This document shows positions 1-64,000 of a stretch of 64,000 nt of DNA, piece by piece. Numbering within the stretch: the first letter of the stretch is position 1; every line of letters begins with the position of its first letter. This stretch comes from Tribonema minus (lineage: Eukaryota > Sar > Xanthophyceae > Tribonematales > Tribonemataceae): contig JAFCMP010000013.1 in NCBI GenBank assembly GCA_017506865.1, positions 620,001 to 684,000 of the forward strand, in the 5' to 3' direction. Made by a program: the position numbers and the translations under genes. The notes beneath the pieces are model-generated. The model was not told the origin of the DNA. It saw only the letters and a list, made by a program, of their open reading frames with translations, and searched no databases.

Positions 1-164
1 AAGTGCGTAACTGAATACAGTTACAGTCTATAATGTGCTGTTGAGGCAGTTTCTGAATGCAGTTCGAGCTGCTTTGGGAGCATTGGCCCGATCGGCTGGC
101 CTGAGGTGCGCAACTGCACAGAATTCCGTGCGCTGGTCAACTGAATATGCACAGTTGCGTGTGT

Positions 165-206
165 GGGTTAGGGTTAGGGTTAGGGTTAGGGTTAGGGTTA
201 GGGTTA
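165..206 (+). repeat. interstitial (TTAGGG)n array
   Basis: About seven uninterrupted TTAGGG units with unique sequence on both sides, so this is an interstitial array and not a chromosome end. It is the longest of more than a dozen such tracts in the window, all in introns or intergenic DNA. Confidence 0.95.
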
Positions 207-360
207 GTTCCAACACAGCACTCTAGCTTCGAGATTTTAAAGTCTTTACGCTGCCATCTTCATGCACCGGTCAGCTTGCCGGGGTAAATCTCATCCTGAC
301 CCTATTTTGATCGTGCGTTGAATGTTCAAAGTATTACTTGAAGTATAAGGTGCAGTCTCG

Positions 361-1299
361 TGCGCAGGTCAGCATGCAGGGTCACCCTGTATGCTAGAAG
401 TAACTGTTGCGCTGACACAAACCCTATCATGCTCCGAAAAGGCACAATCACGTACGTCTCCGTCTCTATGCGCAGGTGAGTCTATTGTCGTAATGAATCT
501 TGTGCGTTGAAAAGTTAACATCATGTGCGCCGCTGCCTCGTGCGCAGGTCAGCTTTCATGCGATCATGCTTGAACAATTCAGACAATGCGCACTGCCGTC
601 TCCACCCACCGGTCACCATACTGGGTCAACTTCATCCTATTCATGCTGCAAAGAGTCAAAATTATGAACGCCTCCGCCTCCATGCGCAGGTCGGCATGCC
701 GGCGTTTGTGCGCGACTGCATCATGCTTGCGATTAAATGCATCAGTCTAGCTGTGAGAATCCCGGACTCATTTAGGTTGTCCTCTTCTTGCGCAGATCAG
801 CAGCACCAGGTTCGCCCCAATCCTACCATGCCTTGAGAACTCAAAGTCACATAGAAGTATGCCGCCGCCTCCACACGCAGGTCAGCATGCCTGCCGGGTC
901 AACCTAAATCCTGTCCATGCTGTGACGACTCAAAATCATACGCTGCCGTTTTTGTGCGCAGGTCAGCATGCCGTCAAGGTCGTTCAGTCGCATCAGTCTA
1001 GCTATGAGACCTCCAAATTTATGTGCGCTGCGGACTCCATGCGCAGATCAGTGTGCCAGGTTCACCGTTTCCCTAACCCCCTAACCCTAACCCTAACTCC
1101 GCGCGCAGGTCAGCATGCCGGCGTTCGTGCGCGACTGCGTAACACACGCGTCAAATGCATCAGTAGCTATGATAATTGCAATTTGATGTACGCCGCCGGC
1201 TTCATGCGCAGATCAGCACGTCAGGTCCACCCTAATCCTACGATGCTATGGAAACGTGATAATCATGTACTTCTACCCCTCCTTGAACTGCGTGCGCAG
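361..1299 (+). repeat. array of decayed acceptor-edge copies of the 1300 exon
   Basis: A motif of the form TGCGCAGGTCAGCATGCC recurs at about 361, 541, 683, 876, 952, 1030, 1103 and 1203, and finally at the exon used at 1300. It is the acceptor (GCAG) plus the first bases of that exon. The copies near 683 and 1103 extend about 35 bases into the exon. The spacers also resemble one another (a CCTAATCCTA stretch, then TCAAAATCATG). This reads as serial tandem duplication of a segment spanning the intron 3' end. A short CCCTAA tract interrupts it near 1075-1096. Confidence 0.85.
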
Positions 1300-4200
1300 G
1301 TCAGCATGCCGGCGTTCGTGCGCGACTGCGTGATGCACGCGTACGCCTGCGACTGCATCCTGGAGGACAAGTGCATACTCCTGCAGTCATCGTCCATTGA
1401 CGAGTGGCCGGTGAGTCATTGCTCTGAGTCATGAGTCGCAAGTCATGTTTCATGCGTACGCCTGCGACTGCATCCTGGAGGACAAGTGCATACTGCTGCA
1501 GTCCTCGTCCATTGACGAGTGGCCGGTGAGTCATCGCTCCGCATCACGAGTCGCGAGTCACGAGCCGTGTCGCGACCAGCAAGTCTTTTCGATCTCATGA
1601 AGGGATTGCCTCGGGATCGCCACTCACAAGTCATTTCAGAAGTGAGTTCGATCCGGGAGCAAGCGTCGCGCAGCGCGTTTGCCCACGGATGGCAAGCGGT
1701 CGCGTGATAACACTCGCGCGCTCATCGCCTACTTGTTGGCTGTCGGCGCTGAGCAGTGCTGCAATGCGCTATCGCGTGCGTTCTGGTTGACCATTGCGGC
1801 AGCGTCGACCGAGAGGGTAACGGGTAGGGTTAGGATAGGGTCAGGGTGAGGGTTTGGGTTAGAATCAGGGTTAGGTGTGTGTGTGACCCCCCAGTGTTGG
1901 AGTTAGGTGAGAGTTAGGTCGCAACGACTGCAGAGCATCATGCGCGAGTTCGTCGTGCCACATGTGAGGTTCGCGCGCACACTCAGGGAGCAGGACGCTC
2001 GATATGTAGGCACTACTGCCGAGTGCTGACAACGCGGTCCTTGATGTCGTGTTTGCGGCGTTTTTGCGCAGGGCGTTGAACTGCCTGAGGCCAAGACGAC
2101 GTGGACGAAGGACAGAATGGTCATACACGCCATCAAGGTGCGCGTAATAAATCGTTGCGCGTAACAGTCGGAACACGTGCTTACGAGCATGCACACGAAA
2201 GTAGCGAAATCAGTGTGCTCATTTGGAAGCATTCGAGGAAAGGAACGTGAAGATGAAATAGAAACAAATGAAGATGCAATAGAAACAATGGTCATGCACG
2301 CCATCAAGGTGGGCGTAATAATACACTCAAGGACAAAGCCTCATCAATCGCTCTTCAACAAAGTGGTCAAAGCTAGGTTTGGTACTCCTGTAGCTCGATA
2401 CTCCCCTGCGGTGCTCATGTACCCTGCTGTCTGCAGGTGGATCACTTCGCATTCTGCATCTCATCCTGCTCAACACTGCCTTGGTTCTGGCACTTGTCAG
2501 GCAAGAGTAGAGAGACCAGTCCAAATCTTGTATTTTAGAACATGAATGGTTGTGTCATATTTTATGTCTTCTCTTTTGGCATCAACAGTCGCGAATAGAG
2601 ATGCTGTCGTCAATGACTCAATCCCTTTACTTAAAAACTTACTTTCATTGTGTCTTCTTGTTTGGCACTAACAGGCGCGAATAGAGATGTTGTCGCCCAC
2701 GAGCGCTGGCACGTCCATGGTGGCCAACATTGACCCCAAGGCGCCGCTACCGCAGTCCCTCATCAACTTCATAATGAAGAAGGCGGCAGGCGTGGTGAGT
2801 CATGAGTCATGAGTCATGCGGTCGGTCTCTCATCAACTTCATCATGAAGAAGGCGGCGGGCGTGGTGAGTCGTGAGTCATTAGTCATGAGTCGTGCTGCG
2901 ACTGGGACAGTGGCAGAGCTGCGGAAACCGGCGCCAGGACAGGGCTGTCACGTCTGATGTACTTAAAAGTGTTGTTGAATCAGCTACTTCAAAGTACGTT
3001 GGTTATTGGGTCATGTCGCTTTTGACAAAGGCGCTTCTGTAGGCAGTCCAGGGTGTGGCGAGAGCAGCCTGTGTTTGCAAGCATGAGAGCTCTGAGTCTG
3101 AAAGCGCTCCCGATTCGGATCGCATCATACTGTGTAGCTTGATTCCAACGGTCGTCGTGCTACATCTCGCCCTCAGTCGAGAGCATGGTCTCAATACCTC
3201 AACCATAAGCAATACGCGTGAAGTACCTGCAACGATAAGGCCCAATGGCATGTAACAGCTCCAGGTGACGTCGCCTCATTGACGCCGGTGCGCGCATTTG
3301 CCCTTGCTCGACCGGAGCGACAGCTATGCATCAAACTTAACTATCAACTGCGCAAGGCGCCAACGCAGCCTCCTCTGCATGTGCCCCAAAGGCGCGGCGT
3401 TTAGGCGGAGCCATGGGTATATATTAAACTGCATGATCACCGTGCATACACATGTATCAACGACGCAAGGCGTCAACGTAGCCTCCTCTGCGTAGGCCCA
3501 AAGGCGCAGCATTTAGCCGGAGCGATGGCTATGTATCAAGCTACACTGTCACCGTATCGCAAGGCGACAACGCAGTCTCCTCTCCACATGATCAGAAGCA
3601 CGGCGGCGGCGTGTCAGTGGTCCATTTGCCCTTAGGGTTAGGGTTAGGGTTAGGGCTAGGGTTAGGTCTGAATCGCGCCGTCTGTTTGCGACGTTCCGTT
3701 CCACGCGCGTCGCGCGCAAGGCGGCCTCGTGTGCTCGATCATGAAGTGCGTTCTCCCTGTTGCGAGCGACATTGCAATTTGCAGCCAGCTCTTGATGCGC
3801 GGGGTGCCTGCCGCCGTTGTGTTGCTTGTCATAGCTTGCTTTGACCTCCACTCTGTTCACCTCTTTTCGTTTGCGACTGTTGTTATGCAGATGCTTTACT
3901 TCCTGGTCCGGGCGGCCTCAAAGATCCCGAACGACGTCAACAACGCGCACAGGAGATCCATTGCCAGGTGCGCACATGATGTGCCTCATTGCCATGCTCT
4001 GTAGCGATGGCGCACCGTAATTACACAGGGATTATGCCTGGCCTCGAAGATCCCGAACGACGTCAACAGCGCGCACAGGAGATCCATTGCCAGGTGCGTA
4101 TACGAGTATGCCTCGTCGCCGTGCTCTGTAGCGATGGCGCAGCGTGATAATGCAGGGGGTGCTGCACTGCATTCTTGAAGTGATCCTTACTAGAAGCACT

Positions 4201-7200
4201 TGAAGTTTGGGCATCTCCTTTTAAAAAACACCGCGGGATGCGTGCCCCATGTTTTGTGTGTCCGTCTCAAAGCCTAGGTGTTGTTGGGACTTGACCCACT
4301 GCGACACGGCCGCATAAATTGCAACCAATCCGTTCTTGAAACAGTTGTTGTACAGACAAGTCCAGCGCCGAGCGCTACTGCTAGTAGACATGCAGTAGGC
4401 ATTGCGCAGCGCGCATTCGTCGTGATGCCATGCGTGGCTGTTTCTCCATTTACCCCTGTTCTTTGACTTCTGTCGCCCCGCGCTCTGTCTTTAGGGGTCT
4501 TCGCTCTCCACGGCATGCACCTGGGGGGACTGCAATGCTTTCGGTCGCACTAGTACACTGCTTACACTGCGCGTAACACTGCGTGAAAGCGACGCATGAT
4601 GAGTACATGACAACAGATGACAAGCAGCATTGCATCAGTCACTGGATATGCCAGCCATCACACACGGCTATCTCTTTCTTGCCGTGCAGGGATGCTGAAT
4701 TTTACCGAGATTGGATGGTTCCTAAGGCAAGTTCAACTTGGATGAAACAAGTGCTTGCCAGTTTGATTTACAATCGTGCAGCTTATTGCGTGCACATCGG
4801 AGCTGCTTCAGTGTACAAGAGAGAGCAACGTCCAGGAATGGCTCACAGAGTCTGTGTCTGTAGCGTGTGGCACCGTGCCATGTTCTTGAAGTTGAAGATG
4901 GTGCTTAGGTGCGGTTTGGGCAATGCGAGTCGTGTAGGTTGCTCGTCGCCTCAGTGTCTTCAGTGTTGGTGCACTTTGCGCTCGAAGCCACAGCCACTTT
5001 CAAAGCATGCGACAGCGATCCAGTCGCGCAGCTAGCGGCGTCCTATCAGGGTCACTTGAGATGGTTGTTTCTTTCCATTGCAATGTAGGCATCACGCAGA
5101 TTTCAACTAGCCAGCGTGAGTAGCACATGAGCTTGCCTTGCATGCTGAACCACGTCAACAGGCATGCGCCCACAGCAGTTTCCGGCCGTTCCGCAGCTTA
5201 CATTTGTATCCCTTTTGTATCTGCCAGAAAAACAAAAAATGACCAATGGCAGCAGCAGCGGCAACCATGGTTCGTGTGGTGGAAAGCTTTTGGTTAGGGT
5301 TAGGGTTATGATTAGGGTTAGGGTTAGGCTAACCACACCTTGTCACCTAGAGCTCTACGATTAATACGTTTCCAAAGAGCCCTCACTTCATGCTGCACGC
5401 GTCATGAGATGTCAACCGTACTTGCACACGTGGAGCAGTTCACAACCATCTGCCGCTGCAGGCATGTCAAACTGTTCTGGAAACACTGCATTGCTCACTG
5501 CACCGCCACACGCACGACGCTCACGTGGGTGCCCCACTTCAACGCTGATGTTGCATGCGGCTGCTGCGTCTGCTGCTGGCAAGAGCAATCGTTCAATGTC
5601 CAGTCCGTGTGTAACCGCCATGTCCCCTGCAGCAGTGTCCGATCATCAATCTGAAGCTTGTACAGCAAAGGCGGCACGCCCGCTGAACCCCCCCCCCCCC
5701 CCCCCACCCCTCACCCCCCCCCCCGCCCTCTTTCCTGCAGTTTCAGTACTTTTGCAGGGTCATGGGCTGGGAGTTTCAGATGCCAGTGGCGGTTCTAGAA
5801 AGGTAAGTCCCCCTGCAGTGATGGCTCTGCCTGGCATGTCACCAACTGAACTTGCAGAATGTGCCCCACCGCTCAGCCAGATCTGGCCACGCGTCAATAA
5901 ACCACTGCTAAACGAAGGTTGCTGCAACTTCTGCAAGTGCGAGCCACGGTAATGCCAGTCTGGTGTCAGCGGCATACGGCAGCGCTCATCCGCATTGTGC
6001 GCACATACATCAAACTTCAACTGTGACAGCAACCTATGCCAGCCCATCGCAAGGCCGTGCACGCCCCCCGTAGTTTCAAGGCGAGCGCTGCGCTCGTATC
6101 GAATACCTACATGCCCACGCTCTGCCTCTCTTCCGTCAAGTGCCTGCACGCATGTGGCAGCCCATATTATACTCTGAGCTACTCGGAGCTGCTGCCGTCA
6201 CCATTCAGCGTACTGCCGTATCACGGTGGCACGTGCCTGCAGTGGCGCGCACATGATGTTGAACCATGTAGCGAGTTTGTGATTTTGAGCAGATTTTGCC
6301 GTTGACAAACGCGTCACAGTAATGAGCTGCTCTCCGTGATCGTGCGTACCAGCGGGTGGTATGCCACTGCTGCAGCTGTGCGCACTGTGTGAGTCGCCAG
6401 TGCCAATCAACAGGTGTTGCACACTGCTGCTGCTTAATCTTCCAGTCATCGTTGCAGCAACTGCACATCGCGCCGCCCCCCGCACACATCATCACAGCAA
6501 TCACCAACACGCACAATCGCATACACTTCGCAGAACCTCAACCTGTACACACACCCCATCGTTCGCGAAGCGCTGCACGCCCCATGTCCCTGCGCATGAA
6601 ATTCATGAAGTTCACGATCATGAACGTGAACTCGTGCCGCGCGCGCGCAGCATGCCGGCGCCGCCATTCATGTCCCCCGCCAGCGAATCCGCCGCGGACG
6701 CCTTCTCCGCGTCGCACGCGCCGCCGCCGCTGCGCGCTGCTGCCGCCGCCGCTGCCGGCAGCGGCGCGCTCAGCGACGGCAGCGGCATGCGCAGCGCCGG
6801 CAGCGCCGCCCCCGCTGCCAGGGCCAAGCGCAAGGGCCTGCGCCGCCGCCTCACGGGGATCCTGCGCTCGCGGCGCGGCAGCGGCGGCAGCGGCAGCGGC
6901 GCTGCGGGCTCCGCAATTGCAAGTGCGTCAACTTCAAGAGCGACGCTCGTGCGCGATCCCGGCAGCTACTCGAGCCCGTCACCAGAGCCGCGCGCGGCTG
7001 CGGCGGCGGCGGCGGCCGCTGCGGCAGCGGCGAAGGGGGTGGGGGTGAATGGGGGTGCGGGGGGGGGCGGGGGGGTGGGAGAGGGGGGGGCGCGCCCCCA
7101 CCATGCGCAGCATCACCATCACCATCACCACCACCATTCCAGGCGGTCACGGACGCACGAGCTCGCACTGGGACAGGGCGCGGCGGTGAGTCTCTTCGCG

Positions 7201-10200
7201 GATGTATGCAGTTTCGACCCTGCATCATGATGTTGTGAGATGGCTCTGCGGGGATCGAGAGAAAGACTCCTTGCATGCGCGACGGAAGATGTGTGCTAGC
7301 AGGATCAATCGTCATGACATTGACTTACAGGGCACGTCAGTGCTCCGGGCAGGTGCGCCCGGAGCACATTCCAGGCGGTCACGAACGCACGATCTCGTGC
7401 AGGGGCAGGGCGCGGCGGTGAGTTGGTTCTGTCACGGTTTTGTGCGGTCTCGATGCAACTGCCCTTCGGACGGGGTCTCTGAGGACCTGCGACGAGACTT
7501 CTTCATTCGCCATAAGACTGGAATGAAAGGTACGTATGGACTTGTATTTATGCGCTTGTAAAACTTGTTTCAGCATTTGAGGGTGCACGGCCGCCCCTGC
7601 CCGGAGCACTGACTCGCGCTGTTGCGGTTGACGCACTCGAGCCGTGCGCGCTGCAGCTCTTAGGGTTACGGTTAGGGTTAGGTAACTCAAAGTCTCCCGC
7701 GTGAACCCTTCATTCGGGCTTTAGTCGCGGCTCGAGCTGATGCGGGTCGATACAATATGCAATTACTCATTCTCAAAGCCAGTGTCGTACGTGTACTTGA
7801 CGGAGCGGGATAGCGGTGAACTTGACATAGCGGCAATGGCAAGTATGCATCAATTCAGCATCATACCTGCACACCGGTAGTCGCAGTGCTCAACACGCGG
7901 TCCCCTCTTTGCCACGTCGTTGCATGCATGCTAGGGAGCCGGCAGCAGGCGCTGGGTCAGTGACCTACTGTCAGCATATTATATCATGCTGCATATGTAG
8001 TCATAGTGCTCAACATGCTATCCTGCCTTCGCCGCATCCTTGCGTGTGCCCCAGGAAACTGGCAGGCGCTGGGTCAGCGACGTACTGTCAGCATACCTAC
8101 ATACCTGAAGTCACAGTGCTGACCACACCGTTCTTGCTTTGCCGCCTGCTTGCGTGTGCCCCAGGGGACCGGCAGGCGCTGGGTCAGTGACTTACAAGTC
8201 ATCATCATGGCGGCAGGCGTGTGGTTTGCATGTGGCAGCGCTCGTCTAGTCGCGTGGGCAACGGGCAGCGGCAGCAGCAGTAGCGACGAAAGGGACAGTG
8301 GCAGCAGTGACGATCCACAAGAGTCACAACCAGGTGTGTTGTGAGGTACTGTGCCAGAATCATGCACGTACTTCAACATCATTCTTGCTTGAGGGGCGAA
8401 GAACCTTGTACAGTATAGAGTCATATGCAGAGTATGCACAGTATACAGCGCATGTGCCTATGTAGGTTGCCTGATCACTGAACGAGGTTCGAGTTCAAGT
8501 TGAGACCTGACCCCCTCACTGCCTGCTCCGTCATTTTAGTGACCGAGGTTGCAGCTGGGGTTGAGCCCTGACCCTGCCGAGCATCGCCATGTATTTCATG
8601 ACCAAGGTTGAAGGTGAAGTTGATACCTGACCCGACAGTTTGCACGCATCAGCACCAAGCAGCAGACCGTGCCGGCGCGGACACTGCACGACATTTGACA
8701 ACAGGCAGCGCGGCCGCGCACAGCATGCCATAACTGAAGTTGAAGTTGAGACCTGAGCAGACAGTGCGACACAAAGCAGCAGACCGCGATGGCGCAGACA
8801 GTAGAAAGTTGACAATAGGACGCGCAGCCGTGCGCGCGACGCGTTGACCGGGGCGCAACGGCGCCCGCGCGCGCACACGACAGCGCAGAGAGTCTGACAA
8901 GGCCCACAGATACCTGCTGCGCACTGCACGTTTGGACATGGAACAATTCTCTCTCTATGGGGTAGGCTTAGCGCTACATATGCGCATGCAGGCCACTGTA
9001 TGGTCGACGGTGTGGTGCAGTGGGCGCAAGACTCGCTGCGTACATGACAAGTCAGTGACTTGGAGTCACTCATTACATGCACTGTCATTTTTCTTTCAAA
9101 AAAGTTAAAACAGTTCATGCGCGTCTCTGCAAAGTGGGCGGTGTGGTCCAGTAGGCGCTGCTGGCGGGCAGACTCTCTGCATGTAGCGCGAGTCACTCAC
9201 AGCCGTGAGTCACTCACAGCCACGAGTCACTCACATCCATGATCCACTCACAGTCACGAGTCGCTCACAGCCGCGAGTCACTCAGATGAGCACTGCCTCG
9301 CTTGCCGGCCCCCCCATGCAGGTCACTGGGTAGTGGCGACTGTCGCACAGTGGGCGATTCTGGCGGTAGGACTCGCCCTGCTGTGGCGCGCCGCACGGCG
9401 CGACCGAGGGCAACCCAGCAACGCTCAGGTGAGATCTCTCAACTTCAATGCATGAAATTGAACTTCAACTCTTGCCCGTGTCTTGGGGCAGCCAAGACGC
9501 CACTGCACGAATGCCTGCAGTACCGCGTGCTGATGCGTTTCTGTGGCGCGGGCGGTGCAGCACCTGTGAAATGCACATGCACATCGTGCGCAAGTCACGC
9601 CTGAATTATGGCGCCCATGCACCACACCGAGATGCTCATAAAGCATCGTCATTGCTTGCTGCTCACGATAGGGGGAGCAGCGGCCGCGAGGCACGGGCCG
9701 ACTGCTCTTTTTCGCCGGGCTGGTCGCGGCCGCAGTTCAAGTGACACAGGTAAATGAGTGCGCACCGCGCCATACATTTGCGTCAACGCAAGCCTGTACT
9801 GCGGAAAGAGAGCATGTCTCCGCCACATTCATCTTCGCTCGGTTGTTTGGGCTGAGTACATGCGTGCGGCTGAAAGTGGCGTTGAGAGGGACTTTGAAAG
9901 CCTGTTGAAGTTTTCATTGAAACCCTGTTGAAGTTTATGAGCTCATCTGCATTTAGCTGTCTAGAGCAGTCTGCTGCGGTCGCACATGGCAGCGGTGACA
10001 ATATGAACACTGTTGTCGCATTGTCTTGCCTAAGCTGGGGGCGCGCATGATTGATGGTGCTCCCTCAATGCTATCTATATCATGGTCTGCGGCCAGGGTC
10101 GAACCCTAACCTAAACCTGACTCCTAAGCGTAGCCCTAACCCTAACACCAATGCGACTGTGAGCGGCTGGTCTTTTGGGAAAGGGACTCCTGAAGTGTTT

Positions 10201-11069
10201 GACTCATCTGGGCCTCGCTCAGAAGGTCTTGGAAGGAACATGAACTGTCCACGAGTAGCTGAAGCTCGAGCGCGATCGGCGATGTAGAGCGGTTCGTCCC
10301 TGAGCTGCCATCGCACCTGGCAGGACCATGCATGTGCGTTGGAGTACCGTATGATAGCGCCATCACTGGTCCTGTTCTGCTTGAGTGCAACTTGTCTGCC
10401 TGCTCTGCACCTCCGCCCAGCGTTTACAGTCAAGGCCTAGGTCACGTTGTGGAAGCATCATGGTTTGGGCGTCATGTTGCATGCTGCAAGGATGTAGGTT
10501 TCAACATGCTGCGAGGATGTAGGTTTGAGTGTAGACAAGGCAGGCTGCGCGCCGCGCATCAGGCACGCGCACACTACACATTTGCGCAGCAGGAGGCTTC
10601 CACATGGCCGCCACGCCGGCTAACACTGCCGATGCGCACAGCTCCCGCAGCTCGCAAATGTGCACACCTGACTGCCGCGACTGTGACGATGCACACATCT
10701 TCCCGCTCTTGCCGCCCCTTTGCACGCATCGCGCATAACTTCACTGTTTCCTCGCACTGCGTCTCAGTCACGACTTTATGCAGTCACGAGTAGCGAGGTT
10801 GCTCTCAACGTGCATGCACTGATCGCGCAGTCATGAGCACTGAAGCTGTTTTTATACAGTGTTGTTGTCAACTGTTGCTTCTATGTTTTGTTTGTTGAAA
10901 CGTGCGTTTGTTGAAACGTGCGTTGATTGTGCAGGCACTGCTCTTGAGGCGCGCCGTTCCCGAGGACCAGTCCCTTTGGGCCGTCTGCGCGTACGCTGGC
11001 GCCGTGTCCGCGTCGCGCGCCGCCGCGTGCGCCGCCGCCTGCGCGCTGCTGCTCACGCGACGGTCGTAG
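1300..11069 (+). CDS. START-domain protein with C-terminal membrane helices (5' partial)
   Basis: Deduced exons: 1300-1410, 2675-2794, 3891-3967, 4690-4726, 5741-5802, 6651-7185, 8165-8333, 9322-9428, 10935-11069 (TAG). Phases agree at every join and give 450 residues; upstream exons lie beyond the left edge. Residues 1-115 match the C-terminal half of a START lipid-transfer domain: VSMPAFVRDC, a short strand region, NIDPKAPLPQSLINFIMKKA, then a long helix. Residues 137-314 are low complexity (Ala/Gly/Ser), with a basic patch (KRKGLRRRLTGILRSRR, about 195-211) and nine His at about 290-298. Residues 372-392 and 419-446 are hydrophobic and likely membrane-spanning. START domains bind lipids or sterols; a membrane-anchored lipid-binding protein is inferred. 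The intron after 4726 has a GC donor. The joins at 5741 and 6651 are the least certain, and the last three exons could in principle be a separate gene. Confidence 0.72.
1453..1525 (+). repeat. donor-edge copy of exon 1300-1410
   Basis: Near-exact copy of the last 70 or so bases of the preceding exon (encoding YACDCILEDKCILLQSS and following), followed by the same GTGAGTCAT donor. It lies inside the downstream intron. Splicing from this copy would need the first donor to be skipped. Confidence 0.9.
2826..2864 (+). repeat. donor-edge copy of exon 2675-2794
   Basis: Repeats the last 39 or so bases of the preceding exon (SLINFIMKKAAGV) with its GTGAGTC donor, after a short GAGTCAT heptamer tract that begins at the true donor. 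Confidence 0.9.
3632..3666 (+). repeat. interstitial (TTAGGG)n array
   Basis: Five to six TTAGGG-type units, one degenerate, inside the intron between exons 2675-2794 and 3891-3967 of the START gene. Confidence 0.9.
4040..4093 (+). repeat. donor-edge copy of exon 3891-3967
   Basis: Copies the end of the preceding exon (ASKIPNDVN, then HRRSIA) with its GTGCGT donor, about 70 bases after the authentic donor. One Asn codon has become Ser. Confidence 0.9.
5294..5328 (+). repeat. interstitial (TTAGGG)n array
   Basis: Two blocks of TTAGGG units split by TTATGA, in an intron of the START gene. The 25 or so bases just after it (ACCACACCTTGTCACCTAGA, then GCTCTACGAT) recur at about 45656-45683 inside a U2AF65 intron. 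Confidence 0.85.
5688..5724 (+). other. C-homopolymer polypyrimidine tract before an acceptor
   Basis: C18, a short break, then another run of C, ending about 16 bases before the CTGCAG acceptor of exon 5741-5802. Comparable runs precede the acceptors at 34793 and 35526 on this strand. The same arrangement, as G-runs on the plus strand, precedes U2AF65 acceptors near 43124 and 50198. Confidence 0.7.
7369..7419 (+). repeat. donor-edge copy of exon 6651-7185
   Basis: The last 50 or so bases of the preceding exon (RRSRTHEL and following, ending in GCGGCG) recur here with a GTGAGT donor, about 185 bases downstream of the real exon end. Confidence 0.88.
7660..7682 (+). repeat. interstitial TTAGGG tract
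   Basis: Three to four TTAGGG-type units, one mutated, in an intron of the START gene. Confidence 0.8.
7928..8086 (+). repeat. two acceptor-edge copies of exon 8165-8333
   Basis: Segments at about 7928-7966 and 8051-8086 each carry an AG followed by a version of CCGGCAGGCGCTGGGTCAGTGAC, the first bases of the exon at 8165. The flanking intron text is shared too (CATACCTACATACCTGAAGT-like and GTCACAGTGCT-like), so whole 110-base boundary segments were duplicated. Confidence 0.85.
8480..8770 (+). repeat. degenerate tandem repeats within intron
   Basis: About four copies of a unit containing a GAGGTTGAAGTTGAG-like core followed by CCTGACCC or CCTGAGC, spaced roughly 70-130 bases apart. No coding potential is recognised. 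Confidence 0.6.
9181..9290 (+). repeat. 20-base tandem repeat of GAGTCACTCACAGCC type
   Basis: About five units of roughly 20 bases (CGTGAGTCACTCACAGCC and variants), ending about 30 bases before the acceptor of exon 9322-9428. The GTGAGTCAC core resembles the donor-derived GAGTC repeats seen elsewhere in the window. Confidence 0.8.
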
Positions 11070-13032
11070 CGCGCGTGACGAGCGTCGGCGGCACGCGCGC
11101 AGCACGCAGCAGCAGCAGCGGCGGCAGCAGCAGCAGCAGCAGCGCTCATGCGTGACAAGTGTCGGCAGCTTATGCGCAGCACGCAGCAGCAGCAACAGCA
11201 GCAGCAGCGCTCATACGCAAGCGCCGCCGCCAGCGCGCGCCGCATGTGTTCCAGACGCAGATGTGAAGCGGCAGCGGCACGCGCGCACGCACAGAGCTGA
11301 GCGTTGTGCACACAGGCCACAGCACGCTGTCGCCCACCATCAGCGACGCATGCACACAGAGCGCGGCGGCGGCGCGCGGAGCGCTGATTTGGCGCTTGCA
11401 TTGCGGGCGCACACCGCCTGCGGAATCGCTAGCAGGGCTGGTTGGCTGTGCGCGCGCGTGTGATGGTCAGTCGCCGTTGTAGCGTGCCGCACGCCATGCG
11501 CGCATACGTACGTGCAAGCGCACGTGCGAAGAGCCTGGCCGCACCCCCATTGCGCAAGTCGCCGGATTGCGCGCAGGCTCATGTTGGTAGCGCTGTTCAA
11601 AATCTCCCCCCCCCCCCCCCCCCCCCCCCCCGCCCCCCTCCAGAAGTGGCTCCCGTCGCTCGGCGTTTTTTTCGCTAGAGGGAGGGGGAGGGGGGGGAGC
11701 GGGCATCCGGGGGCACAGAAGGTTTAGAGTTGTTGCCCCCCTCCCCATGAGTACCTCACATGAGCCAAAGCCCCATGTCATAGAGCACAGCCTGGGTCGG
11801 TCTCTGAAGGGGATGCATGTCTCCTTGCCGTTGGTTGTATCATAGAAGTAGCGAGGGACACAACAGCATGGCTGTGCGTTGCGTTCATCGGACTTCTGCC
11901 CCTGGGTCTTCCCGGCTTCCTCGTGATGACACAATTGACGCGGGCAATATTCGCCAGCCTCAGTGTCTCGAGTTCATCTTTGTGCAGCTGCAGTCTGGCA
12001 ATCGTGCATTGTTGATTTGCGGACGTGCAGCTTTGCTTTGGTTGTTTTGAAAGCTCGCATGTCGGCCATGCCACTCGTTTCAGCATTCATGGTGTATAGA
12101 CATGCTAGAAACATGACTGTGCATGCAGAAACAGAAGCAGAGCCAAGCTTGAGGCTTGATAAACCAGGTAGCGTGTACTTGACACAGCCTGTGCGAGCAT
12201 CTGATACTTCTATGCACATGTGGATACAGCACACAGAAGTATACTACAGTATGGGGCACACAGGACAAGTAAACCGTGCAAATCATGCATGCAGTACACA
12301 TGGCAGCTCCAGCAGTTGCACCTTACATCGCACTACATGAAGCACAAGTCACACTCATTGCAGCGATGCTCTCAATACTGTGTACCTCTGTTTTACAGCA
12401 AAAGCCTGCGCGCGCCTGTGAGACCTTGGCACTGTGTACTCACACATTGCGCTGCCCGGGGTAGGGCTAGGGCTGGGGTATGAAAACCACCTGGCCCGTG
12501 ATGCCGGCGATGACTGTAGAACTACCTTTGTGGCACCATAGTGGTTGTGAGGCAGCCGATGACTGCAGAAATGGGCGCGTGCACAGGCGGGGCAGGAGCG
12601 CTGCCTATGACGTGATGTGCCAATTGGGCATCGAACACCTTCGTGAAAAGTTTCTGCGCTCATGAGAGAACTCCGCTGGCTATACGCTTCTGCATATCAG
12701 CGGCCCATGCAGTGTAGGGCTATGCACACGGTGACTCGAAGGGGGGCTATGATGTGCCTGACAGCAAACCAAAACGGGCGGCCAACAAGTGCTAGTGTAC
12801 TGCAGCCGTCGCCCACCCTGCTTTGGTGCCAATGACTGCAGGCCCCTCCAGGGACATGGAGTCACGCGACTTTAGACACAAACGAGGTGAACCACGGCGG
12901 GCGTGTAGATGACAGTGTGCCCCAAGCGACAGGCTTGCAACTCCCACGCTGCCGCTGATGCCACGTGGCAGCGCCGGAGCACTGCTTCAGCCCCCCCCCC
13001 CCCCCCCCCCCCAATTCCTCAACCGCTGACGC
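11070..13032. other. intergenic region, no gene recognised
   Basis: Downstream of the START gene there are two diverged copies of a CAG/GCA-rich segment (about 11095-11220), then a C26 homopolymer at 11606-11631 followed by CCTCCAG at 11637-11643. By analogy with other C-tracts that could mark an acceptor, but only about a dozen codons follow before a stop and I could not join it to a gene. A second tract, C22, lies at 12991-13012. ORFs here show no recognisable protein features. Confidence 0.5.
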
Positions 13033-14657
13033 CTAGGGGTTCCTCAGCCCCTGCTGCAGGGCCTGCGCAAACTGCTGCAGCGCGGCGGCGATCGCCGTGA
13101 GCAGGTTTGAAGTCGCCTGCACGATCTGCGTCCAGTCGTGCTGAGCGCTGAAGTCCTCTTCACCTTGAACTTGAACTTGAGCGCCGGAGCAGCCCAGCCC
13201 CGCGCTGCTGCCGAGCGCGCCTAGGACGCAGCTGTAGAGCGCGCTGAAGGCGAGGTTGCCAACGTCGCACTGCGGGAACGTCCCGTCGATGAGGTCCTGA
13301 ATGTCGGCGCAAGAGACAGACTCCGACGTCTTGGTGACCTGCAGTGCGCGCGGGGGGCAGGGCATGCAGCGCGCGCATGTGCGTAAAGGTGACTATTTGT
13401 TTACTGTGAAGCGAGTGCTTTTCGCCACGCGAGGTTGCCGACGTTGCACTGCGGGAACGTGCCGTCGATCAGGTCCTGGATGTCTGCGCACGACACCGAC
13501 TCCGTCTTGGTGACCTGCGCGCGGGGGACGTGCGTAAATATGAGTCTCTAGTGAATGTGAAATTAGCGCTTGTCGCCACGCGACACTGCCATGTGCGCTG
13601 CTGTCTTTCTTTGACACCGACTCCGCTTTGGTGGCCTGCGCGCAGGGTTTTGAGGTCAGCGGGAGCGTGCGCAAAGATGAAACAGGTGCTTGACGCCACG
13701 CGACAACGCCGACTCCGTCTTCATGACCTGCGCGCAGGGGAAAAGGGCATCGCGCGCGCATGCATGTGCGTAAACACGAGTCTTTATCAAATGTGAAGTG
13801 AGCGCTTTTTGCCACGCGGCACTGGTGCGTGAGCTGCTGTGTTTCTTCGCGGCAGTGTGAAGCAGGGTGACGGCGGCAGGTGCGACACGGACTGCGCCTT
13901 GGTGACCTGCACGCAGGGAACACAGCGCATGCTCAGTTGACCTCATGACATGTGCATGTATTCCTTCCAGGGCTGCCTGCAGCATTCTGAGTACGGGTAT
14001 TGAGGTGAATATTTCTGTCGATGGCCGCTTCGGGGACACGGTTGTGCTGACACGATGAGCAATTTGTGGTGGGAGGAAATTGTTTTTGCGAGAGTGCTGC
14101 AAGCTATGCGGTTGCAAGCTGTTCTACTCTTGGACCTTGTCTCATCACATGTGACGTTTCGCGACCTCTAAACTGGCGCCTTTTGATAATCAGCAAGGCT
14201 GTCGTCGATCAGCAAGTCATACACATGTGCTCCAAATCCCGTTTCGCTCTTGATGACATCGCCGCTCTCTGAACCATCCCACAGTCTCGCACCAGGGGCA
14301 CAAACGTTCTGCGAGGAGTGATTCAGCAGCGCAGTGACCTAACAGTGCACATCACCGACCGACAGAGTCACACGAGCGACTCAGAACATGAGCACATGCC
14401 TGCGGTTCGCCCAGGCTGGCGAGGCAGTTTCCGCACTGTGTATCCTCCCTGCAAAGGGCCACCTCGTCCCCACACCGACTCTCGAGCCCTGTCGCCGGCG
14501 GCGACTGCTGCTGCTGTTGAGACCCCGGTGCCTGCTGCCGCTCCTGCAGCGTACGCTGTTCATCGCCGAATGCCGCACCGCGCAGGCCGTTGCAATTGGC
14601 GACGGCAACAAGGACACCGAGGACCAGCGTGCGAGCGATCATTGCTGCTGACACCAT
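13033..14657 (-). CDS. small secreted Cys-containing protein, paralog A
   Basis: Two exons on the minus strand: 14657-14400 (86 codons) and 13338-13033 (101 codons plus TAG), giving 187 aa. The N terminus is a clear signal peptide (MVSAAMIARTLVLGVLVAVA), followed by a Gln-rich linker and four close Cys (RCGDEVALC, then QCGNCL). Exon 2 continues with SCADIQDLIDGTFPQCDV, an Ala/Gly-rich stretch with two Cys, and an amphipathic Gln/Ala/Leu tail. The join uses a GC donor (CAG|GCATGT) and keeps phase. It aligns along most of its length with the gene at 17637-19692: C-x6-C, C-x2-C, FPQCD, and ALxxCxxxAxGxxAGxxC all match. I do not recognise the family; an extracellular or secretory-pathway protein is inferred. 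Confidence 0.72.
13428..13925 (-). repeat. acceptor-edge copies of paralog A exon 2
   Basis: Reading on the minus strand, the intron holds about four versions of the exon 2 start (GTCACCAAGAC and following). The copy at about 13434-13520 reproduces roughly 85 bases, including SCADIQDLIDGTFPQC, with a Thr-Glu-Ser variant at the start. Others near 13620-13640, 13710-13735 and 13890-13915 keep only the GCAG|GTCACCAAG edge. All lie upstream of the real acceptor in transcript order. Confidence 0.87.
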
Positions 14658-17636
14658 CGTCGCGATTACGTGCTGGCACGTGATCTACTAGTAAGCATCG
14701 TCGCCACGGCTTCGGTGAAAAAAACGAATCCCTGTGGTGACTCGCCTCCCGGCGGCAGTTAATTTTTTTTTTTTGTGCGCAGCGAAGCACTTCAAACACG
14801 CAAAGAAGCTTTGTACGCCTGGGCAATCAGCGCCCGAGGCTGCTGCGTTGGATGACCGCGTGTTTCTCGGCTGGCGGTTACGTATTGAAACCGGTGGCGC
14901 TAGGATGTGCTCATCTGCTTATCTTCCTGAATTTCCTGTGCGACGCCGGAGCAAAGCAAGCGTGCTTGTGGAAAATGGCCACAAACGTAGGGTGAAGGTG
15001 GCAGGTCATAGGGTGAAGGTCACAGCACTGCTGTGAGGTGAACCACCAGCGCTGCTTGATGGTTTCAATGAATTTACTGTTGCATGCCACTGACTGACAC
15101 GGTTGATGACTTGGTGCACTATTGTGGCAGCACCCACATTTGTTTGCTTGCCAGCAAACAAAATCCTCCGATGTCCTTTTTGCCGCCTGAGCCTCGTTGC
15201 GCCCTTCCGCCCCAGATTCGCCTGTAACGGCTCTTTGCCATGTCATGTCGTCACTCCTCTCTCTGCACTCACAGATGACCAGGCCAGGAAGAGCGGCAGC
15301 TAGCAAGCGTATTGCTGAGGGTCTGGTGGCTGACACAGGCTGCCGCATCGGTAGCGAGGTAACCAGCCTGAGCACTAGCAGCAAAAGCAGAGAGCCTCAG
15401 TACTACCTAGTAGTTCTTGCGCTAGAGCAGCGAAGCCTAGAGACAAGAGCTTAAGAGAGCACTGCGAGAAGAACGGCAGGCAACCACGGTCACCTCCAGG
15501 GCACCTTCCCTGGCGGCGGCCGTGGTGTGTTCGACGTCGTGCACTGCGAGCTGAGGTCTGTGAAGCCCACGGCGCTGCAATCATCAGCTTACCGTGTCTG
15601 ATGCGCTGCAGCAATACTATCTGCTAACGGCATATCACTGAGGCGCTTGCACCAGAAGCAGCCTGGTCTGCGGGGAGACCGTTATAGGTGTGAAGTGGTT
15701 AGGCATACGTAGCTACATATACAGTAGCTTTATACAGTAGCTGTAGGGTAGGGTAGGTTACAAAGGTGAAGTTGAAGGCATACGTAGCTGTACATGTACA
15801 GTAGCTGTAGGCTAGTGTGTAGTGTAGGTCCCCCGCTATGGTCTCGACCTTGCCGCGGTGCGGGGGCTTGGTGGTGAGCCTTGGGCAAGCTCGCTGCTGT
15901 ACTAAGAGAGACCCAGGTAGGTGCATGCATGGCCCTGGGAACTTCATGGAGCGTTTGAGCAACACCTGGAGGTGGGATTACCTCGATGGACAACTGCTGG
16001 TGAGTGCGATGACAATCTTACTATAGTAATAAAAGTACATGTTTGACCTCAGTGCAAGATGCAACATCCTGTGTTTGCCACCTTTTCAGTGCTATTTCCT
16101 GACGCTGTGTTGTCGACAAGCGCCTTGCATTCATTCATGATCGGTGGCCCTGATCGAACCTGTTGCATCAGCACTGAAGTTTCTGTTGATGCACTGTCAT
16201 CTCGCGTGTACCTGCACGTCATCATTGGTTGTTGATCATCATCATCATGAATTCGTGCGCCATGACAGCAGTCACACCACGTGGCATGTTACGCAAGCAC
16301 TGATGCCCTTTTGTGCATGCATTTTTTCCTCACGTCACGCACAGGTGGCAGGAGCACCATTTTTCACAACCCTGCAATGGCTGCATTCAAGCACGTGTCG
16401 TACGACATGTGAAAACCTTCAGCAGCACAAGCAGGAGCACTAGCACTAGCCGCTGCCGGCTGCACTGGCGCTACAGTGGCAGCCAGTTGCTGTCTTGCTG
16501 CTGGAAGCAAGAGTCATAGCATATGCATATACACTTCCTGATCGGATCTGCATACTGGAGATTCTTGACACGTTATGCGTTTGTCCTGGCGGAATACATG
16601 GTCAGCACATCCTGGAGTTCCATTAGGTTTTGTGATTGTGTTCACAGCTACATTCAGAAGCTACTGACTCGCATTCAATGCCCCCCTTCAGTTCAATTCA
16701 GTTGCAGTTGTGCATGCTCAACGTGCTGTGCTGTTGCAGCTTCTGACGCCAACAACCCAAACAGGCGCCAAAAATGCAAATCTAGTGCGAGACCGAAGCT
16801 CATTGGTGACTCGCGCAGCTGCTGCTGTCTTCAGCCATTCGTTGATTAAGGTGCATCTACGCAAGTGCGTACACGCATGAAATCATGAGCTTGCATTCAG
16901 GTATTTGTCCTGCATGCGCATCTGGGCACTGACATCGCTACAGTACGTGGTAATGACAAGTTCTGTGTGTGAGCATCAGCTCTGGTGCGAGGCCACTGGC
17001 TCACATGACAACATATTGAACCAGCCAGACAAATGAAGGGCCTGGAGATTCACAGATGCTTAACGGCAAGACACGCAGAACACAAAGCAAACACAAGGCC
17101 AGATGTGTTCAATGTATGTATTGAACATCACACCAGTTGCTAGTCGTGAACAAGGTCTGCACGTTACTAGATGGAAAGTGCGTCGTGATGAAGGGTACTT
17201 CGAAGTATCTTTTGTGCCTGGATGTGCGCTGAGGGTGCAAGGATGTTGGACTGTACATCACTGCCAGCTTCGGACAGCTTCAATGTGGTGCAGCTTGTGC
17301 TGTGTGCACGTTTCTCGTCTGCAAGCAACTGCATCATGATCGCCTGCTCTCGGCCTTCGCTACCAGTGCAGTGCTGTGATACCGCAACCATAATGTCATG
17401 CGTGCAAGGCCGACCGCCTGCCGTTACTGTTGGCCTCTCGCCGCTGCGCCATATTGCGTTGTGATGCTGCCGAAGCTGCCCTTTGTGTTGCGGCGCCCTA
17501 TGAAAACCCGGTGTCACAACCTATATGCCATCTGTGCTACACTACGTACGCGCCAAACACTGCAACCTTGTACAGAAGCCTCAGCGTATGTCAGCGTATG
17601 TGTGTGTACATATGCCGCAGTTGCTTGCCCAGTGGC
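14658..17636. other. intergenic region, no gene recognised
   Basis: Several ORFs of 60-110 codons on both strands, none with convincing domain, signal or splice structure. A short stretch at 15275-15355 (CAG|ATG...GAG|GTAACC) could be an isolated exon, but nothing joins to it. Duplicated GTAGCTGTACATGTACAGTA-like segments occur at about 15705-15815. Confidence 0.4.
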
Positions 17637-19692
17637 TCACTTGCCCCCTTCCTGCTCCACCGGCACCAGCCCATACACCCTCTTCTTCAGGCTCTTGATG
17701 ATCTTGGCGATTTTGTTCTTGCCCTTCGTCTTCGCCTCGCCCGCTGCATTCTTAGCCTCCTCTGCTGCGCGCTTGTCACCTGCAGCTGCGCCCCCCACGG
17801 CAGCTTCAACTTTGCCCTTGGCGGTTTCGGCGGTTTCAGCGGGGGTGCGCGCTGCCGCCAGCCAGCGGCTGGTGCTGCCACAGTTGAAGCCCGCAGCGCC
17901 GCCGATCGCGGTCACTGCGCAGTCATTGAGAGCCTGCCGGGGATTCAAGGTGTTGATGTCATGTCGTCAAGTAGGGTTAGGGTTAGGGTTAGGGTTAGAA
18001 TACCTCAGTCTGCGTCGTGCGTATGGAAGCCAGGGCAGTTGAGCGGTTGCATCGCGTACTGAAAGCTGACGTCGGTCCACGCACATCAACAAACACAAAA
18101 TTGAAACTCAAGTCACAATTGCAACCACGTGCTACTGCCAACCGGCAGAGGCGGTTCGTGACAGAGGCACAAGCGCCGCTGTCCATGCGCACACACCAGG
18201 ACTTGCAGATTCAGCTTCATGTAAACGAAATGGATCAAGTGCCATACATCACAAGCGCACCTCATCACGTACGCAGATCAGCATACTGTTTACAGTAACT
18301 GCGGACGAAGCTTGTGAAAACGTGGTAGTCTGATCGGTGACTACAGTGTGAACACATGGCACCTGGTTGGTCACTGCAGTTGAGGTTGAGCGAAGAGTGT
18401 CACACCGCCCCTAGCCCCACCACAAGGCCAGGTGCAGAGGCTGTTTGTTATGACGTGTGCTGTGGTGCACAACTCTCGTCCCATACTAGCACATGCATGT
18501 AAACGCGCTGCAGTGACAAAGGTGACTTGACCACAAATATTATAATGCACTACACCTTGAATTGAGGGCGCTGCTAAGCTTTACTGGCATGACTCACTCT
18601 GTCGACTCAAAGCCGTTCGTGCGAATGATCGTATGTTCGGTGAGGCGAACCCCGCTGCAACGCACGCATTCTACCACCATAAAAGGTGACGTTTTAACCA
18701 CTTAAACGGAAAAGAGAAAATTGATAATTTTTTTTTAAAGGATTATTAAAAAATTTGTCCCTAACTACGTGTAATTCCATAGCACCATGGAGAATGCTCT
18801 CGCAACCGCAAGACACGATGATGGCTGCGCATCGCGCTGACCTTAAATACCCACAGCAGCCGTGCCTTCACCTTAACAATGGGATCAGCGAGGTCGCACT
18901 GCGGGAAGGCGGCTCGCAGAGCGCGCTGTACGCCGTCGCACGTGAAGTCGCCTGGGAGCGTCAACTGCAGTGGACGAAACAAGCATCCCACATTCAGATG
19001 ATGAGGATGGGCACAATACCATAGGCAGCTGCGGAGAGAGATCATCGAGCGGCATGATCAGCAACAGCAGTCGCTGCACCGTGCCTGCCCTTGCGTGTGT
19101 GCAGCATTTGCCAATAGAGGCTAGCGAGGAACGCAGCGCAGCAACAGCCGCAGTCTGTGTGTGTGAGATGGCCTGGCCAGAGAGCAGAGCAGCGATTCTC
19201 CGGTATACCATGGCCATGGTAGTAAAGCACTGTCCATATACGGCACAAAATACTTGTGACCTAGATGCGAGCCGTCGAGCACAAAAGCAATAAGCAGCAT
19301 GGGCTTCAGCTGTGCACTCATACAGTTTAGAAAAGAAATCGAATGAAACTATATGCCAGCAAAAAACGGGCGGTCTGCAAGCCTGGGCGGCTTTTGACTG
19401 CACCCACTCTTCTGTCTGCTGCGCATGCTGCCAATGCACATTATCCTTACACAGCGCACGTCGCGCAGGTGTAATTATTATTATACCCGTGTTCATTGCG
19501 TACCTCGTGCCCGCTTTCGATGCAGATCAAGCACTCGTCGCTGTCATGGCAAGCGATGACTTGCTCCGCACAGCCATTGCTGACTGCCACGAGGAGATCC
19601 TCCTGCAGCCAATGCCTGCTACCATCGCTGCGTCCGCCAGATGCAGTCGCCGTCGCCAACACCAGCACGAGTCCCACTGCAAGCCACGCCAT
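17637..19692 (-). CDS. small secreted Cys-containing protein, paralog B with basic tail
   Basis: Three exons on the minus strand: 19692-19504 (63 codons), 18964-18872 (31 codons), 17933-17637 (98 codons plus stop), all phase 0, giving 192 aa. The signal peptide is MAWLAVGLVLVLATATASGG. Then follow GCAEQVIACHDSDECLICIE, FTCDGVQRALRAAFPQCDL and ALNDCAVTAIGGAAGFNC, which align with paralog A in the same order. The last intron falls where paralog A has none, so splicing exactly restores the paralog alignment; this is strong support for the gene model. The C terminus differs: about 70 residues rich in Ala, Lys and Glu (amphipathic-helix-like, LEA-like composition) ending VYGLVPVEQEGGK. Function is unknown; secretion is inferred. 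Confidence 0.75.
17972..17998 (+). repeat. interstitial (TTAGGG)n array
   Basis: Four to five TTAGGG units located about 40 bases upstream (in transcript order) of the final acceptor of secreted paralog B. Confidence 0.9.
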
Positions 19693-22600
19693 GATTCAGG
19701 CGTAGAGTATGGTAGCCCCCCCATGCCTGCCGCTGTACCACTCTGAGCCCTACGGCGGCGACTCATCTGTTCGTTGAGAACATTACAAGCTCGCATCTGG
19801 GAATCCATCTTCAACTTGAAGTATATCTTCCATAATAGGTCAGTTGGCAGCGGTCGCGGTGGCGATGTGTGGGGATGCGAGTGTGTGGGGACGTGAGGGA
19901 ACATGTCAGTCTACTAAGGCAACCTTGCAGGCTAGGCGGTCTCCATCTGTGTGTTAGCACGCACAGATGCAACATTTTGAAGTCCTCGTACCGTCCAGAG
20001 AGTGAGCGCGAGCGCACTGCCAGGAGGCTCGCAGTGTGGGGACGTAATTGGCGTCAGGAACACCATGTGCGGAGACATGAGGGGACGCAGGTGTGTCCAT
20101 TCAGGAAGCCTTACCGGCCAGGCCAACAACTTAAGAGTGACTGTCCTCGTAGTACCTTGAGGGAGTGGCGCATTTAAGCTCCCTGAGCTTGGAGTCGTCT
20201 GACAGCCACGCACATGCAGCAGCATCAATCTATCGCAAGGCTTAGTCTTGAAGTTTATTTTAATTGCCAAACTGATTGATTTGGAACTTCTTTCAACAGT
20301 CATGGAGACAGACTGTCAGTGAGTCTGACTCAGAGAGTTCCAGCAGTCACTGAGTGCTGGGCCAGTGGGCCAGGCCTGTATGACACTCAGACTAACAGAC
20401 CACAGTGTCACTCACGGTGACTGTGGGTAGTATCACGGTGATCATGACGATCGTGACGGCGTGCGACAAACTTCAAGTCATTGAACTTTGAATGACTCGG
20501 CGATCATTGACAATGTCATTCAATTTTTCAAGGTAAATTCAGAAATCACTTACTAGTAGTCTAGCAGATACAGAATCTCCTGCTGCTGCAGCAGACACCG
20601 TCAGTCACTGTGCCACTCAGTGACTTACTGTGTCACAGTGCCACTCAGTGACAGCCGCTGCGGCAGCTGCAGCAGCCTGAGCAGCTGGCACGCTGTGGCG
20701 TGAGGCCAGCCTGACTCGGAGGTAGCTCCTGGACCAACTTCAAGTTGAAGGCCAGGCCCTGAAGATTCTGAAATGAACGTCTCATTCACCACCTTCAACG
20801 TCGTGCCGCAACTTGCAGTTGAGAATTAATTGTAGTGCACTCAGTGCGCAGTATGATATTGTTATAATGCATTCAATTTGGGCCAGGCACTCACTGACAG
20901 TCACTGACTGTCAGACCCAGTGACTGCGGCAGGCTCAGGCTGCTGCAGCCGCTGCGGCCGCTGCGGCAGCAGCAGCAGCTGTCCTCCGAGTCAGCCTGAG
21001 GCTGGTCCAGGCTCTGATTCATTGGCAGCCTCAGGCAGCGGTCCATGGCTGAGTTCAATCCTTCAACTTGAAGTCTTGGACTTACTAATAGTCTAGTACT
21101 AGGCTACTAGTAAACTTTGAAGGCGCCACTCAGACTGGCATTTGCAATTTTGACAATCTGGCAGCCTGAGGGCCGTATGCACTAGCAGCTGCGCCTCTCC
21201 GACTGTGACAGTGCGTCAACCGCAGCACTACACTCATCTGGCAGTAAGGTATACTTATGTATTATAATACTATCTCAGTCTGTCCGACAGACTGAGCAAC
21301 TCACTCAGGCTGTTGCGACGGTCACCGTAGGTTCAACTTGAAGTTCCAGTGGCTGAAATCACGCCGCGCCGCGGCCCGGGACAGCCAGCCTGAGGGTGAA
21401 AGTGATATTGTAACTTATCGAATACTAATGGTAATATTATATACTATGTCAGTAATTGACCATGATCCTGACATCATGATGATCTGATTTACTCTGATAG
21501 TCACTGTCACGAACACTAAATGTTATGTTTTGATGGCACATGTGGTGCAGCGGACACTTCAGAATCAGATTCTGTCAGTCTGAATCAATAGAATTGATGG
21601 CTGTAACAGTTACAGTATAATTAATTGTATATTGTGTGCTCCGAGTTGGTGTAACTGTTACAGTGGTCGATGCAACGCATCTTGGTACCTCAGGCTGTAC
21701 AACACTAAATCTTTTTGAAATTAAAATCTAATGTTACAACGACACAAAATTCAATGTTCGTAGTGTGTGACACTGGCCTGCAGGTAAGTTAAACGAGATG
21801 ACGTTGTGTTGCACGAATAATGTTCGTTTAGGCCCTAGGTACTGCAGAATCTGATGCAGATGCAGATGCAGATGGCATACTAATTGCGATGCATCGACAA
21901 CAGTAATGTTGCAGTAACAGTTACACCTTTGGATCTGATTCACTCTTTCTTTTTTAAATTAAAAAAAAAGAGTGCTACATGCTATTAGGACTAAACATAC
22001 TGTATGTTCTGCATTAAATTTTACTCGAAACCCCTCGCCTTACGTTGCAGGCGATTTCCTTCCATCATCATCGACGATTCAGAGAAAATAGCGGCCCATG
22101 AACGTCACAAGCTGTTCGCAGTTATTGTAATTAGTTCGTTGATCATAATCATAATGTCACAGGCTGCATCAAGGAGGTGATACACGGCGTCGCGCGAATG
22201 TTTACCAATGCTTACCATGCGAAACCTCCTTTACGCTTGTACATCATGTCCAGGCCGCAGCAGCCACCACTGCATAGTCGTGTGATAATATCGTGTGATT
22301 ATATCGAGCTTGATTCTGTATCACCGCCGATAGAGAACATCCATCAATCAATCACCTGGCTGGTGGAATCACTTTTTTCAAAGGAGAAGGCACCTCACCC
22401 ATGAAATAATCAAGCTGTGCAATCCTATACCGCATCATGGTCATCATGATGGTCAAGGTTAGCTTGCAGCATTATGCGCCGTCACTACTCGCGGGTATAG
22501 ATTGCTGAAAAAGTTGAGCAAGAGTTGAGCCGGAGCAGATAAAGCGAGCAACATCATCATGATGACGAATACGGAACGACATTTTACTAACAGTTCACGT

Positions 22601-22730
22601 AAAAAGGCCGTGATCCAGGTGTGCTGGGTTGCATATTTGCATCAACCAAACCACAATCACTCCCCCACAGTTGGCTCTCACAGTCCTCGCAGTTGGCTCT
22701 CACAGTCCTCGAACTGCCAAGACTGTCGAC
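19693..22730. other. palindrome-rich, AT-richer intergenic region
   Basis: No gene is recognised between the divergent starts at 19692 (minus) and 22731 (plus). From about 20300 the text is dense in short dyads: CAGTGACT/AGTCACTG blocks, CTGCTGCAGCAG, GTAACAGTTAC, TGTAACTGTTACA, ATCATGAT and TCAACTTGAAGTT-type motifs. Almost no long ORFs occur from 20300 to 22100. The exon-edge copies typical of the rest of the window are absent. Promoters for both neighbours should lie here, but none is evident. Confidence 0.6.
21274..21296. repeat. perfect inverted repeat, 11-base arms
   Basis: CTCAGTCTGTC, one base, then GACAGACTGAG: perfect complementarity with a 1-base centre. One of many dyads in this intergenic region. 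Confidence 0.9.
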
Positions 22731-25700
22731 ATGAAGTCACCAAGCCAGGCCCTCCTGGGCGCAGCAGTGTTGCTGCTGCCAGGTGAGCTGCAACACTCCG
22801 AACTCTGTGCATCTATCCTAAGGCTTGCGGCACATATTTTGTGTGGCACAACTTGATGGAATAGCACGTGCTACAGTAGCACATGGTATAGTAGCACTGG
22901 CAGAGCTCCGAGTCGCATAACCAATGCTACTGCTGGATCTATCGAGGCTGCCGCTCATTGCTACGCCCGCATCATGCACGCCTTGCACTTCGCGCGAGCT
23001 GGCTCACAGCGTACTACCTCGCGGCTGAGCCCCGTTCAGTGATTTACTGAGGACCGGTGCCCCAGCTACGTCCGAGTACCGGTGCCCCAGCTACGTCCGA
23101 GTCGTCACAATATTGTCAACAACGCTGTCATAATATTCGCGATCATTGTGCGCAAACACCTCAATGTCTGAGAGTCTCGTAGCGTACCACCAGCAGGCGA
23201 CACACTCGCCGGGGTCGTTCATGACATTATGTTAGTAATACGCTTTGCAGCGCCCGTTGCTTGAACATCAGGTCCTCTGTTGTAGGATCGGGATCCTGTC
23301 AGTGACTTACTCTGCATTACTAACTGACTGTCTCAGAGACAGCCGCTGCGACAGTCGCAGCGGCTGTCTCTGAGACAGCTGAGTCATAATGATTGCTTTG
23401 AACTCTTTTGATAATGATCATTGATTGCCATCATTCTGACAGCTGCATCGGATTCCGTAAATAGTCCTTCAAATAGTTCATTTGTCTGGCAAATAATTGC
23501 TCACATTATCCACGCTGGATGCAATAATTGTGCGCTGCCAGGTACTGCTATGGCTGATACCTGTCAGGCGGTGAGCGGCAGCACCAGCTCCTGGACATCT
23601 GGCAACGATCCCGGCTGTGGCGCTGATGAATACTACTGCAAATATGAAAACGGGGGCTGGTGCGTCTGAGTCATAAACTTTGGACTGACGAAATACTGTC
23701 TCTTGCACCTTCACGTTGGAGGCCTTAAGGTTTAAGATTACACACTCACTTGTATTATTATACAGGCTGTGGAGCCGCTTTGCCTTTGTCCTGTTGTACT
23801 ACTAGTAGTCAGCGGCAGCAGTTGTTACAGTAACTGTTACAGTAGCCTTCAAGTTGCACATTTAATTTAATTTAATAATTTAATTTAATTTAATTAATTT
23901 AATTTAATTTAATAATTTAGTTCAACTGTTACATTACAGTCTGAGATTGCCAATCAGTGACTCATTGGATGCACAATCCGATGCGATGCCATGTCAGACT
24001 CTGACTCAGTGGGCCTTCAAAATCATGATGTTCCAACTTGTCACAAGTTGTTGCTGATGTCACAGTGGCATCACAGACTGTGACTCAACAACATAAATCA
24101 GATCATGATGCTACACTCTTTGAAGCAGCTCTTGTTTCAAATTGGTGCTTCCAAGTTCAACTTGCCAAGTTGGCTGTCCATGATCACTATCATAATGCTA
24201 GCAGTCACACAACAAGACTTAACATAATGTCATGTTTGAAGTTTAACTCACTTGAAAGTTACTATGACTGCAAGTGTTAAAAGTCTCATGGTGTGACTCA
24301 CCAGTGTTTTCTTTAGCAACTTGACCTATGCATGTTGTTATGAGTTTTAAATTATGAGGTCAGCCTGAGTGACACGAGGCTCAGCACAACCGTTACGGCA
24401 CTTACAAAACATTTAGTGACAAATTCAATGATCTTTTGGTACAAGTAATTCAAAACCTCTGAACTTCAAGGCAGACACAGGTCCTGAATCAGAATCTGAT
24501 GTTGATATTGACGGAGTCAACACACCAACTCAACCTTTTTAGTCTTTGCGGATTTATTGATACTGCAGGACCGGCTCCACGGGCGCCCAGTGCGACCAGT
24601 TCGTCACCACCGCCACCATGTCATCCACGTCGTTCAAGATCACTGCTATTCCCAGCAACTGGGCGTCGATCAGCGCGGTCTTTTCCAAGGCCGGCACCGG
24701 CTACTGCACATACAGACCAGGGCTGCTGAACACAACGTACTACACGCCATGCAAGCCCAGCACGTGCTATGCCCTCAGCCACCTCACGCTGTGCGGCGTC
24801 AAGGCGACGCCCAGGCCGACCGCCACGCCGACAACACCACAGGTGAGAGCCTGACGATATCATCGACGGTGCACTTGTCAATGAGCCGTATAATAGCCTT
24901 CGTATAATAGCCTTCGTACTCTTGTGCAAATGTACAAAAAGACATTGTCAATCAACTTGAAGGTGTTATGAGCCTTTGAATTTCACAACACAGACTCTAG
25001 CTCTACGATCTTTTGATTTGTTTCCGTAATGATTGTCAAGAGGTACTACCATATGATTGTGGTCCACCACGCCGTCACGGTGGCACGCTCAACTGTAAGT
25101 GTGAAGTGTAGGGGTCCCGGAGTGGACCACCGGTGACCTTCAGAGCCTTTGAGTAGTGCGCCGTAGTACGCCAGCTTTTGTAACGCTGGGAACGCACTGC
25201 ATGGCATATGATCATATGCATTGCCTCTCATGCCATAGTGTGACAGTCTGAAGCTGGCCGCACTGCTAACAGTGTCCGCAATCAGCCCACTGGCAGACTG
25301 AGTTTGACGTGATGACCATCGGATCACCCGTCTGCAAATCGGCGCGGTGTCGCACGCTTTGTTGGGTGTTCATCGTGCATATGAGACGTTTACCTCCATA
25401 ACACTTCAAGCGTTTGTGGCACAGGCGATGTGTCAGCGATTACCATTAGTACTACCCTCGATGATGCGCACGGCAGCAGGGTCCGACTGCTTCTCTAAGA
25501 CTGTCAGTCTGCAACAGCTGCAAGTAATCAATCAGGATGAGCCAGTATTCAATCAGCTCAAACCTTCAACTTGAACTTCACTTGTTGACAGTACGTCGCC
25601 GCTTGTTGCTGTGTGCCGCTCAGCCTTCAGCGTTGCAGGATACCACATCGGCGCCCACCCCGAAGCCGACCTCCGGACCCACCGCCAACCCAACTGCCAA

Positions 25701-28700
25701 CCCCACCGCCAACCCAACTGCCAGCCCCACTGGCACCGCCAACCCCACCGCACAGCCCACAGCGTCACCAACTGCCAACCCCACTGCCAATCCCACGGCT
25801 CAGCCCACAGCCAAGCCTACTGCGGAGCCCACCGCCAACCCCACAGCTCAGCCCACAGCCAAGCCTACTGCAGAGCCGTCATCAGCCCCCACTGCCAAGC
25901 CCACTGCGGAGCCCACTGCCAACCCGACTGCATCTCCCACTGCCAAACCTACTTCTGAGCCCACCGCTAAGCCAACTTCTGAGCCCACCGCCAAGCCCAC
26001 TGCTGAGCCCACCGCCAAGCCCACTGCTGAGCCTACTGCCAAGCCCACTGCGGAGCCCACAGCCGAACCAACTGCTGAGCCCACCGCCAAGCCTACTGCT
26101 GAGCCCACTGCAGAGCCCACCGCCAAGCCGACCGCCGAGCCGACTGCAGAGGTGATTGCAACAGTTGGTTGATGCTAGCTCAGATCGTTGCCGGTCCCTG
26201 TGTTGTGTAGTGCAGCTGACGATTGTCATGGCTGCTGCTTCATGACATGTGATGTGTGCCATGTACATAGTGACACAAGTACAAAGTGCACTGCATGCAT
26301 GATGTAGTTAACCAATTACCAATTTCCTTTGCGCAGCAAGGTCGTTTCAGTACTAGCGTACGTCGCGCGCACGCTCAAATTGAGTCAGTAAATTTTGCTG
26401 TATAGACTTTTGAGGTGGGTGGCAGCTTTCAGGCCACAAGCTCACTGCCAGCAGCCACCAGACCTCCAATAAGAGCCCTAGGGCACGTCCTTTTGCTGCA
26501 GTTGATGAGCAACAGTCTGACCTCGCAACGGCCCGCACCGTCACGCCTGCCCTGAAAGTGTGGATAGCATAGCATAACTACGGCGCTACAGTACATGCAG
26601 AATCAAGCAGGAAAAGTGACAGTGTGACACTTTGTGCCAGCGGCGCGGCAGACCATTGGACGTCCTGCGCTCGTGCTTCGTGTATTCAGTGCGCTGGTAG
26701 TTTCAGATGCAGGTCTCCCTTAGGCTACTACTGTAACACACACTTGTTAGGTTCTGTCGCAGTCGGTACATAGCTGCGCAATGCGGTGTGTGCGGCAGCT
26801 AATCCAGTCTTCTGTTCTGCGACGTTGCAGCCCACTTCCAAGCCGACTGCGGAACCCACCGCCGAGCCCACCGCCAAGCCAACTGCAGAGCCCACTGCTG
26901 AGCCTACCTCCAAGCCCACTGCGGAGCCCACTGCTGAACCAACTGCTGAGCCCACTGCCAAGCCAACTGCTGAGCCCACCGCCGAGCCAACCGCTAAGCC
27001 AACCGCAGAGCCCACCGCCGAGCCGACCGCAGAGGTGATTGCAGAAGTACATGGCACATTCTCAAGTACTTTGCAGTCTGTAGTAGAAGTGTGCATAGGC
27101 TACCGTAGTTTACCTCATGCACAGTGCACGGGCTTGCAAAGTGCATCATGCACAGTGTAAGGCAAGGTGTGGTCCCCATTTGCGCATGTCAGTTGCATAC
27201 CACCCCCTGCTACGATAGCTGTCGGTCTCAGACGCAGCGCCACTTCTGACCCTGATTTCTTAGGGTTAGGGTTAGGGTTAGGTGCTGCCCAACTGGTGCA
27301 CCGCAGCTAGCCTGAGGCTGTCATTGCGTGCGCACATCTGATCCATTTTGTGCTCTGCACCTGATCCATCACTGCTGCGGCAGCCAACTGCCAAGCCCAC
27401 CGCGGAGCCAACTGCTGAGCCCACCGCCGAGCCCACCGCCAAGCCGACTGCTGAGCCCACTGCCGAGCCCACCGCCAAGCCAACTGCTGAACCCACTGCT
27501 GAGCCCACCGCCAAGCCAACTGCAGAGCCCACCGCCGAGCCCACCGCCAAGCCAACTGCAGAGCCTACTGCTGAACCCACTGCCAAGCCGACCGCTGAAC
27601 CCACCGCAGAGGTGAGCGCGATCAGCAGATGATAGCACATGCTGGCTGGTTGCTGAGCATTGCTGGGCGTCATTGTGTGTAATTGCTTTGCCATGGCTGC
27701 CGGTCGCTGGTGGACACTCTGATCGCACTTCTTCTTTTGTGTATTAGTTATGATGTCATGGAGTTAGTATCATCGCCACCAGTGGTGCTGTGCGAGGGCA
27801 CGCCCTTCTCTCGTGTCAATAGTGCACTCATCATTGCCACGGACAGTGTTGATTGTGGCAGTTCGTATGCTGGTGTTTGCTGCCGTTTAGTGTGAGAGCT
27901 CCCGCGATGACTCTGGTTATCTTTCTGCTAAAGTTGGCGGAGGTTGCCAAGGTTGTGGCATTCATCGGATGTAGGGCTTTGCGTGGAAACTGTGCGCATC
28001 ATACTGTTCACAAGCATTGCTGACGCCAATGACAGGCGACGTGTGTACCACGGGCGCAGCACGTGCGAACTGTTGCAATGTCCACATGTATGCCGCATGC
28101 GCGACTGCTTCCATGAGAGCAACCCTAGTCATGATGAAGGCACTGCTGCCTTCCCAGTTCACAACCACAGCTCTTGCCCCAATTGCAACTGCGTGGACAG
28201 TCTTGCAGTGTCAGTGTGTGAAGCTGACTCTTTTGCGTTCTCTGCGATGACATTGCAGCCTACGGCTAAGCCCACCGCGGAGCCAACTGCTGAACCCACC
28301 GCCAAGCCAACTGCGGAACCTACCGCTGAGCCCACTGCCAAGCCTACTGCAGAGCCCACCGCCGAGCCGACCGCCGAGCCCACCGCCATGCCTACTGCGG
28401 AGCCCACCGCAGCGCCAACTGCTGAACCGACTGCCAAGCCTACTGCTGAGCCCACTGCTGAGCCCACTGCTGAGCCCACCGTCAAGCCGACTGCCGAACC
28501 CACCGCCAAGCCTACTGCCGAGCCCACTGCTGAGCCCACAGCCGAGCCCACTGCCAAGCCCACCGCTGAACCTACAGCAGAGCCAACTGCAAAACCCACC
28601 GCTGAGCCGACCGCCGAGCCCACCGCCAAGCCTACTGCTGAGCCCACCGCCAAGCCCACTGCTGAGGTGATTGCAATAGTCGTTTGACGCTAGGAGTAGG

Positions 28701-31700
28701 TGGTTGGTGGGCGTCGTCTTGTGTTGTCGCTCTGCAGTTGCTGCCGCTTGCTGATGTATGAAGTAAACAAGCACGCGCGCAGTGAGTGCATAGAGCCAGG
28801 AAATTGTTACGTGCAGGTTGGTTAGTGTGTGATTTGTACGCATGATCCGCCGTGGAAATGCTTCTTCCCGTACTCAAAATCAAATTCTTCACAGATACTC
28901 AATCATGCGAGCAGCAGTTGTATACTTCAAGTAGAGTGTAGGTAGATTTGGCATGGCATACTTGAAGGCTTGAATGACACCTGCCTCTCATTAATAAAAA
29001 GTGTGCAGTTTATTTTTTGCACTGTTATACATAGTGCACCGCAGGGTGTCATCCTGTTTGTGCATGCATGTTGCATGCACCTTTTCACAGTAGCTCTGGT
29101 TTCAGGAGCAAAACTATTGCGTAATCTGCGTCTCGTAAGTTGTCGCCCCAATTTTCACAGCAGTGTCCTCACCTGATTGATCCCCGTTCTGATGTCCAGT
29201 CGTTTTCCCCATCTGTTTACATGACCCATGCCATCACCTTTCTTGTTTTCTCGCAACATCATTGCAGCCAACTGCTAAGCCCACCGCGGAACCCACTGCC
29301 AAGCCTACTGCTGAGCCGACAGCGGAACCTACAGCAGAGCCAACCGCTAAGCCTACTGCGGAGCCGACCGCTGAGCCCACCGCCAAGCCAACTGCGGAAC
29401 CCACCGCAGAGCCCACTGCCGAGCCCACCGCCAAGCCTACTGCTGAGCCCACAGCCGAGCCAACTGCCAAGCCCACTGCTGAACCCACCGCAGAGCCCAC
29501 AGCTGAGCCTTCTGCCAAGCCCACTTCAGAGCCAACTGCTGAACCGACTGCCAAGCCCACCGCTGAACCCACTGCGGAGCCCACTGCTGAGGTAATTGTG
29601 ATTGCCGGTTGATGCCACTGATACTGGGTGCTGAGCGTTGCCTCATATAATGCCTCTGTTGGTAATTCTGTGTGATTGTAGCTGCCACTAGCTGATGCAA
29701 CTATTGAACACGTGCCATACCTACACATACTGAGTGCATGCACCATGCTTTGTCGCGCAACATTGTGCCCTGCACCTGTTGCATGCGCCTCTCCCGCTAC
29801 AGTAGCCACTACAGTACGGGTGGCCGTAAATGCCGCGCCGCTTTTGACCCTGCTTTTCAGGTTGTTGATCCAACTGTTCGCATGTCCATGTATATTGATC
29901 GATTTATTCTGTGCTCTAGTCCTTTGCCCCAATTGCCATCTCTTTCGTGCCTTCACCTCATCCGTGCTTATTTTCTGCAACCACATTGCAGCCAACTGCC
30001 AGGCCGACCGCCGAGCCAACTGCTGAACCGACCGCCAAGCCAACTGCGGAGCCCACTGCTGAGCCCACCGCTGAGCCCACTGCAAAGCCCACTGCTGAAC
30101 CCACAGCCAAGCCCACTGCTGAGCCCACCGCCAAGCCTACTGCTGAACCCACCGCCGAGCCAACCGCAGAGGTAATTGCGCGATATGTGTAGATGCTGCA
30201 CTGTTTGGCAGCGGCTCATGCAGTGCGTCCAAGTAATGGCTGCCACAAATTGTAATGGCTGCCACAAGTTGATGCATCAGGTGCACCACACGTGTCAAGT
30301 GCATAGTGAGCGTATGGAGTCATCATTTCTTGTTGGTTGTGCTGCATGGTGATTGTGTGCAATGCGGCACTCTTCGCATGCCTCAGTGCTCCATCATCTC
30401 AGCAGCCTCAGAATTTTGAGTACTGTAGCGTGATAGTTTCACAGCTAAACGGCCACTTCTGCAGTCGCAAGCCATGAGACCTCCCGTGATCCAATGTGCT
30501 GTCCTTGATCACGAAGTGATGATGATCGCTGCGAGCAGTGGCATTGGACCATGTGCAGTACACTAAGGCTTGACGTGGCGTACGTAAAGAATCTCATTGC
30601 AAGTGGCATAATGTCACTGTTGAGGACCTCTAAATTGGAGAAGTGCTGATAGGATGTGCGTTGTGCACACACACAGTGCATGGCAGAGAGTCGTGCCAAT
30701 TTTACCGCCTATTTCATATGCCCATCCTGCTGCAGAAGCCGTTTCGTCAGATGCCGCGATGCTTTTTTTTTAGACCTTGCCCACACTGTTGCATAGTCGT
30801 CCACAGCCCAGTGTGCGCACTGCAGCTGATCTCTTCACGTATTGCGGTGCGATATCATTGCAGCCAACTGCCAAGCCCACCGCGGAGCCAACTGCCGAAC
30901 CCACCGCCAAGCCTACCGCTGAGCCCACTGCAGAGCCCACTGCTGAGCCCACTGCCAAGCCCACTGCCGAACCAACAGCCAAACCCACTGCTGAACCCAC
31001 GGCCAGACCCACTGCTGAACCCACTGCGGAGCCCACTGCTGAGGTGATTGCGACAGTTGGTAGATGCTACTGATTCCTGGGTGCTGGGAGCTGTTTTATA
31101 TAGTTCATCTACGCTGGAGCTGCCACTGGTTACTTGTACTTCTACATCTATTGCGTGGGTGCTATATACTTGCACAGTGAGCGCATGCACCGCGTTGTGT
31201 GGCGCAACATGGCCAGTGTGCCCTGCACTTGTTGCATGCGCCTCTCACGGTAGCCGTTACAGTAGCGGTAGCCTCAGATGCCGTGCCGCTTTCGGCCTGC
31301 ATCTCTCATGTTGTTGCCCCAACAGTTTGCTGTGTACTCATCTGATTTTCCAGTCTGCTCACCAGTCCTTTGCCCCATCTCATGCCTTCACCTTGATTTA
31401 TCGCCGCTTTCTGCCATATTGCAGCCCACCGCCAAGCCAACTGCAGAGCCCACCGCCGAGCCTACTGCCAAGCCCACTGCGGAGCCCACAGCTGAACCAA
31501 CTGCTGAACCCACCGCCAAGCCCACTGCTGAGCCCACTGCCAAGCCTACTGCTGAACCCACATCCAAGCCGACGGCAGAACCCACTGCCGAGCCCACCGC
31601 TGAGCCCACCGCCAAGCCGACTGCCGAGCCGACTGCGGAGCCCACAGCCAAGCCCACAGCTGAACCCACCGCTGAGCCCACGGCTGAGGTAATTGCAGTA

Positions 31701-34700
31701 ATCTATTAATGCCACCAATATTTGCGTGCTGGGCGTTGCCTCATCTTATGCCACTGTGTTCCAGTTGTAGCTGCCACTAGCTGGTGCATCTACCTCTATT
31801 GCACAAGCGCCATACGTACGCATAGTAAGCGCATGCACCGTGCGTTGTCGTGCAACATGGTCATTGTGCCCTCCACCTGTTGCATGCGCCTCTCCCGCTG
31901 CAGTAGCCGCTACAGTGGAGGCAAGCTCAAATGCCGCGCCGCTTTTGACCCTGCTCTTCAAAGTGTTGCCCCAATTGTTTGCATAGCCATGTACTCAGCT
32001 GATGGTCTGTTTCGTTTTCCAGTCCTCTGCCCCACCTATGCGCTTTACCGTGCCTGCACCTCATCCATTCTTGTTTTCTGAAATGTCATTGCAGCCAACT
32101 GCCAAGCCCACCGCGGAGCCTACTGCTGAGCCTACTGCCAAGCCAACTGCTGAGCCCACTGCTGAACCAACTGCTGAACCCACCGCCAAGCCAGCTGCCG
32201 AGCCCACAGCCGAGCCCACTGCAAAGCCCACCGCAGAGCCGACCGCAGAGGTGAGCAGGCTCGTATGCTACTTCAGCATTAATGCAGATAGATGCATGTG
32301 TGGACGGTCCGAAGGTTCCGGTACGCACCAGCTTTGCTTTGAACACGCTTGACGGCTTCTTACGGGCATGTCATGTTTACGGTTGCTCGCATCAGACGCG
32401 CGCAATTGTGAAACGGGTGGCGTCCTCACCATGCTAGAGGCAGGGCCGGTGCTCCAGTTGTTCCTGCCTCCCTTAGAACAATGCTGCTGCATGGCTTGCT
32501 GAGTGAGGTGCAGCAGCGGTGTGCACAGGTACATACCTACCCTGGGTGTGTGGCACTACTTTGAAGCACGAGCACCCGCGACAGCAGGGTCATGCTCAGT
32601 CACATGCCGTAGACATGTGGAGTGCCTGTACGTCAGTATGCTCTGTTCCTTTCTTGGCATACGATGCGACAACGAAGCCGCGCCTATTGCTGTAGTAGTA
32701 CTCAGCTGTCTGGTGCAATTTGCAACAAACATTGTGCTGTGCCTGCGCACTTGCTTTACTGCTCCTAGAACAATGGCAGTGCCTATTGTGTCTCTCATGA
32801 TGCCACCGTCACTGCCACTTTTGCACTTCTGCAGCCAACTGCTGAACCAACTGCCAAGCCGACCGCCGAGCCCACTGCCAAGCCAACTGCTGAACCCACT
32901 GCAGAGCCCACTGCTGAACCTACTGCCAAGCCCACTGCTGAACCCACCGCCGAGCCTACTGCCAAGCCCACTGCTGAACCCACTGCAGAGCCCACAGCTG
33001 AGCCTACTGCCAAGCCCACTTCAGAGCCTACGGCCAAGCCCACTTCAGAGCCTACGGCCAAGCCCACTTCTGAGCCCACCGCCAAGCCCACTTCTGAGCC
33101 CACTGCCAAGCCCACTTCTGAGCCCACCGCGAAGGTAACATCACCACCACTTCATAGATAACATGTGTGATCACACCACAGACATCAGTCGCCTGTACAG
33201 CACTGACTGTTTACATAGTGTCGGAGTTGCAGTTTGTGATATGAGGCCTGCATGCTGTGTTGCCCTCTGCCTGCTGTAGCACTCTCAGCCATGCCAGTGA
33301 AGACAAGCCTTAGGGGCCAAATGCGGTGTGGCATTGTTGTTGGCCGGCATTGCCGCAATTAACGGATGCTATCGCATTTGTTCACATTGAAGCCACTTTT
33401 GCAGTGCCCCGTTTGCTGTGTTGCATCGGGCACCCGGGAGTGCAGTGTAATATAATGAATATGCTTAGATAGTAAATCAGGTTGTACTATATGACTCGTT
33501 CCAGGGGCGCTTATTAATGTCGACCTGTTCATAGTGTCATTGCAACGGCCGAGTGCCATGACGCACATGCAGTGCTGCAGCATGCATGCGCAACACCGCA
33601 GCTGGCATGATGAGATCATACTTCTTGCTGAAGTTACAGACCATCGGGCGCACTCAAGCTGGTTTCCCTCTCCGCCACCTGCCTGTACACTTCTGCTGCA
33701 GCCTACCGCTGAGCCCACTGCTGAGCCTACTGCCAAGCCGACTGCGGAGCCTACTGCCAACCCCACTGCTGCACCCACAAGCAAGCCCACTTCGGAGCCT
33801 ACAGCGAAGCCCACTTCTGAGCCCACAGCCAAGCCCACAGCTGAGCCCACCGCTTCACCTACCGCACAGCCTACTTCCAAGCCCACTGCTGAGCCCACTG
33901 CCAGCCCGACTGCCAACCCCACCGCCAAGCCCACCGCAACCCCAACCGCCAGCCCAACAGCACAGCCTACAGCCAAACCGACCGCTGAACCGACTGCCAC
34001 GCCCACCGCACAGCCTACGGCCAAGCCCACAGCAGAGCCCACTGCCAGCCCGACTGCCAACCCCACTGCCAAGCCGACTGCCAGTCCCACTGCCACTCCC
34101 ACCGCGCAGCCCACCGCCAAGCCGACTGCGGTGCCGACCGCCGCGCCCACGGGGACCCCGACGGCACAGGTGAGCTGAGCGCTGCTGCTTTGCCACTTGT
34201 AAAGGATGTAACGGTGGAGCTTTGAGTACTTGATTAAACGCACGATGGCTCCCCTGTGCTCGACCCCAATCCTGATCGTAACCTGAACAGGAGTTAGGGT
34301 TAGGGTAAGGCATGCTCACTGCAGCAGGTGATTCGGGCTGCGAGTGTCTATGACTGTCGCTGCTTCTGAGTAGGCCAGGGTCGGGGTAGGATCGAAGTTA
34401 CGGTCAGTACTGGCAATTCCGCATTGCGGCGCAGCCTTGTGTCGGTGGCGCTCGATTTTTCTTCACATGTGTGCTATGTGTTGCAGCACATGGCGGCGCC
34501 AATACCTGCGCATCTGCAGTAGGCGTTTGTGAGTGGCAGCAGGTTATTATGGATGGTGGTTTGGTGGCAGTGCAGGCGATGCCGTCATTGTTTGTCAATG
34601 CTGCTCGCTCCTGCAATGCGCGTTGAACGCTGACCCCCCCGCCCTCCCCCCCTTCCCCATTCCCTCACAGCCAACGCGCGCGCCGGCCGTTTTCTGCTTT

Positions 34701-35670
34701 TGTCATCGTAGCTCATTCCTGCAATGCGCACTGAATGTTGTCGCTGACATGACACCTCCCCCCCCCCCCCCCCCCCTGCCTCCCCTTCGCAGCCGACGCG
34801 CACGCCAACGGCCACCCCCACCCCCGTCCCCTACAACTCTAGCGGCACCGTCATGTCGGGGCCCGGCAGCAACGCCGAGGTGTCCACCGGCACCGCCACA
34901 TCGGACGTCACCTGGATTGCCTTCAGCACAAACCGCTGGGGCTGGAACGGCCAGATCCGCAGCGGGCAGTTGAGCGGTTACATGCTGGCGGGGGCGGGGG
35001 GCGCGGATGTGACCAAGGCGACACGGCTCGGCACATTCGTCCTGTACCACTCGGCCGGCAGCAACGTGGTCACGGGCAGCGTCAGCCTGTACAGCGCGAC
35101 GCCGCCGACGCTCACGTCGAACCTCGTCATGGCGTGCAGGTGAGAGCAGCGGGGTTTGCTGCTGCGGGGTGTCGCTCGGGGATGGGCATGCGTGCGCTGC
35201 GACCTGGGAGTATGTATGGTGTTGTTGTGGGTGCGTTGCGCGGAATGTGGGCCTGGCACTTGCTATCGCGTACTTGAGATTTTACCCAAGAGTGCTTTTC
35301 AGGCTTACTTGTGGAGTTAGGAGTTACAACATCCATGCTAATACTTCTATGACAGAAAGCATTCCTGTTGACTATGAAATCCGCTGACGCTGCCGCACCA
35401 TACGAGTTGAACTCACATGCCTCGTCACCGACACGTATCCATGTTACGTGCTCTTGCCTGCAACTGACACGGCTCTATGCCCCTCCTCTTCCCCCCCCCC
35501 CCCCCCCCCCCCGCCCTCCTCGCAGGTGCAACGCCCTCGTAGACAGCACCAGCTTCGGACGCGACTACATCCCCCAGAGCAGCCTCACGGCGCTCTCCGT
35601 GCCCATCTCCCCCATCGACTGCCCGCACATCTGGTGCGTCGTGCACTTCGACGCGCAGTACAACAAGTAA
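22731..35670 (+). CDS. secreted (K/E)PTA-repeat protein, 16 exons
   Basis: Exons: 22731-22782, 23542-23659, 24569-24842, 25639-26151, 26831-27034, 27384-27611, 28259-28666, 29268-29591, 29992-30171, 30864-31043, 31425-31688, 32095-32250, 32835-33134, 33702-34169, 34793-35139, 35526-35670 (TAA). Phases agree throughout; about 1386 aa. Exons 1-2 join to a textbook signal peptide ending GTAMA before DTCQAVSG, which confirms that splice. Residues 23-135 or so form a Cys-containing globular module; then come about 1075 residues of four-residue repeats (KPTA, EPTA, with NPTA, SPTA and SEPT variants at both ends); a final module of about 160 residues has four Cys near its end. Pro/Thr repeats are typical O-glycosylation and hydroxyproline substrates, so an extended wall or extracellular-matrix glycoprotein is inferred. 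No membrane anchor is seen. Neither globular module is recognised. Confidence 0.83.
23328..23378. repeat. perfect 25-base-arm palindrome
   Basis: Arms 23328-23352 and 23354-23378 are perfectly complementary around a single central A. Each arm contains a smaller palindrome (TGTCTCAGAGACA type), so a nested cruciform is possible. It sits in the first intron of the PTA-repeat gene. Confidence 0.95.
23861..23919. repeat. (TTTAA)n tandem repeat
   Basis: About 59 bases made only of T and A: three blocks of TTTAATTTAATTTAAT(T)AA. It is flanked by TGTTACAGTAACTGTTACAG on the left and a related GTTACATTACAG on the right. It lies in the second intron of the PTA-repeat gene and is the most AT-rich spot in the window. 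Confidence 0.9.
25639..34169 (+). repeat. amplified exon-intron units encoding PTA repeats
   Basis: Eleven exons of 156-513 bases, all starting with CCN-ACN after CAG, nearly all ending GAG before GTGATTGC, GTAATTGC or GTGAGC (the ninth ends AAG|GTAACA, the last CAG|GTGAGC). Every exon is an exact multiple of three and phase 0-0. Introns also share blocks, for example GCATGCACC...TGTTGCATGCGCCTCTC at about 29730-29795, 31180-31240 and 31830-31900, and GGTGCTGAGCGTTGCCTCAT at about 29628 and 31728. So whole exon-plus-intron units of roughly 560-1100 bases were duplicated, besides expansion of the 12-base repeat within exons. Confidence 0.9.
27260..27282 (+). repeat. interstitial (TTAGGG)n array
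   Basis: Nearly four exact TTAGGG units in a PTA-gene intron, about 100 bases upstream of the exon at 27384. A shorter tract lies at 34293-34310, in the intron after the exon ending 34169. Confidence 0.9.
34620..34792 (+). repeat. duplicated intron end with acceptor, before exon 34793
   Basis: The stretch CCTGCAATGCGC...TGAACG...CTGAC, C-rich run, CAG|CC(A/G)ACGCGC occurs twice: once ending at a decoy acceptor near 34670 followed by CCAACGCGCGCGCC, and once ending at the used acceptor before CCGACGCGCACGCC. The second copy carries C19 at 34758-34776. Confidence 0.85.
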
Positions 35671-38600
35671 AATTCAACTTCAACACGCGCGCACATAAGC
35701 AGCGAGCCCCGCGGGGGGCTCACTCCCGCTCTGTGTCGCGCGCCGTCGCTAGAAACAAGAGAGACCAAAAAGAAAAAGAGAAACAGACAGTAGAAAGCCG
35801 CGCCGCTGTCCCTTCAGTTTCCGCGGCCCCGCGGCTCCGTAGCTTAGGACCCGTAGGAACCCTCGCGCAGGCTCAGTTACAGCCCCAGCGAAATGACCCG
35901 ACTTCCCGCTGGAGTGCCGTTCGAACGGTGGCGCCGGCTCTCTGCGCCGCGGTGTCAGATTCAAGCACTATTAGGTCCATTTAGGTTTGTTTCAGCCCCC
36001 CCCCCCCCCCCCCCTTCGCGAGGGGGGGTAGGAGGGGGGGGAAGCGAAGTGCGGCGGGCGCAGTTCGGTGGTCGCTCGAACTGCGCCGCCTGCCGCACTC
36101 ACAGCAGGTACGCGGTTAGCATCGGGGTTAGAGGATGGGGCGCATATGCCATGCGTGCGCGCTCCCAGCGCGCAGGGAGCCGACGCGGCAGTGCTGAGCA
36201 CTGCTGGGGAGGTTCACGGCTCCCCCCCCCCCTCCGCTCGCGCCCCTGTTGGTTTCCCTGGCTCTCGCGCCGCCGCCGCCCGCCGCGCCCAGTGCTACGT
36301 GGCGCACACAAACAGCAGATGCCGCCGTTTGTGTGCGCTTCGGGCGCAGGCGACGCGCGCGGCGCGAGGGCCAGGAGGTTTATGTTTGGTGCCTGCTGCG
36401 TTTACCAATGGAGTGCGCGTTTTGCTGCACGCGGAAATGTGGCGGTGTCTGGTCTCTTGTTTGTGCTGCTGCCACTGGTTGATTGCAGTATTTGGCAAGG
36501 GTCTGTGGACATTGAATGCCGAGCATGGTGTTTGGGTTCGTTGTGAACTGGTCCGCTGCAGCGCCGCTGCTGCGGCGGGTTGCTGTCACAAAGCGCTGCA
36601 ATTGCAATGCGGTGCCACGGGACATGTCAACACATCCTCGCTTGCGACTGAACCTCGGCTGGTGCGAAGCTAGCAATGCATGCACAACTTCTGTTCACTT
36701 CTGGCGTTCACTAGGTCTTGTGCAAATCTGCAGAATGAAGGTTTGCAGGGTTCTATACAATGGTGACAACGCACAAACGCGCCAGGAGGGGCGGGCCGCT
36801 GGGCACGTAAATACTGCTAGATGGCACGCAGCAACTCAGGCTAGCGATATCTAAAAGATCCATGTCCTAGCATCCCCACCTCCCATGCGACCATTCTGAA
36901 CTGACGTGCAAACAATGTACGTATGGACTTGTATTTATAAAGGCCCAAGGGAGGCCGGGTTGCCTATGCAATCGAAAAGCTTGCGTCAAACAATGTACCT
37001 GGACTCAAAGCTCCAGGTGTCACTGCGGTCGTTTGGTGCACTGATGCGGTCACTACAAGTGCTCTGTTGTATGCTCAAGTGTGCCTTCATGGTCATTCGG
37101 AAGTGTCATGCAGGCACTGACGGTCGCAATGGCCCTTCGCCTCGAAAACATGCATTCATTATGAGGTATGTGTTGCCTTCATGCAGACGTACACACATGC
37201 GTGCCTCACACCTCCGCAATGCTTCCCAGTGCGACACAAAGAGCAGGTGTTGCCTACCTGTAGCTCCACACCGCCAGATGTGAACTTCAAGTGGCCAATG
37301 CAACAGGAGACCGACGCCAGGCGTGTGCGCTAGAAGTGAATGTATAGGTAGACCGGCAAGTGGTAGACCGGCAAGTGTAACTGCCGTAAACGTCGCAGCA
37401 ATGAGAATGAGCATGTAACTGCTATACTTCGAAGTATATGCTCCTACTCTTTCAAGTGCCCAAGTGTCCTAGGCCACATGGAACCGATATCCATTGTGTT
37501 GGGTCTGCATCAGCTTTGTGCCAGAGGGCAGCTTTTAGAAATCTCGTCACACACTGCTTCGTGGACAAAGCAAATTCACAAAGGCTAATTAGCATGCATC
37601 CACGCCGACCCTAATTTTCCATCTGAAGCTGCAAGAGCCTGAATGCCATCCGCGTTTTGGGGCAACAGTCTCAAACTTTGAAGCCGTCTGCGGTTTGGGT
37701 TGCAACTGGAATCATATGAAAAGCACATTTCATCCGTGTGTACGCATCCTCTGTCACACGGTTCAGCTCGTCATACAAGGCTCAATAAAGCATATGTTGC
37801 ATGATTGCAATAAGCAGAAGGGAGGTCACGGATACGACCACATTGGCTGCGCAAAAGCACACCACATGATGGTGAGACGGTATTAATTCATTAAATGGTG
37901 CATTTCATTCTGTTGTGGCTGACTGGTACTTCAACTGCAGAACTACACTTGCAGCGTGTTATCCTGTACGTCAAAGAGTAATTCACCTGCGGCCGTCATG
38001 ATGTTGAAGTACTGTGCGTGGCGATGTGAGGTGCACAAGCGACGCATGTTTTCGTGTATATTCCAAACGGTGGCCGACTTGGACTTCAAACCGTAGCTGG
38101 CTGCAATCGCAATCCCAATGCGAAGTACTTGGTTTGTACTATGGCACCTGACAATATGAGTGGTACAAGCAGCTCAAACCGCAATGTGAATATGCAGTGT
38201 CTGTCAGAATACGGCAAGGCAGATTGTGCCATTATTGGGGTCTGTGCCTTCATTGTTGTGTATATTTTTCGCTCAAGGCACAAAAAAGCCCAGACGGTTG
38301 ATGTCAAGCTTGTTGCCGAAGTCTACATAGCAGTATACCTTGTGCCAAAGTGTGTGAATGAGCATCAACCATCACTTGCAAACGACAGCGAATTTGTCGA
38401 TTATAAAGCTAACACGCAATCATATACCGCGTGAAGCATGCAACAAAACGCGCGGCACGTGTGCAAAAAAGCAGAAGTCACTCACAAGGTGCCTCTAAGA
38501 TACTGACCTGCACATTTATTGTTGCTGACGAGAGCTACGACGCACGATGGCACCACAAGCTGCTCGCACGGCAGCCCTGTGCGCTGGCACAACGGTCGTC

Positions 38601-41344
38601 CCTGTGCATAAGCTTTTCCTGTTGCAGCGGTGTCTGGAGCGCTGAAGCTCCTCTCACCATCGCGTCTTGTGGGCGAATCACATTGGCATTGCCGGACAAC
38701 GGGAGCATGGGAGCGCGGCAACAGCTAGCGCCGATGGCATAATGCCCTGCTTGCTGGTGCACACTAAACCACCATCCGTACAGAATTGTTGTACTGTGCG
38801 CAGTCCGACACTGCGGCGATATGGCCGCTGAATTTCCTCTGGACGGTACCTCAATCATGGTGTGCGGACACACATGACACACACATAAAACACACAAGTA
38901 TGCGAGGCGTGCACGCGGGCGCGCGCCCCAACGAATCAGCGCCTGTGTGCGCTGGCCGCGAGGCTCCGGGCGTGATTGGCACCATGGATGTACCGGCTAA
39001 CAATCGGGATGCTAACATACACACACACACACACACGGTCTGGCTGCCCACAAAGGCCGGCTACACACACTCTCATGTAACGGACTTGAAAACGATTCAT
39101 GATGGCAGCAGCTTGTACGCACGGCTGGCCTGGGTGCCGCCGCTGCCGCGGTGACCAGCAGCTGTGGAGCGCTGTCACAGCAGCACAGAGCACAGCATGA
39201 TGACTGGCGGCAGGCCGGCGTATCCCCTGCACGCCAGCGGGTGGAAGCGTACGCTGTGTGCCCTATTGGCCCCAACGTTGCGGGTGTTACGGCGGTTCAA
39301 CGTGATGGCGGGCGCTGTGCGCCAACACATGGAGGCCTAGGTTAATGGCTGCCATGGCCCTGATGTCGCAGCTGGGAGTCCGACGGCCTCTTCAATCGGA
39401 ACTGGCTCACAGGTGGAGTGACCCAAGAGGGTCAACAGAGCAAATGGTCTGCAGCTTGACCTATGATGGTACTGAATGTGCCCGCCTGCGAGTTGAATGC
39501 GCCATCTTGATGTGGAAATTAGACTCGAACATTTAACCTCAACTGTGAACTTTGACTGAATAGGTTCAAATCCAAATTGAAGTTGGAAAAGCGCTCAGTG
39601 CTCATCATGGAATTCTAACCAACTCCAACACTGGTCTCTTTACTAATATCATGTTGAAGCAGCGAACGCTGGCAGGGTTCAGCCAGACTTCGCCCATGTA
39701 GTTTGATGGCGAGTCCCGTTTTCCCATTTGGCAATTCAGGTCAGTTTTTCACAGTTCCGAAGCCAATCCTTGCAGTTTTGAGAAAGGCTCAGTGCTCATG
39801 GGATCTGAGTCAACTTCTGCCGTGGCCGGCCGTGCGCGTTTAACCTTGCAACAGCGTTCGCCAAAGATTTGATGCTAAGTCCCATTGTTTGCGATTTAAA
39901 CCTCATGATACTATGTGTCACACCGGCAGCTGCCAGGATTACATCATGATCTCGAGTGGTCAACAGTCAATGATATTCATGCTGCAATTTCAAATTGCCA
40001 TGCGGCGACGTTCCACAATCAGCTTTCATATGGACTGTCCCGCCACAAATGGGCAGCTGGTAGCCGTACACTCGAGTCCTAATATTAACCTTGTAATCTT
40101 CAAGCAAGTTAGCCACGGCACGTGAATCAAAATTGTATCAAGTCCATACGTACAAGTGAAACATATTCAGGAAGATCACAAAATTCAAATGCTCAGCTCG
40201 TGATACTTGCATACTCAGTCACTGACAGGCTGCTCCGAGACATGATTTTGGAGTGGACAATTGTCACAGCTCATGTAAAATGTGCATGAGCATGAACAGA
40301 CTCTCAGTGAGTTCGGTCATGCTGTCACACATGGCGCCTTTCAAATTAACAAGGTCGGTGGTGTGGCAGGTGTCTTCAACAAAACGCATCTCGGTACCTG
40401 CATGCACAACACTCAGTGGTACCTGTGCGACACTCAGCCTGTCAGTGAGTGTCATACACTGTTCAAGATCGATCAGGATCAGATTCTCTAACCATGGCAT
40501 ACCTTAATGCAGAAATGGTGCTTGTCTTGAAAGCATGCTATGCCAGTGAATGATTTTAGCTGCCTGCACCTCTTGTATCATCGTCCAAGGGGGTGCACAA
40601 CTTGCAGAACACAACAATGTCATGTTAGATCTACAGATGCTTCACATTGCAGTCATGTTGATGATCGCAGAGTGTTACTTCAACTCCAAGTGCCTACCTT
40701 GTGTGCAGCTACACGCAAATATACAAGGTGAACCTGCTCTTGACTGGCTATTGCCTCCTCAAGTACATTGTGTGCATAACTGCTGGTAAGAATTGAAGTT
40801 CGCTGGTGTATGACACATGCACGCATGAACACCATGCCTGGCGGCGTTATCCTCAGGCTGGTGAGCGATTAAAATTGCAGCGAAGTCGCAGCGTTGGAAG
40901 TTCGTTCGTGGTATGGTTGCATTAGCTGAACGTGCATTTGCGGTGCGCTTGTGCGCAAGCTGACCCTGGCCCCCCCGGGAAGCATGGCATAGTTGGCGTA
41001 CCGCCTCTGCTGCTTAGGGCCCTGCTACTGCTGCAGCTGCAGCTGCTGCCGTCAGTGTCCACCGTGCCGTCAGTGCTGAGCAGTGCTGCTGTGGGATCTC
41101 ACACGTGCACAACAACAGCCGCAGCAGCAGCAGCCACAGCCGCCGCCGCAGCAGCAGCAGCAATTACTCTGGCATTGCAACAAAGCTGCGCAGGGATAGC
41201 AAACGTCGTGCTGCAGCCACGCACGCCACCACAGTTCACCACAGACTGCACTCCACGCACTGCATGTGCCGTGTCTCCACGCATCGAGGAAGCCATGCTC
41301 AGTCACGCGAGGGCGCGCGGCGCTGCACGTGCTGGCACCAGCGC
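35671..41344. other. long intergenic region, no gene recognised
   Basis: Starts with GC-rich DNA containing C and G homopolymers (35996-36014 and others), then is AT-richer from about 36700 to 40900. Uncertain ORFs include 38054-38434 (126 codons, no ATG at its start, one hydrophobic stretch DCAIIGVCAFIVVYIF) and 39889-40125. At 40282-40491 the reading NTQWYLCDTQPVSEC vaguely recalls a peptidase motif, but I cannot support an assignment. An (AC)9 microsatellite lies at about 39019-39036. A GCAGCAGCA-rich tract at 41100-41165 borders the U2AF65 3' end. Confidence 0.4.
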
Positions 41345-44300
41345 TCAGAAGCGCTTGGCGGCGAAATCGTCATGGCCGAAGAAGGTCGCGTCGACTTGCT
41401 TGCCGTCGAACGTGCGCGAAGAGAAGGCGTTTCTGGCCTGTACGGCGCGGCGATGGGCGAGTTGCAAGTCGGTCAGCACGACAGCGCATCGAGGGCAGTG
41501 CATGAGGGTGACATTGTGTCGGGGTTGACTGCGCAGGCGGCGGGCTGGTCAAACATCCCCGCGCAGCAGTGCGTGCCAATCGAGCAGTGCCGCACGCGCT
41601 GACATGGCCGGCGCGACTTCGTCTTAGGGTTAGGGTTAGGCGCCACGTCCGGCGCGATTGTGTTGCCACAACAGCCTGCGGAGCGCTTCTGCACAACGCA
41701 CTTCTCGGCGGCCTCTTCCGCAAAGGCGCACTGTCATATGCGGAGACACGCACTTCATGTCCGACACATTGCGCCAGCACACACGACCGCAGAGCGAACG
41801 CACCTTGGTGACCACGTACTGTACGCGCTGACGCATATTTTCTTTGTTGGTTTACACATGAGCGCGCAGCGGCGCTGCACAACGCACCTTGGTGGCCGCA
41901 AACTGGATGCGCACACGTAGCTATGTCCGGCGCGCTGCGCCGGCACACGCGACTGCAGAGCGAACGCACCTTGGTGGCCACATACTGTATGCACCGACGT
42001 GTAGTTGATGCCCAGCGCATTGCGTCAGCACAGATGACTGCCGAGCGCTGCTGCACGACGCACCTTGGTGGCCTCTTCCACGGTGGAGTACTGAACAAAC
42101 ACGTAGCCCACGCCCGCGGCCGCGTTGCGCGGGATCTCAATGCCGAGCACGGTGCCGTAGCGCGAGCACTCCTCGCGCATGTCCTGAGGCGGCACGATGG
42201 TGGAATGTCACAGCATTTAAAGATGTACTTGAAGATGGAAGTGAGCTCTGCTGTTGCGGTGAACTAAATGAGGATTGGCATCCCGGTTTTTGGAGATGCA
42301 CTTGAAGATGGAAGTGAGTGCGGCTGTCGCGGTGAATGACACGAGGGTTGACATCACAGTAGTTGACGATGTACTTGAAGATGGAAGTGAGCGCTGCTGT
42401 CGCGGTGAATGACCAGCGCGAGCACTCCTCGCGCATGTCCTGCAGCGGCACGAGGGTTGAATGTCACACTGTTGAAGACGTGCTTGAAGATGTGAGTGAA
42501 CTCTGCTGCCGGGGTAGATAACCACTAGGCGTATGAGTTGACGTCACACTGTTTGAAGAGGTACTTCGATGGAAGTGAGCTCTGCTATCGCGGTAGATGA
42601 CCATTAGGCGTAGTGGTGATCCGTGTGTGATGCACTTCAGGTGCTGCCTATGTTTGAGCCATGCCACTTTTGCTGTTGCAGAAGGTGCTGCACAAGCACC
42701 ACACGCTCTGCGCCATGGCTGCCATCACACGATTACGAGCTTCACGTCACGGCCATAATACGAGTTCTACACAAACAAAATGCACATGCCTCAATGACCT
42801 CCTGGTACGACTCGTCGTCCACGAGTTCGTCCGCGTTCACAACGCTGCCGCTGCGCACCACGATCGACGGCGGCGGTAACTGTAACTGCTGTAACTGTCG
42901 CACACACTTGCGCGCGAGCCATTTCACAGTAACACTACACGTGCCACACATTCATGCATACCTCAATGACCTCCTGGTACGACTCGTCGTCCACGAGCTC
43001 GTCTGCGTTGACGACGCTGCCGATGCGCACCACGGTCGACGGCGGCGGGCCCGCCGCCTGCTGCTCCATGACGTTGCCCAGCACGTTGCTGTCGGCGAGC
43101 GTCTCGAACCACGACTTGGTGGGCTGCGATGCGTGAGGACGGCGATGTGTGGCGGGGGGGGGGGGGGGCGCACATGAGGCAACTGGCTAGCGGCTAGTAG
43201 CAAGTACATGTTCCAAACAAACCACGACTTGGTGGGCTGCGATAGGCGAGGGACGACGATGTGTGACAGGAAGGGGGGTGCATTTGAGGCGATTGGCTGG
43301 CACTTGGTCGGCTGCTGTGCGCGAGAAAGACGATATGTGAAGGGGAGGAGCGCATGTGAGGCGACCAACTGGGTAGTGGTATCTGGTCCAAACGGGACAT
43401 GAGCGCAGCAGAGTGCGTGCCTTCTCGAAGCGGTTAAGAGCGCCCCCGTTGTTATAGAGGCACCGCCACAGTTGTTCAATTTGACTAACCATGACATTGT
43501 CGAACGGTCGTCACTCGCGCATGCAGTTGCGTGCCTGGGGAATATTATGCCAGCTGCTACTGCAAGGGCGGGTGCCCTGGCGGCCCTGTTCAGGGGGCGC
43601 TGCTGGGTGGCTTCAGGAAAGTGTCGTAGTACACTTACAGCAGAGGCTGCAGGCGTTTTGTCAGCTCACTATCGTGTCACTATCGTGAGGTCAGGCAATG
43701 CGGCGTTCAAACAAGATACGCGCGTCAACCCAACCCTAACCCTAACCCTAACCCTACGCGCAAGTCTCACCGTCACGGGGCCGGCGTACTTCGAGGGGCG
43801 CGCAAAGGTGAGCGTGGAGCTGCCAAAGGGTATGTTGTTGAGGAACAGCGCGTGCGTCGCCTCCTCCATCGAGCGGAACTCCAGGAAGCTGAAGCGCGCG
43901 TTCATGCGCACGTGCACGATCGGGTTGCCGGGCGCTGCGCGCGGAGAGAGGCAGGCGCAAAGAGGTGAAGTGTGATAACTTGAAATTGAGGACGAGCGCG
44001 TGCGTCACCTCCTCCAACAGCACGAACTCCAGGAAGCTGAAGCGCGCGTTCATGCGCACGTGCACGATCGGGTTGCCGGGCGCTGCGCGCGGCGAGAGGT
44101 GCACAACGAGGTGAAGTTTGTGTGAGAACTTGAAGTTGAGGGAGAGCGCGTGAGTCGCCTCCTCCCCACATTTATGCGCACGTGCACGATCGGGTTGCCG
44201 GGCGTTGCGCGGGCGCGCGCGCGTGGAGAGAGGCAGGCGCAAGAGGTGAAGTTCTGTATGAGAACTTCAATTACGGAGCAGATCTGGAGTGTGAAGAGTG

Positions 44301-47300
44301 CGAGGCGCGTTCCATTGGGAGAGTTGAAGTTTGTGTTAACTTCTCACGCACACATGTGCAGTGTGAGAGGCCCTGGAGTGTGGGTGTGAGAGGGGGGGGG
44401 TATCGAACATGCAAGCTCCTGTTCACAAACGTCCAGCTGTACACACCGCACTGTGCCCTCAGCTGCTGTTCATCCATCGGCCTCTGCAGCCGACTCCATG
44501 ACTGTACGCCGACAAGTGCGAGCTCTGCAGCAGAGCACTGCCAAGCCGTGACCACGTGACATCCAAGGCGCAATCCTTGCATAATGCGCAAAGCGCAATG
44601 AAGTGCATGCAATCCTAGACAAGGTTAAGGGTGAGCCCGTGTGCTGAGCAGCTGTGCGGACTTTGTAGCAGCACCACTTCAAGCAGGGCACTGCCGAGCC
44701 GTGACCACGTGACACCCTCAAGGCGCAGTCCTTGATATGCCACGCGGACTGCGATCTGGTGCACGTGACCCTAACCCTAACCCTAACCCTAACCTAGGTC
44801 TAGCTCACGCACTGAGCATCTGTGCCGACCTGCAGACAGCGCCACTTCAGGCACACCTTGGGATAAAGCGTCACCTCTGTGGTGGTGCAACCCTAACCCT
44901 AGGTTTGGCCCACGCACTGCGCGTCTGTGCCGCCCTGTGGTCAGCCTCGCTCCGGGGGCAGTCCCGTAACGGCGGCGGCACTTGACGTCGCGCGAAGGAC
45001 ATTTTGGTGCACGCAATGGAACGCCCCCCCCCCTGACGATGCGTGACGAATGTAGCACCGCACACAACCCTGACCTTAGGGTTTAACCCACGCCCCAGGT
45101 GGGCCCCTAACCCTAGGGTGTAACGCGCACGCGGAGCAATGTCACATACCTGTGGTGAGCCCCACTTGCTGCATGGCGCTGCCCAGGAACTGCTGCACGT
45201 CATCAAAACACCAAGGCTGCAAGCGCGCTGAGCAATGTCACGCTGCGTCATCAAAACCCTAAACCTAGGGCTGAAAGCGCGCTGAGCAATGTCACACACC
45301 TGTGGTGAGCCCCACTTGCTGCATGGCGCTGCCCAGGAACTGCTGCACGTCATCAAAACACCAAGGCTGCAAGCGCGCTGAGCAATGTCACGCTGCGTCA
45401 TCAAAAAACCCTAAACCTAGGGCTGAAAGCGCGCTGAGCAATGTCACGCACCTGTGGTGAGCCCCACTTGCTGCATGGCGCTGCCCAGGAACTGCTGCAG
45501 CGCGTCGGCCTGAGCCTCCAGGGGAACGTTCCCCACAAAGATCTCGCGGTTCGTCTGCGCGGCGCAACGATGCGAGGCAGGGGTACATGTGAGGCAAGTG
45601 GAATTGCCGCAGCGGCTGCGACCACGAATATTGGTGGAAGGCATTTTGTGGCCAACCACACCTTGTCACCTAGAGCTCTACGATCTTTTGATACGTTATC
45701 ATGAGGAGCAGCAGTGCTCTGGGATGCAGAGCAGCAGCCTGGTGGCCTGCTACCTACATGGTCTGCATGCGTCCTGAGGCAAACGGAGGCGGCGGCACTA
45801 AGGGCAAAGAGGCTGCAGCAGTCGGACGATCAGCAATGCTCAGCAAACAGCGAGCAGCAACACTCAGTAGCCTGCCATCAAACCACACTGCATAGCAGGC
45901 CCATCTTTTATTCGGGCAAGCGCGTCAGACGCCATGTGCAAGTGCTGCACTGCAGTTACGCCGAAAGCAAAGAGTACCAGACGCATCGGCCTCTGCATGG
46001 TGCCACAGGTTGATCCCAGTTGTGGAAACTAAAGGCGTTGGGAGGGGCTGCAAACCCTTGCCGAGCTTCGGCGACCGCATGCACGCATGGGATTTCGAAT
46101 GACGGTGCTTGTCATGTGTGCCCTGAAGTGTGCAAGGCCGCGTTACGCAAAGAAACCTGTTGAAACCTGGGGATGAGGGTCAATGAGCGCAACCTCCACC
46201 GGTGCAACAACAGCGCAAGCCTGCTACAACTTCTCTATGATTCCGATAATCATGCTTATCGAGTGTGCTCTGCAGTGCGGGAGCGCTTGGCCGCAAAAGA
46301 CTGCTCCCATATACCTGCATGCCTTGGTATTGGGGTCTGATGCAGCGGCAGCGCATGCCCGCTTCAACCATGATTCCAATGATCATCATGCTTCTCGTGT
46401 GTGCTATGCATCGCGTAACCGCCCAGCCCCAAAAAGAATTACTTCTACATCATATACCTCATATACCTACATACCTTGGTATTGGGGTCCACGAGCGCCG
46501 TCGCCGCCGCGACCGTTGCGATCGTCTCCGGGGCCTGGCCGGTCAGGATCTGCCACGTCTTGCACATGTCCGGCGGGCCGCGGTAGCTGCTGGGGCGCTG
46601 CTCAAAACAACGGAAGGGCGCAGAGTCAGAGTCCAACTCCGAGTCGAGGCTGCATTGGCTGCTCAGCGCAGCACAAGCACACAGGGTCCGAGTCTCGTTA
46701 CGAGTCGACCGTGACATGCACGTGTGGCTACGAATGCCGCTGTGGTTAGGGTTAGGGTTAGGGTTAGGGCGCTGCCCCGCACAGCGAAAGCGCACAGCGT
46801 CGGAGCCAGGACAGACATAGGCAGCTGCGCAACAGGGTAGTCGAGGCACCAAGTCAGCCAACACCAGCCGGCCAATCGCTCTGCACACCTGACGGGTGCC
46901 TCAGGTTTCACGTGAGTGTACAGCGAGGAGCGCGCGGAAGTGCGTCACACGCGAAGTTTACCTGAATCTTCAAGAACTGGCCCATGAACGGTATGCCCGT
47001 CATGTTGAGCGCCGCCGTGGACTCCTCTGTGGAGCGGAACGTGGCGAACGCGAACTTCTGGCTCACGCGCACGTTGGCGATGGGGTCGCCGGGCGCTGAG
47101 GCGCGGACACAGCGGCAGCGATCAGCAGCAGTAGCAGCAGTGCTCAGTAATGGCGATTCGTGACTGCATCGGCGCCACTGTTGATGGCCGCCCTGCGACG
47201 CCGTTGAAAAAATTGACCGTAAAGTGCCGCTTGCTAGCGATTCTGGACCGTGGCGAACGCGAACTTCTGGCTCACGCGCACGTTGACGATGGGATCGCCG

Positions 47301-50300
47301 GGCGCTGAGGCGCGGACACGGTGGCAGCGATCAGCAGCAGCGGCAGCGCTCAGTTGTGACATTGGTGACAGCGGCAGCGGCAGCAGCAGCGCTCACTGAT
47401 GGCGATTTGTGACCGCAACAGCGCCACTGTTGGCCGTCGATCTGCACCACCGTTGCAGAAATCAGCACGGTGCGTGACCGCATCAGCGCCGCAGCTGACG
47501 GCCGCCCTGCACCACCGCTGTAGAAATGAGCGCACAGGCGGCGCAGTCCTCCGACCCTACCGTAATCCAGGCCGAAGCGCTGGAAGTTCAAGTGGAATAC
47601 GAAGTTCAATGGAATGTGGCCGTACCACAGGTCGGCCTGGCCGAGAATGAGTCGCCTGTGCGCGTTTCTCGGAGGGCTGGCACTGGGAGGGTTTTGGTCG
47701 GGGCCTCGGCTGCAGGGTTGGGGGTCGGGAGTAAGGGGTGAAACACGGCCATGCTGCACACGCGCGCAGGGGTCAGAAGCCTGACCCCCACCCGCCAGCC
47801 CTCTGAGAAATGCGCGCGCGCGACTCATTGTGTGGCCGGGCCGACCTGGTGGATGGCCGCGTTGAACTTGAACTTCAGCCTGACTTCAACCGTGGCCACT
47901 GACACCCAGCCCTGACCCCGCGGCCCACTGCCCTTGAAGCACGCGAACGCGACTCACCATTGGCCAGGCAGACCTGGTGCAAGTTCGCGCAACAGCCCTA
48001 ATCTTAAACCTACCCCCCCCCCCCCCATTTCTGCCCCCTGTACCCTAGCCCTGACCCCCCGGCCCACTGCCCTGAAGGCGCACGAACGGTAATCACCAGT
48101 GGCCAGGCCGACCTGAAGCATAGCCACAAGTACTTGAACTTTGCATTCCACCCAAACTTCCACTGCCCTGGATGTGCGCGAACACAACAGGCCGACCTGG
48201 TGTATGGCCCGTACCACCCCAAATCTTAAAAGTAACCCCCCTGACCCCATTCCTGCCCCCCCAAACCTTGCCGTAACCCCCCAACCCACTGCCCTGGAAG
48301 CGCGCGGACGCGACTCACCCTTGGCCAGGCCGACCTGGTGCATGGCCGCGTTGAGAAAGTCCGTGATGGCCTGCGGCGTGCAGCCCGGCGGCACGTTGCC
48401 GATGAACAGCTCCAGCTGCGCAGCAAGGGGGGCGGGGGGGGGCGGTGGGGGGGCAGCAGGGGGAGCAGACCCAGAGTCAGACTCTGCGGATGGTGAGTCT
48501 CAGCGCTGCACAGTCGGCGGCGAGTGCCGACACACTGATGGGAGTTCCATGAAGCACGCGTGTATGGCTAGGGGGCGGGTGCTGCGGACAGTGAAGGTGG
48601 ACCAGGAGGCAGTGCTACAACCGCAGCGTGGCCCCATCCAACGTCAAGGCAAGTCACTTTGCAACCATGGTGCTCTCTACCATCACCACATTGCGAGCCA
48701 CAGATGCTGCAGACTATAAGAGCTGCTGTTAAGGACCCTATCACTGGCATTAAACGGAGCACATCTGGTACCAATGCTTGCAACCGCAAGTCGCACAGGG
48801 TCGTCAATGGTGCGGTCAGCCTTTCGGCGCAGCTCAACGGCTCGATCAATGAAGTGTGTAATGCCTGACAGTAACCTCAGTGTCAGGTTTCAGCACTGCA
48901 CACCAGATCGTAACCCTACTATAGCATTAAAGTCGTAACCCTAGCCCTACTGCAGCAGCAACGCTCGCCACACCTCGTACTCGGGGGGCGCAGCGGCGTT
49001 GCAGCTACGCTGCTGCTGCCGCGGCGGGTGCCGCCGCCGCTGCTGCTGCTGCTGACAGCAGCGGCCTCGCCATCACAGGCGCGACGCGGGTGCTTCCAGC
49101 ACATGCCGTCACGCGCTGACATGTGCATGGCGACGTAGAACAATCGGGTACAGAACATGCACATGCGAGCGAGCGAAGAGGGGGGGGGCGACGGCAATGC
49201 GGGCGGGCGGGGGAGGGGGGGGAGGAGGGGGGGAGATGCGGAGGACACGAGCGGTAGGAGGGGAACGAAGACGGCGAAGGGAGGGCGGAAAGGGCGGGGG
49301 GGCGGAAGGGGGGGCGGGCGGGGGGGGGGAGCACGCATTAGTGCTGAGCCCTTACATAAGTGGACGTCACGAACCGTGCATGCTGGCAGCTGCTTCTGAC
49401 CGTCCTGACCGCGTGGTCGCGGACGTACACATTTGTACCGCTGAGTGCGAGCATGCTACGGTGGGGCGACACTTGCCGGGAGCACAGCCTGCCTGCGCCT
49501 TAGTAGAAGTTGCAACTGACGGGCGCTCCAGCCTCGTGTCTGTCTACTACAAGCCTTAGCCAAGGCCCAGCCTCACCGCAGCCCTGACGCTAATTTGCGT
49601 CCTACCCTGCGTCGACGATCGGCCATGGCATCCCAAGCTCTTGAAGCGCAGCCGCTGTCCTCTCAGTTCGCACCACGACAGCCGCAATCTGCCTTGAGCC
49701 TGATTCTCGGCTACCTCCTGCAACCCCCCAGGGCACCGCCCCCCCTCCCCCCCCCCCCCCCCCCCCCCCGCGCCCCTCCTCTTGCCCAATAGCACCGACC
49801 TAATTGAACTTCAGTGGGCGCCCCCCCCCTGCACGCAAGCGGCCGCTGACAATGCACTCACGCACACGGCAGCCGCGCCGCCGACTGTACCTGCGTCTTC
49901 AGCACGGGGTTCGCCATGGCAGCCCCCAGCCCCCCCGGCATCGCCCCCGGCCCGTAGGGGGACATGCCCATCAGGCCCCCCCCCCCCATGGGGTTCCCCA
50001 TGGGCGCACCGCCACCTCCCATGATGGCATGCCCCCCCGTCGTGATGGTCGTGCGGTTGGCGAGCGTGGGGGGGAGGGCGGTGATGCCCTGAGCGATGAG
50101 GCCCGCTGCCACGGTGGGCGGCAGGCCCAGCAGCTCCTTGGGGAGGTTCACGTTGGCGAGCTGCGGCGGGATGGGGGGGGGGGCGAAGCGCGACTTCCTG
50201 CGAACCGACGAGCGCGACGGTGTAAGCAGCCGGGGGGGGGGGGGGTGAGTGATCGCAGGGCACGAGGGGGGGGGGGGGGGGGGGAGCAGCTATGGGGCTT

Positions 50301-53300
50301 GAGAGAGAGGCGCAATGTGTGTGCGCCGGTTACAGAGAGCAGTGACGTTACGGCAGCTCTGTGCCAGTACGTTGTGTGTGATGTCGCTTGTGAACGTGTG
50401 CCAGTGCAATCAGTGGACGGGCATTTCAGTCGGGATATTATGCGCGCATCGGACCAAGAGGGCTGCGACAGTGATCTCTGGCGCGACAGTCGGATGTGAT
50501 CACGTCGTTGCTTGAACTTCCGCTTGGAGACTTCACACGCTTGCGGCGCATAATGTACTGGTGCCACCAGTTTCAGGCCGAGGTGTTTCAGAACCTGTGC
50601 TTGCTGGCACGACAGCAGAGATTTTGACATAGCAGAAGCAGCTGCATCGGGGCTTGCATGTTCCACATCTGACCCATTTGGCATGCTTGCTAGGTGCATG
50701 ACATGTCGTTGCACATCTACGCTGTACCTGACTCAATCCCTCCCCCTGCCTCTGCCTTAAAGGGGGATGCTGAATGACCCCAAGCATTGACGCACGTAGT
50801 GGTGCAAGTTGAACGCCACTCGAGATTTCTGCTCCAGCTGACTTGCATCAAATCCTGACAGCAGATGCCAAATCCTGAAGCGTTTGGTGCCAACCAGCAG
50901 TGTTTGTCACCAACTCAAGCTACATAGGACTATCGCATTTCATTGCCGACCAGAAAGCGTCATGGTCACCATGCTAAAACTATCACATTTCAATACTTTG
51001 GCATCAACATGACAACTCTTAATGTACGCACCTGGGGCTGCGGCTCCTGCTGCGGCTGCGGCGACGCTCTCTGCATCAGAAACAAAGACAATACACAGCG
51101 CATGGTGAGAAGAGCACTGCAATGAGTGCGCAGAGCGTATCTAGATGCTGGCAGAGCCAGTTTGGTGCCAGATGTCAAGGGGGGGAGAGGCGGGAGGGGA
51201 CGGGGGGACAAATCAAAATATCTCGAGCCTGCCACAACTGTCAAGTCCCTTCACGTCATGCACAAACAAATATGACGGAGCAAGCAAGCGAGCATGATAG
51301 AGTACGGCGGGCGCACGCCATATGAAGTTGCAGACAACAGCGACTCGCCGTGCACGACCAGCATCAAAAGTCACAGTTGACGTTCAGGTTTAACTTCAAG
51401 TTGAAATTGAACAAATCCAGGGCCTTGCCTGCTGTCCTCCCTCCTCCTGCTGCCGCGGCTCCTGCTGCGGCTGCGGTGCGATGAGCGGCGCGAGTCGCGG
51501 TCCCTGTGCCTGCACATGCGCGCATGCGTACAAGCCACCGCGTAGTTCCGTGAGCGCTGCAATGCATTGGCGCTTGAGAAAGCAGCGCCGGGCATGCATA
51601 CGCGTGCGAGGCCATGTACAATTTCAATGAGCACTGTGGCCGTGCATGCATACAGATACACACAATTTCATTATGTTTGCTTCGCACTGACAAACGATTG
51701 CGGGTGTTTGCTGCCGGACACGGGCAGGTTCCTGAGGAGTGCAGGTTGAGCACTGATGACACCTGCATCATCGGGCTGTTGGCTGTAACTGACGACCTCG
51801 CGAGTATGAGCACACATGAAGTCGGCTACAGCAGCAGAAGACGAGTCGTGTACAGCTAGAGCGGGATATGGTGTAGACTGTTAACCGGCAATCACTTTTG
51901 ATGCTGGCCAGCGCTTACAGCTGTGCATACCTGCTGACATGGTGTCATGTGCACGCAACAGTGCTCAAAGTGCTTACAGCTGTGCATACCTGCTGACATG
52001 GTGTCATGTGCACGCAACAGTGCTCAAATTGCACTGAGCCTCTACAGCAATGAGCATGTTATATCTACAGCCCTTACTGGACGACCGTCAAAGAGCGTAT
52101 TGCTCTGCACTGCAACGCGCAACTGCGACACAGCCACGGCTTACATATCTGATGTCGACTGCATCAATGTCATCCGCATTTCAGCAATCAACTGCTGCCG
52201 CTGCAGGCAACACAGGTTTCTGCCGCTGCAGGCAACACAGGTTTAGGCCCGGCTCCATGACATGCTTGCAGCTGACAGGTGGCGAGCTTATGAGCGCTTT
52301 GACTCGAGCTGAGAGCCTGCTTGCTCGCAGCACAGCCGCCAATACTAAATGCGTCAGGGACTGTCAAGACAGCAGAGGACACATGACTCCCAACAAACTG
52401 CAGTGCGTAGCACTGCTCTAAATAACTTAAACTTGCCGTTGGTGATAGCGGCATCAGGTGACATTGCAAGATTTGACGCTGTTGTACATGTATTGTTGGA
52501 ATAACCCTGTCAGACTGCGGTCCCCATCAGCGGCTGCCGAGCTGCAAGCATGAGCATGATGCGCCAGCGGCACTACGCGTCACTGCATGAGCCGCAGTGT
52601 GAACTCAGCTCACCCGCCTGCATCATAGTCGCAATCCCTGCCGCAGCGGCCGCTGCGCCGTGACCACAAAGCGCCAGCGATACTAGCCACCGCAGCGTTA
52701 CAACATACACCATCACTGAACTCGTATCACCTGTCGTGGTCGCGGTCCCTGTCGCGGCGGCTGCTGTGGCGCGAGCGCGAGCGCGAGCGCGACCGCTTGC
52801 GCCCCGACTCCCTCTCCTTCTCCCTGCCGTCCTTGCCCTTCTCCTTGTCGGCGTCCGCGCCATCTTTATCCTTGTCCTTGTCCTTATCGCTGCTGCCGCG
52901 CCTGTGATCACGCTCCTTGTCCCTGTCCCCCCTGTCCCCCCTGTCGCGGTGCCTGTCGCGGCCCCCCTTGTCCCCGTCCCTCTCACGCTCCGCGCTGCGC
53001 CTCTCCTTCCGCTTCTCCTTGCCCCCATCCCCCTTCTCCCCATCCTTGTCGCCCGCTTCATTCTTGTCACGCTTGTCGCCTTCGTCGTCGCCGTCGGAGC
53101 GTTCGCGCTTCGTGCCGCGCGCGCTGCGGCCGGTGTCGCTCTTCGGCGATTTCAGCCCCTCCTTGCCGGACTCTGCTTCTTTGGGTTCCTTGTCTGCTTC
53201 TTTGGGCTCCTTGTCTGCTTCTTTGGGCTCCTTTTCTGCTTCTTTGGGCTCCTTGTCGCCGGCGCCGTTCTCGGCATCTGGTTTCGCGGCAACGTCGTTG

Positions 53301-54414
53301 TCGTCGGAGGCGTCGTCCTTTTTCACGGTGAGAAACACGTTGCCCATCTGCACATCACAGAATACAGACGAGTGGAATTAGATCTTGCGCGGGCAGTGCA
53401 GAGGATGAGAGTGCCTGCGCTCGCATGCAAAGTGTTGAGTGGTCGTCGTCAGTGCACAGGGCTAGCATTTCTGGTGAGTGCAACAGCCAACAGATTTCTG
53501 TATTGCATCACTCATGCCGCTCTACCCACAACGCTCAAGATCCCTGAATTCAGTTGCTGAGGACGCCGCCTTGGAATGGCCAGGCTTCATGTTGCCGCTG
53601 CAACCGCTATGAGGCCTCCATGACCAGGTCGAGGCTGTTGATGCACCACCTTCTCGTTGAACACAGGTGTGGGTCAAAATCACTCAAGGCAGACAAGAAA
53701 AGGTCAAACATTTACGTGCCTTCAATGGGTGGATGATGCTGCAGCAGCAGAAGGCCTAGCGCATTCCCACCAAACTCAATGCAACCTTGTTGGTGGCTGT
53801 ACTCCAGCTCTGAAACACAGCTCTGAGTTGTGCCGCTGCTGGGGGTGCTGCGCAGGCAGTGTGTTCTTGCTGCTGCTCAACTTGTGAAGCTTTGACGTAG
53901 GAGCTTGCACTGCACCGGCACTAAAGCTTGAATGACTACGACTTGACATAGCTGGTGAACACACCGTCGGTGTCCCGAGGACGTCTTGTGCCTGCATGAA
54001 GCTCAACACACCCCAAGATGGCGCGGCAACACCCGACCAGGGCGCACTGGTGCCAATTTCCGTGCATGAGCGGCACTGCTTAACTAATGCAGCAGTGTAC
54101 AAACCAAAAGGGCTCCCCCCGCAATGCTGCTCTGCAAGCTGCACAAAGTCTGCCGCTAGCACTTTAAAGTCCGGACGGATGAAAACAACCTTCGTTCTCA
54201 CCTTCAGCTCGTGAAAGCCCTTCACCGCCTTTTGCGTGAGCTCGTCCGACTCATACTGGACCTTGCAGGTGGCACAGCCCGCAGTGGCGGCATCAGCATC
54301 CTCGCCGCTAATGATACTGAAGCTCTGCAGGGGGCCCACTGTCTCGAGCAAGGTGCGGATCTCCTGCACGGGCAGCTGTTCAGGCCAGCCGCTGATGGTC
54401 AGCTGCCGCGGCAT
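41345..54414 (-). CDS. U2AF2: U2AF large subunit (U2AF65)-like splicing factor with extra N-terminal RRM
   Basis: Twelve minus-strand exons: 54414-54202, 53347-52731, 51509-51429, 50197-49891, 48415-48319, 47095-46962, 46597-46475, 45554-45452, 43934-43771, 43123-42962, 42183-42064, 41437-41345 (TGA). Phases agree; 737 aa. U2AF65 binds the intron polypyrimidine tract and recruits U2 snRNP in the nucleus. Seen here: an N-terminal RRM (1-82 or so); a KEPKEAD-repeat, Lys/Asp/Arg-rich then RS-rich region (to 303); a linker starting KSRFAPPPIPPQL (U2AF ligand-motif position) with a Gly/Met-rich tract; RRM1 407-495 (LFIGNVPPGCTPQAI, GLAKAPGDP, RPSSYRGPP); a second RRM 525-615 (IFVGNVPLEA, GLTTAPGNP); and a C-terminal UHM 642-737 with EDMREECSRYG, IEIPR and an R-x-F (RTF). 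The intron after 51429 has a GC donor. Canonical U2AF65 lacks the first RRM. Confidence 0.9.
41624..41640 (+). repeat. interstitial TTAGGG tract
   Basis: Almost three TTAGGG units in the last U2AF65 intron, next to donor-edge copies of the penultimate exon. Confidence 0.85.
41680..42060 (-). repeat. U2AF2: donor-edge copies of U2AF65 exon 42183-42064
   Basis: Three or four decayed copies of the plus-strand motif CGCACCTTGGTGGCC (minus strand GGCCACCAAG|GTGCG), at about 41690, 41799, 41882 and 41966. Some extend into the codons for QYV. They lie downstream of the real donor at 42063 in transcript order. Confidence 0.85.
42225..42610. repeat. intronic tandem repeat, about 70-75 base unit
   Basis: About five copies of a unit containing GTACTTGAAGATGGAAGTGAG followed by CTGCTGTCGCGGTGAATGA and TTGACATCACA variants. 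Inside it, at about 42415-42440, lies a copy of the first 25 or so bases of U2AF65 exon 42183-42064 with its acceptor. Confidence 0.85.
42790..42876 (-). repeat. U2AF2: donor-edge copy of U2AF65 exon 43123-42962
   Basis: About 87 bases matching the 3' half of the upstream exon (VVRIGSVVNADELVDDESYQ and following). In this copy the bases at the donor position read GAG|GCATGT, not GAG|GTATGC. Confidence 0.88.
43731..43756 (-). repeat. interstitial telomeric tract (CCCTAA on plus)
   Basis: Four CCCTAA units ending 14 bases from the donor of U2AF65 exon 43934-43771. Confidence 0.9.
43990..44210 (-). repeat. U2AF2: two acceptor-edge copies of U2AF65 exon 43934-43771
   Basis: Copies at about 43993-44092 and 44140-44205 repeat the exon start (PGNPIVHVRMNARFSFLEF in the first), including the GCGCAG|CGCCC acceptor. 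In both, the sequence after the exon edge diverges into intron-like text. Confidence 0.9.
44769..44794 (-). repeat. interstitial telomeric tract (CCCTAA on plus)
   Basis: Four CCCTAA units in a U2AF65 intron. Shorter CCCTAACCCTAGG pieces follow at about 44889 and 45106. Confidence 0.9.
45150..45354 (-). repeat. U2AF2: two donor-edge copies of U2AF65 exon 45554-45452
   Basis: About 55-base copies of the exon end (LQQFLGSAMQQVGLTT with ACAG|GT) at about 45150-45204 and 45300-45354, nearly identical to each other. The spacing is 150 bases, so an exon-edge-plus-intron unit was duplicated more than once. Confidence 0.92.
46745..46769 (+). repeat. interstitial (TTAGGG)n array
   Basis: Four TTAGGG units in the U2AF65 intron between exons 47095-46962 and 46597-46475. 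Confidence 0.9.
47250..47312 (-). repeat. U2AF2: acceptor-edge copy of U2AF65 exon 47095-46962
   Basis: About 60 bases repeating the exon start (PGDPIANVRVSQKFAFAT on the minus strand, with one Ala changed) plus the CTCAG acceptor. The flanking GCGGACAC...GGCAGCGATCAGCAGCAG intron text is shared as well. Confidence 0.92.
47830..48215 (-). repeat. U2AF2: donor-edge copies of U2AF65 exon 48415-48319
   Basis: At least four copies of the plus-strand motif TTGGCCAGGCCGACCTGGTGCATGGCCG (the end of the exon and its donor) at about 47832, 47961, 48100 and 48188, spaced roughly 90-140 bases. A weaker copy lies near 47628. Each is followed by similar CCCTGACCCC-type intron text. Confidence 0.87.
51030..51075 (-). 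repeat. U2AF2: copy of part of the RS exon 51509-51429
   Basis: The minus-strand text CGCAGCCGCAGCAGGAGCCGC found in the RS-encoding exon recurs here, inside the following intron and followed by GTGCG. It is short and of low complexity, so independent origin is possible. Confidence 0.6.
51913..52029. repeat. 59-base direct tandem repeat
   Basis: Two adjacent near-identical units (CTTACAGCTGTGCATACCTG through CAACAGTGCTCAAA), period 59, in the U2AF65 intron upstream of the RS exon. Confidence 0.95.
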
Positions 54415-54577
54415 CTTTGTTGCGCTGCCGTCTATCGCCAACTCACACCGTCAGGCGCCTGGTTTGAAAGATCTGCAAATCCGCAAAAAAAAGTGATCTG
54501 TTGAGCATCATCGTACATCATTTTTTTTTAGTACTTGCGAGAGAGGAGGCATAGGCTGGAGCCGAGAGGAAGCTGCG
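54415..54577. promoter_or_regulatory. divergent intergenic spacer between U2AF65 and NDUFS7
   Basis: Only 163 bases separate the two start codons, so promoters and 5' leaders for both genes must lie here or within the first introns. It contains an A8 run and a T9 run (about 54485-54530) around CATCATCGTACATCA. No TATA box is obvious. Confidence 0.6.
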
Positions 54578-57500
54578 ATGCTGTCAATCACATCTCGTAA
54601 GTCTTCAAACCTCTGCCTGCGCGCTGCCGCGTGGTGCTGCTGTGTAGCATGTAATGTTTCACACAGCGATCCAGGTGCTGCAGCCAAACCTGACACACGG
54701 TCTGCCTTCATGCTCTTGCTGCAGGTCGCGCCTTGTGCATGCTGCAGAGTCAGGCGCCATCAGCATTGAGGGCTGCTCCTGCTGCACGGAGCATTCACTC
54801 CACTCACAGAACGGAGAGCCTCAGTCCAAGCAAGGTGAGCTCGGCTGAGAAGAGGTCTTTCCTGAACACTTTGTTCCGCTATGCGCGACTCGTGTTCGAT
54901 ACCTTGACGTGAGCTCGGTGCCGTATCGTCTGCTGTGCGAGCCCATGCGCGCTCTTGCGATTGTGCGCCGGAATGAGCATTATGCCAACTGCGTTCGATG
55001 CGCACAAAGCTCAAGTGATTTCGATCACAGGCACCTCTCCATTGATCGCCATGCCCCTCAGTAGCTGTGGACACGTTCATTTTTCACTTTGAGCTTCGTG
55101 CTTGCTGCTATTTGACTTCACTCCGAGTGCCACAAGCAAAAAAGACATACGCCAACTCCAATTTACTTACTTTGGTGACTTCAACACACCTTAATCAGGT
55201 GGAGACGCCTGACCAGCTGCTGCAAACCAAGGGGAAGGTGGAGTATGTGGTGTCAAAGGTGGACGAGCTGGTGAACTGGGCGCGGAAGGGCTCTCTCTGG
55301 CCCATGACGTTTGGGCTGGCGTGCTGCGCTGTCGAGGTGCGTTCCACACTGAAAATGGCGCAGTTGCACGCTGCATGTGCGGCATGCGCCTCATACTCAG
55401 TACGGTGCACTCAGCACCTTCATTTGAACTGATGGCTTGATGGGGGCCGCTGGACGGCTGCCTCTTGTTGGTGGCAGCTGCCGGTGTACTTCACGAGTGA
55501 CGCTCCTGCATTCACCTGCACCAGCCATGTGGCTGAATGACACCAATACTTCACATCGATGCCTGTTGCTGGAGCTAGTGAACACACACATAACAGCTGC
55601 AACATCAGCAACTGCCCGCATGCAGTTTTGCGCTTACAGTAGACATGATGTTCCATCAAAGTATCACATCAATGCCTCTTGCTGGAGCTAGTGAACACGC
55701 ACATAAAAGCTGCAACATCAGCAACTGCCCGCATGCAGTTTTGCGCTTACAGTAGACATGATGTTCCATCAAAGTATCACATCAATGCCTCTTGCTGGAG
55801 CTAGTGAACACATGTGCTGTAGCTTGTAAGATACACGGCAAGTTGTCATGGCAGACCGCAATGCGCAGCATGGCAGCCTTATGCACAGCCCACTGGCCTT
55901 GCGGCAGCTCTGTGCTCAACTCACTGATGCTGTTGCGCCAGACTGACCTCATGCCAAAACATTGGATGGGTGCGGCCACCGATGGCGGTTCCTGACCATG
56001 GCGTGCCTTTTCGCCATGGCTGCTGCTGTGAGCTGTTCAAGAGTTTCTTGAGCCTATTTACTATCATTGCAGCTTGGACAGTCTGCACAATCACATTAGA
56101 GTGTCATGCCTGTGCATGTGGGCGCTCAAAGCTCATGTGCACGGTCGTGCCTCGTCATATGTGGTGTTACATGCGAACCGTACCGTTTGATTTCTGCTGC
56201 ACGGACGATGGACACTGCAGCTGCGCCGCGCTACGGCATGAAGCAGTGTGAACACCTTCTGTTCCCAAGTCTTACTGCTTCAGGTGTACATGCTTACTCC
56301 CCGCTTATCGCTGCTGCAAAGGCGACGCGCGCGGCAGCGTGGCGCTGCAGCATGGAGCGTGTAGGCTCGTCTTCTCATCCCTCATAGAAACATATATGTA
56401 TGTACCTTCTGTGCTGATTGCTTGTACTATCATACGGTACCTGCGTGTTGATCGCCTTTTCGCAGATGGTGCCCCCGGCGGTGCCGCGCCAGACGCGAAA
56501 GCGCTCTGGTCTCGCGTCAGCCATACCTCATACATACTTACCCCTTGCCTGACTGCCGCACACAGATGATGCACGTGGCCGCTTGTGCTATGACATGGAT
56601 CTCTATGACATGGGTTTGCCATACCGCATACACATGTTTCCCTCACTGATCGCTGCTGCACACCGATGATGCACGCGGCGGCTTCGCGCTACAACATGAA
56701 GTGCGACGACATGTGGTCTCATCTGTTATACATACGTACCCCTTTGCTGATCGGTGCCGTGCACAGATGATGCACGCGGCTGCGTCGCGCTACGACATGG
56801 AGCGCTTTGGTCTCGTGTTCCGCGCGTCGCCGCGCCAGTCCGACGTCATGATCGTGGCCGGCACGCTGTGCAACAAGATGGCGCCGGCGCTGCGCAAGGT
56901 ATGCAAGTGTAACTGCGGTAACTGTCAAGCCTGCAAATGGCAATGCATATATCTGCAATAGGCTCTGACACTTGAATAATGCATTCGCGCTATCCTGGGG
57001 CTGTTGGCGTGCAGTAATCAACTTTGCACGCATGCGTGATATCTCACAGCTGCTGGTGTGCAGAAGTACATGTTCTATGCAGGTGCTAGATGATGTATGC
57101 TGATGCTGTGTGCTGAGCTGCATCATGATTGTCGGTGTGCAGCAACAGGTGTGCACGCAGCTGCTAGGTGCCCCGCCTGTACCTCCGCGCGTTGGTCATA
57201 GTCATTAGTGTAATGTGCTTCTGCCAAAGACGGTGCCAGCACGCTGTCAGCTACATGGTTATCAGGTACATGCGGTTTGACTCCTGCTGCGTGCACACTG
57301 TGAGTTGCTGCACTGACGTCCATGTCCGTTCAGATCTCTGGGGACGTGCAAAGCGCCCCATGGAATCATAGACTCTTTCTAGCAGGCAATGGTCTAGGCG
57401 CACTTTCATTGGCAGATCCCTCATCAACTGCACACTTGTGACTGACTGCTTTCTGGTACATGGTTCAAACCGGGCTTTCTTGCGCTCTACATCCAGGGAG

Positions 57501-58613
57501 AAATCATACAAAGCACCCATTGCACGGATCATACAAGTGCATGCAGGCGCTACGCAGACACTAGGTGGCATTGTCGCATGACATGTGATGCGCTGTAGTT
57601 GGGCGCGAGCTGCGCACTTCAAGGGCGCCCGCTTTGTGCAATGACGCAGTTGCTGCTGCGCAATGTCGGTGCCTACTTTGCCAGTACGGTCAAGCCTCCG
57701 TCGTCGCTGCAGGCTCGCACTGCAAATCTCTCAGAACAATACCCCAATCGACCCTTTACACACACGCGCGCATCTCATGCCCTTGCTTGTGCACGCAGTT
57801 CACGGACTCCTTGTGTCTGTGGCCTCTGCGACTCTTGTGTTGCGCAGGTGCAGGGCCTGCGTCACGTCGCTTCACTCATGCAATTCGTCCACCTCTTCTT
57901 CCCTACGGCGGTGACTTTCCTTGTGACACATGACCAGTACCGCATCCCTTTTCTCCCACAATAAGTTCAACTCTTCTTTCCTGTGGATTATGCGATTCAC
58001 GCATCGCGCAGGTATATGACCAGATGCCCGAGCCGCGGTGGGTGGTGAGCATGGGCTCCTGCGCCAACGGCGGCGGCTACTACCACTACTCATATTCCGT
58101 CGTCAAGGGCTGCGACAGGTGCGGAGCACTGCTGTGATTTGTGTGTGATGTTGCTGCAGCCTTATGTGCAGGGTCTTAAATGAAGCGCGGAGGTTTTATT
58201 TGAAGTTCACCATGCTTGTGCCTGGCGTGGTCGCGGCCTCACTTGCCTCGTACTGGGATGGCTTTGTGTGATGCATCATGATGCTGTGCGTGCTTCAGCT
58301 GCAGCCTCAGATGCACTAGGACGCGTCAGTGTAGAGCATTACAAAATGTTCGTGTGATTCACCTGCAGCGTGAAGGTGGCAGAAGCGTGCTTTCGCTGTG
58401 CGCAGCTGCCGCTTTCAGCTGCGTTTGCAACAGGCACACCATTGACTTAAGCTCGTTGCTGCCGTCCCGTGCTCCCATGACCTCAGGATTGTGCCAGTAG
58501 ACATCTACGTGCCCGGCTGCCCGCCGACCGCCGAGGCCCTGCTGTACGGCCTGCTGCAACTGCAGAAGAAGGTCAAGGGCAACCGCTCGCTGCTGCTGCG
58601 CCTACGGAAGTAG
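54578..58613 (+). CDS. NDUFS7: NADH:ubiquinone oxidoreductase PSST/20 kDa subunit (complex I)
   Basis: Six exons: 54578-54596, 54725-54834, 55199-55336, 56767-56898, 58012-58118, 58487-58613 (TAG), phases consistent, 210 aa. This is the PSST/NuoB subunit of mitochondrial complex I, which carries iron-sulphur cluster N2 next to the quinone site in the matrix arm. The N2 ligands are visible: tandem Cys 85-86 (LACCAVE), Cys 150 (MGSCANGG) and Cys 180 ([11 protein letters not shown]). Other family signatures are [33 protein letters not shown] and GTLCNKMAP. Residues 1-43 ([15 protein letters not shown]..., then [11 protein letters not shown]) are rich in Arg and Ser with no Asp and one Glu: a mitochondrial presequence. 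It exists only after splicing exon 1 to exon 2, which supports the 19-base first coding exon. Length is typical of the family. Confidence 0.96.
55552..55806. repeat. 113-base direct tandem repeat
   Basis: Two full near-identical units and the start of a third (TCACATCAATGCCTCTTGCT, then GGAGCTAGTGAACAC...), period about 113, inside the NDUFS7 intron after exon 55199-55336. Confidence 0.95.
56200..56730 (+). repeat. NDUFS7: acceptor-edge copies of NDUFS7 exon 56767-56898
   Basis: Copies of CACAG|ATGATGCACGCGGC(T/G)GC and following exon text at about 56200-56240, 56465-56520, 56560-56605 and 56660-56710. The last keeps TCGCGCTACAACATGAAG against the exon's TCGCGCTACGACATGGAG. Spacer text such as CATACATACGTACCCCTTGC is shared between units. 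All lie upstream of the used acceptor. Confidence 0.9.
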
Positions 58614-60290
58614 AGCATCACTGTTGAAGTTTGCGCACGCCTTGGTCGCCAAGAGAAGCCAAGTGGCCCAGTATTCCTCATGCTAGCGCGCAGTTACCAT
58701 GTTGAAATGGCACATGCATGGAGTCGGTTTGGCCGTGTGTATTAGATATGGCGCCACAGTGTGTTGGCGTCATGGGGTCCATAGTTTCATAGCCAGCGCT
58801 GATACAGGCCTGACTGCTCGATCGCTCGCTACATACGGATGGCATACCTGACATAATGCCATCAGAGGCTTTTTCCAGTGTCACACATGGGGGTTTTCTA
58901 TATCATGCAAGAGGCACATGCTTCGTCTGTTTCTGCCATGGCATGGATCGATTGCTGTTTCGGTCCGCATCGCATCCTGTAAACGACGTCTGTGCTCAGC
59001 AGGGTCACAGGTGCACCTGCATGTTTCATGGCATTCCGCGCTGTCAATGTTTTGCGGTTTTGTTGCTTAGGGTAGAGCCCGCTGCGAATGTTTTGCGGTT
59101 TGCAGGCAGCGTCAGCAGCATACATGTGCAGCCTTGTCTGGGAGGCCTATAGTGGCAGTTGTGCACGCGCAACGTTTCAAGGGTAAATTGTTTGCATGGC
59201 TTAACGTGAGAGTAATGCCTGGAGCGAGCGATCGTGTTGACAGTCGTGGGGTTCACACTCCCGGCCGTTGCCACCGCACCGGGCCTGGGCCAGCTCCGAT
59301 AGCAGAGCTGGGCACAAACCAATTCATGTGATGTACCCGCAGAGCTAGCACGAGCATGCGCATGCGCGCTTCTAGTATAACCTGCGCCAAAGTCACTCGT
59401 TACAACGTCAAAGTTAAAGTGTTGATTTGAACTTTGAATAGTCGGTACGTGGGTTCGTTGACGAATGCCATGCTGATGGCGTGCATGTGGCGCTGCGACT
59501 GAAATCGGACAAAGCACTGCCTTGCCCTGTGGCTGCAGTTCCGCCCCCTCTGTGTCCGCAACTACACTCGGGATAGCATTTGAAAGCGAGCTCTGAATTG
59601 AACGCCTCTGGCTGAGGTGCAACTGCAAAGTAACGACATCAAGTATACCAGGCGCACTGCAGCTGCTCTAGTCCCGCCACCTGGCTTGCTGCTGCCGCAC
59701 TGGCGGCGAAGCTAGACTCGGCTCTTGCTGCTGCAGCGGCGATAGGCTGCCGGCAGCAATTATTCCAGCTCGTCGCTTTTTACGCGTGCAGGGACCCGGT
59801 AGCAGTGACAACTTTTGCATGGCTCAGCGTGAGAACTTGAAGAGCGCGATCTTCGCCGCGACGTTGGGTTCAAACTCCGGCCCTCAACCGCCGGAACCGG
59901 GCCTGGGCCAGCTCCGATAGCAGAGCTGGGCACAAAGCCAATCATGCGCAAATATCCGCAGCTAGCACAAGCATCCGCGCCCTCGAACCTAAGCTACGCC
60001 AAAAAACACACACACACATCACGGTCGAAGTTCAAGTGCATCATCGTTTGTCTTGCAGGGGCGGCCAGGAGGGGAGATGACCTCTTCCGGATGCTGGTCG
60101 ATGCGCAAAGTTCAACATTCATCAAAGTTCAAGTGTCGAGTTGAACTTGAATGAATGAAAAAAAAAACTAATTTTAAAAAATCCGCAGGATGGCTGAGCC
60201 TCAGGCTAGGTGCACCCGAAACAGGGCAGCAGCAGATCACCCAATGCTTATGCTGGCTTCACACATCCTAGCCTTCCTGCCTCCACCGTC
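58614..60290. other. intergenic region with a duplicated 5'-flank segment
   Basis: No convincing gene. A segment at about 59185-59375 recurs in diverged form at about 59810-60000, sharing an exact run of about 35 bases that begins CGGGCCTGGGCCAGCTCCGA, then AGCTAGCACAAGCAT-like text. Both copies precede the GCPWD-repeat gene. A GGTTCAAACTCC stretch looks like a tRNA B box, but no tRNA fold forms. An ATG at 60190 opens a frame homologous to the N terminus of the gene at 63397 but shifts out of frame near 60280. Confidence 0.55.
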
Positions 60291-61463
60291 ATGGTCAGGA
60301 GCACATGCCGCACCTTTCTTGGCGTCACGGAGCAGATTCACAAGGCCGAGAAGCGACACCTGACCGTGGCAGCGGAAGCTGTCACCAGCGCCAGCCTGCT
60401 TCGGTGGGCCGTTGAGGCTGTAGGCTTGCAGCTTGACATGGCCCAGAGGTCATGCGCACGCTGCGGCGAGCTCAAAGGCCTGCGTCTGGTCCACACCACA
60501 TACAACCTGCCGCTGACCCCATACCACAGTCAGCTAGCTGCTGGCAGGGGGCACCTGGAGATGTTGCAGTGGCTGCGCGGCCATGGTTGCCCATGGGACG
60601 TGAGCACGTGCAGCTTTGCTGCGCGTTGCGGGAGCCTTGCGGTGCTGCAGTGGGCGCGAGCCAACGGCTGCCCATGGGATGAGTGGACATGCATCTACGC
60701 CGCATCGCGCGCACATCTCGAGGTGCTGCGGTGGGCACTTGCAAACGGGTGCCCAGGGGGCGACACAGTCTGCAGCAGCGCTGCAGAGAGCGGGCAATTG
60801 CAGGTCCTGCAGTGGGCGCGAGCCAATGGCTGCCCATGGGACGAGGAGACTTGCGGCTTAGCTGCCATGGGCGGGCATCTCGAGATGCTGCAGTGGGCAC
60901 GCGCCAACGGGTGCCCATGGGACGAATACACGTGCCAGCAGGCGGCGGCCTGTGGCGAGCTACCATTGCTGCAGTGGGCGCACGCCAATGGCTGCCCCTG
61001 GGACGAGCAGACCTGCAGTGACGCCGCTGGTAGCGGGTACCTCGAGGTGCTGCAGTGGGCGCGCGCAAGCGGGTGCCCCTGGGACCACCGGACGTGCTTC
61101 GAAGCCGCCCGGTGGGGCCAGCTGCACACGCTGCAGTGGGCACACGCCAACGGCTGCCGCTGGGATGAGGGGGTTTGCAGCATAGCTGCAGAGGTAGGAG
61201 AGCTCGAGCTGCTGCAGTGGGCACACGCCAATGGGTGTCCATGGGACCAGGAGACTTGCAGCGGCGCGGCGGTACACGGGCACCTTGAGATTTCGCAGTG
61301 GGCACACGCCAACGGGTGCCCCTGGGATGAGGCAACGTGCAGTCAAGCTGCGTATTCAGGGCATCTCGAGATACTGCAGTGGGCCCGCGCCAACGGCTGT
61401 CATTGGGACAAGCACACATGCATCAGGGCGGCGGAGGGCGGGCACCGCGATGTGCTGGAGTGA
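60291..61463 (+). CDS. GCPWD/ankyrin-like repeat protein, copy 1
   Basis: Single-exon reading frame, 390 aa from the ATG at 60291 to TGA at 61461-61463. After about 87 non-repeat residues (CRTFLGVTEQIHKAEKRHL, then LLRWAVEAVGL) there are 11 tandem 27-residue repeats of consensus LEVLQWARANGCPWDEETCS, then AAxxGH. Helical repeats with this GCPWD signature belong to an ankyrin-related family heavily expanded in brown algae, haptophytes and some algal viruses, and probably bind proteins; the partner is unknown. Repeat 3 is divergent (CPGGDTVC). The frame stops where the next repeat would have its conserved Trp: TGG has become TGA, followed by ARANGCPQ and a second stop. The region between 60190 and 60291 matches the N terminus of copy 2 but lacks one base, so the original start may be lost. 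Confidence 0.8.
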   Translation: MVRSTCRTFLGVTEQIHKAEKRHLTVAAEAVTSASLLRWAVEAVGLQLDMAQRSCARCGELKGLRLVHTTYNLPLTPYHSQLAAGRGHLEMLQWLRGHGCPWDVSTCSFAARCGSLAVLQWARANGCPWDEWTCIYAASRAHLEVLRWALANGCPGGDTVCSSAAESGQLQVLQWARANGCPWDEETCGLAAMGGHLEMLQWARANGCPWDEYTCQQAAACGELPLLQWAHANGCPWDEQTCSDAAGSGYLEVLQWARASGCPWDHRTCFEAARWGQLHTLQWAHANGCRWDEGVCSIAAEVGELELLQWAHANGCPWDQETCSGAAVHGHLEISQWAHANGCPWDEATCSQAAYSGHLEILQWARANGCHWDKHTCIRAAEGGHRDVLE

Positions 61464-63396
61464 GCGCGCGCGAACGGGTGCCCGCAGTAGTGCTGAGCCA
61501 TCAGCAATATCGTGTGGGCGGAGCGGGGGAAGGGGCGCGTCGGGGGACGACAAAGAGGAGCAGCCGCGGTGGTGATGGTGCCTGCGATGGCAGACTCAGG
61601 TGACTTAGGGGACAACAGTAGCGATGGGCAGTCTATTATGAAAGGTTGTCTTTCCTCCGAGTCTGCTCATCAGTTTATTGCTGCAAGCCGGTGCTGGCTC
61701 GCGCAGTGTGCATGTCACCTACATCGTCCTGCCCACGGACTATTGTCCTAGGCTGTAGCCGCCACACATTGATTATTCCTTTTGCACACACATTGGCATT
61801 GACCGTGATTCAACATGCACACATGTTACTTTAGCGCAGTCACCTTTGCCGTCTCTTGTCTGCTGTTTCCATGTCCAGCACTTGCGCTGACGTCCATTGA
61901 CACGTGCATGCACAACTGGCACCGCATGCTTGGCTCGCTATGGGTGCACACACGCTTGCGCATGCATTGGAAGTCAGGTTTGCTCGCTATGTATATACAC
62001 ACACACGCTTGCGCACGCACTGAAAGTCAGGTAGTTTGTCGCCCGACTGCACTTTCCACCTGGCCAAGTGTGGTGCCAAGTCACTTTGTTCTGTGTACAC
62101 TGCATGGTACATGTCTTGTGCGGGTTCGCTCCATCTTTATTGCCACTGCAGCGCCGCCGCTTGGCACAGTGCTGCCTTAGCCTAGGTGTGCTTGTCATGG
62201 TCATTTGTGTGCTGTGCCTGCGATTGCTTATCGGTTCAGTGCGCCCAGATGTTGTCGATACAACACATCTCGGTACAACGCATCTCGGCACACGTACTGA
62301 GATAGCATTGCGTTGTATCGACAACACCTGGGCGCACAGTTCGCAAGCATTGTGCAAAGTGGGCGTGTCGTTACCGCGTTGTGTCTTTCCTATCGATGAC
62401 AAGTTTCACATGCATGTCCGAGAGTCTCTGCTATGGCCGCATGCACCCTCAGCAGCAGATCCTGTAATTCACAAGCACCTGCTCCAAACGTATATCTCTG
62501 GGCCGAGTACGGATGATGAAGTACCTCAAATGTACTTCAAGCCCATCATTGTATGTCATGTCAAGCTTGGCTGGTCATTGTGCAGCAGCTGCCGCTTGGC
62601 AGGTGGCTTCAAGTTGCTGACAAATATCTGCGCATAGTACTCAATTTGCTCAGCACAAAGTTGCCCAGTTGAAAAACTATCATGGCAGTGGCCGCTACTG
62701 TAACACCCATTACATGTGAGCAGCCACGTGAAATTGCCGTCTGCATCACATGACGGTCTTCGCAATGCTGAAGTTGAAGCTTACAATCTTGGCCTGCGCC
62801 GCCTTCCAAGGGCACATATAATGTTGTCATGGCTATAGCTGCCATGAGCGCCATGCGCGTGCAGTCGGCATCCATTCCCATTTCAACAGACAGACGCATC
62901 GTTTGTGCCTGCTACATATGGCAAGGCCAGCGTTGGTGCAGTGCTGAGCCAGGTGTGCCGGCGGCAGCATGCGCAGGCAGTCGCTGCACGCCGCATCAGT
63001 GGAATCCACGTGCGGAAGACAGCGCGGCTCCATGCCGCCGCCACCAGAACGCAGAACGCACGGATCCGCACGGTACCGCCACGCGACAGACACGGTCTGC
63101 AGCAGCGGTGTGCTTGTGCTGCCGCTGATGTGTGTTGCAGCTTTTCAACGATCGCATACGCGCTTGCTTGCGCACATGGCGCAAATGGCGCCACTGTGAG
63201 CGCGCGTTGTAGCGCGAAAGAAGTGCGGCGGTGCCAGACGGCAACGCGCTGCGCAAGTTTGTAGCGCGTTGTAGCTGCTCTCGCTCCTGCCGACGCAAAA
63301 TAGAGACGAAGTTCAAGTGACGAGTTGAACTTTCTTCTGCCCCAAAGTCCCAAAGTAGGTCTACTGTATCTTCACCACCAAAAGCAGATCGGTGGG
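61464..63396. other. intergenic region, no gene recognised
   Basis: Several ORFs, the longest at 62068-62637 (plus, 189 codons), which runs through a large inverted repeat and has no recognisable domain. On the minus strand at about 62640-62860 there are Cys-rich readings (for example CNGCYSSGHCHDSFSTGQLC) in two frames, but no coherent gene could be built. About 63220-63390 resembles the 5' flank of copy 1 (AAGTTCAAGTG, ACGAGTTGAACTT). Confidence 0.45.
62239..62337. repeat. inverted repeat, 26-base arms
   Basis: Arms 62239-62264 and 62312-62337 are complementary at 25 of 26 positions (core GTTGTCGATACAAC versus GTTGTATCGACAAC) with a 47-base centre. The centre contains direct repeats of ACA(A)C(G)CATCTCGG. 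It could be a small foldback element or a hairpin transcript. Confidence 0.85.
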
Positions 63397-64000
63397 ATGG
63401 CGGAGCGCAAGGTCAGGCGCATGGGGAGCAGCAGCGCAGCAGCAGATCACCCAGTGCTTATGCTGGCTTCGCGTATCCTAGTCTTCCTGGCTCCCACCAT
63501 TATGGTCAGGAGCTCATGCCGCACCTTTCATGGCGTCACGGAGCAGATCTACAAAGCTAAGAGGAGATGCTTGACCGTGGCAGCGGAAGCTGCCGCCAGC
63601 GCCAGCCTTCTTCGGTGGGCCGTCGAGGCTGTAGGCTTGCAGCCCGAGGTGGCCCAAAGGTCGTGCGCAGGCTATGGCGAGCTTGCGGGGCTGCGTCTTG
63701 TCCACACCACATACAGCCTGCCTCTGCTGTTAGGGCACTGTCAGCTGGCTGCTGGCGGAGGACATCTTGAGGTGTTGCAGTGGCTGCGAGGCCACGGTTG
63801 CCCATGGAACGAGGACACTTGCAGCGCCGCTGCGTATTGCTGGAGCCTTGCGGTGTTGCAGTGGGCGCGAGCCAACGGCTGCCCATGGAACGAGGAGACA
63901 TGCACCTATGCCGCTCAGCACGGACATCTCGAGGTGCTGCAGTGGGCACTTGCAAACGAGTGCCCAGGCAGTGACGAGGTCTGCAATGACGCCGCAGAGG
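63397..64000 (+). CDS. GCPWD/ankyrin-like repeat protein, copy 2 (3' partial)
   Basis: Open from the ATG at 63397 to the window edge, 201 codons. The N terminus begins MAERKVRRMGSSSAAADHPV and continues without interruption through IMVRSSCRTFHGVTEQIY, LLRWAVEAVGL and three 27-residue repeats (GCPWNEDTC, GCPWNEETC, ECPGSDEVC). The first three repeats match those of copy 1 in order, including the atypical third repeat, so the two genes arose by duplication of a whole gene with its 5' flank. Copy 2 keeps an N-terminal extension of about 36 residues that is frameshifted in copy 1, so this copy probably shows the true gene start. Confidence 0.82.
   Translation, partial: MAERKVRRMGSSSAAADHPVLMLASRILVFLAPTIMVRSSCRTFHGVTEQIYKAKRRCLTVAAEAAASASLLRWAVEAVGLQPEVAQRSCAGYGELAGLRLVHTTYSLPLLLGHCQLAAGGGHLEVLQWLRGHGCPWNEDTCSAAAYCWSLAVLQWARANGCPWNEETCTYAAQHGHLEVLQWALANECPGSDEVCNDAAE

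Follow-up and report, generated by a model that had tools for sequence, protein, structure and literature searches.

Introns in a window of 64,000 nucleotides of nuclear DNA from the yellow-green alga Tribonema minus contain decayed copies of the neighbouring exon edge together with its splice site, raising the questions of how such copies arise and how the correct sites are still used. Twelve intervals of this kind had been named in a preliminary description, and in a blastn self-comparison all 12 overlap local direct duplications. The features recovered are the following (percentages are identities):

1286-1342, + strand, true acceptor edge (exon start 1300), from which the upstream copies 359-380, 683-726, 954-973 and 1095-1151 derive
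359-1151, + strand, decayed acceptor-edge copies (AG followed by GTCAGCATGCC...) upstream of exon 1300; blastn span 359-1312; pairs 359/1291 95%, 683/1293 91%, 954/1292 100% and 1095/1286 91%, other pairs 72-85% (blastn)
1336-1445, + strand, true donor edge of exon 1300-1410 (blastn)
1451-1560, + strand, donor-edge copy of exon 1300-1410 with GT intact and a 5 bp spacer, 91.8%
2287-2321, + strand, donor-edge copy, junction after 2137, 94.3%
2562-2609, + strand, acceptor-edge copy, junction before 2675, 85.4%
2825-2888, + strand, donor-edge copy, junction after 2794, 92.2%
4040-4157, + strand, donor-edge copy, junction after 3967, 87.3%
7367-7423, + strand, partner of 7135-7191, 89.5%; its reading as a donor edge depends on a weak exon model
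7877-8094, + strand, upstream copies of the acceptor region at 8165, 72%, weak exon model; blastn span 7859-8205
13429-13527, - strand, acceptor-edge copy of exon 13033-13338, 84%, with related copies at 13716-13818 and 13883-13921; blastn span 13250-13921, 75-89%
41881-41979, - strand, donor-edge copy, junction 42063, U2AF-like gene, 73%
42415-42601, - strand, acceptor-edge copy, junction 42183, 76%
43220-43301, - strand, acceptor-edge copy, junction 43123, 78%
43986-44270, - strand, acceptor-edge copies, junction 43934, U2AF-like gene, 76%; blastn span 43837-44270, 76-90%
45105-45347, - strand, donor-edge copies, junction 45451, U2AF-like gene, an array of 2.6 units of ~150 bp, 95%; blastn span 45105-45499, 89-95%
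46203-46337, - strand, donor-edge copy, junction 46474, 68%
47245-47372, - strand, acceptor-edge copy, junction 47095, 88%; blastn span 47036-47372
47785-47865, 47965-48125 and 48160-48209, - strand, three donor-edge copies, junction 48318, 71-78%; blastn span 47785-48354, 71-84%
51910-52032, - strand, intron-interior tandem duplication, 59 bp x 2, 97%
55551-55812, + strand, intron-interior tandem duplication of the same event type, 113 bp x 2.3, containing no exon edge, ~97%
56303-56374 and 56520-56704, + strand, two acceptor-edge copies of exon 56767, NDUFS7-like gene, 73-75%; blastn span 56198-56820, 73-79%

The intervals 7135-7423 and 7859-8205 are less sure as junctions because the local exon model is weak; at 7367-7423 the gene finder called 7403-7417 as an exon, and 7135-7191 was counted as an acceptor-edge copy.

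The occurrence of the copies was analyzed in the window (W) and five further blocks (C1a, C1b, C3, C5 and C8), all free of N bases, with a gene finder that was trained on 314 kb and predicted 228 introns in 358 kb (median exon 135 bp, median intron 735 bp). Left out of the counts were introns below 100 bp, pairs from two parts of the window (the PT-repeat stretch at 25.4-34.7 kb and the ankyrin stretch beyond 60.1 kb), genes predicted in the PT stretch, and 29 exon calls taken to be copies. The 358 kb contain 361 direct pairs and 27 inverted ones, against 0 pairs in three dinucleotide-shuffled blocks (50, 50 and 57 kb). This is not a chance level, and the copying of exon edges into introns is confirmed as a real phenomenon. 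A copy of the intron's own donor or acceptor edge occurs in 60 of 228 introns (26%) and is absent from 168. The initial statement that most or every intron is affected was therefore too strong, the window itself having 15 positive introns of 34 and three of six CCT genes having none; its genome-wide extension holds only patchily, with 12/23 introns positive in C8, 14/39 in C5 and 7/34 in C1b, but 2/35 in C3 and 0/27 in C1a.

Copies are strongly directional. Donor-edge copies lie downstream of the true site in 48 cases and upstream in 1, and acceptor-edge copies upstream in 46 and downstream in 1, making the rule originally described nearly absolute; under a looser count over the 228 introns, in which the other arm need not be intronic, copies sit on the expected side at 36 donor and 38 acceptor junctions, and on the wrong side at 3 of each. 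Of the 131 exon-derived copies in introns, 118 are on the expected side and no more than 15 bases from the expected edge, indicating that the copies are contiguous with the junction; the others are wrong-side edges (2), copies with a whole exon (2) or exon interior only (9). The pairs are thus direct, local, head-to-tail and contiguous with their source, as expected if splice junctions were crossed by tandem duplication. A spacing of 75-225 bp holds for half of the pairs detected, in a distribution truncated below ~50 bp, where the blast self-comparison may miss pairs. Some units, 12 of which were listed, are young, near-identical and adjoining or almost so, with periods of 59-423 bp. Two to six copies occur at 36 of the 74 affected junctions, in line with the proposal that duplication was repeated. 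That crossing of a junction, also part of that proposal, is essential to the process finds no support: of the sample's 273 reduced pairs, 101 are confined to introns and have no contact with an exon.

As the copies bring the neighbouring splice site into the intron, the splicing machinery must pass over strong decoys: the site is intact in 56 of 62 donor and 59 of 67 acceptor copies, at about the strength of true sites. The annotated T. minus CCT-gamma protein (P0121) is 100% identical to the exon model and contains each of three copied motifs once, skipping the copies. Aligned with three brown-algal U2AF relatives, the U2AF-like gene of the window has 25 gap positions with the copies at 45150-45328 and 1 without them. 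Strong decoys, yet absent from the annotated CCT-gamma protein, suggest exon definition.

We consider it probable that the pattern results from short, contiguous tandem duplications arising repeatedly in introns of many T. minus genes, those crossing a junction surviving through use of the outermost sites while the copies decay. The duplications would probably arise when breaks or nicks close by undergo error-prone repair. Copy size and distance fit the small copies from within 5 kb that mark repair-mediated duplication, which would also leave microhomology, filler or deletion at its breakpoints. Where the duplicated unit spans a junction, the original edge would stay with its exon and the extra edge and splice site would land inside the intron. 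With the outermost, exon-proximal sites in use the protein would be unchanged, so that junction duplications would be kept and exon-internal ones lost, and such retention would in itself yield the direction rule. Exon definition, that is pairing across the exon, would choose exactly these outermost sites, the short exons and long introns presumably allowing strong decoys to be ignored. The copies would then decay roughly neutrally. In our reading, known tandem or repair duplication has here taken an extreme form.

The excess at junctions, the slow divergence of codon positions 1 and 2 (below) and the density of duplication in introns over intergenic DNA exceed a neutral model, and uniform neutral duplication explains none of the junction excess, the codon and gap pattern, the intron bias and the contrast between genes. 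Copies were found at 74 of 456 junctions versus 145 of 2172 intron-interior points, a 2.4-fold excess (gene bootstrap 1.8-3.3; 0.8-1.2 in simulations with the same probes), and whole-sequence self-comparison gave a junction to interior ratio of 3.5 versus 1.07-1.73 simulated. The share of bases in duplicated arms is 18% in introns and 5% in intergenic DNA in W, 31% and 1% in C5, 29% and 3% in C8, and 10% and 1% in C1b, summarized as a 5-8-fold higher density in introns over these four blocks. Both patterns would be expected if duplication were junction-biased or transcription-coupled, for example through R-loops or breaks near splice sites, a process under which introns would grow from their ends; we consider this unlikely. 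Once exon sequence is excluded, duplicated intronic bases near the edges exceed those deep in the intron by factors of only ~1.4 on the donor and ~1.9 on the acceptor side; the six Pfam-anchored CCT genes give a ratio of 1.35 (15/88 versus 50/396), close to the simulated values, or 1.58 in the three affected genes; and outside these genes, missed exons or fused genes in the models may dilute the interior rate. Pairs without exon contact account, in the window, for 7.7% of the bases in introns and 5.2% of those between genes, and in C1a for 2.4% and 5.4%. The CCT genes are themselves divided, three having copies at 15 of 46 junctions and three at 0 of 42 (Fisher p 2e-5).

Intron growth by this route, as first envisaged, finds support among individual introns, where length rises with duplicated fraction (rho 0.28, p 2e-5, 228 introns), but not among genes, where mean intron length and duplicated fraction are uncorrelated (rho 0.14, p 0.44, 33 genes) and the median intron is 699 bp in genes less than 5% duplicated versus 815 bp in those more than 15% duplicated.

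Codon positions were compared in probe alignments of 130 copies, with bootstrap and neutral simulations. Positions 1 and 2 differ by 6.0%, where 8.9%, half of the intronic divergence of 17.8%, was expected. Their ratio to intronic divergence is 0.33 (bootstrap median, 0.25-0.44; direct value 0.34) versus 0.56-0.77 simulated, and the ratio of position 3 to positions 1 and 2 is 2.46 (bootstrap median, 1.89-3.36; direct value 2.43) versus 1.2-1.8. The departure is largest in donor copies (0.29 and 3.0, respectively); in acceptor copies the first ratio is also low (0.38) and the second, 2.0, is near the simulations. Gap events number 36 in 5714 exon-part columns and 127 in 4446 intronic ones; the simulated rates being 0.015-0.025 and 0.029-0.036, the exon parts hold fewer gaps than the simulations gave. 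Reduced mutability of certain codon positions was rejected, relative mutability being 0.99-1.03 by base class. A first set of long alignments, which mixed several copies, overstated the effect (0.27 and 3.0) and was superseded by the probe alignments; the gap-length count, the base-change table and a three-way comparison rest on that first set, the last without telling selection apart from other causes. A divergence peak at 12-18% had suggested a burst or an allelic origin, but much the same shape emerged from a steady-state simulation, and nothing is drawn from it.

Slow change at positions 1 and 2, most marked in donor copies, and intact sites of about true-site strength are what one would expect if copies served, now or recently, as functional alternative exon ends in some transcripts. 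We regard this as distinctly improbable. Copies are partial exons; an alternative exon should have an open frame and both splice sites, whereas 25 of 29 exon-part gaps (first alignment set) are not multiples of 3 and break the frame, and a whole exon is present in 2 of 131 copies. The 20 copies with exon-part gaps that overlap no called exon keep the same codon-position ratio (2.8), the copies are missing from the annotated CCT-gamma protein, and the intactness of sites is, by our estimate, about that predicted by 9% neutral decay. Multiples of 3 are not clearly favoured among the copy offsets (remainders 0/1/2: donor 25/17/21, acceptor 20/19/28). On the alternative-exon question the slow positions 1 and 2 point the opposite way. 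It is doubtful that the following hold jointly: duplication specific to introns and anchored at junctions, a spliceosome relying fully on exon definition and ignoring decoys of equal strength, and selection of some donor-edge copies as reserve or alternative exon ends.

Short local duplications are also known from the human genome, where Pace et al. 2009 attributed 824 events to repair, the proximal group having a median of 147 bp, with 295 of the 824 acceptors intronic and 4 donors partial exon/intron (accessible text of PMC2671141). The present case differs from that account in having 361 detectable pairs (pairs, not events) in only 358 kb and exon-derived copies nearly all contiguous with a junction. 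The similar copy size, and intronic TTAGGG arrays that may be other repair scars, are consistent with capture of nearby DNA during repair (synthesis-dependent strand annealing), inserted anywhere within a few kb and not in tandem; such free capture should often yield exon interiors or place edge copies across the exon from their expected side, seen in only 9 and 2 of the 131 copies, and seems very improbable. That two diverged haplotypes or strains were joined in tandem by the assembly is hardly credible, as the allele-like divergence (low at positions 1 and 2, high at position 3 and in introns) and the scarcity of near-identical pairs, also produced by the steady-state simulation (overlaps left in the count), are outweighed by up to six copies per junction, duplication tied to introns over intergenic DNA in most blocks, the lack of N and a single assembly match for a 195-base window stretch.

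With the tandem genomic duplication model of intron gain (Rogers 1989, as cited in the accessible text of PMC3443670 and PMC4974935) these introns share the tandem duplication of an intragenic stretch with splice-site sequence; there, as far as those texts go, introns are created, while here existing ones are enlarged. A search for such gain gave 5 matches (at least 24 bits) between a donor edge and the intron's own acceptor edge, and 0 of 228 introns in register (the duplicated-AGGT signature). Introners, as described in the accessible text of PMC9860276, likewise add intron sequence at large scale but form families across many genes, unlike the own-intron copies here. Probes from junction edges, the only parts probed, gave 130 own-intron copies versus 20 junction-crossing matches in all other introns, bearing out the earlier distinction from introner insertion. 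In tandem exon duplication with mutually exclusive splicing, exon copies adjoin the original within the gene. Whole-exon duplication was rejected here, only 2 of 131 copies having a whole exon and the rest being partial. A literature search over titles and abstract openings, with subscription journals mostly outside its reach, found no report of such an architecture, in general or in Tribonema.

Intronic local duplication in T. minus is dense enough to measure, and affected genes offer a natural experiment on spliceosome choice among near-identical sites, their true and decoy sites differing mainly by position. The pattern is also a warning to annotators: among 56 matches to the U2AF-like gene of the window, most without an organism name, none is named Tribonema, and the gene finder called as exons the 29 stretches judged to be copies.

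The window is part of a xanthophyte nuclear genome, xanthophytes being related to brown algae, and corresponds to C13:620001-684000 of an assembly of 158 Mb in 554 contigs. Genes were modelled with a purpose-written generalised hidden Markov gene finder trained on 314 kb, namely the window and five blocks of 50 kb from the same assembly (C1a, C1b, C3, C5 and C8), which were picked by contig number and position, not randomly. It was applied to 358 kb after adding six chaperonin-family (CCT) loci, picked by Pfam match (PF00118; six of about ten places used), and reached the splice consensus CAG/GTGAGT for donors and GCAG/G for acceptors. Most gene-finder exons of the six CCT genes agree closely with the independent PF00118 matches, the final two matches falling outside the model in one gene (T235b). 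The CCT-eta model on C235 (over 548 aa) and the CCT-gamma model on C5 are each 100% identical to a Tribonema minus protein (from NCBI for CCT-eta); with copies omitted, the gene-finder model of CCT-gamma differs from the annotated protein in six N-terminal and two single-junction residues. Gene models other than those of the CCT genes are predictions. Before counting, 29 called exons duplicating larger neighbours, introns shorter than 100 bp, predicted genes of the PT-rich stretch and duplication pairs within the PT and ankyrin stretches were removed, leaving 228 introns in 41 genes.

Direct duplications at most 2.5 kb apart and scoring at least 38 bits numbered 361 in 358 kb, versus 27 inverted pairs, and shuffling of three blocks yielded no direct pairs under these criteria. 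All 12 intervals that the preliminary description had cited as copies of exon edges overlap local direct duplications. Probes of up to 150 bases spanning each junction, matched to their own intron, revealed copies at 35 donor and 39 acceptor junctions, so that 60 of the 228 introns carry at least one edge copy, as do 23 of the 41 genes; 36 of the 74 affected junctions have two to six copies. Identical probes matched against all other introns pooled gave 20 junction-crossing matches, and 1086 interior probes had copies rightward in 69 cases and leftward in 76.

Copies of donor edges had been described as always lying downstream of the donor, and those of acceptor edges as always upstream of the acceptor. 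This rule is very largely borne out by the 131 exon-derived intronic copies, which comprise 48 downstream donor-edge copies, 46 upstream acceptor-edge copies and 24 on the expected side and no more than 15 bases from the expected edge, together with two wrong-side edge copies, two containing a whole exon and nine of exon interior only. This direction and contiguity are expected of tandem duplication across the junction but not of nearby DNA inserted freely. This intron architecture was not found reported in the titles and opening lines of abstracts returned by a literature search.

Observed copies were compared with simulated introns subject to uniform tandem duplication, substitution and small indels, with exons under constraint; the parameter values were our own choice. 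The junction to interior copy ratio by the probe method was 2.43 (gene bootstrap 1.8-3.3) versus 0.8-1.2 simulated. Within copies, divergence at codon positions 1+2 relative to intron was 0.33 (0.25-0.44) versus 0.56-0.77, that at position 3 relative to positions 1+2 was 2.46 (1.89-3.36) versus 1.2-1.8, and gaps in exon parts were rarer than simulated (0.0063 versus 0.015-0.025 per column). Donor copies (position 3 to 1+2, 3.0; positions 1+2 to intron, 0.29) depart further from neutrality than acceptor copies (2.0 and 0.38). The called copies may include real exons, and these would reduce divergence at positions 1+2. Also, intron-only duplication coverage is only about 1.4-1.9 fold higher near edges and the junction to interior ratio in the six CCT genes is 1.35, both of which speak against a large junction effect.

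The fraction of bases in duplicated arms was higher in introns than in intergenic DNA in the window (0.180 vs 0.053), C5 (0.308 vs 0.009), C8 (0.294 vs 0.031), C1b (0.097 vs 0.007) and C3 (0.045 vs 0.000), with the opposite pattern, at low levels, in C1a (0.024 vs 0.054). For exon-free pairs only, summed over the window, C5, C8 and C1b, a grouping made post hoc with the counts already seen, 12343 of 128188 intron bases were covered versus 704 of 36209 intergenic bases; the contrast is strong in C5 (0.125 vs 0) and C8 (0.145 vs 0) and little in the window alone (0.077 vs 0.052). Among the CCT genes, whose products function together, copies occur at 15 of the 46 junctions in three genes and at none of the 42 in the other three. 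Across 33 genes, GC3 is correlated with the duplicated fraction (rho 0.46, p 0.006). Within this one genome, introns with edge copies number 0 of 27 in C1:100001-150000 and 14 of 39 in C5:300001-357400. A cluster of imperfect inverted repeats at about 26956-29353 of the C5 block contrasts with the direct repeats found in other places.

Copied splice sites are largely intact, with GT or GC kept in 56 of 62 donors and AG in 59 of 67 acceptors. Mean scores of intact copies approach those of true sites (donors 5.6 vs 6.1, acceptors 5.2 vs 5.6; random intronic GT -0.9, random AG 0.4), and the true site is equalled or outscored by 32 of the 62 donor copies and 29 of the 67 acceptor copies. Neutral decay of about 9% predicts, by our own estimate, about 83% intact dinucleotides; intactness is thus near the neutral expectation and does not count as evidence for selection. 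Three copied motifs each occur a single time in the annotated CCT-gamma protein, and retaining the copies at window positions 45150-45328 gives a poor fit to three U2AF relatives. Because the decoys are strong but skipped, the simplest idea is that splice sites would be chosen by position across the exon. Genes and arrays of the window are as follows.

41345-54414, minus strand: U2AF large-subunit-like gene (NCBIfam U2AF_lg, E 7e-37, 127 bits; curated cut-off of 310 not reached)
55304-58571 (exons), plus strand: NDUFS7-like gene, from NuoB models
From 1300 on: gene-finder model of the gene that supplied the first examples of edge copies
165-207, 3632-3666, 5292-5328, 17972-17998, 43727-43756, 44768-44794 and 46744-46769: interstitial TTAGGG arrays

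The best database match of the U2AF-like gene is from Laminaria (55% identity), and none of its 56 matches, most of them without an organism name, named Tribonema; its published model may therefore be broken, perhaps through exon-edge copies. A 137-residue piece of the gene found from 1300 on had no Pfam match, and the gene finder extended the NDUFS7-like model onward into the ankyrin stretch. Ankyrin-type repeats (LQWARANGCPWDE) occupy 60222-61483 and 63432-63999, with 83% identity between 60222-60788 and 63432-63999, which are separated by 3.2 kb. Long, imperfect PT-rich (PTAEPTAK) coding arrays of 12-, 24- and 36-base repeats, lying in several open blocks, extend over 25678-34150. The interstitial TTAGGG arrays may be repair scars, as may the duplications; exact arrays of at least three repeats, in the window and five blocks, fall in predicted introns in 10 of 12 cases and in intergenic DNA in two.
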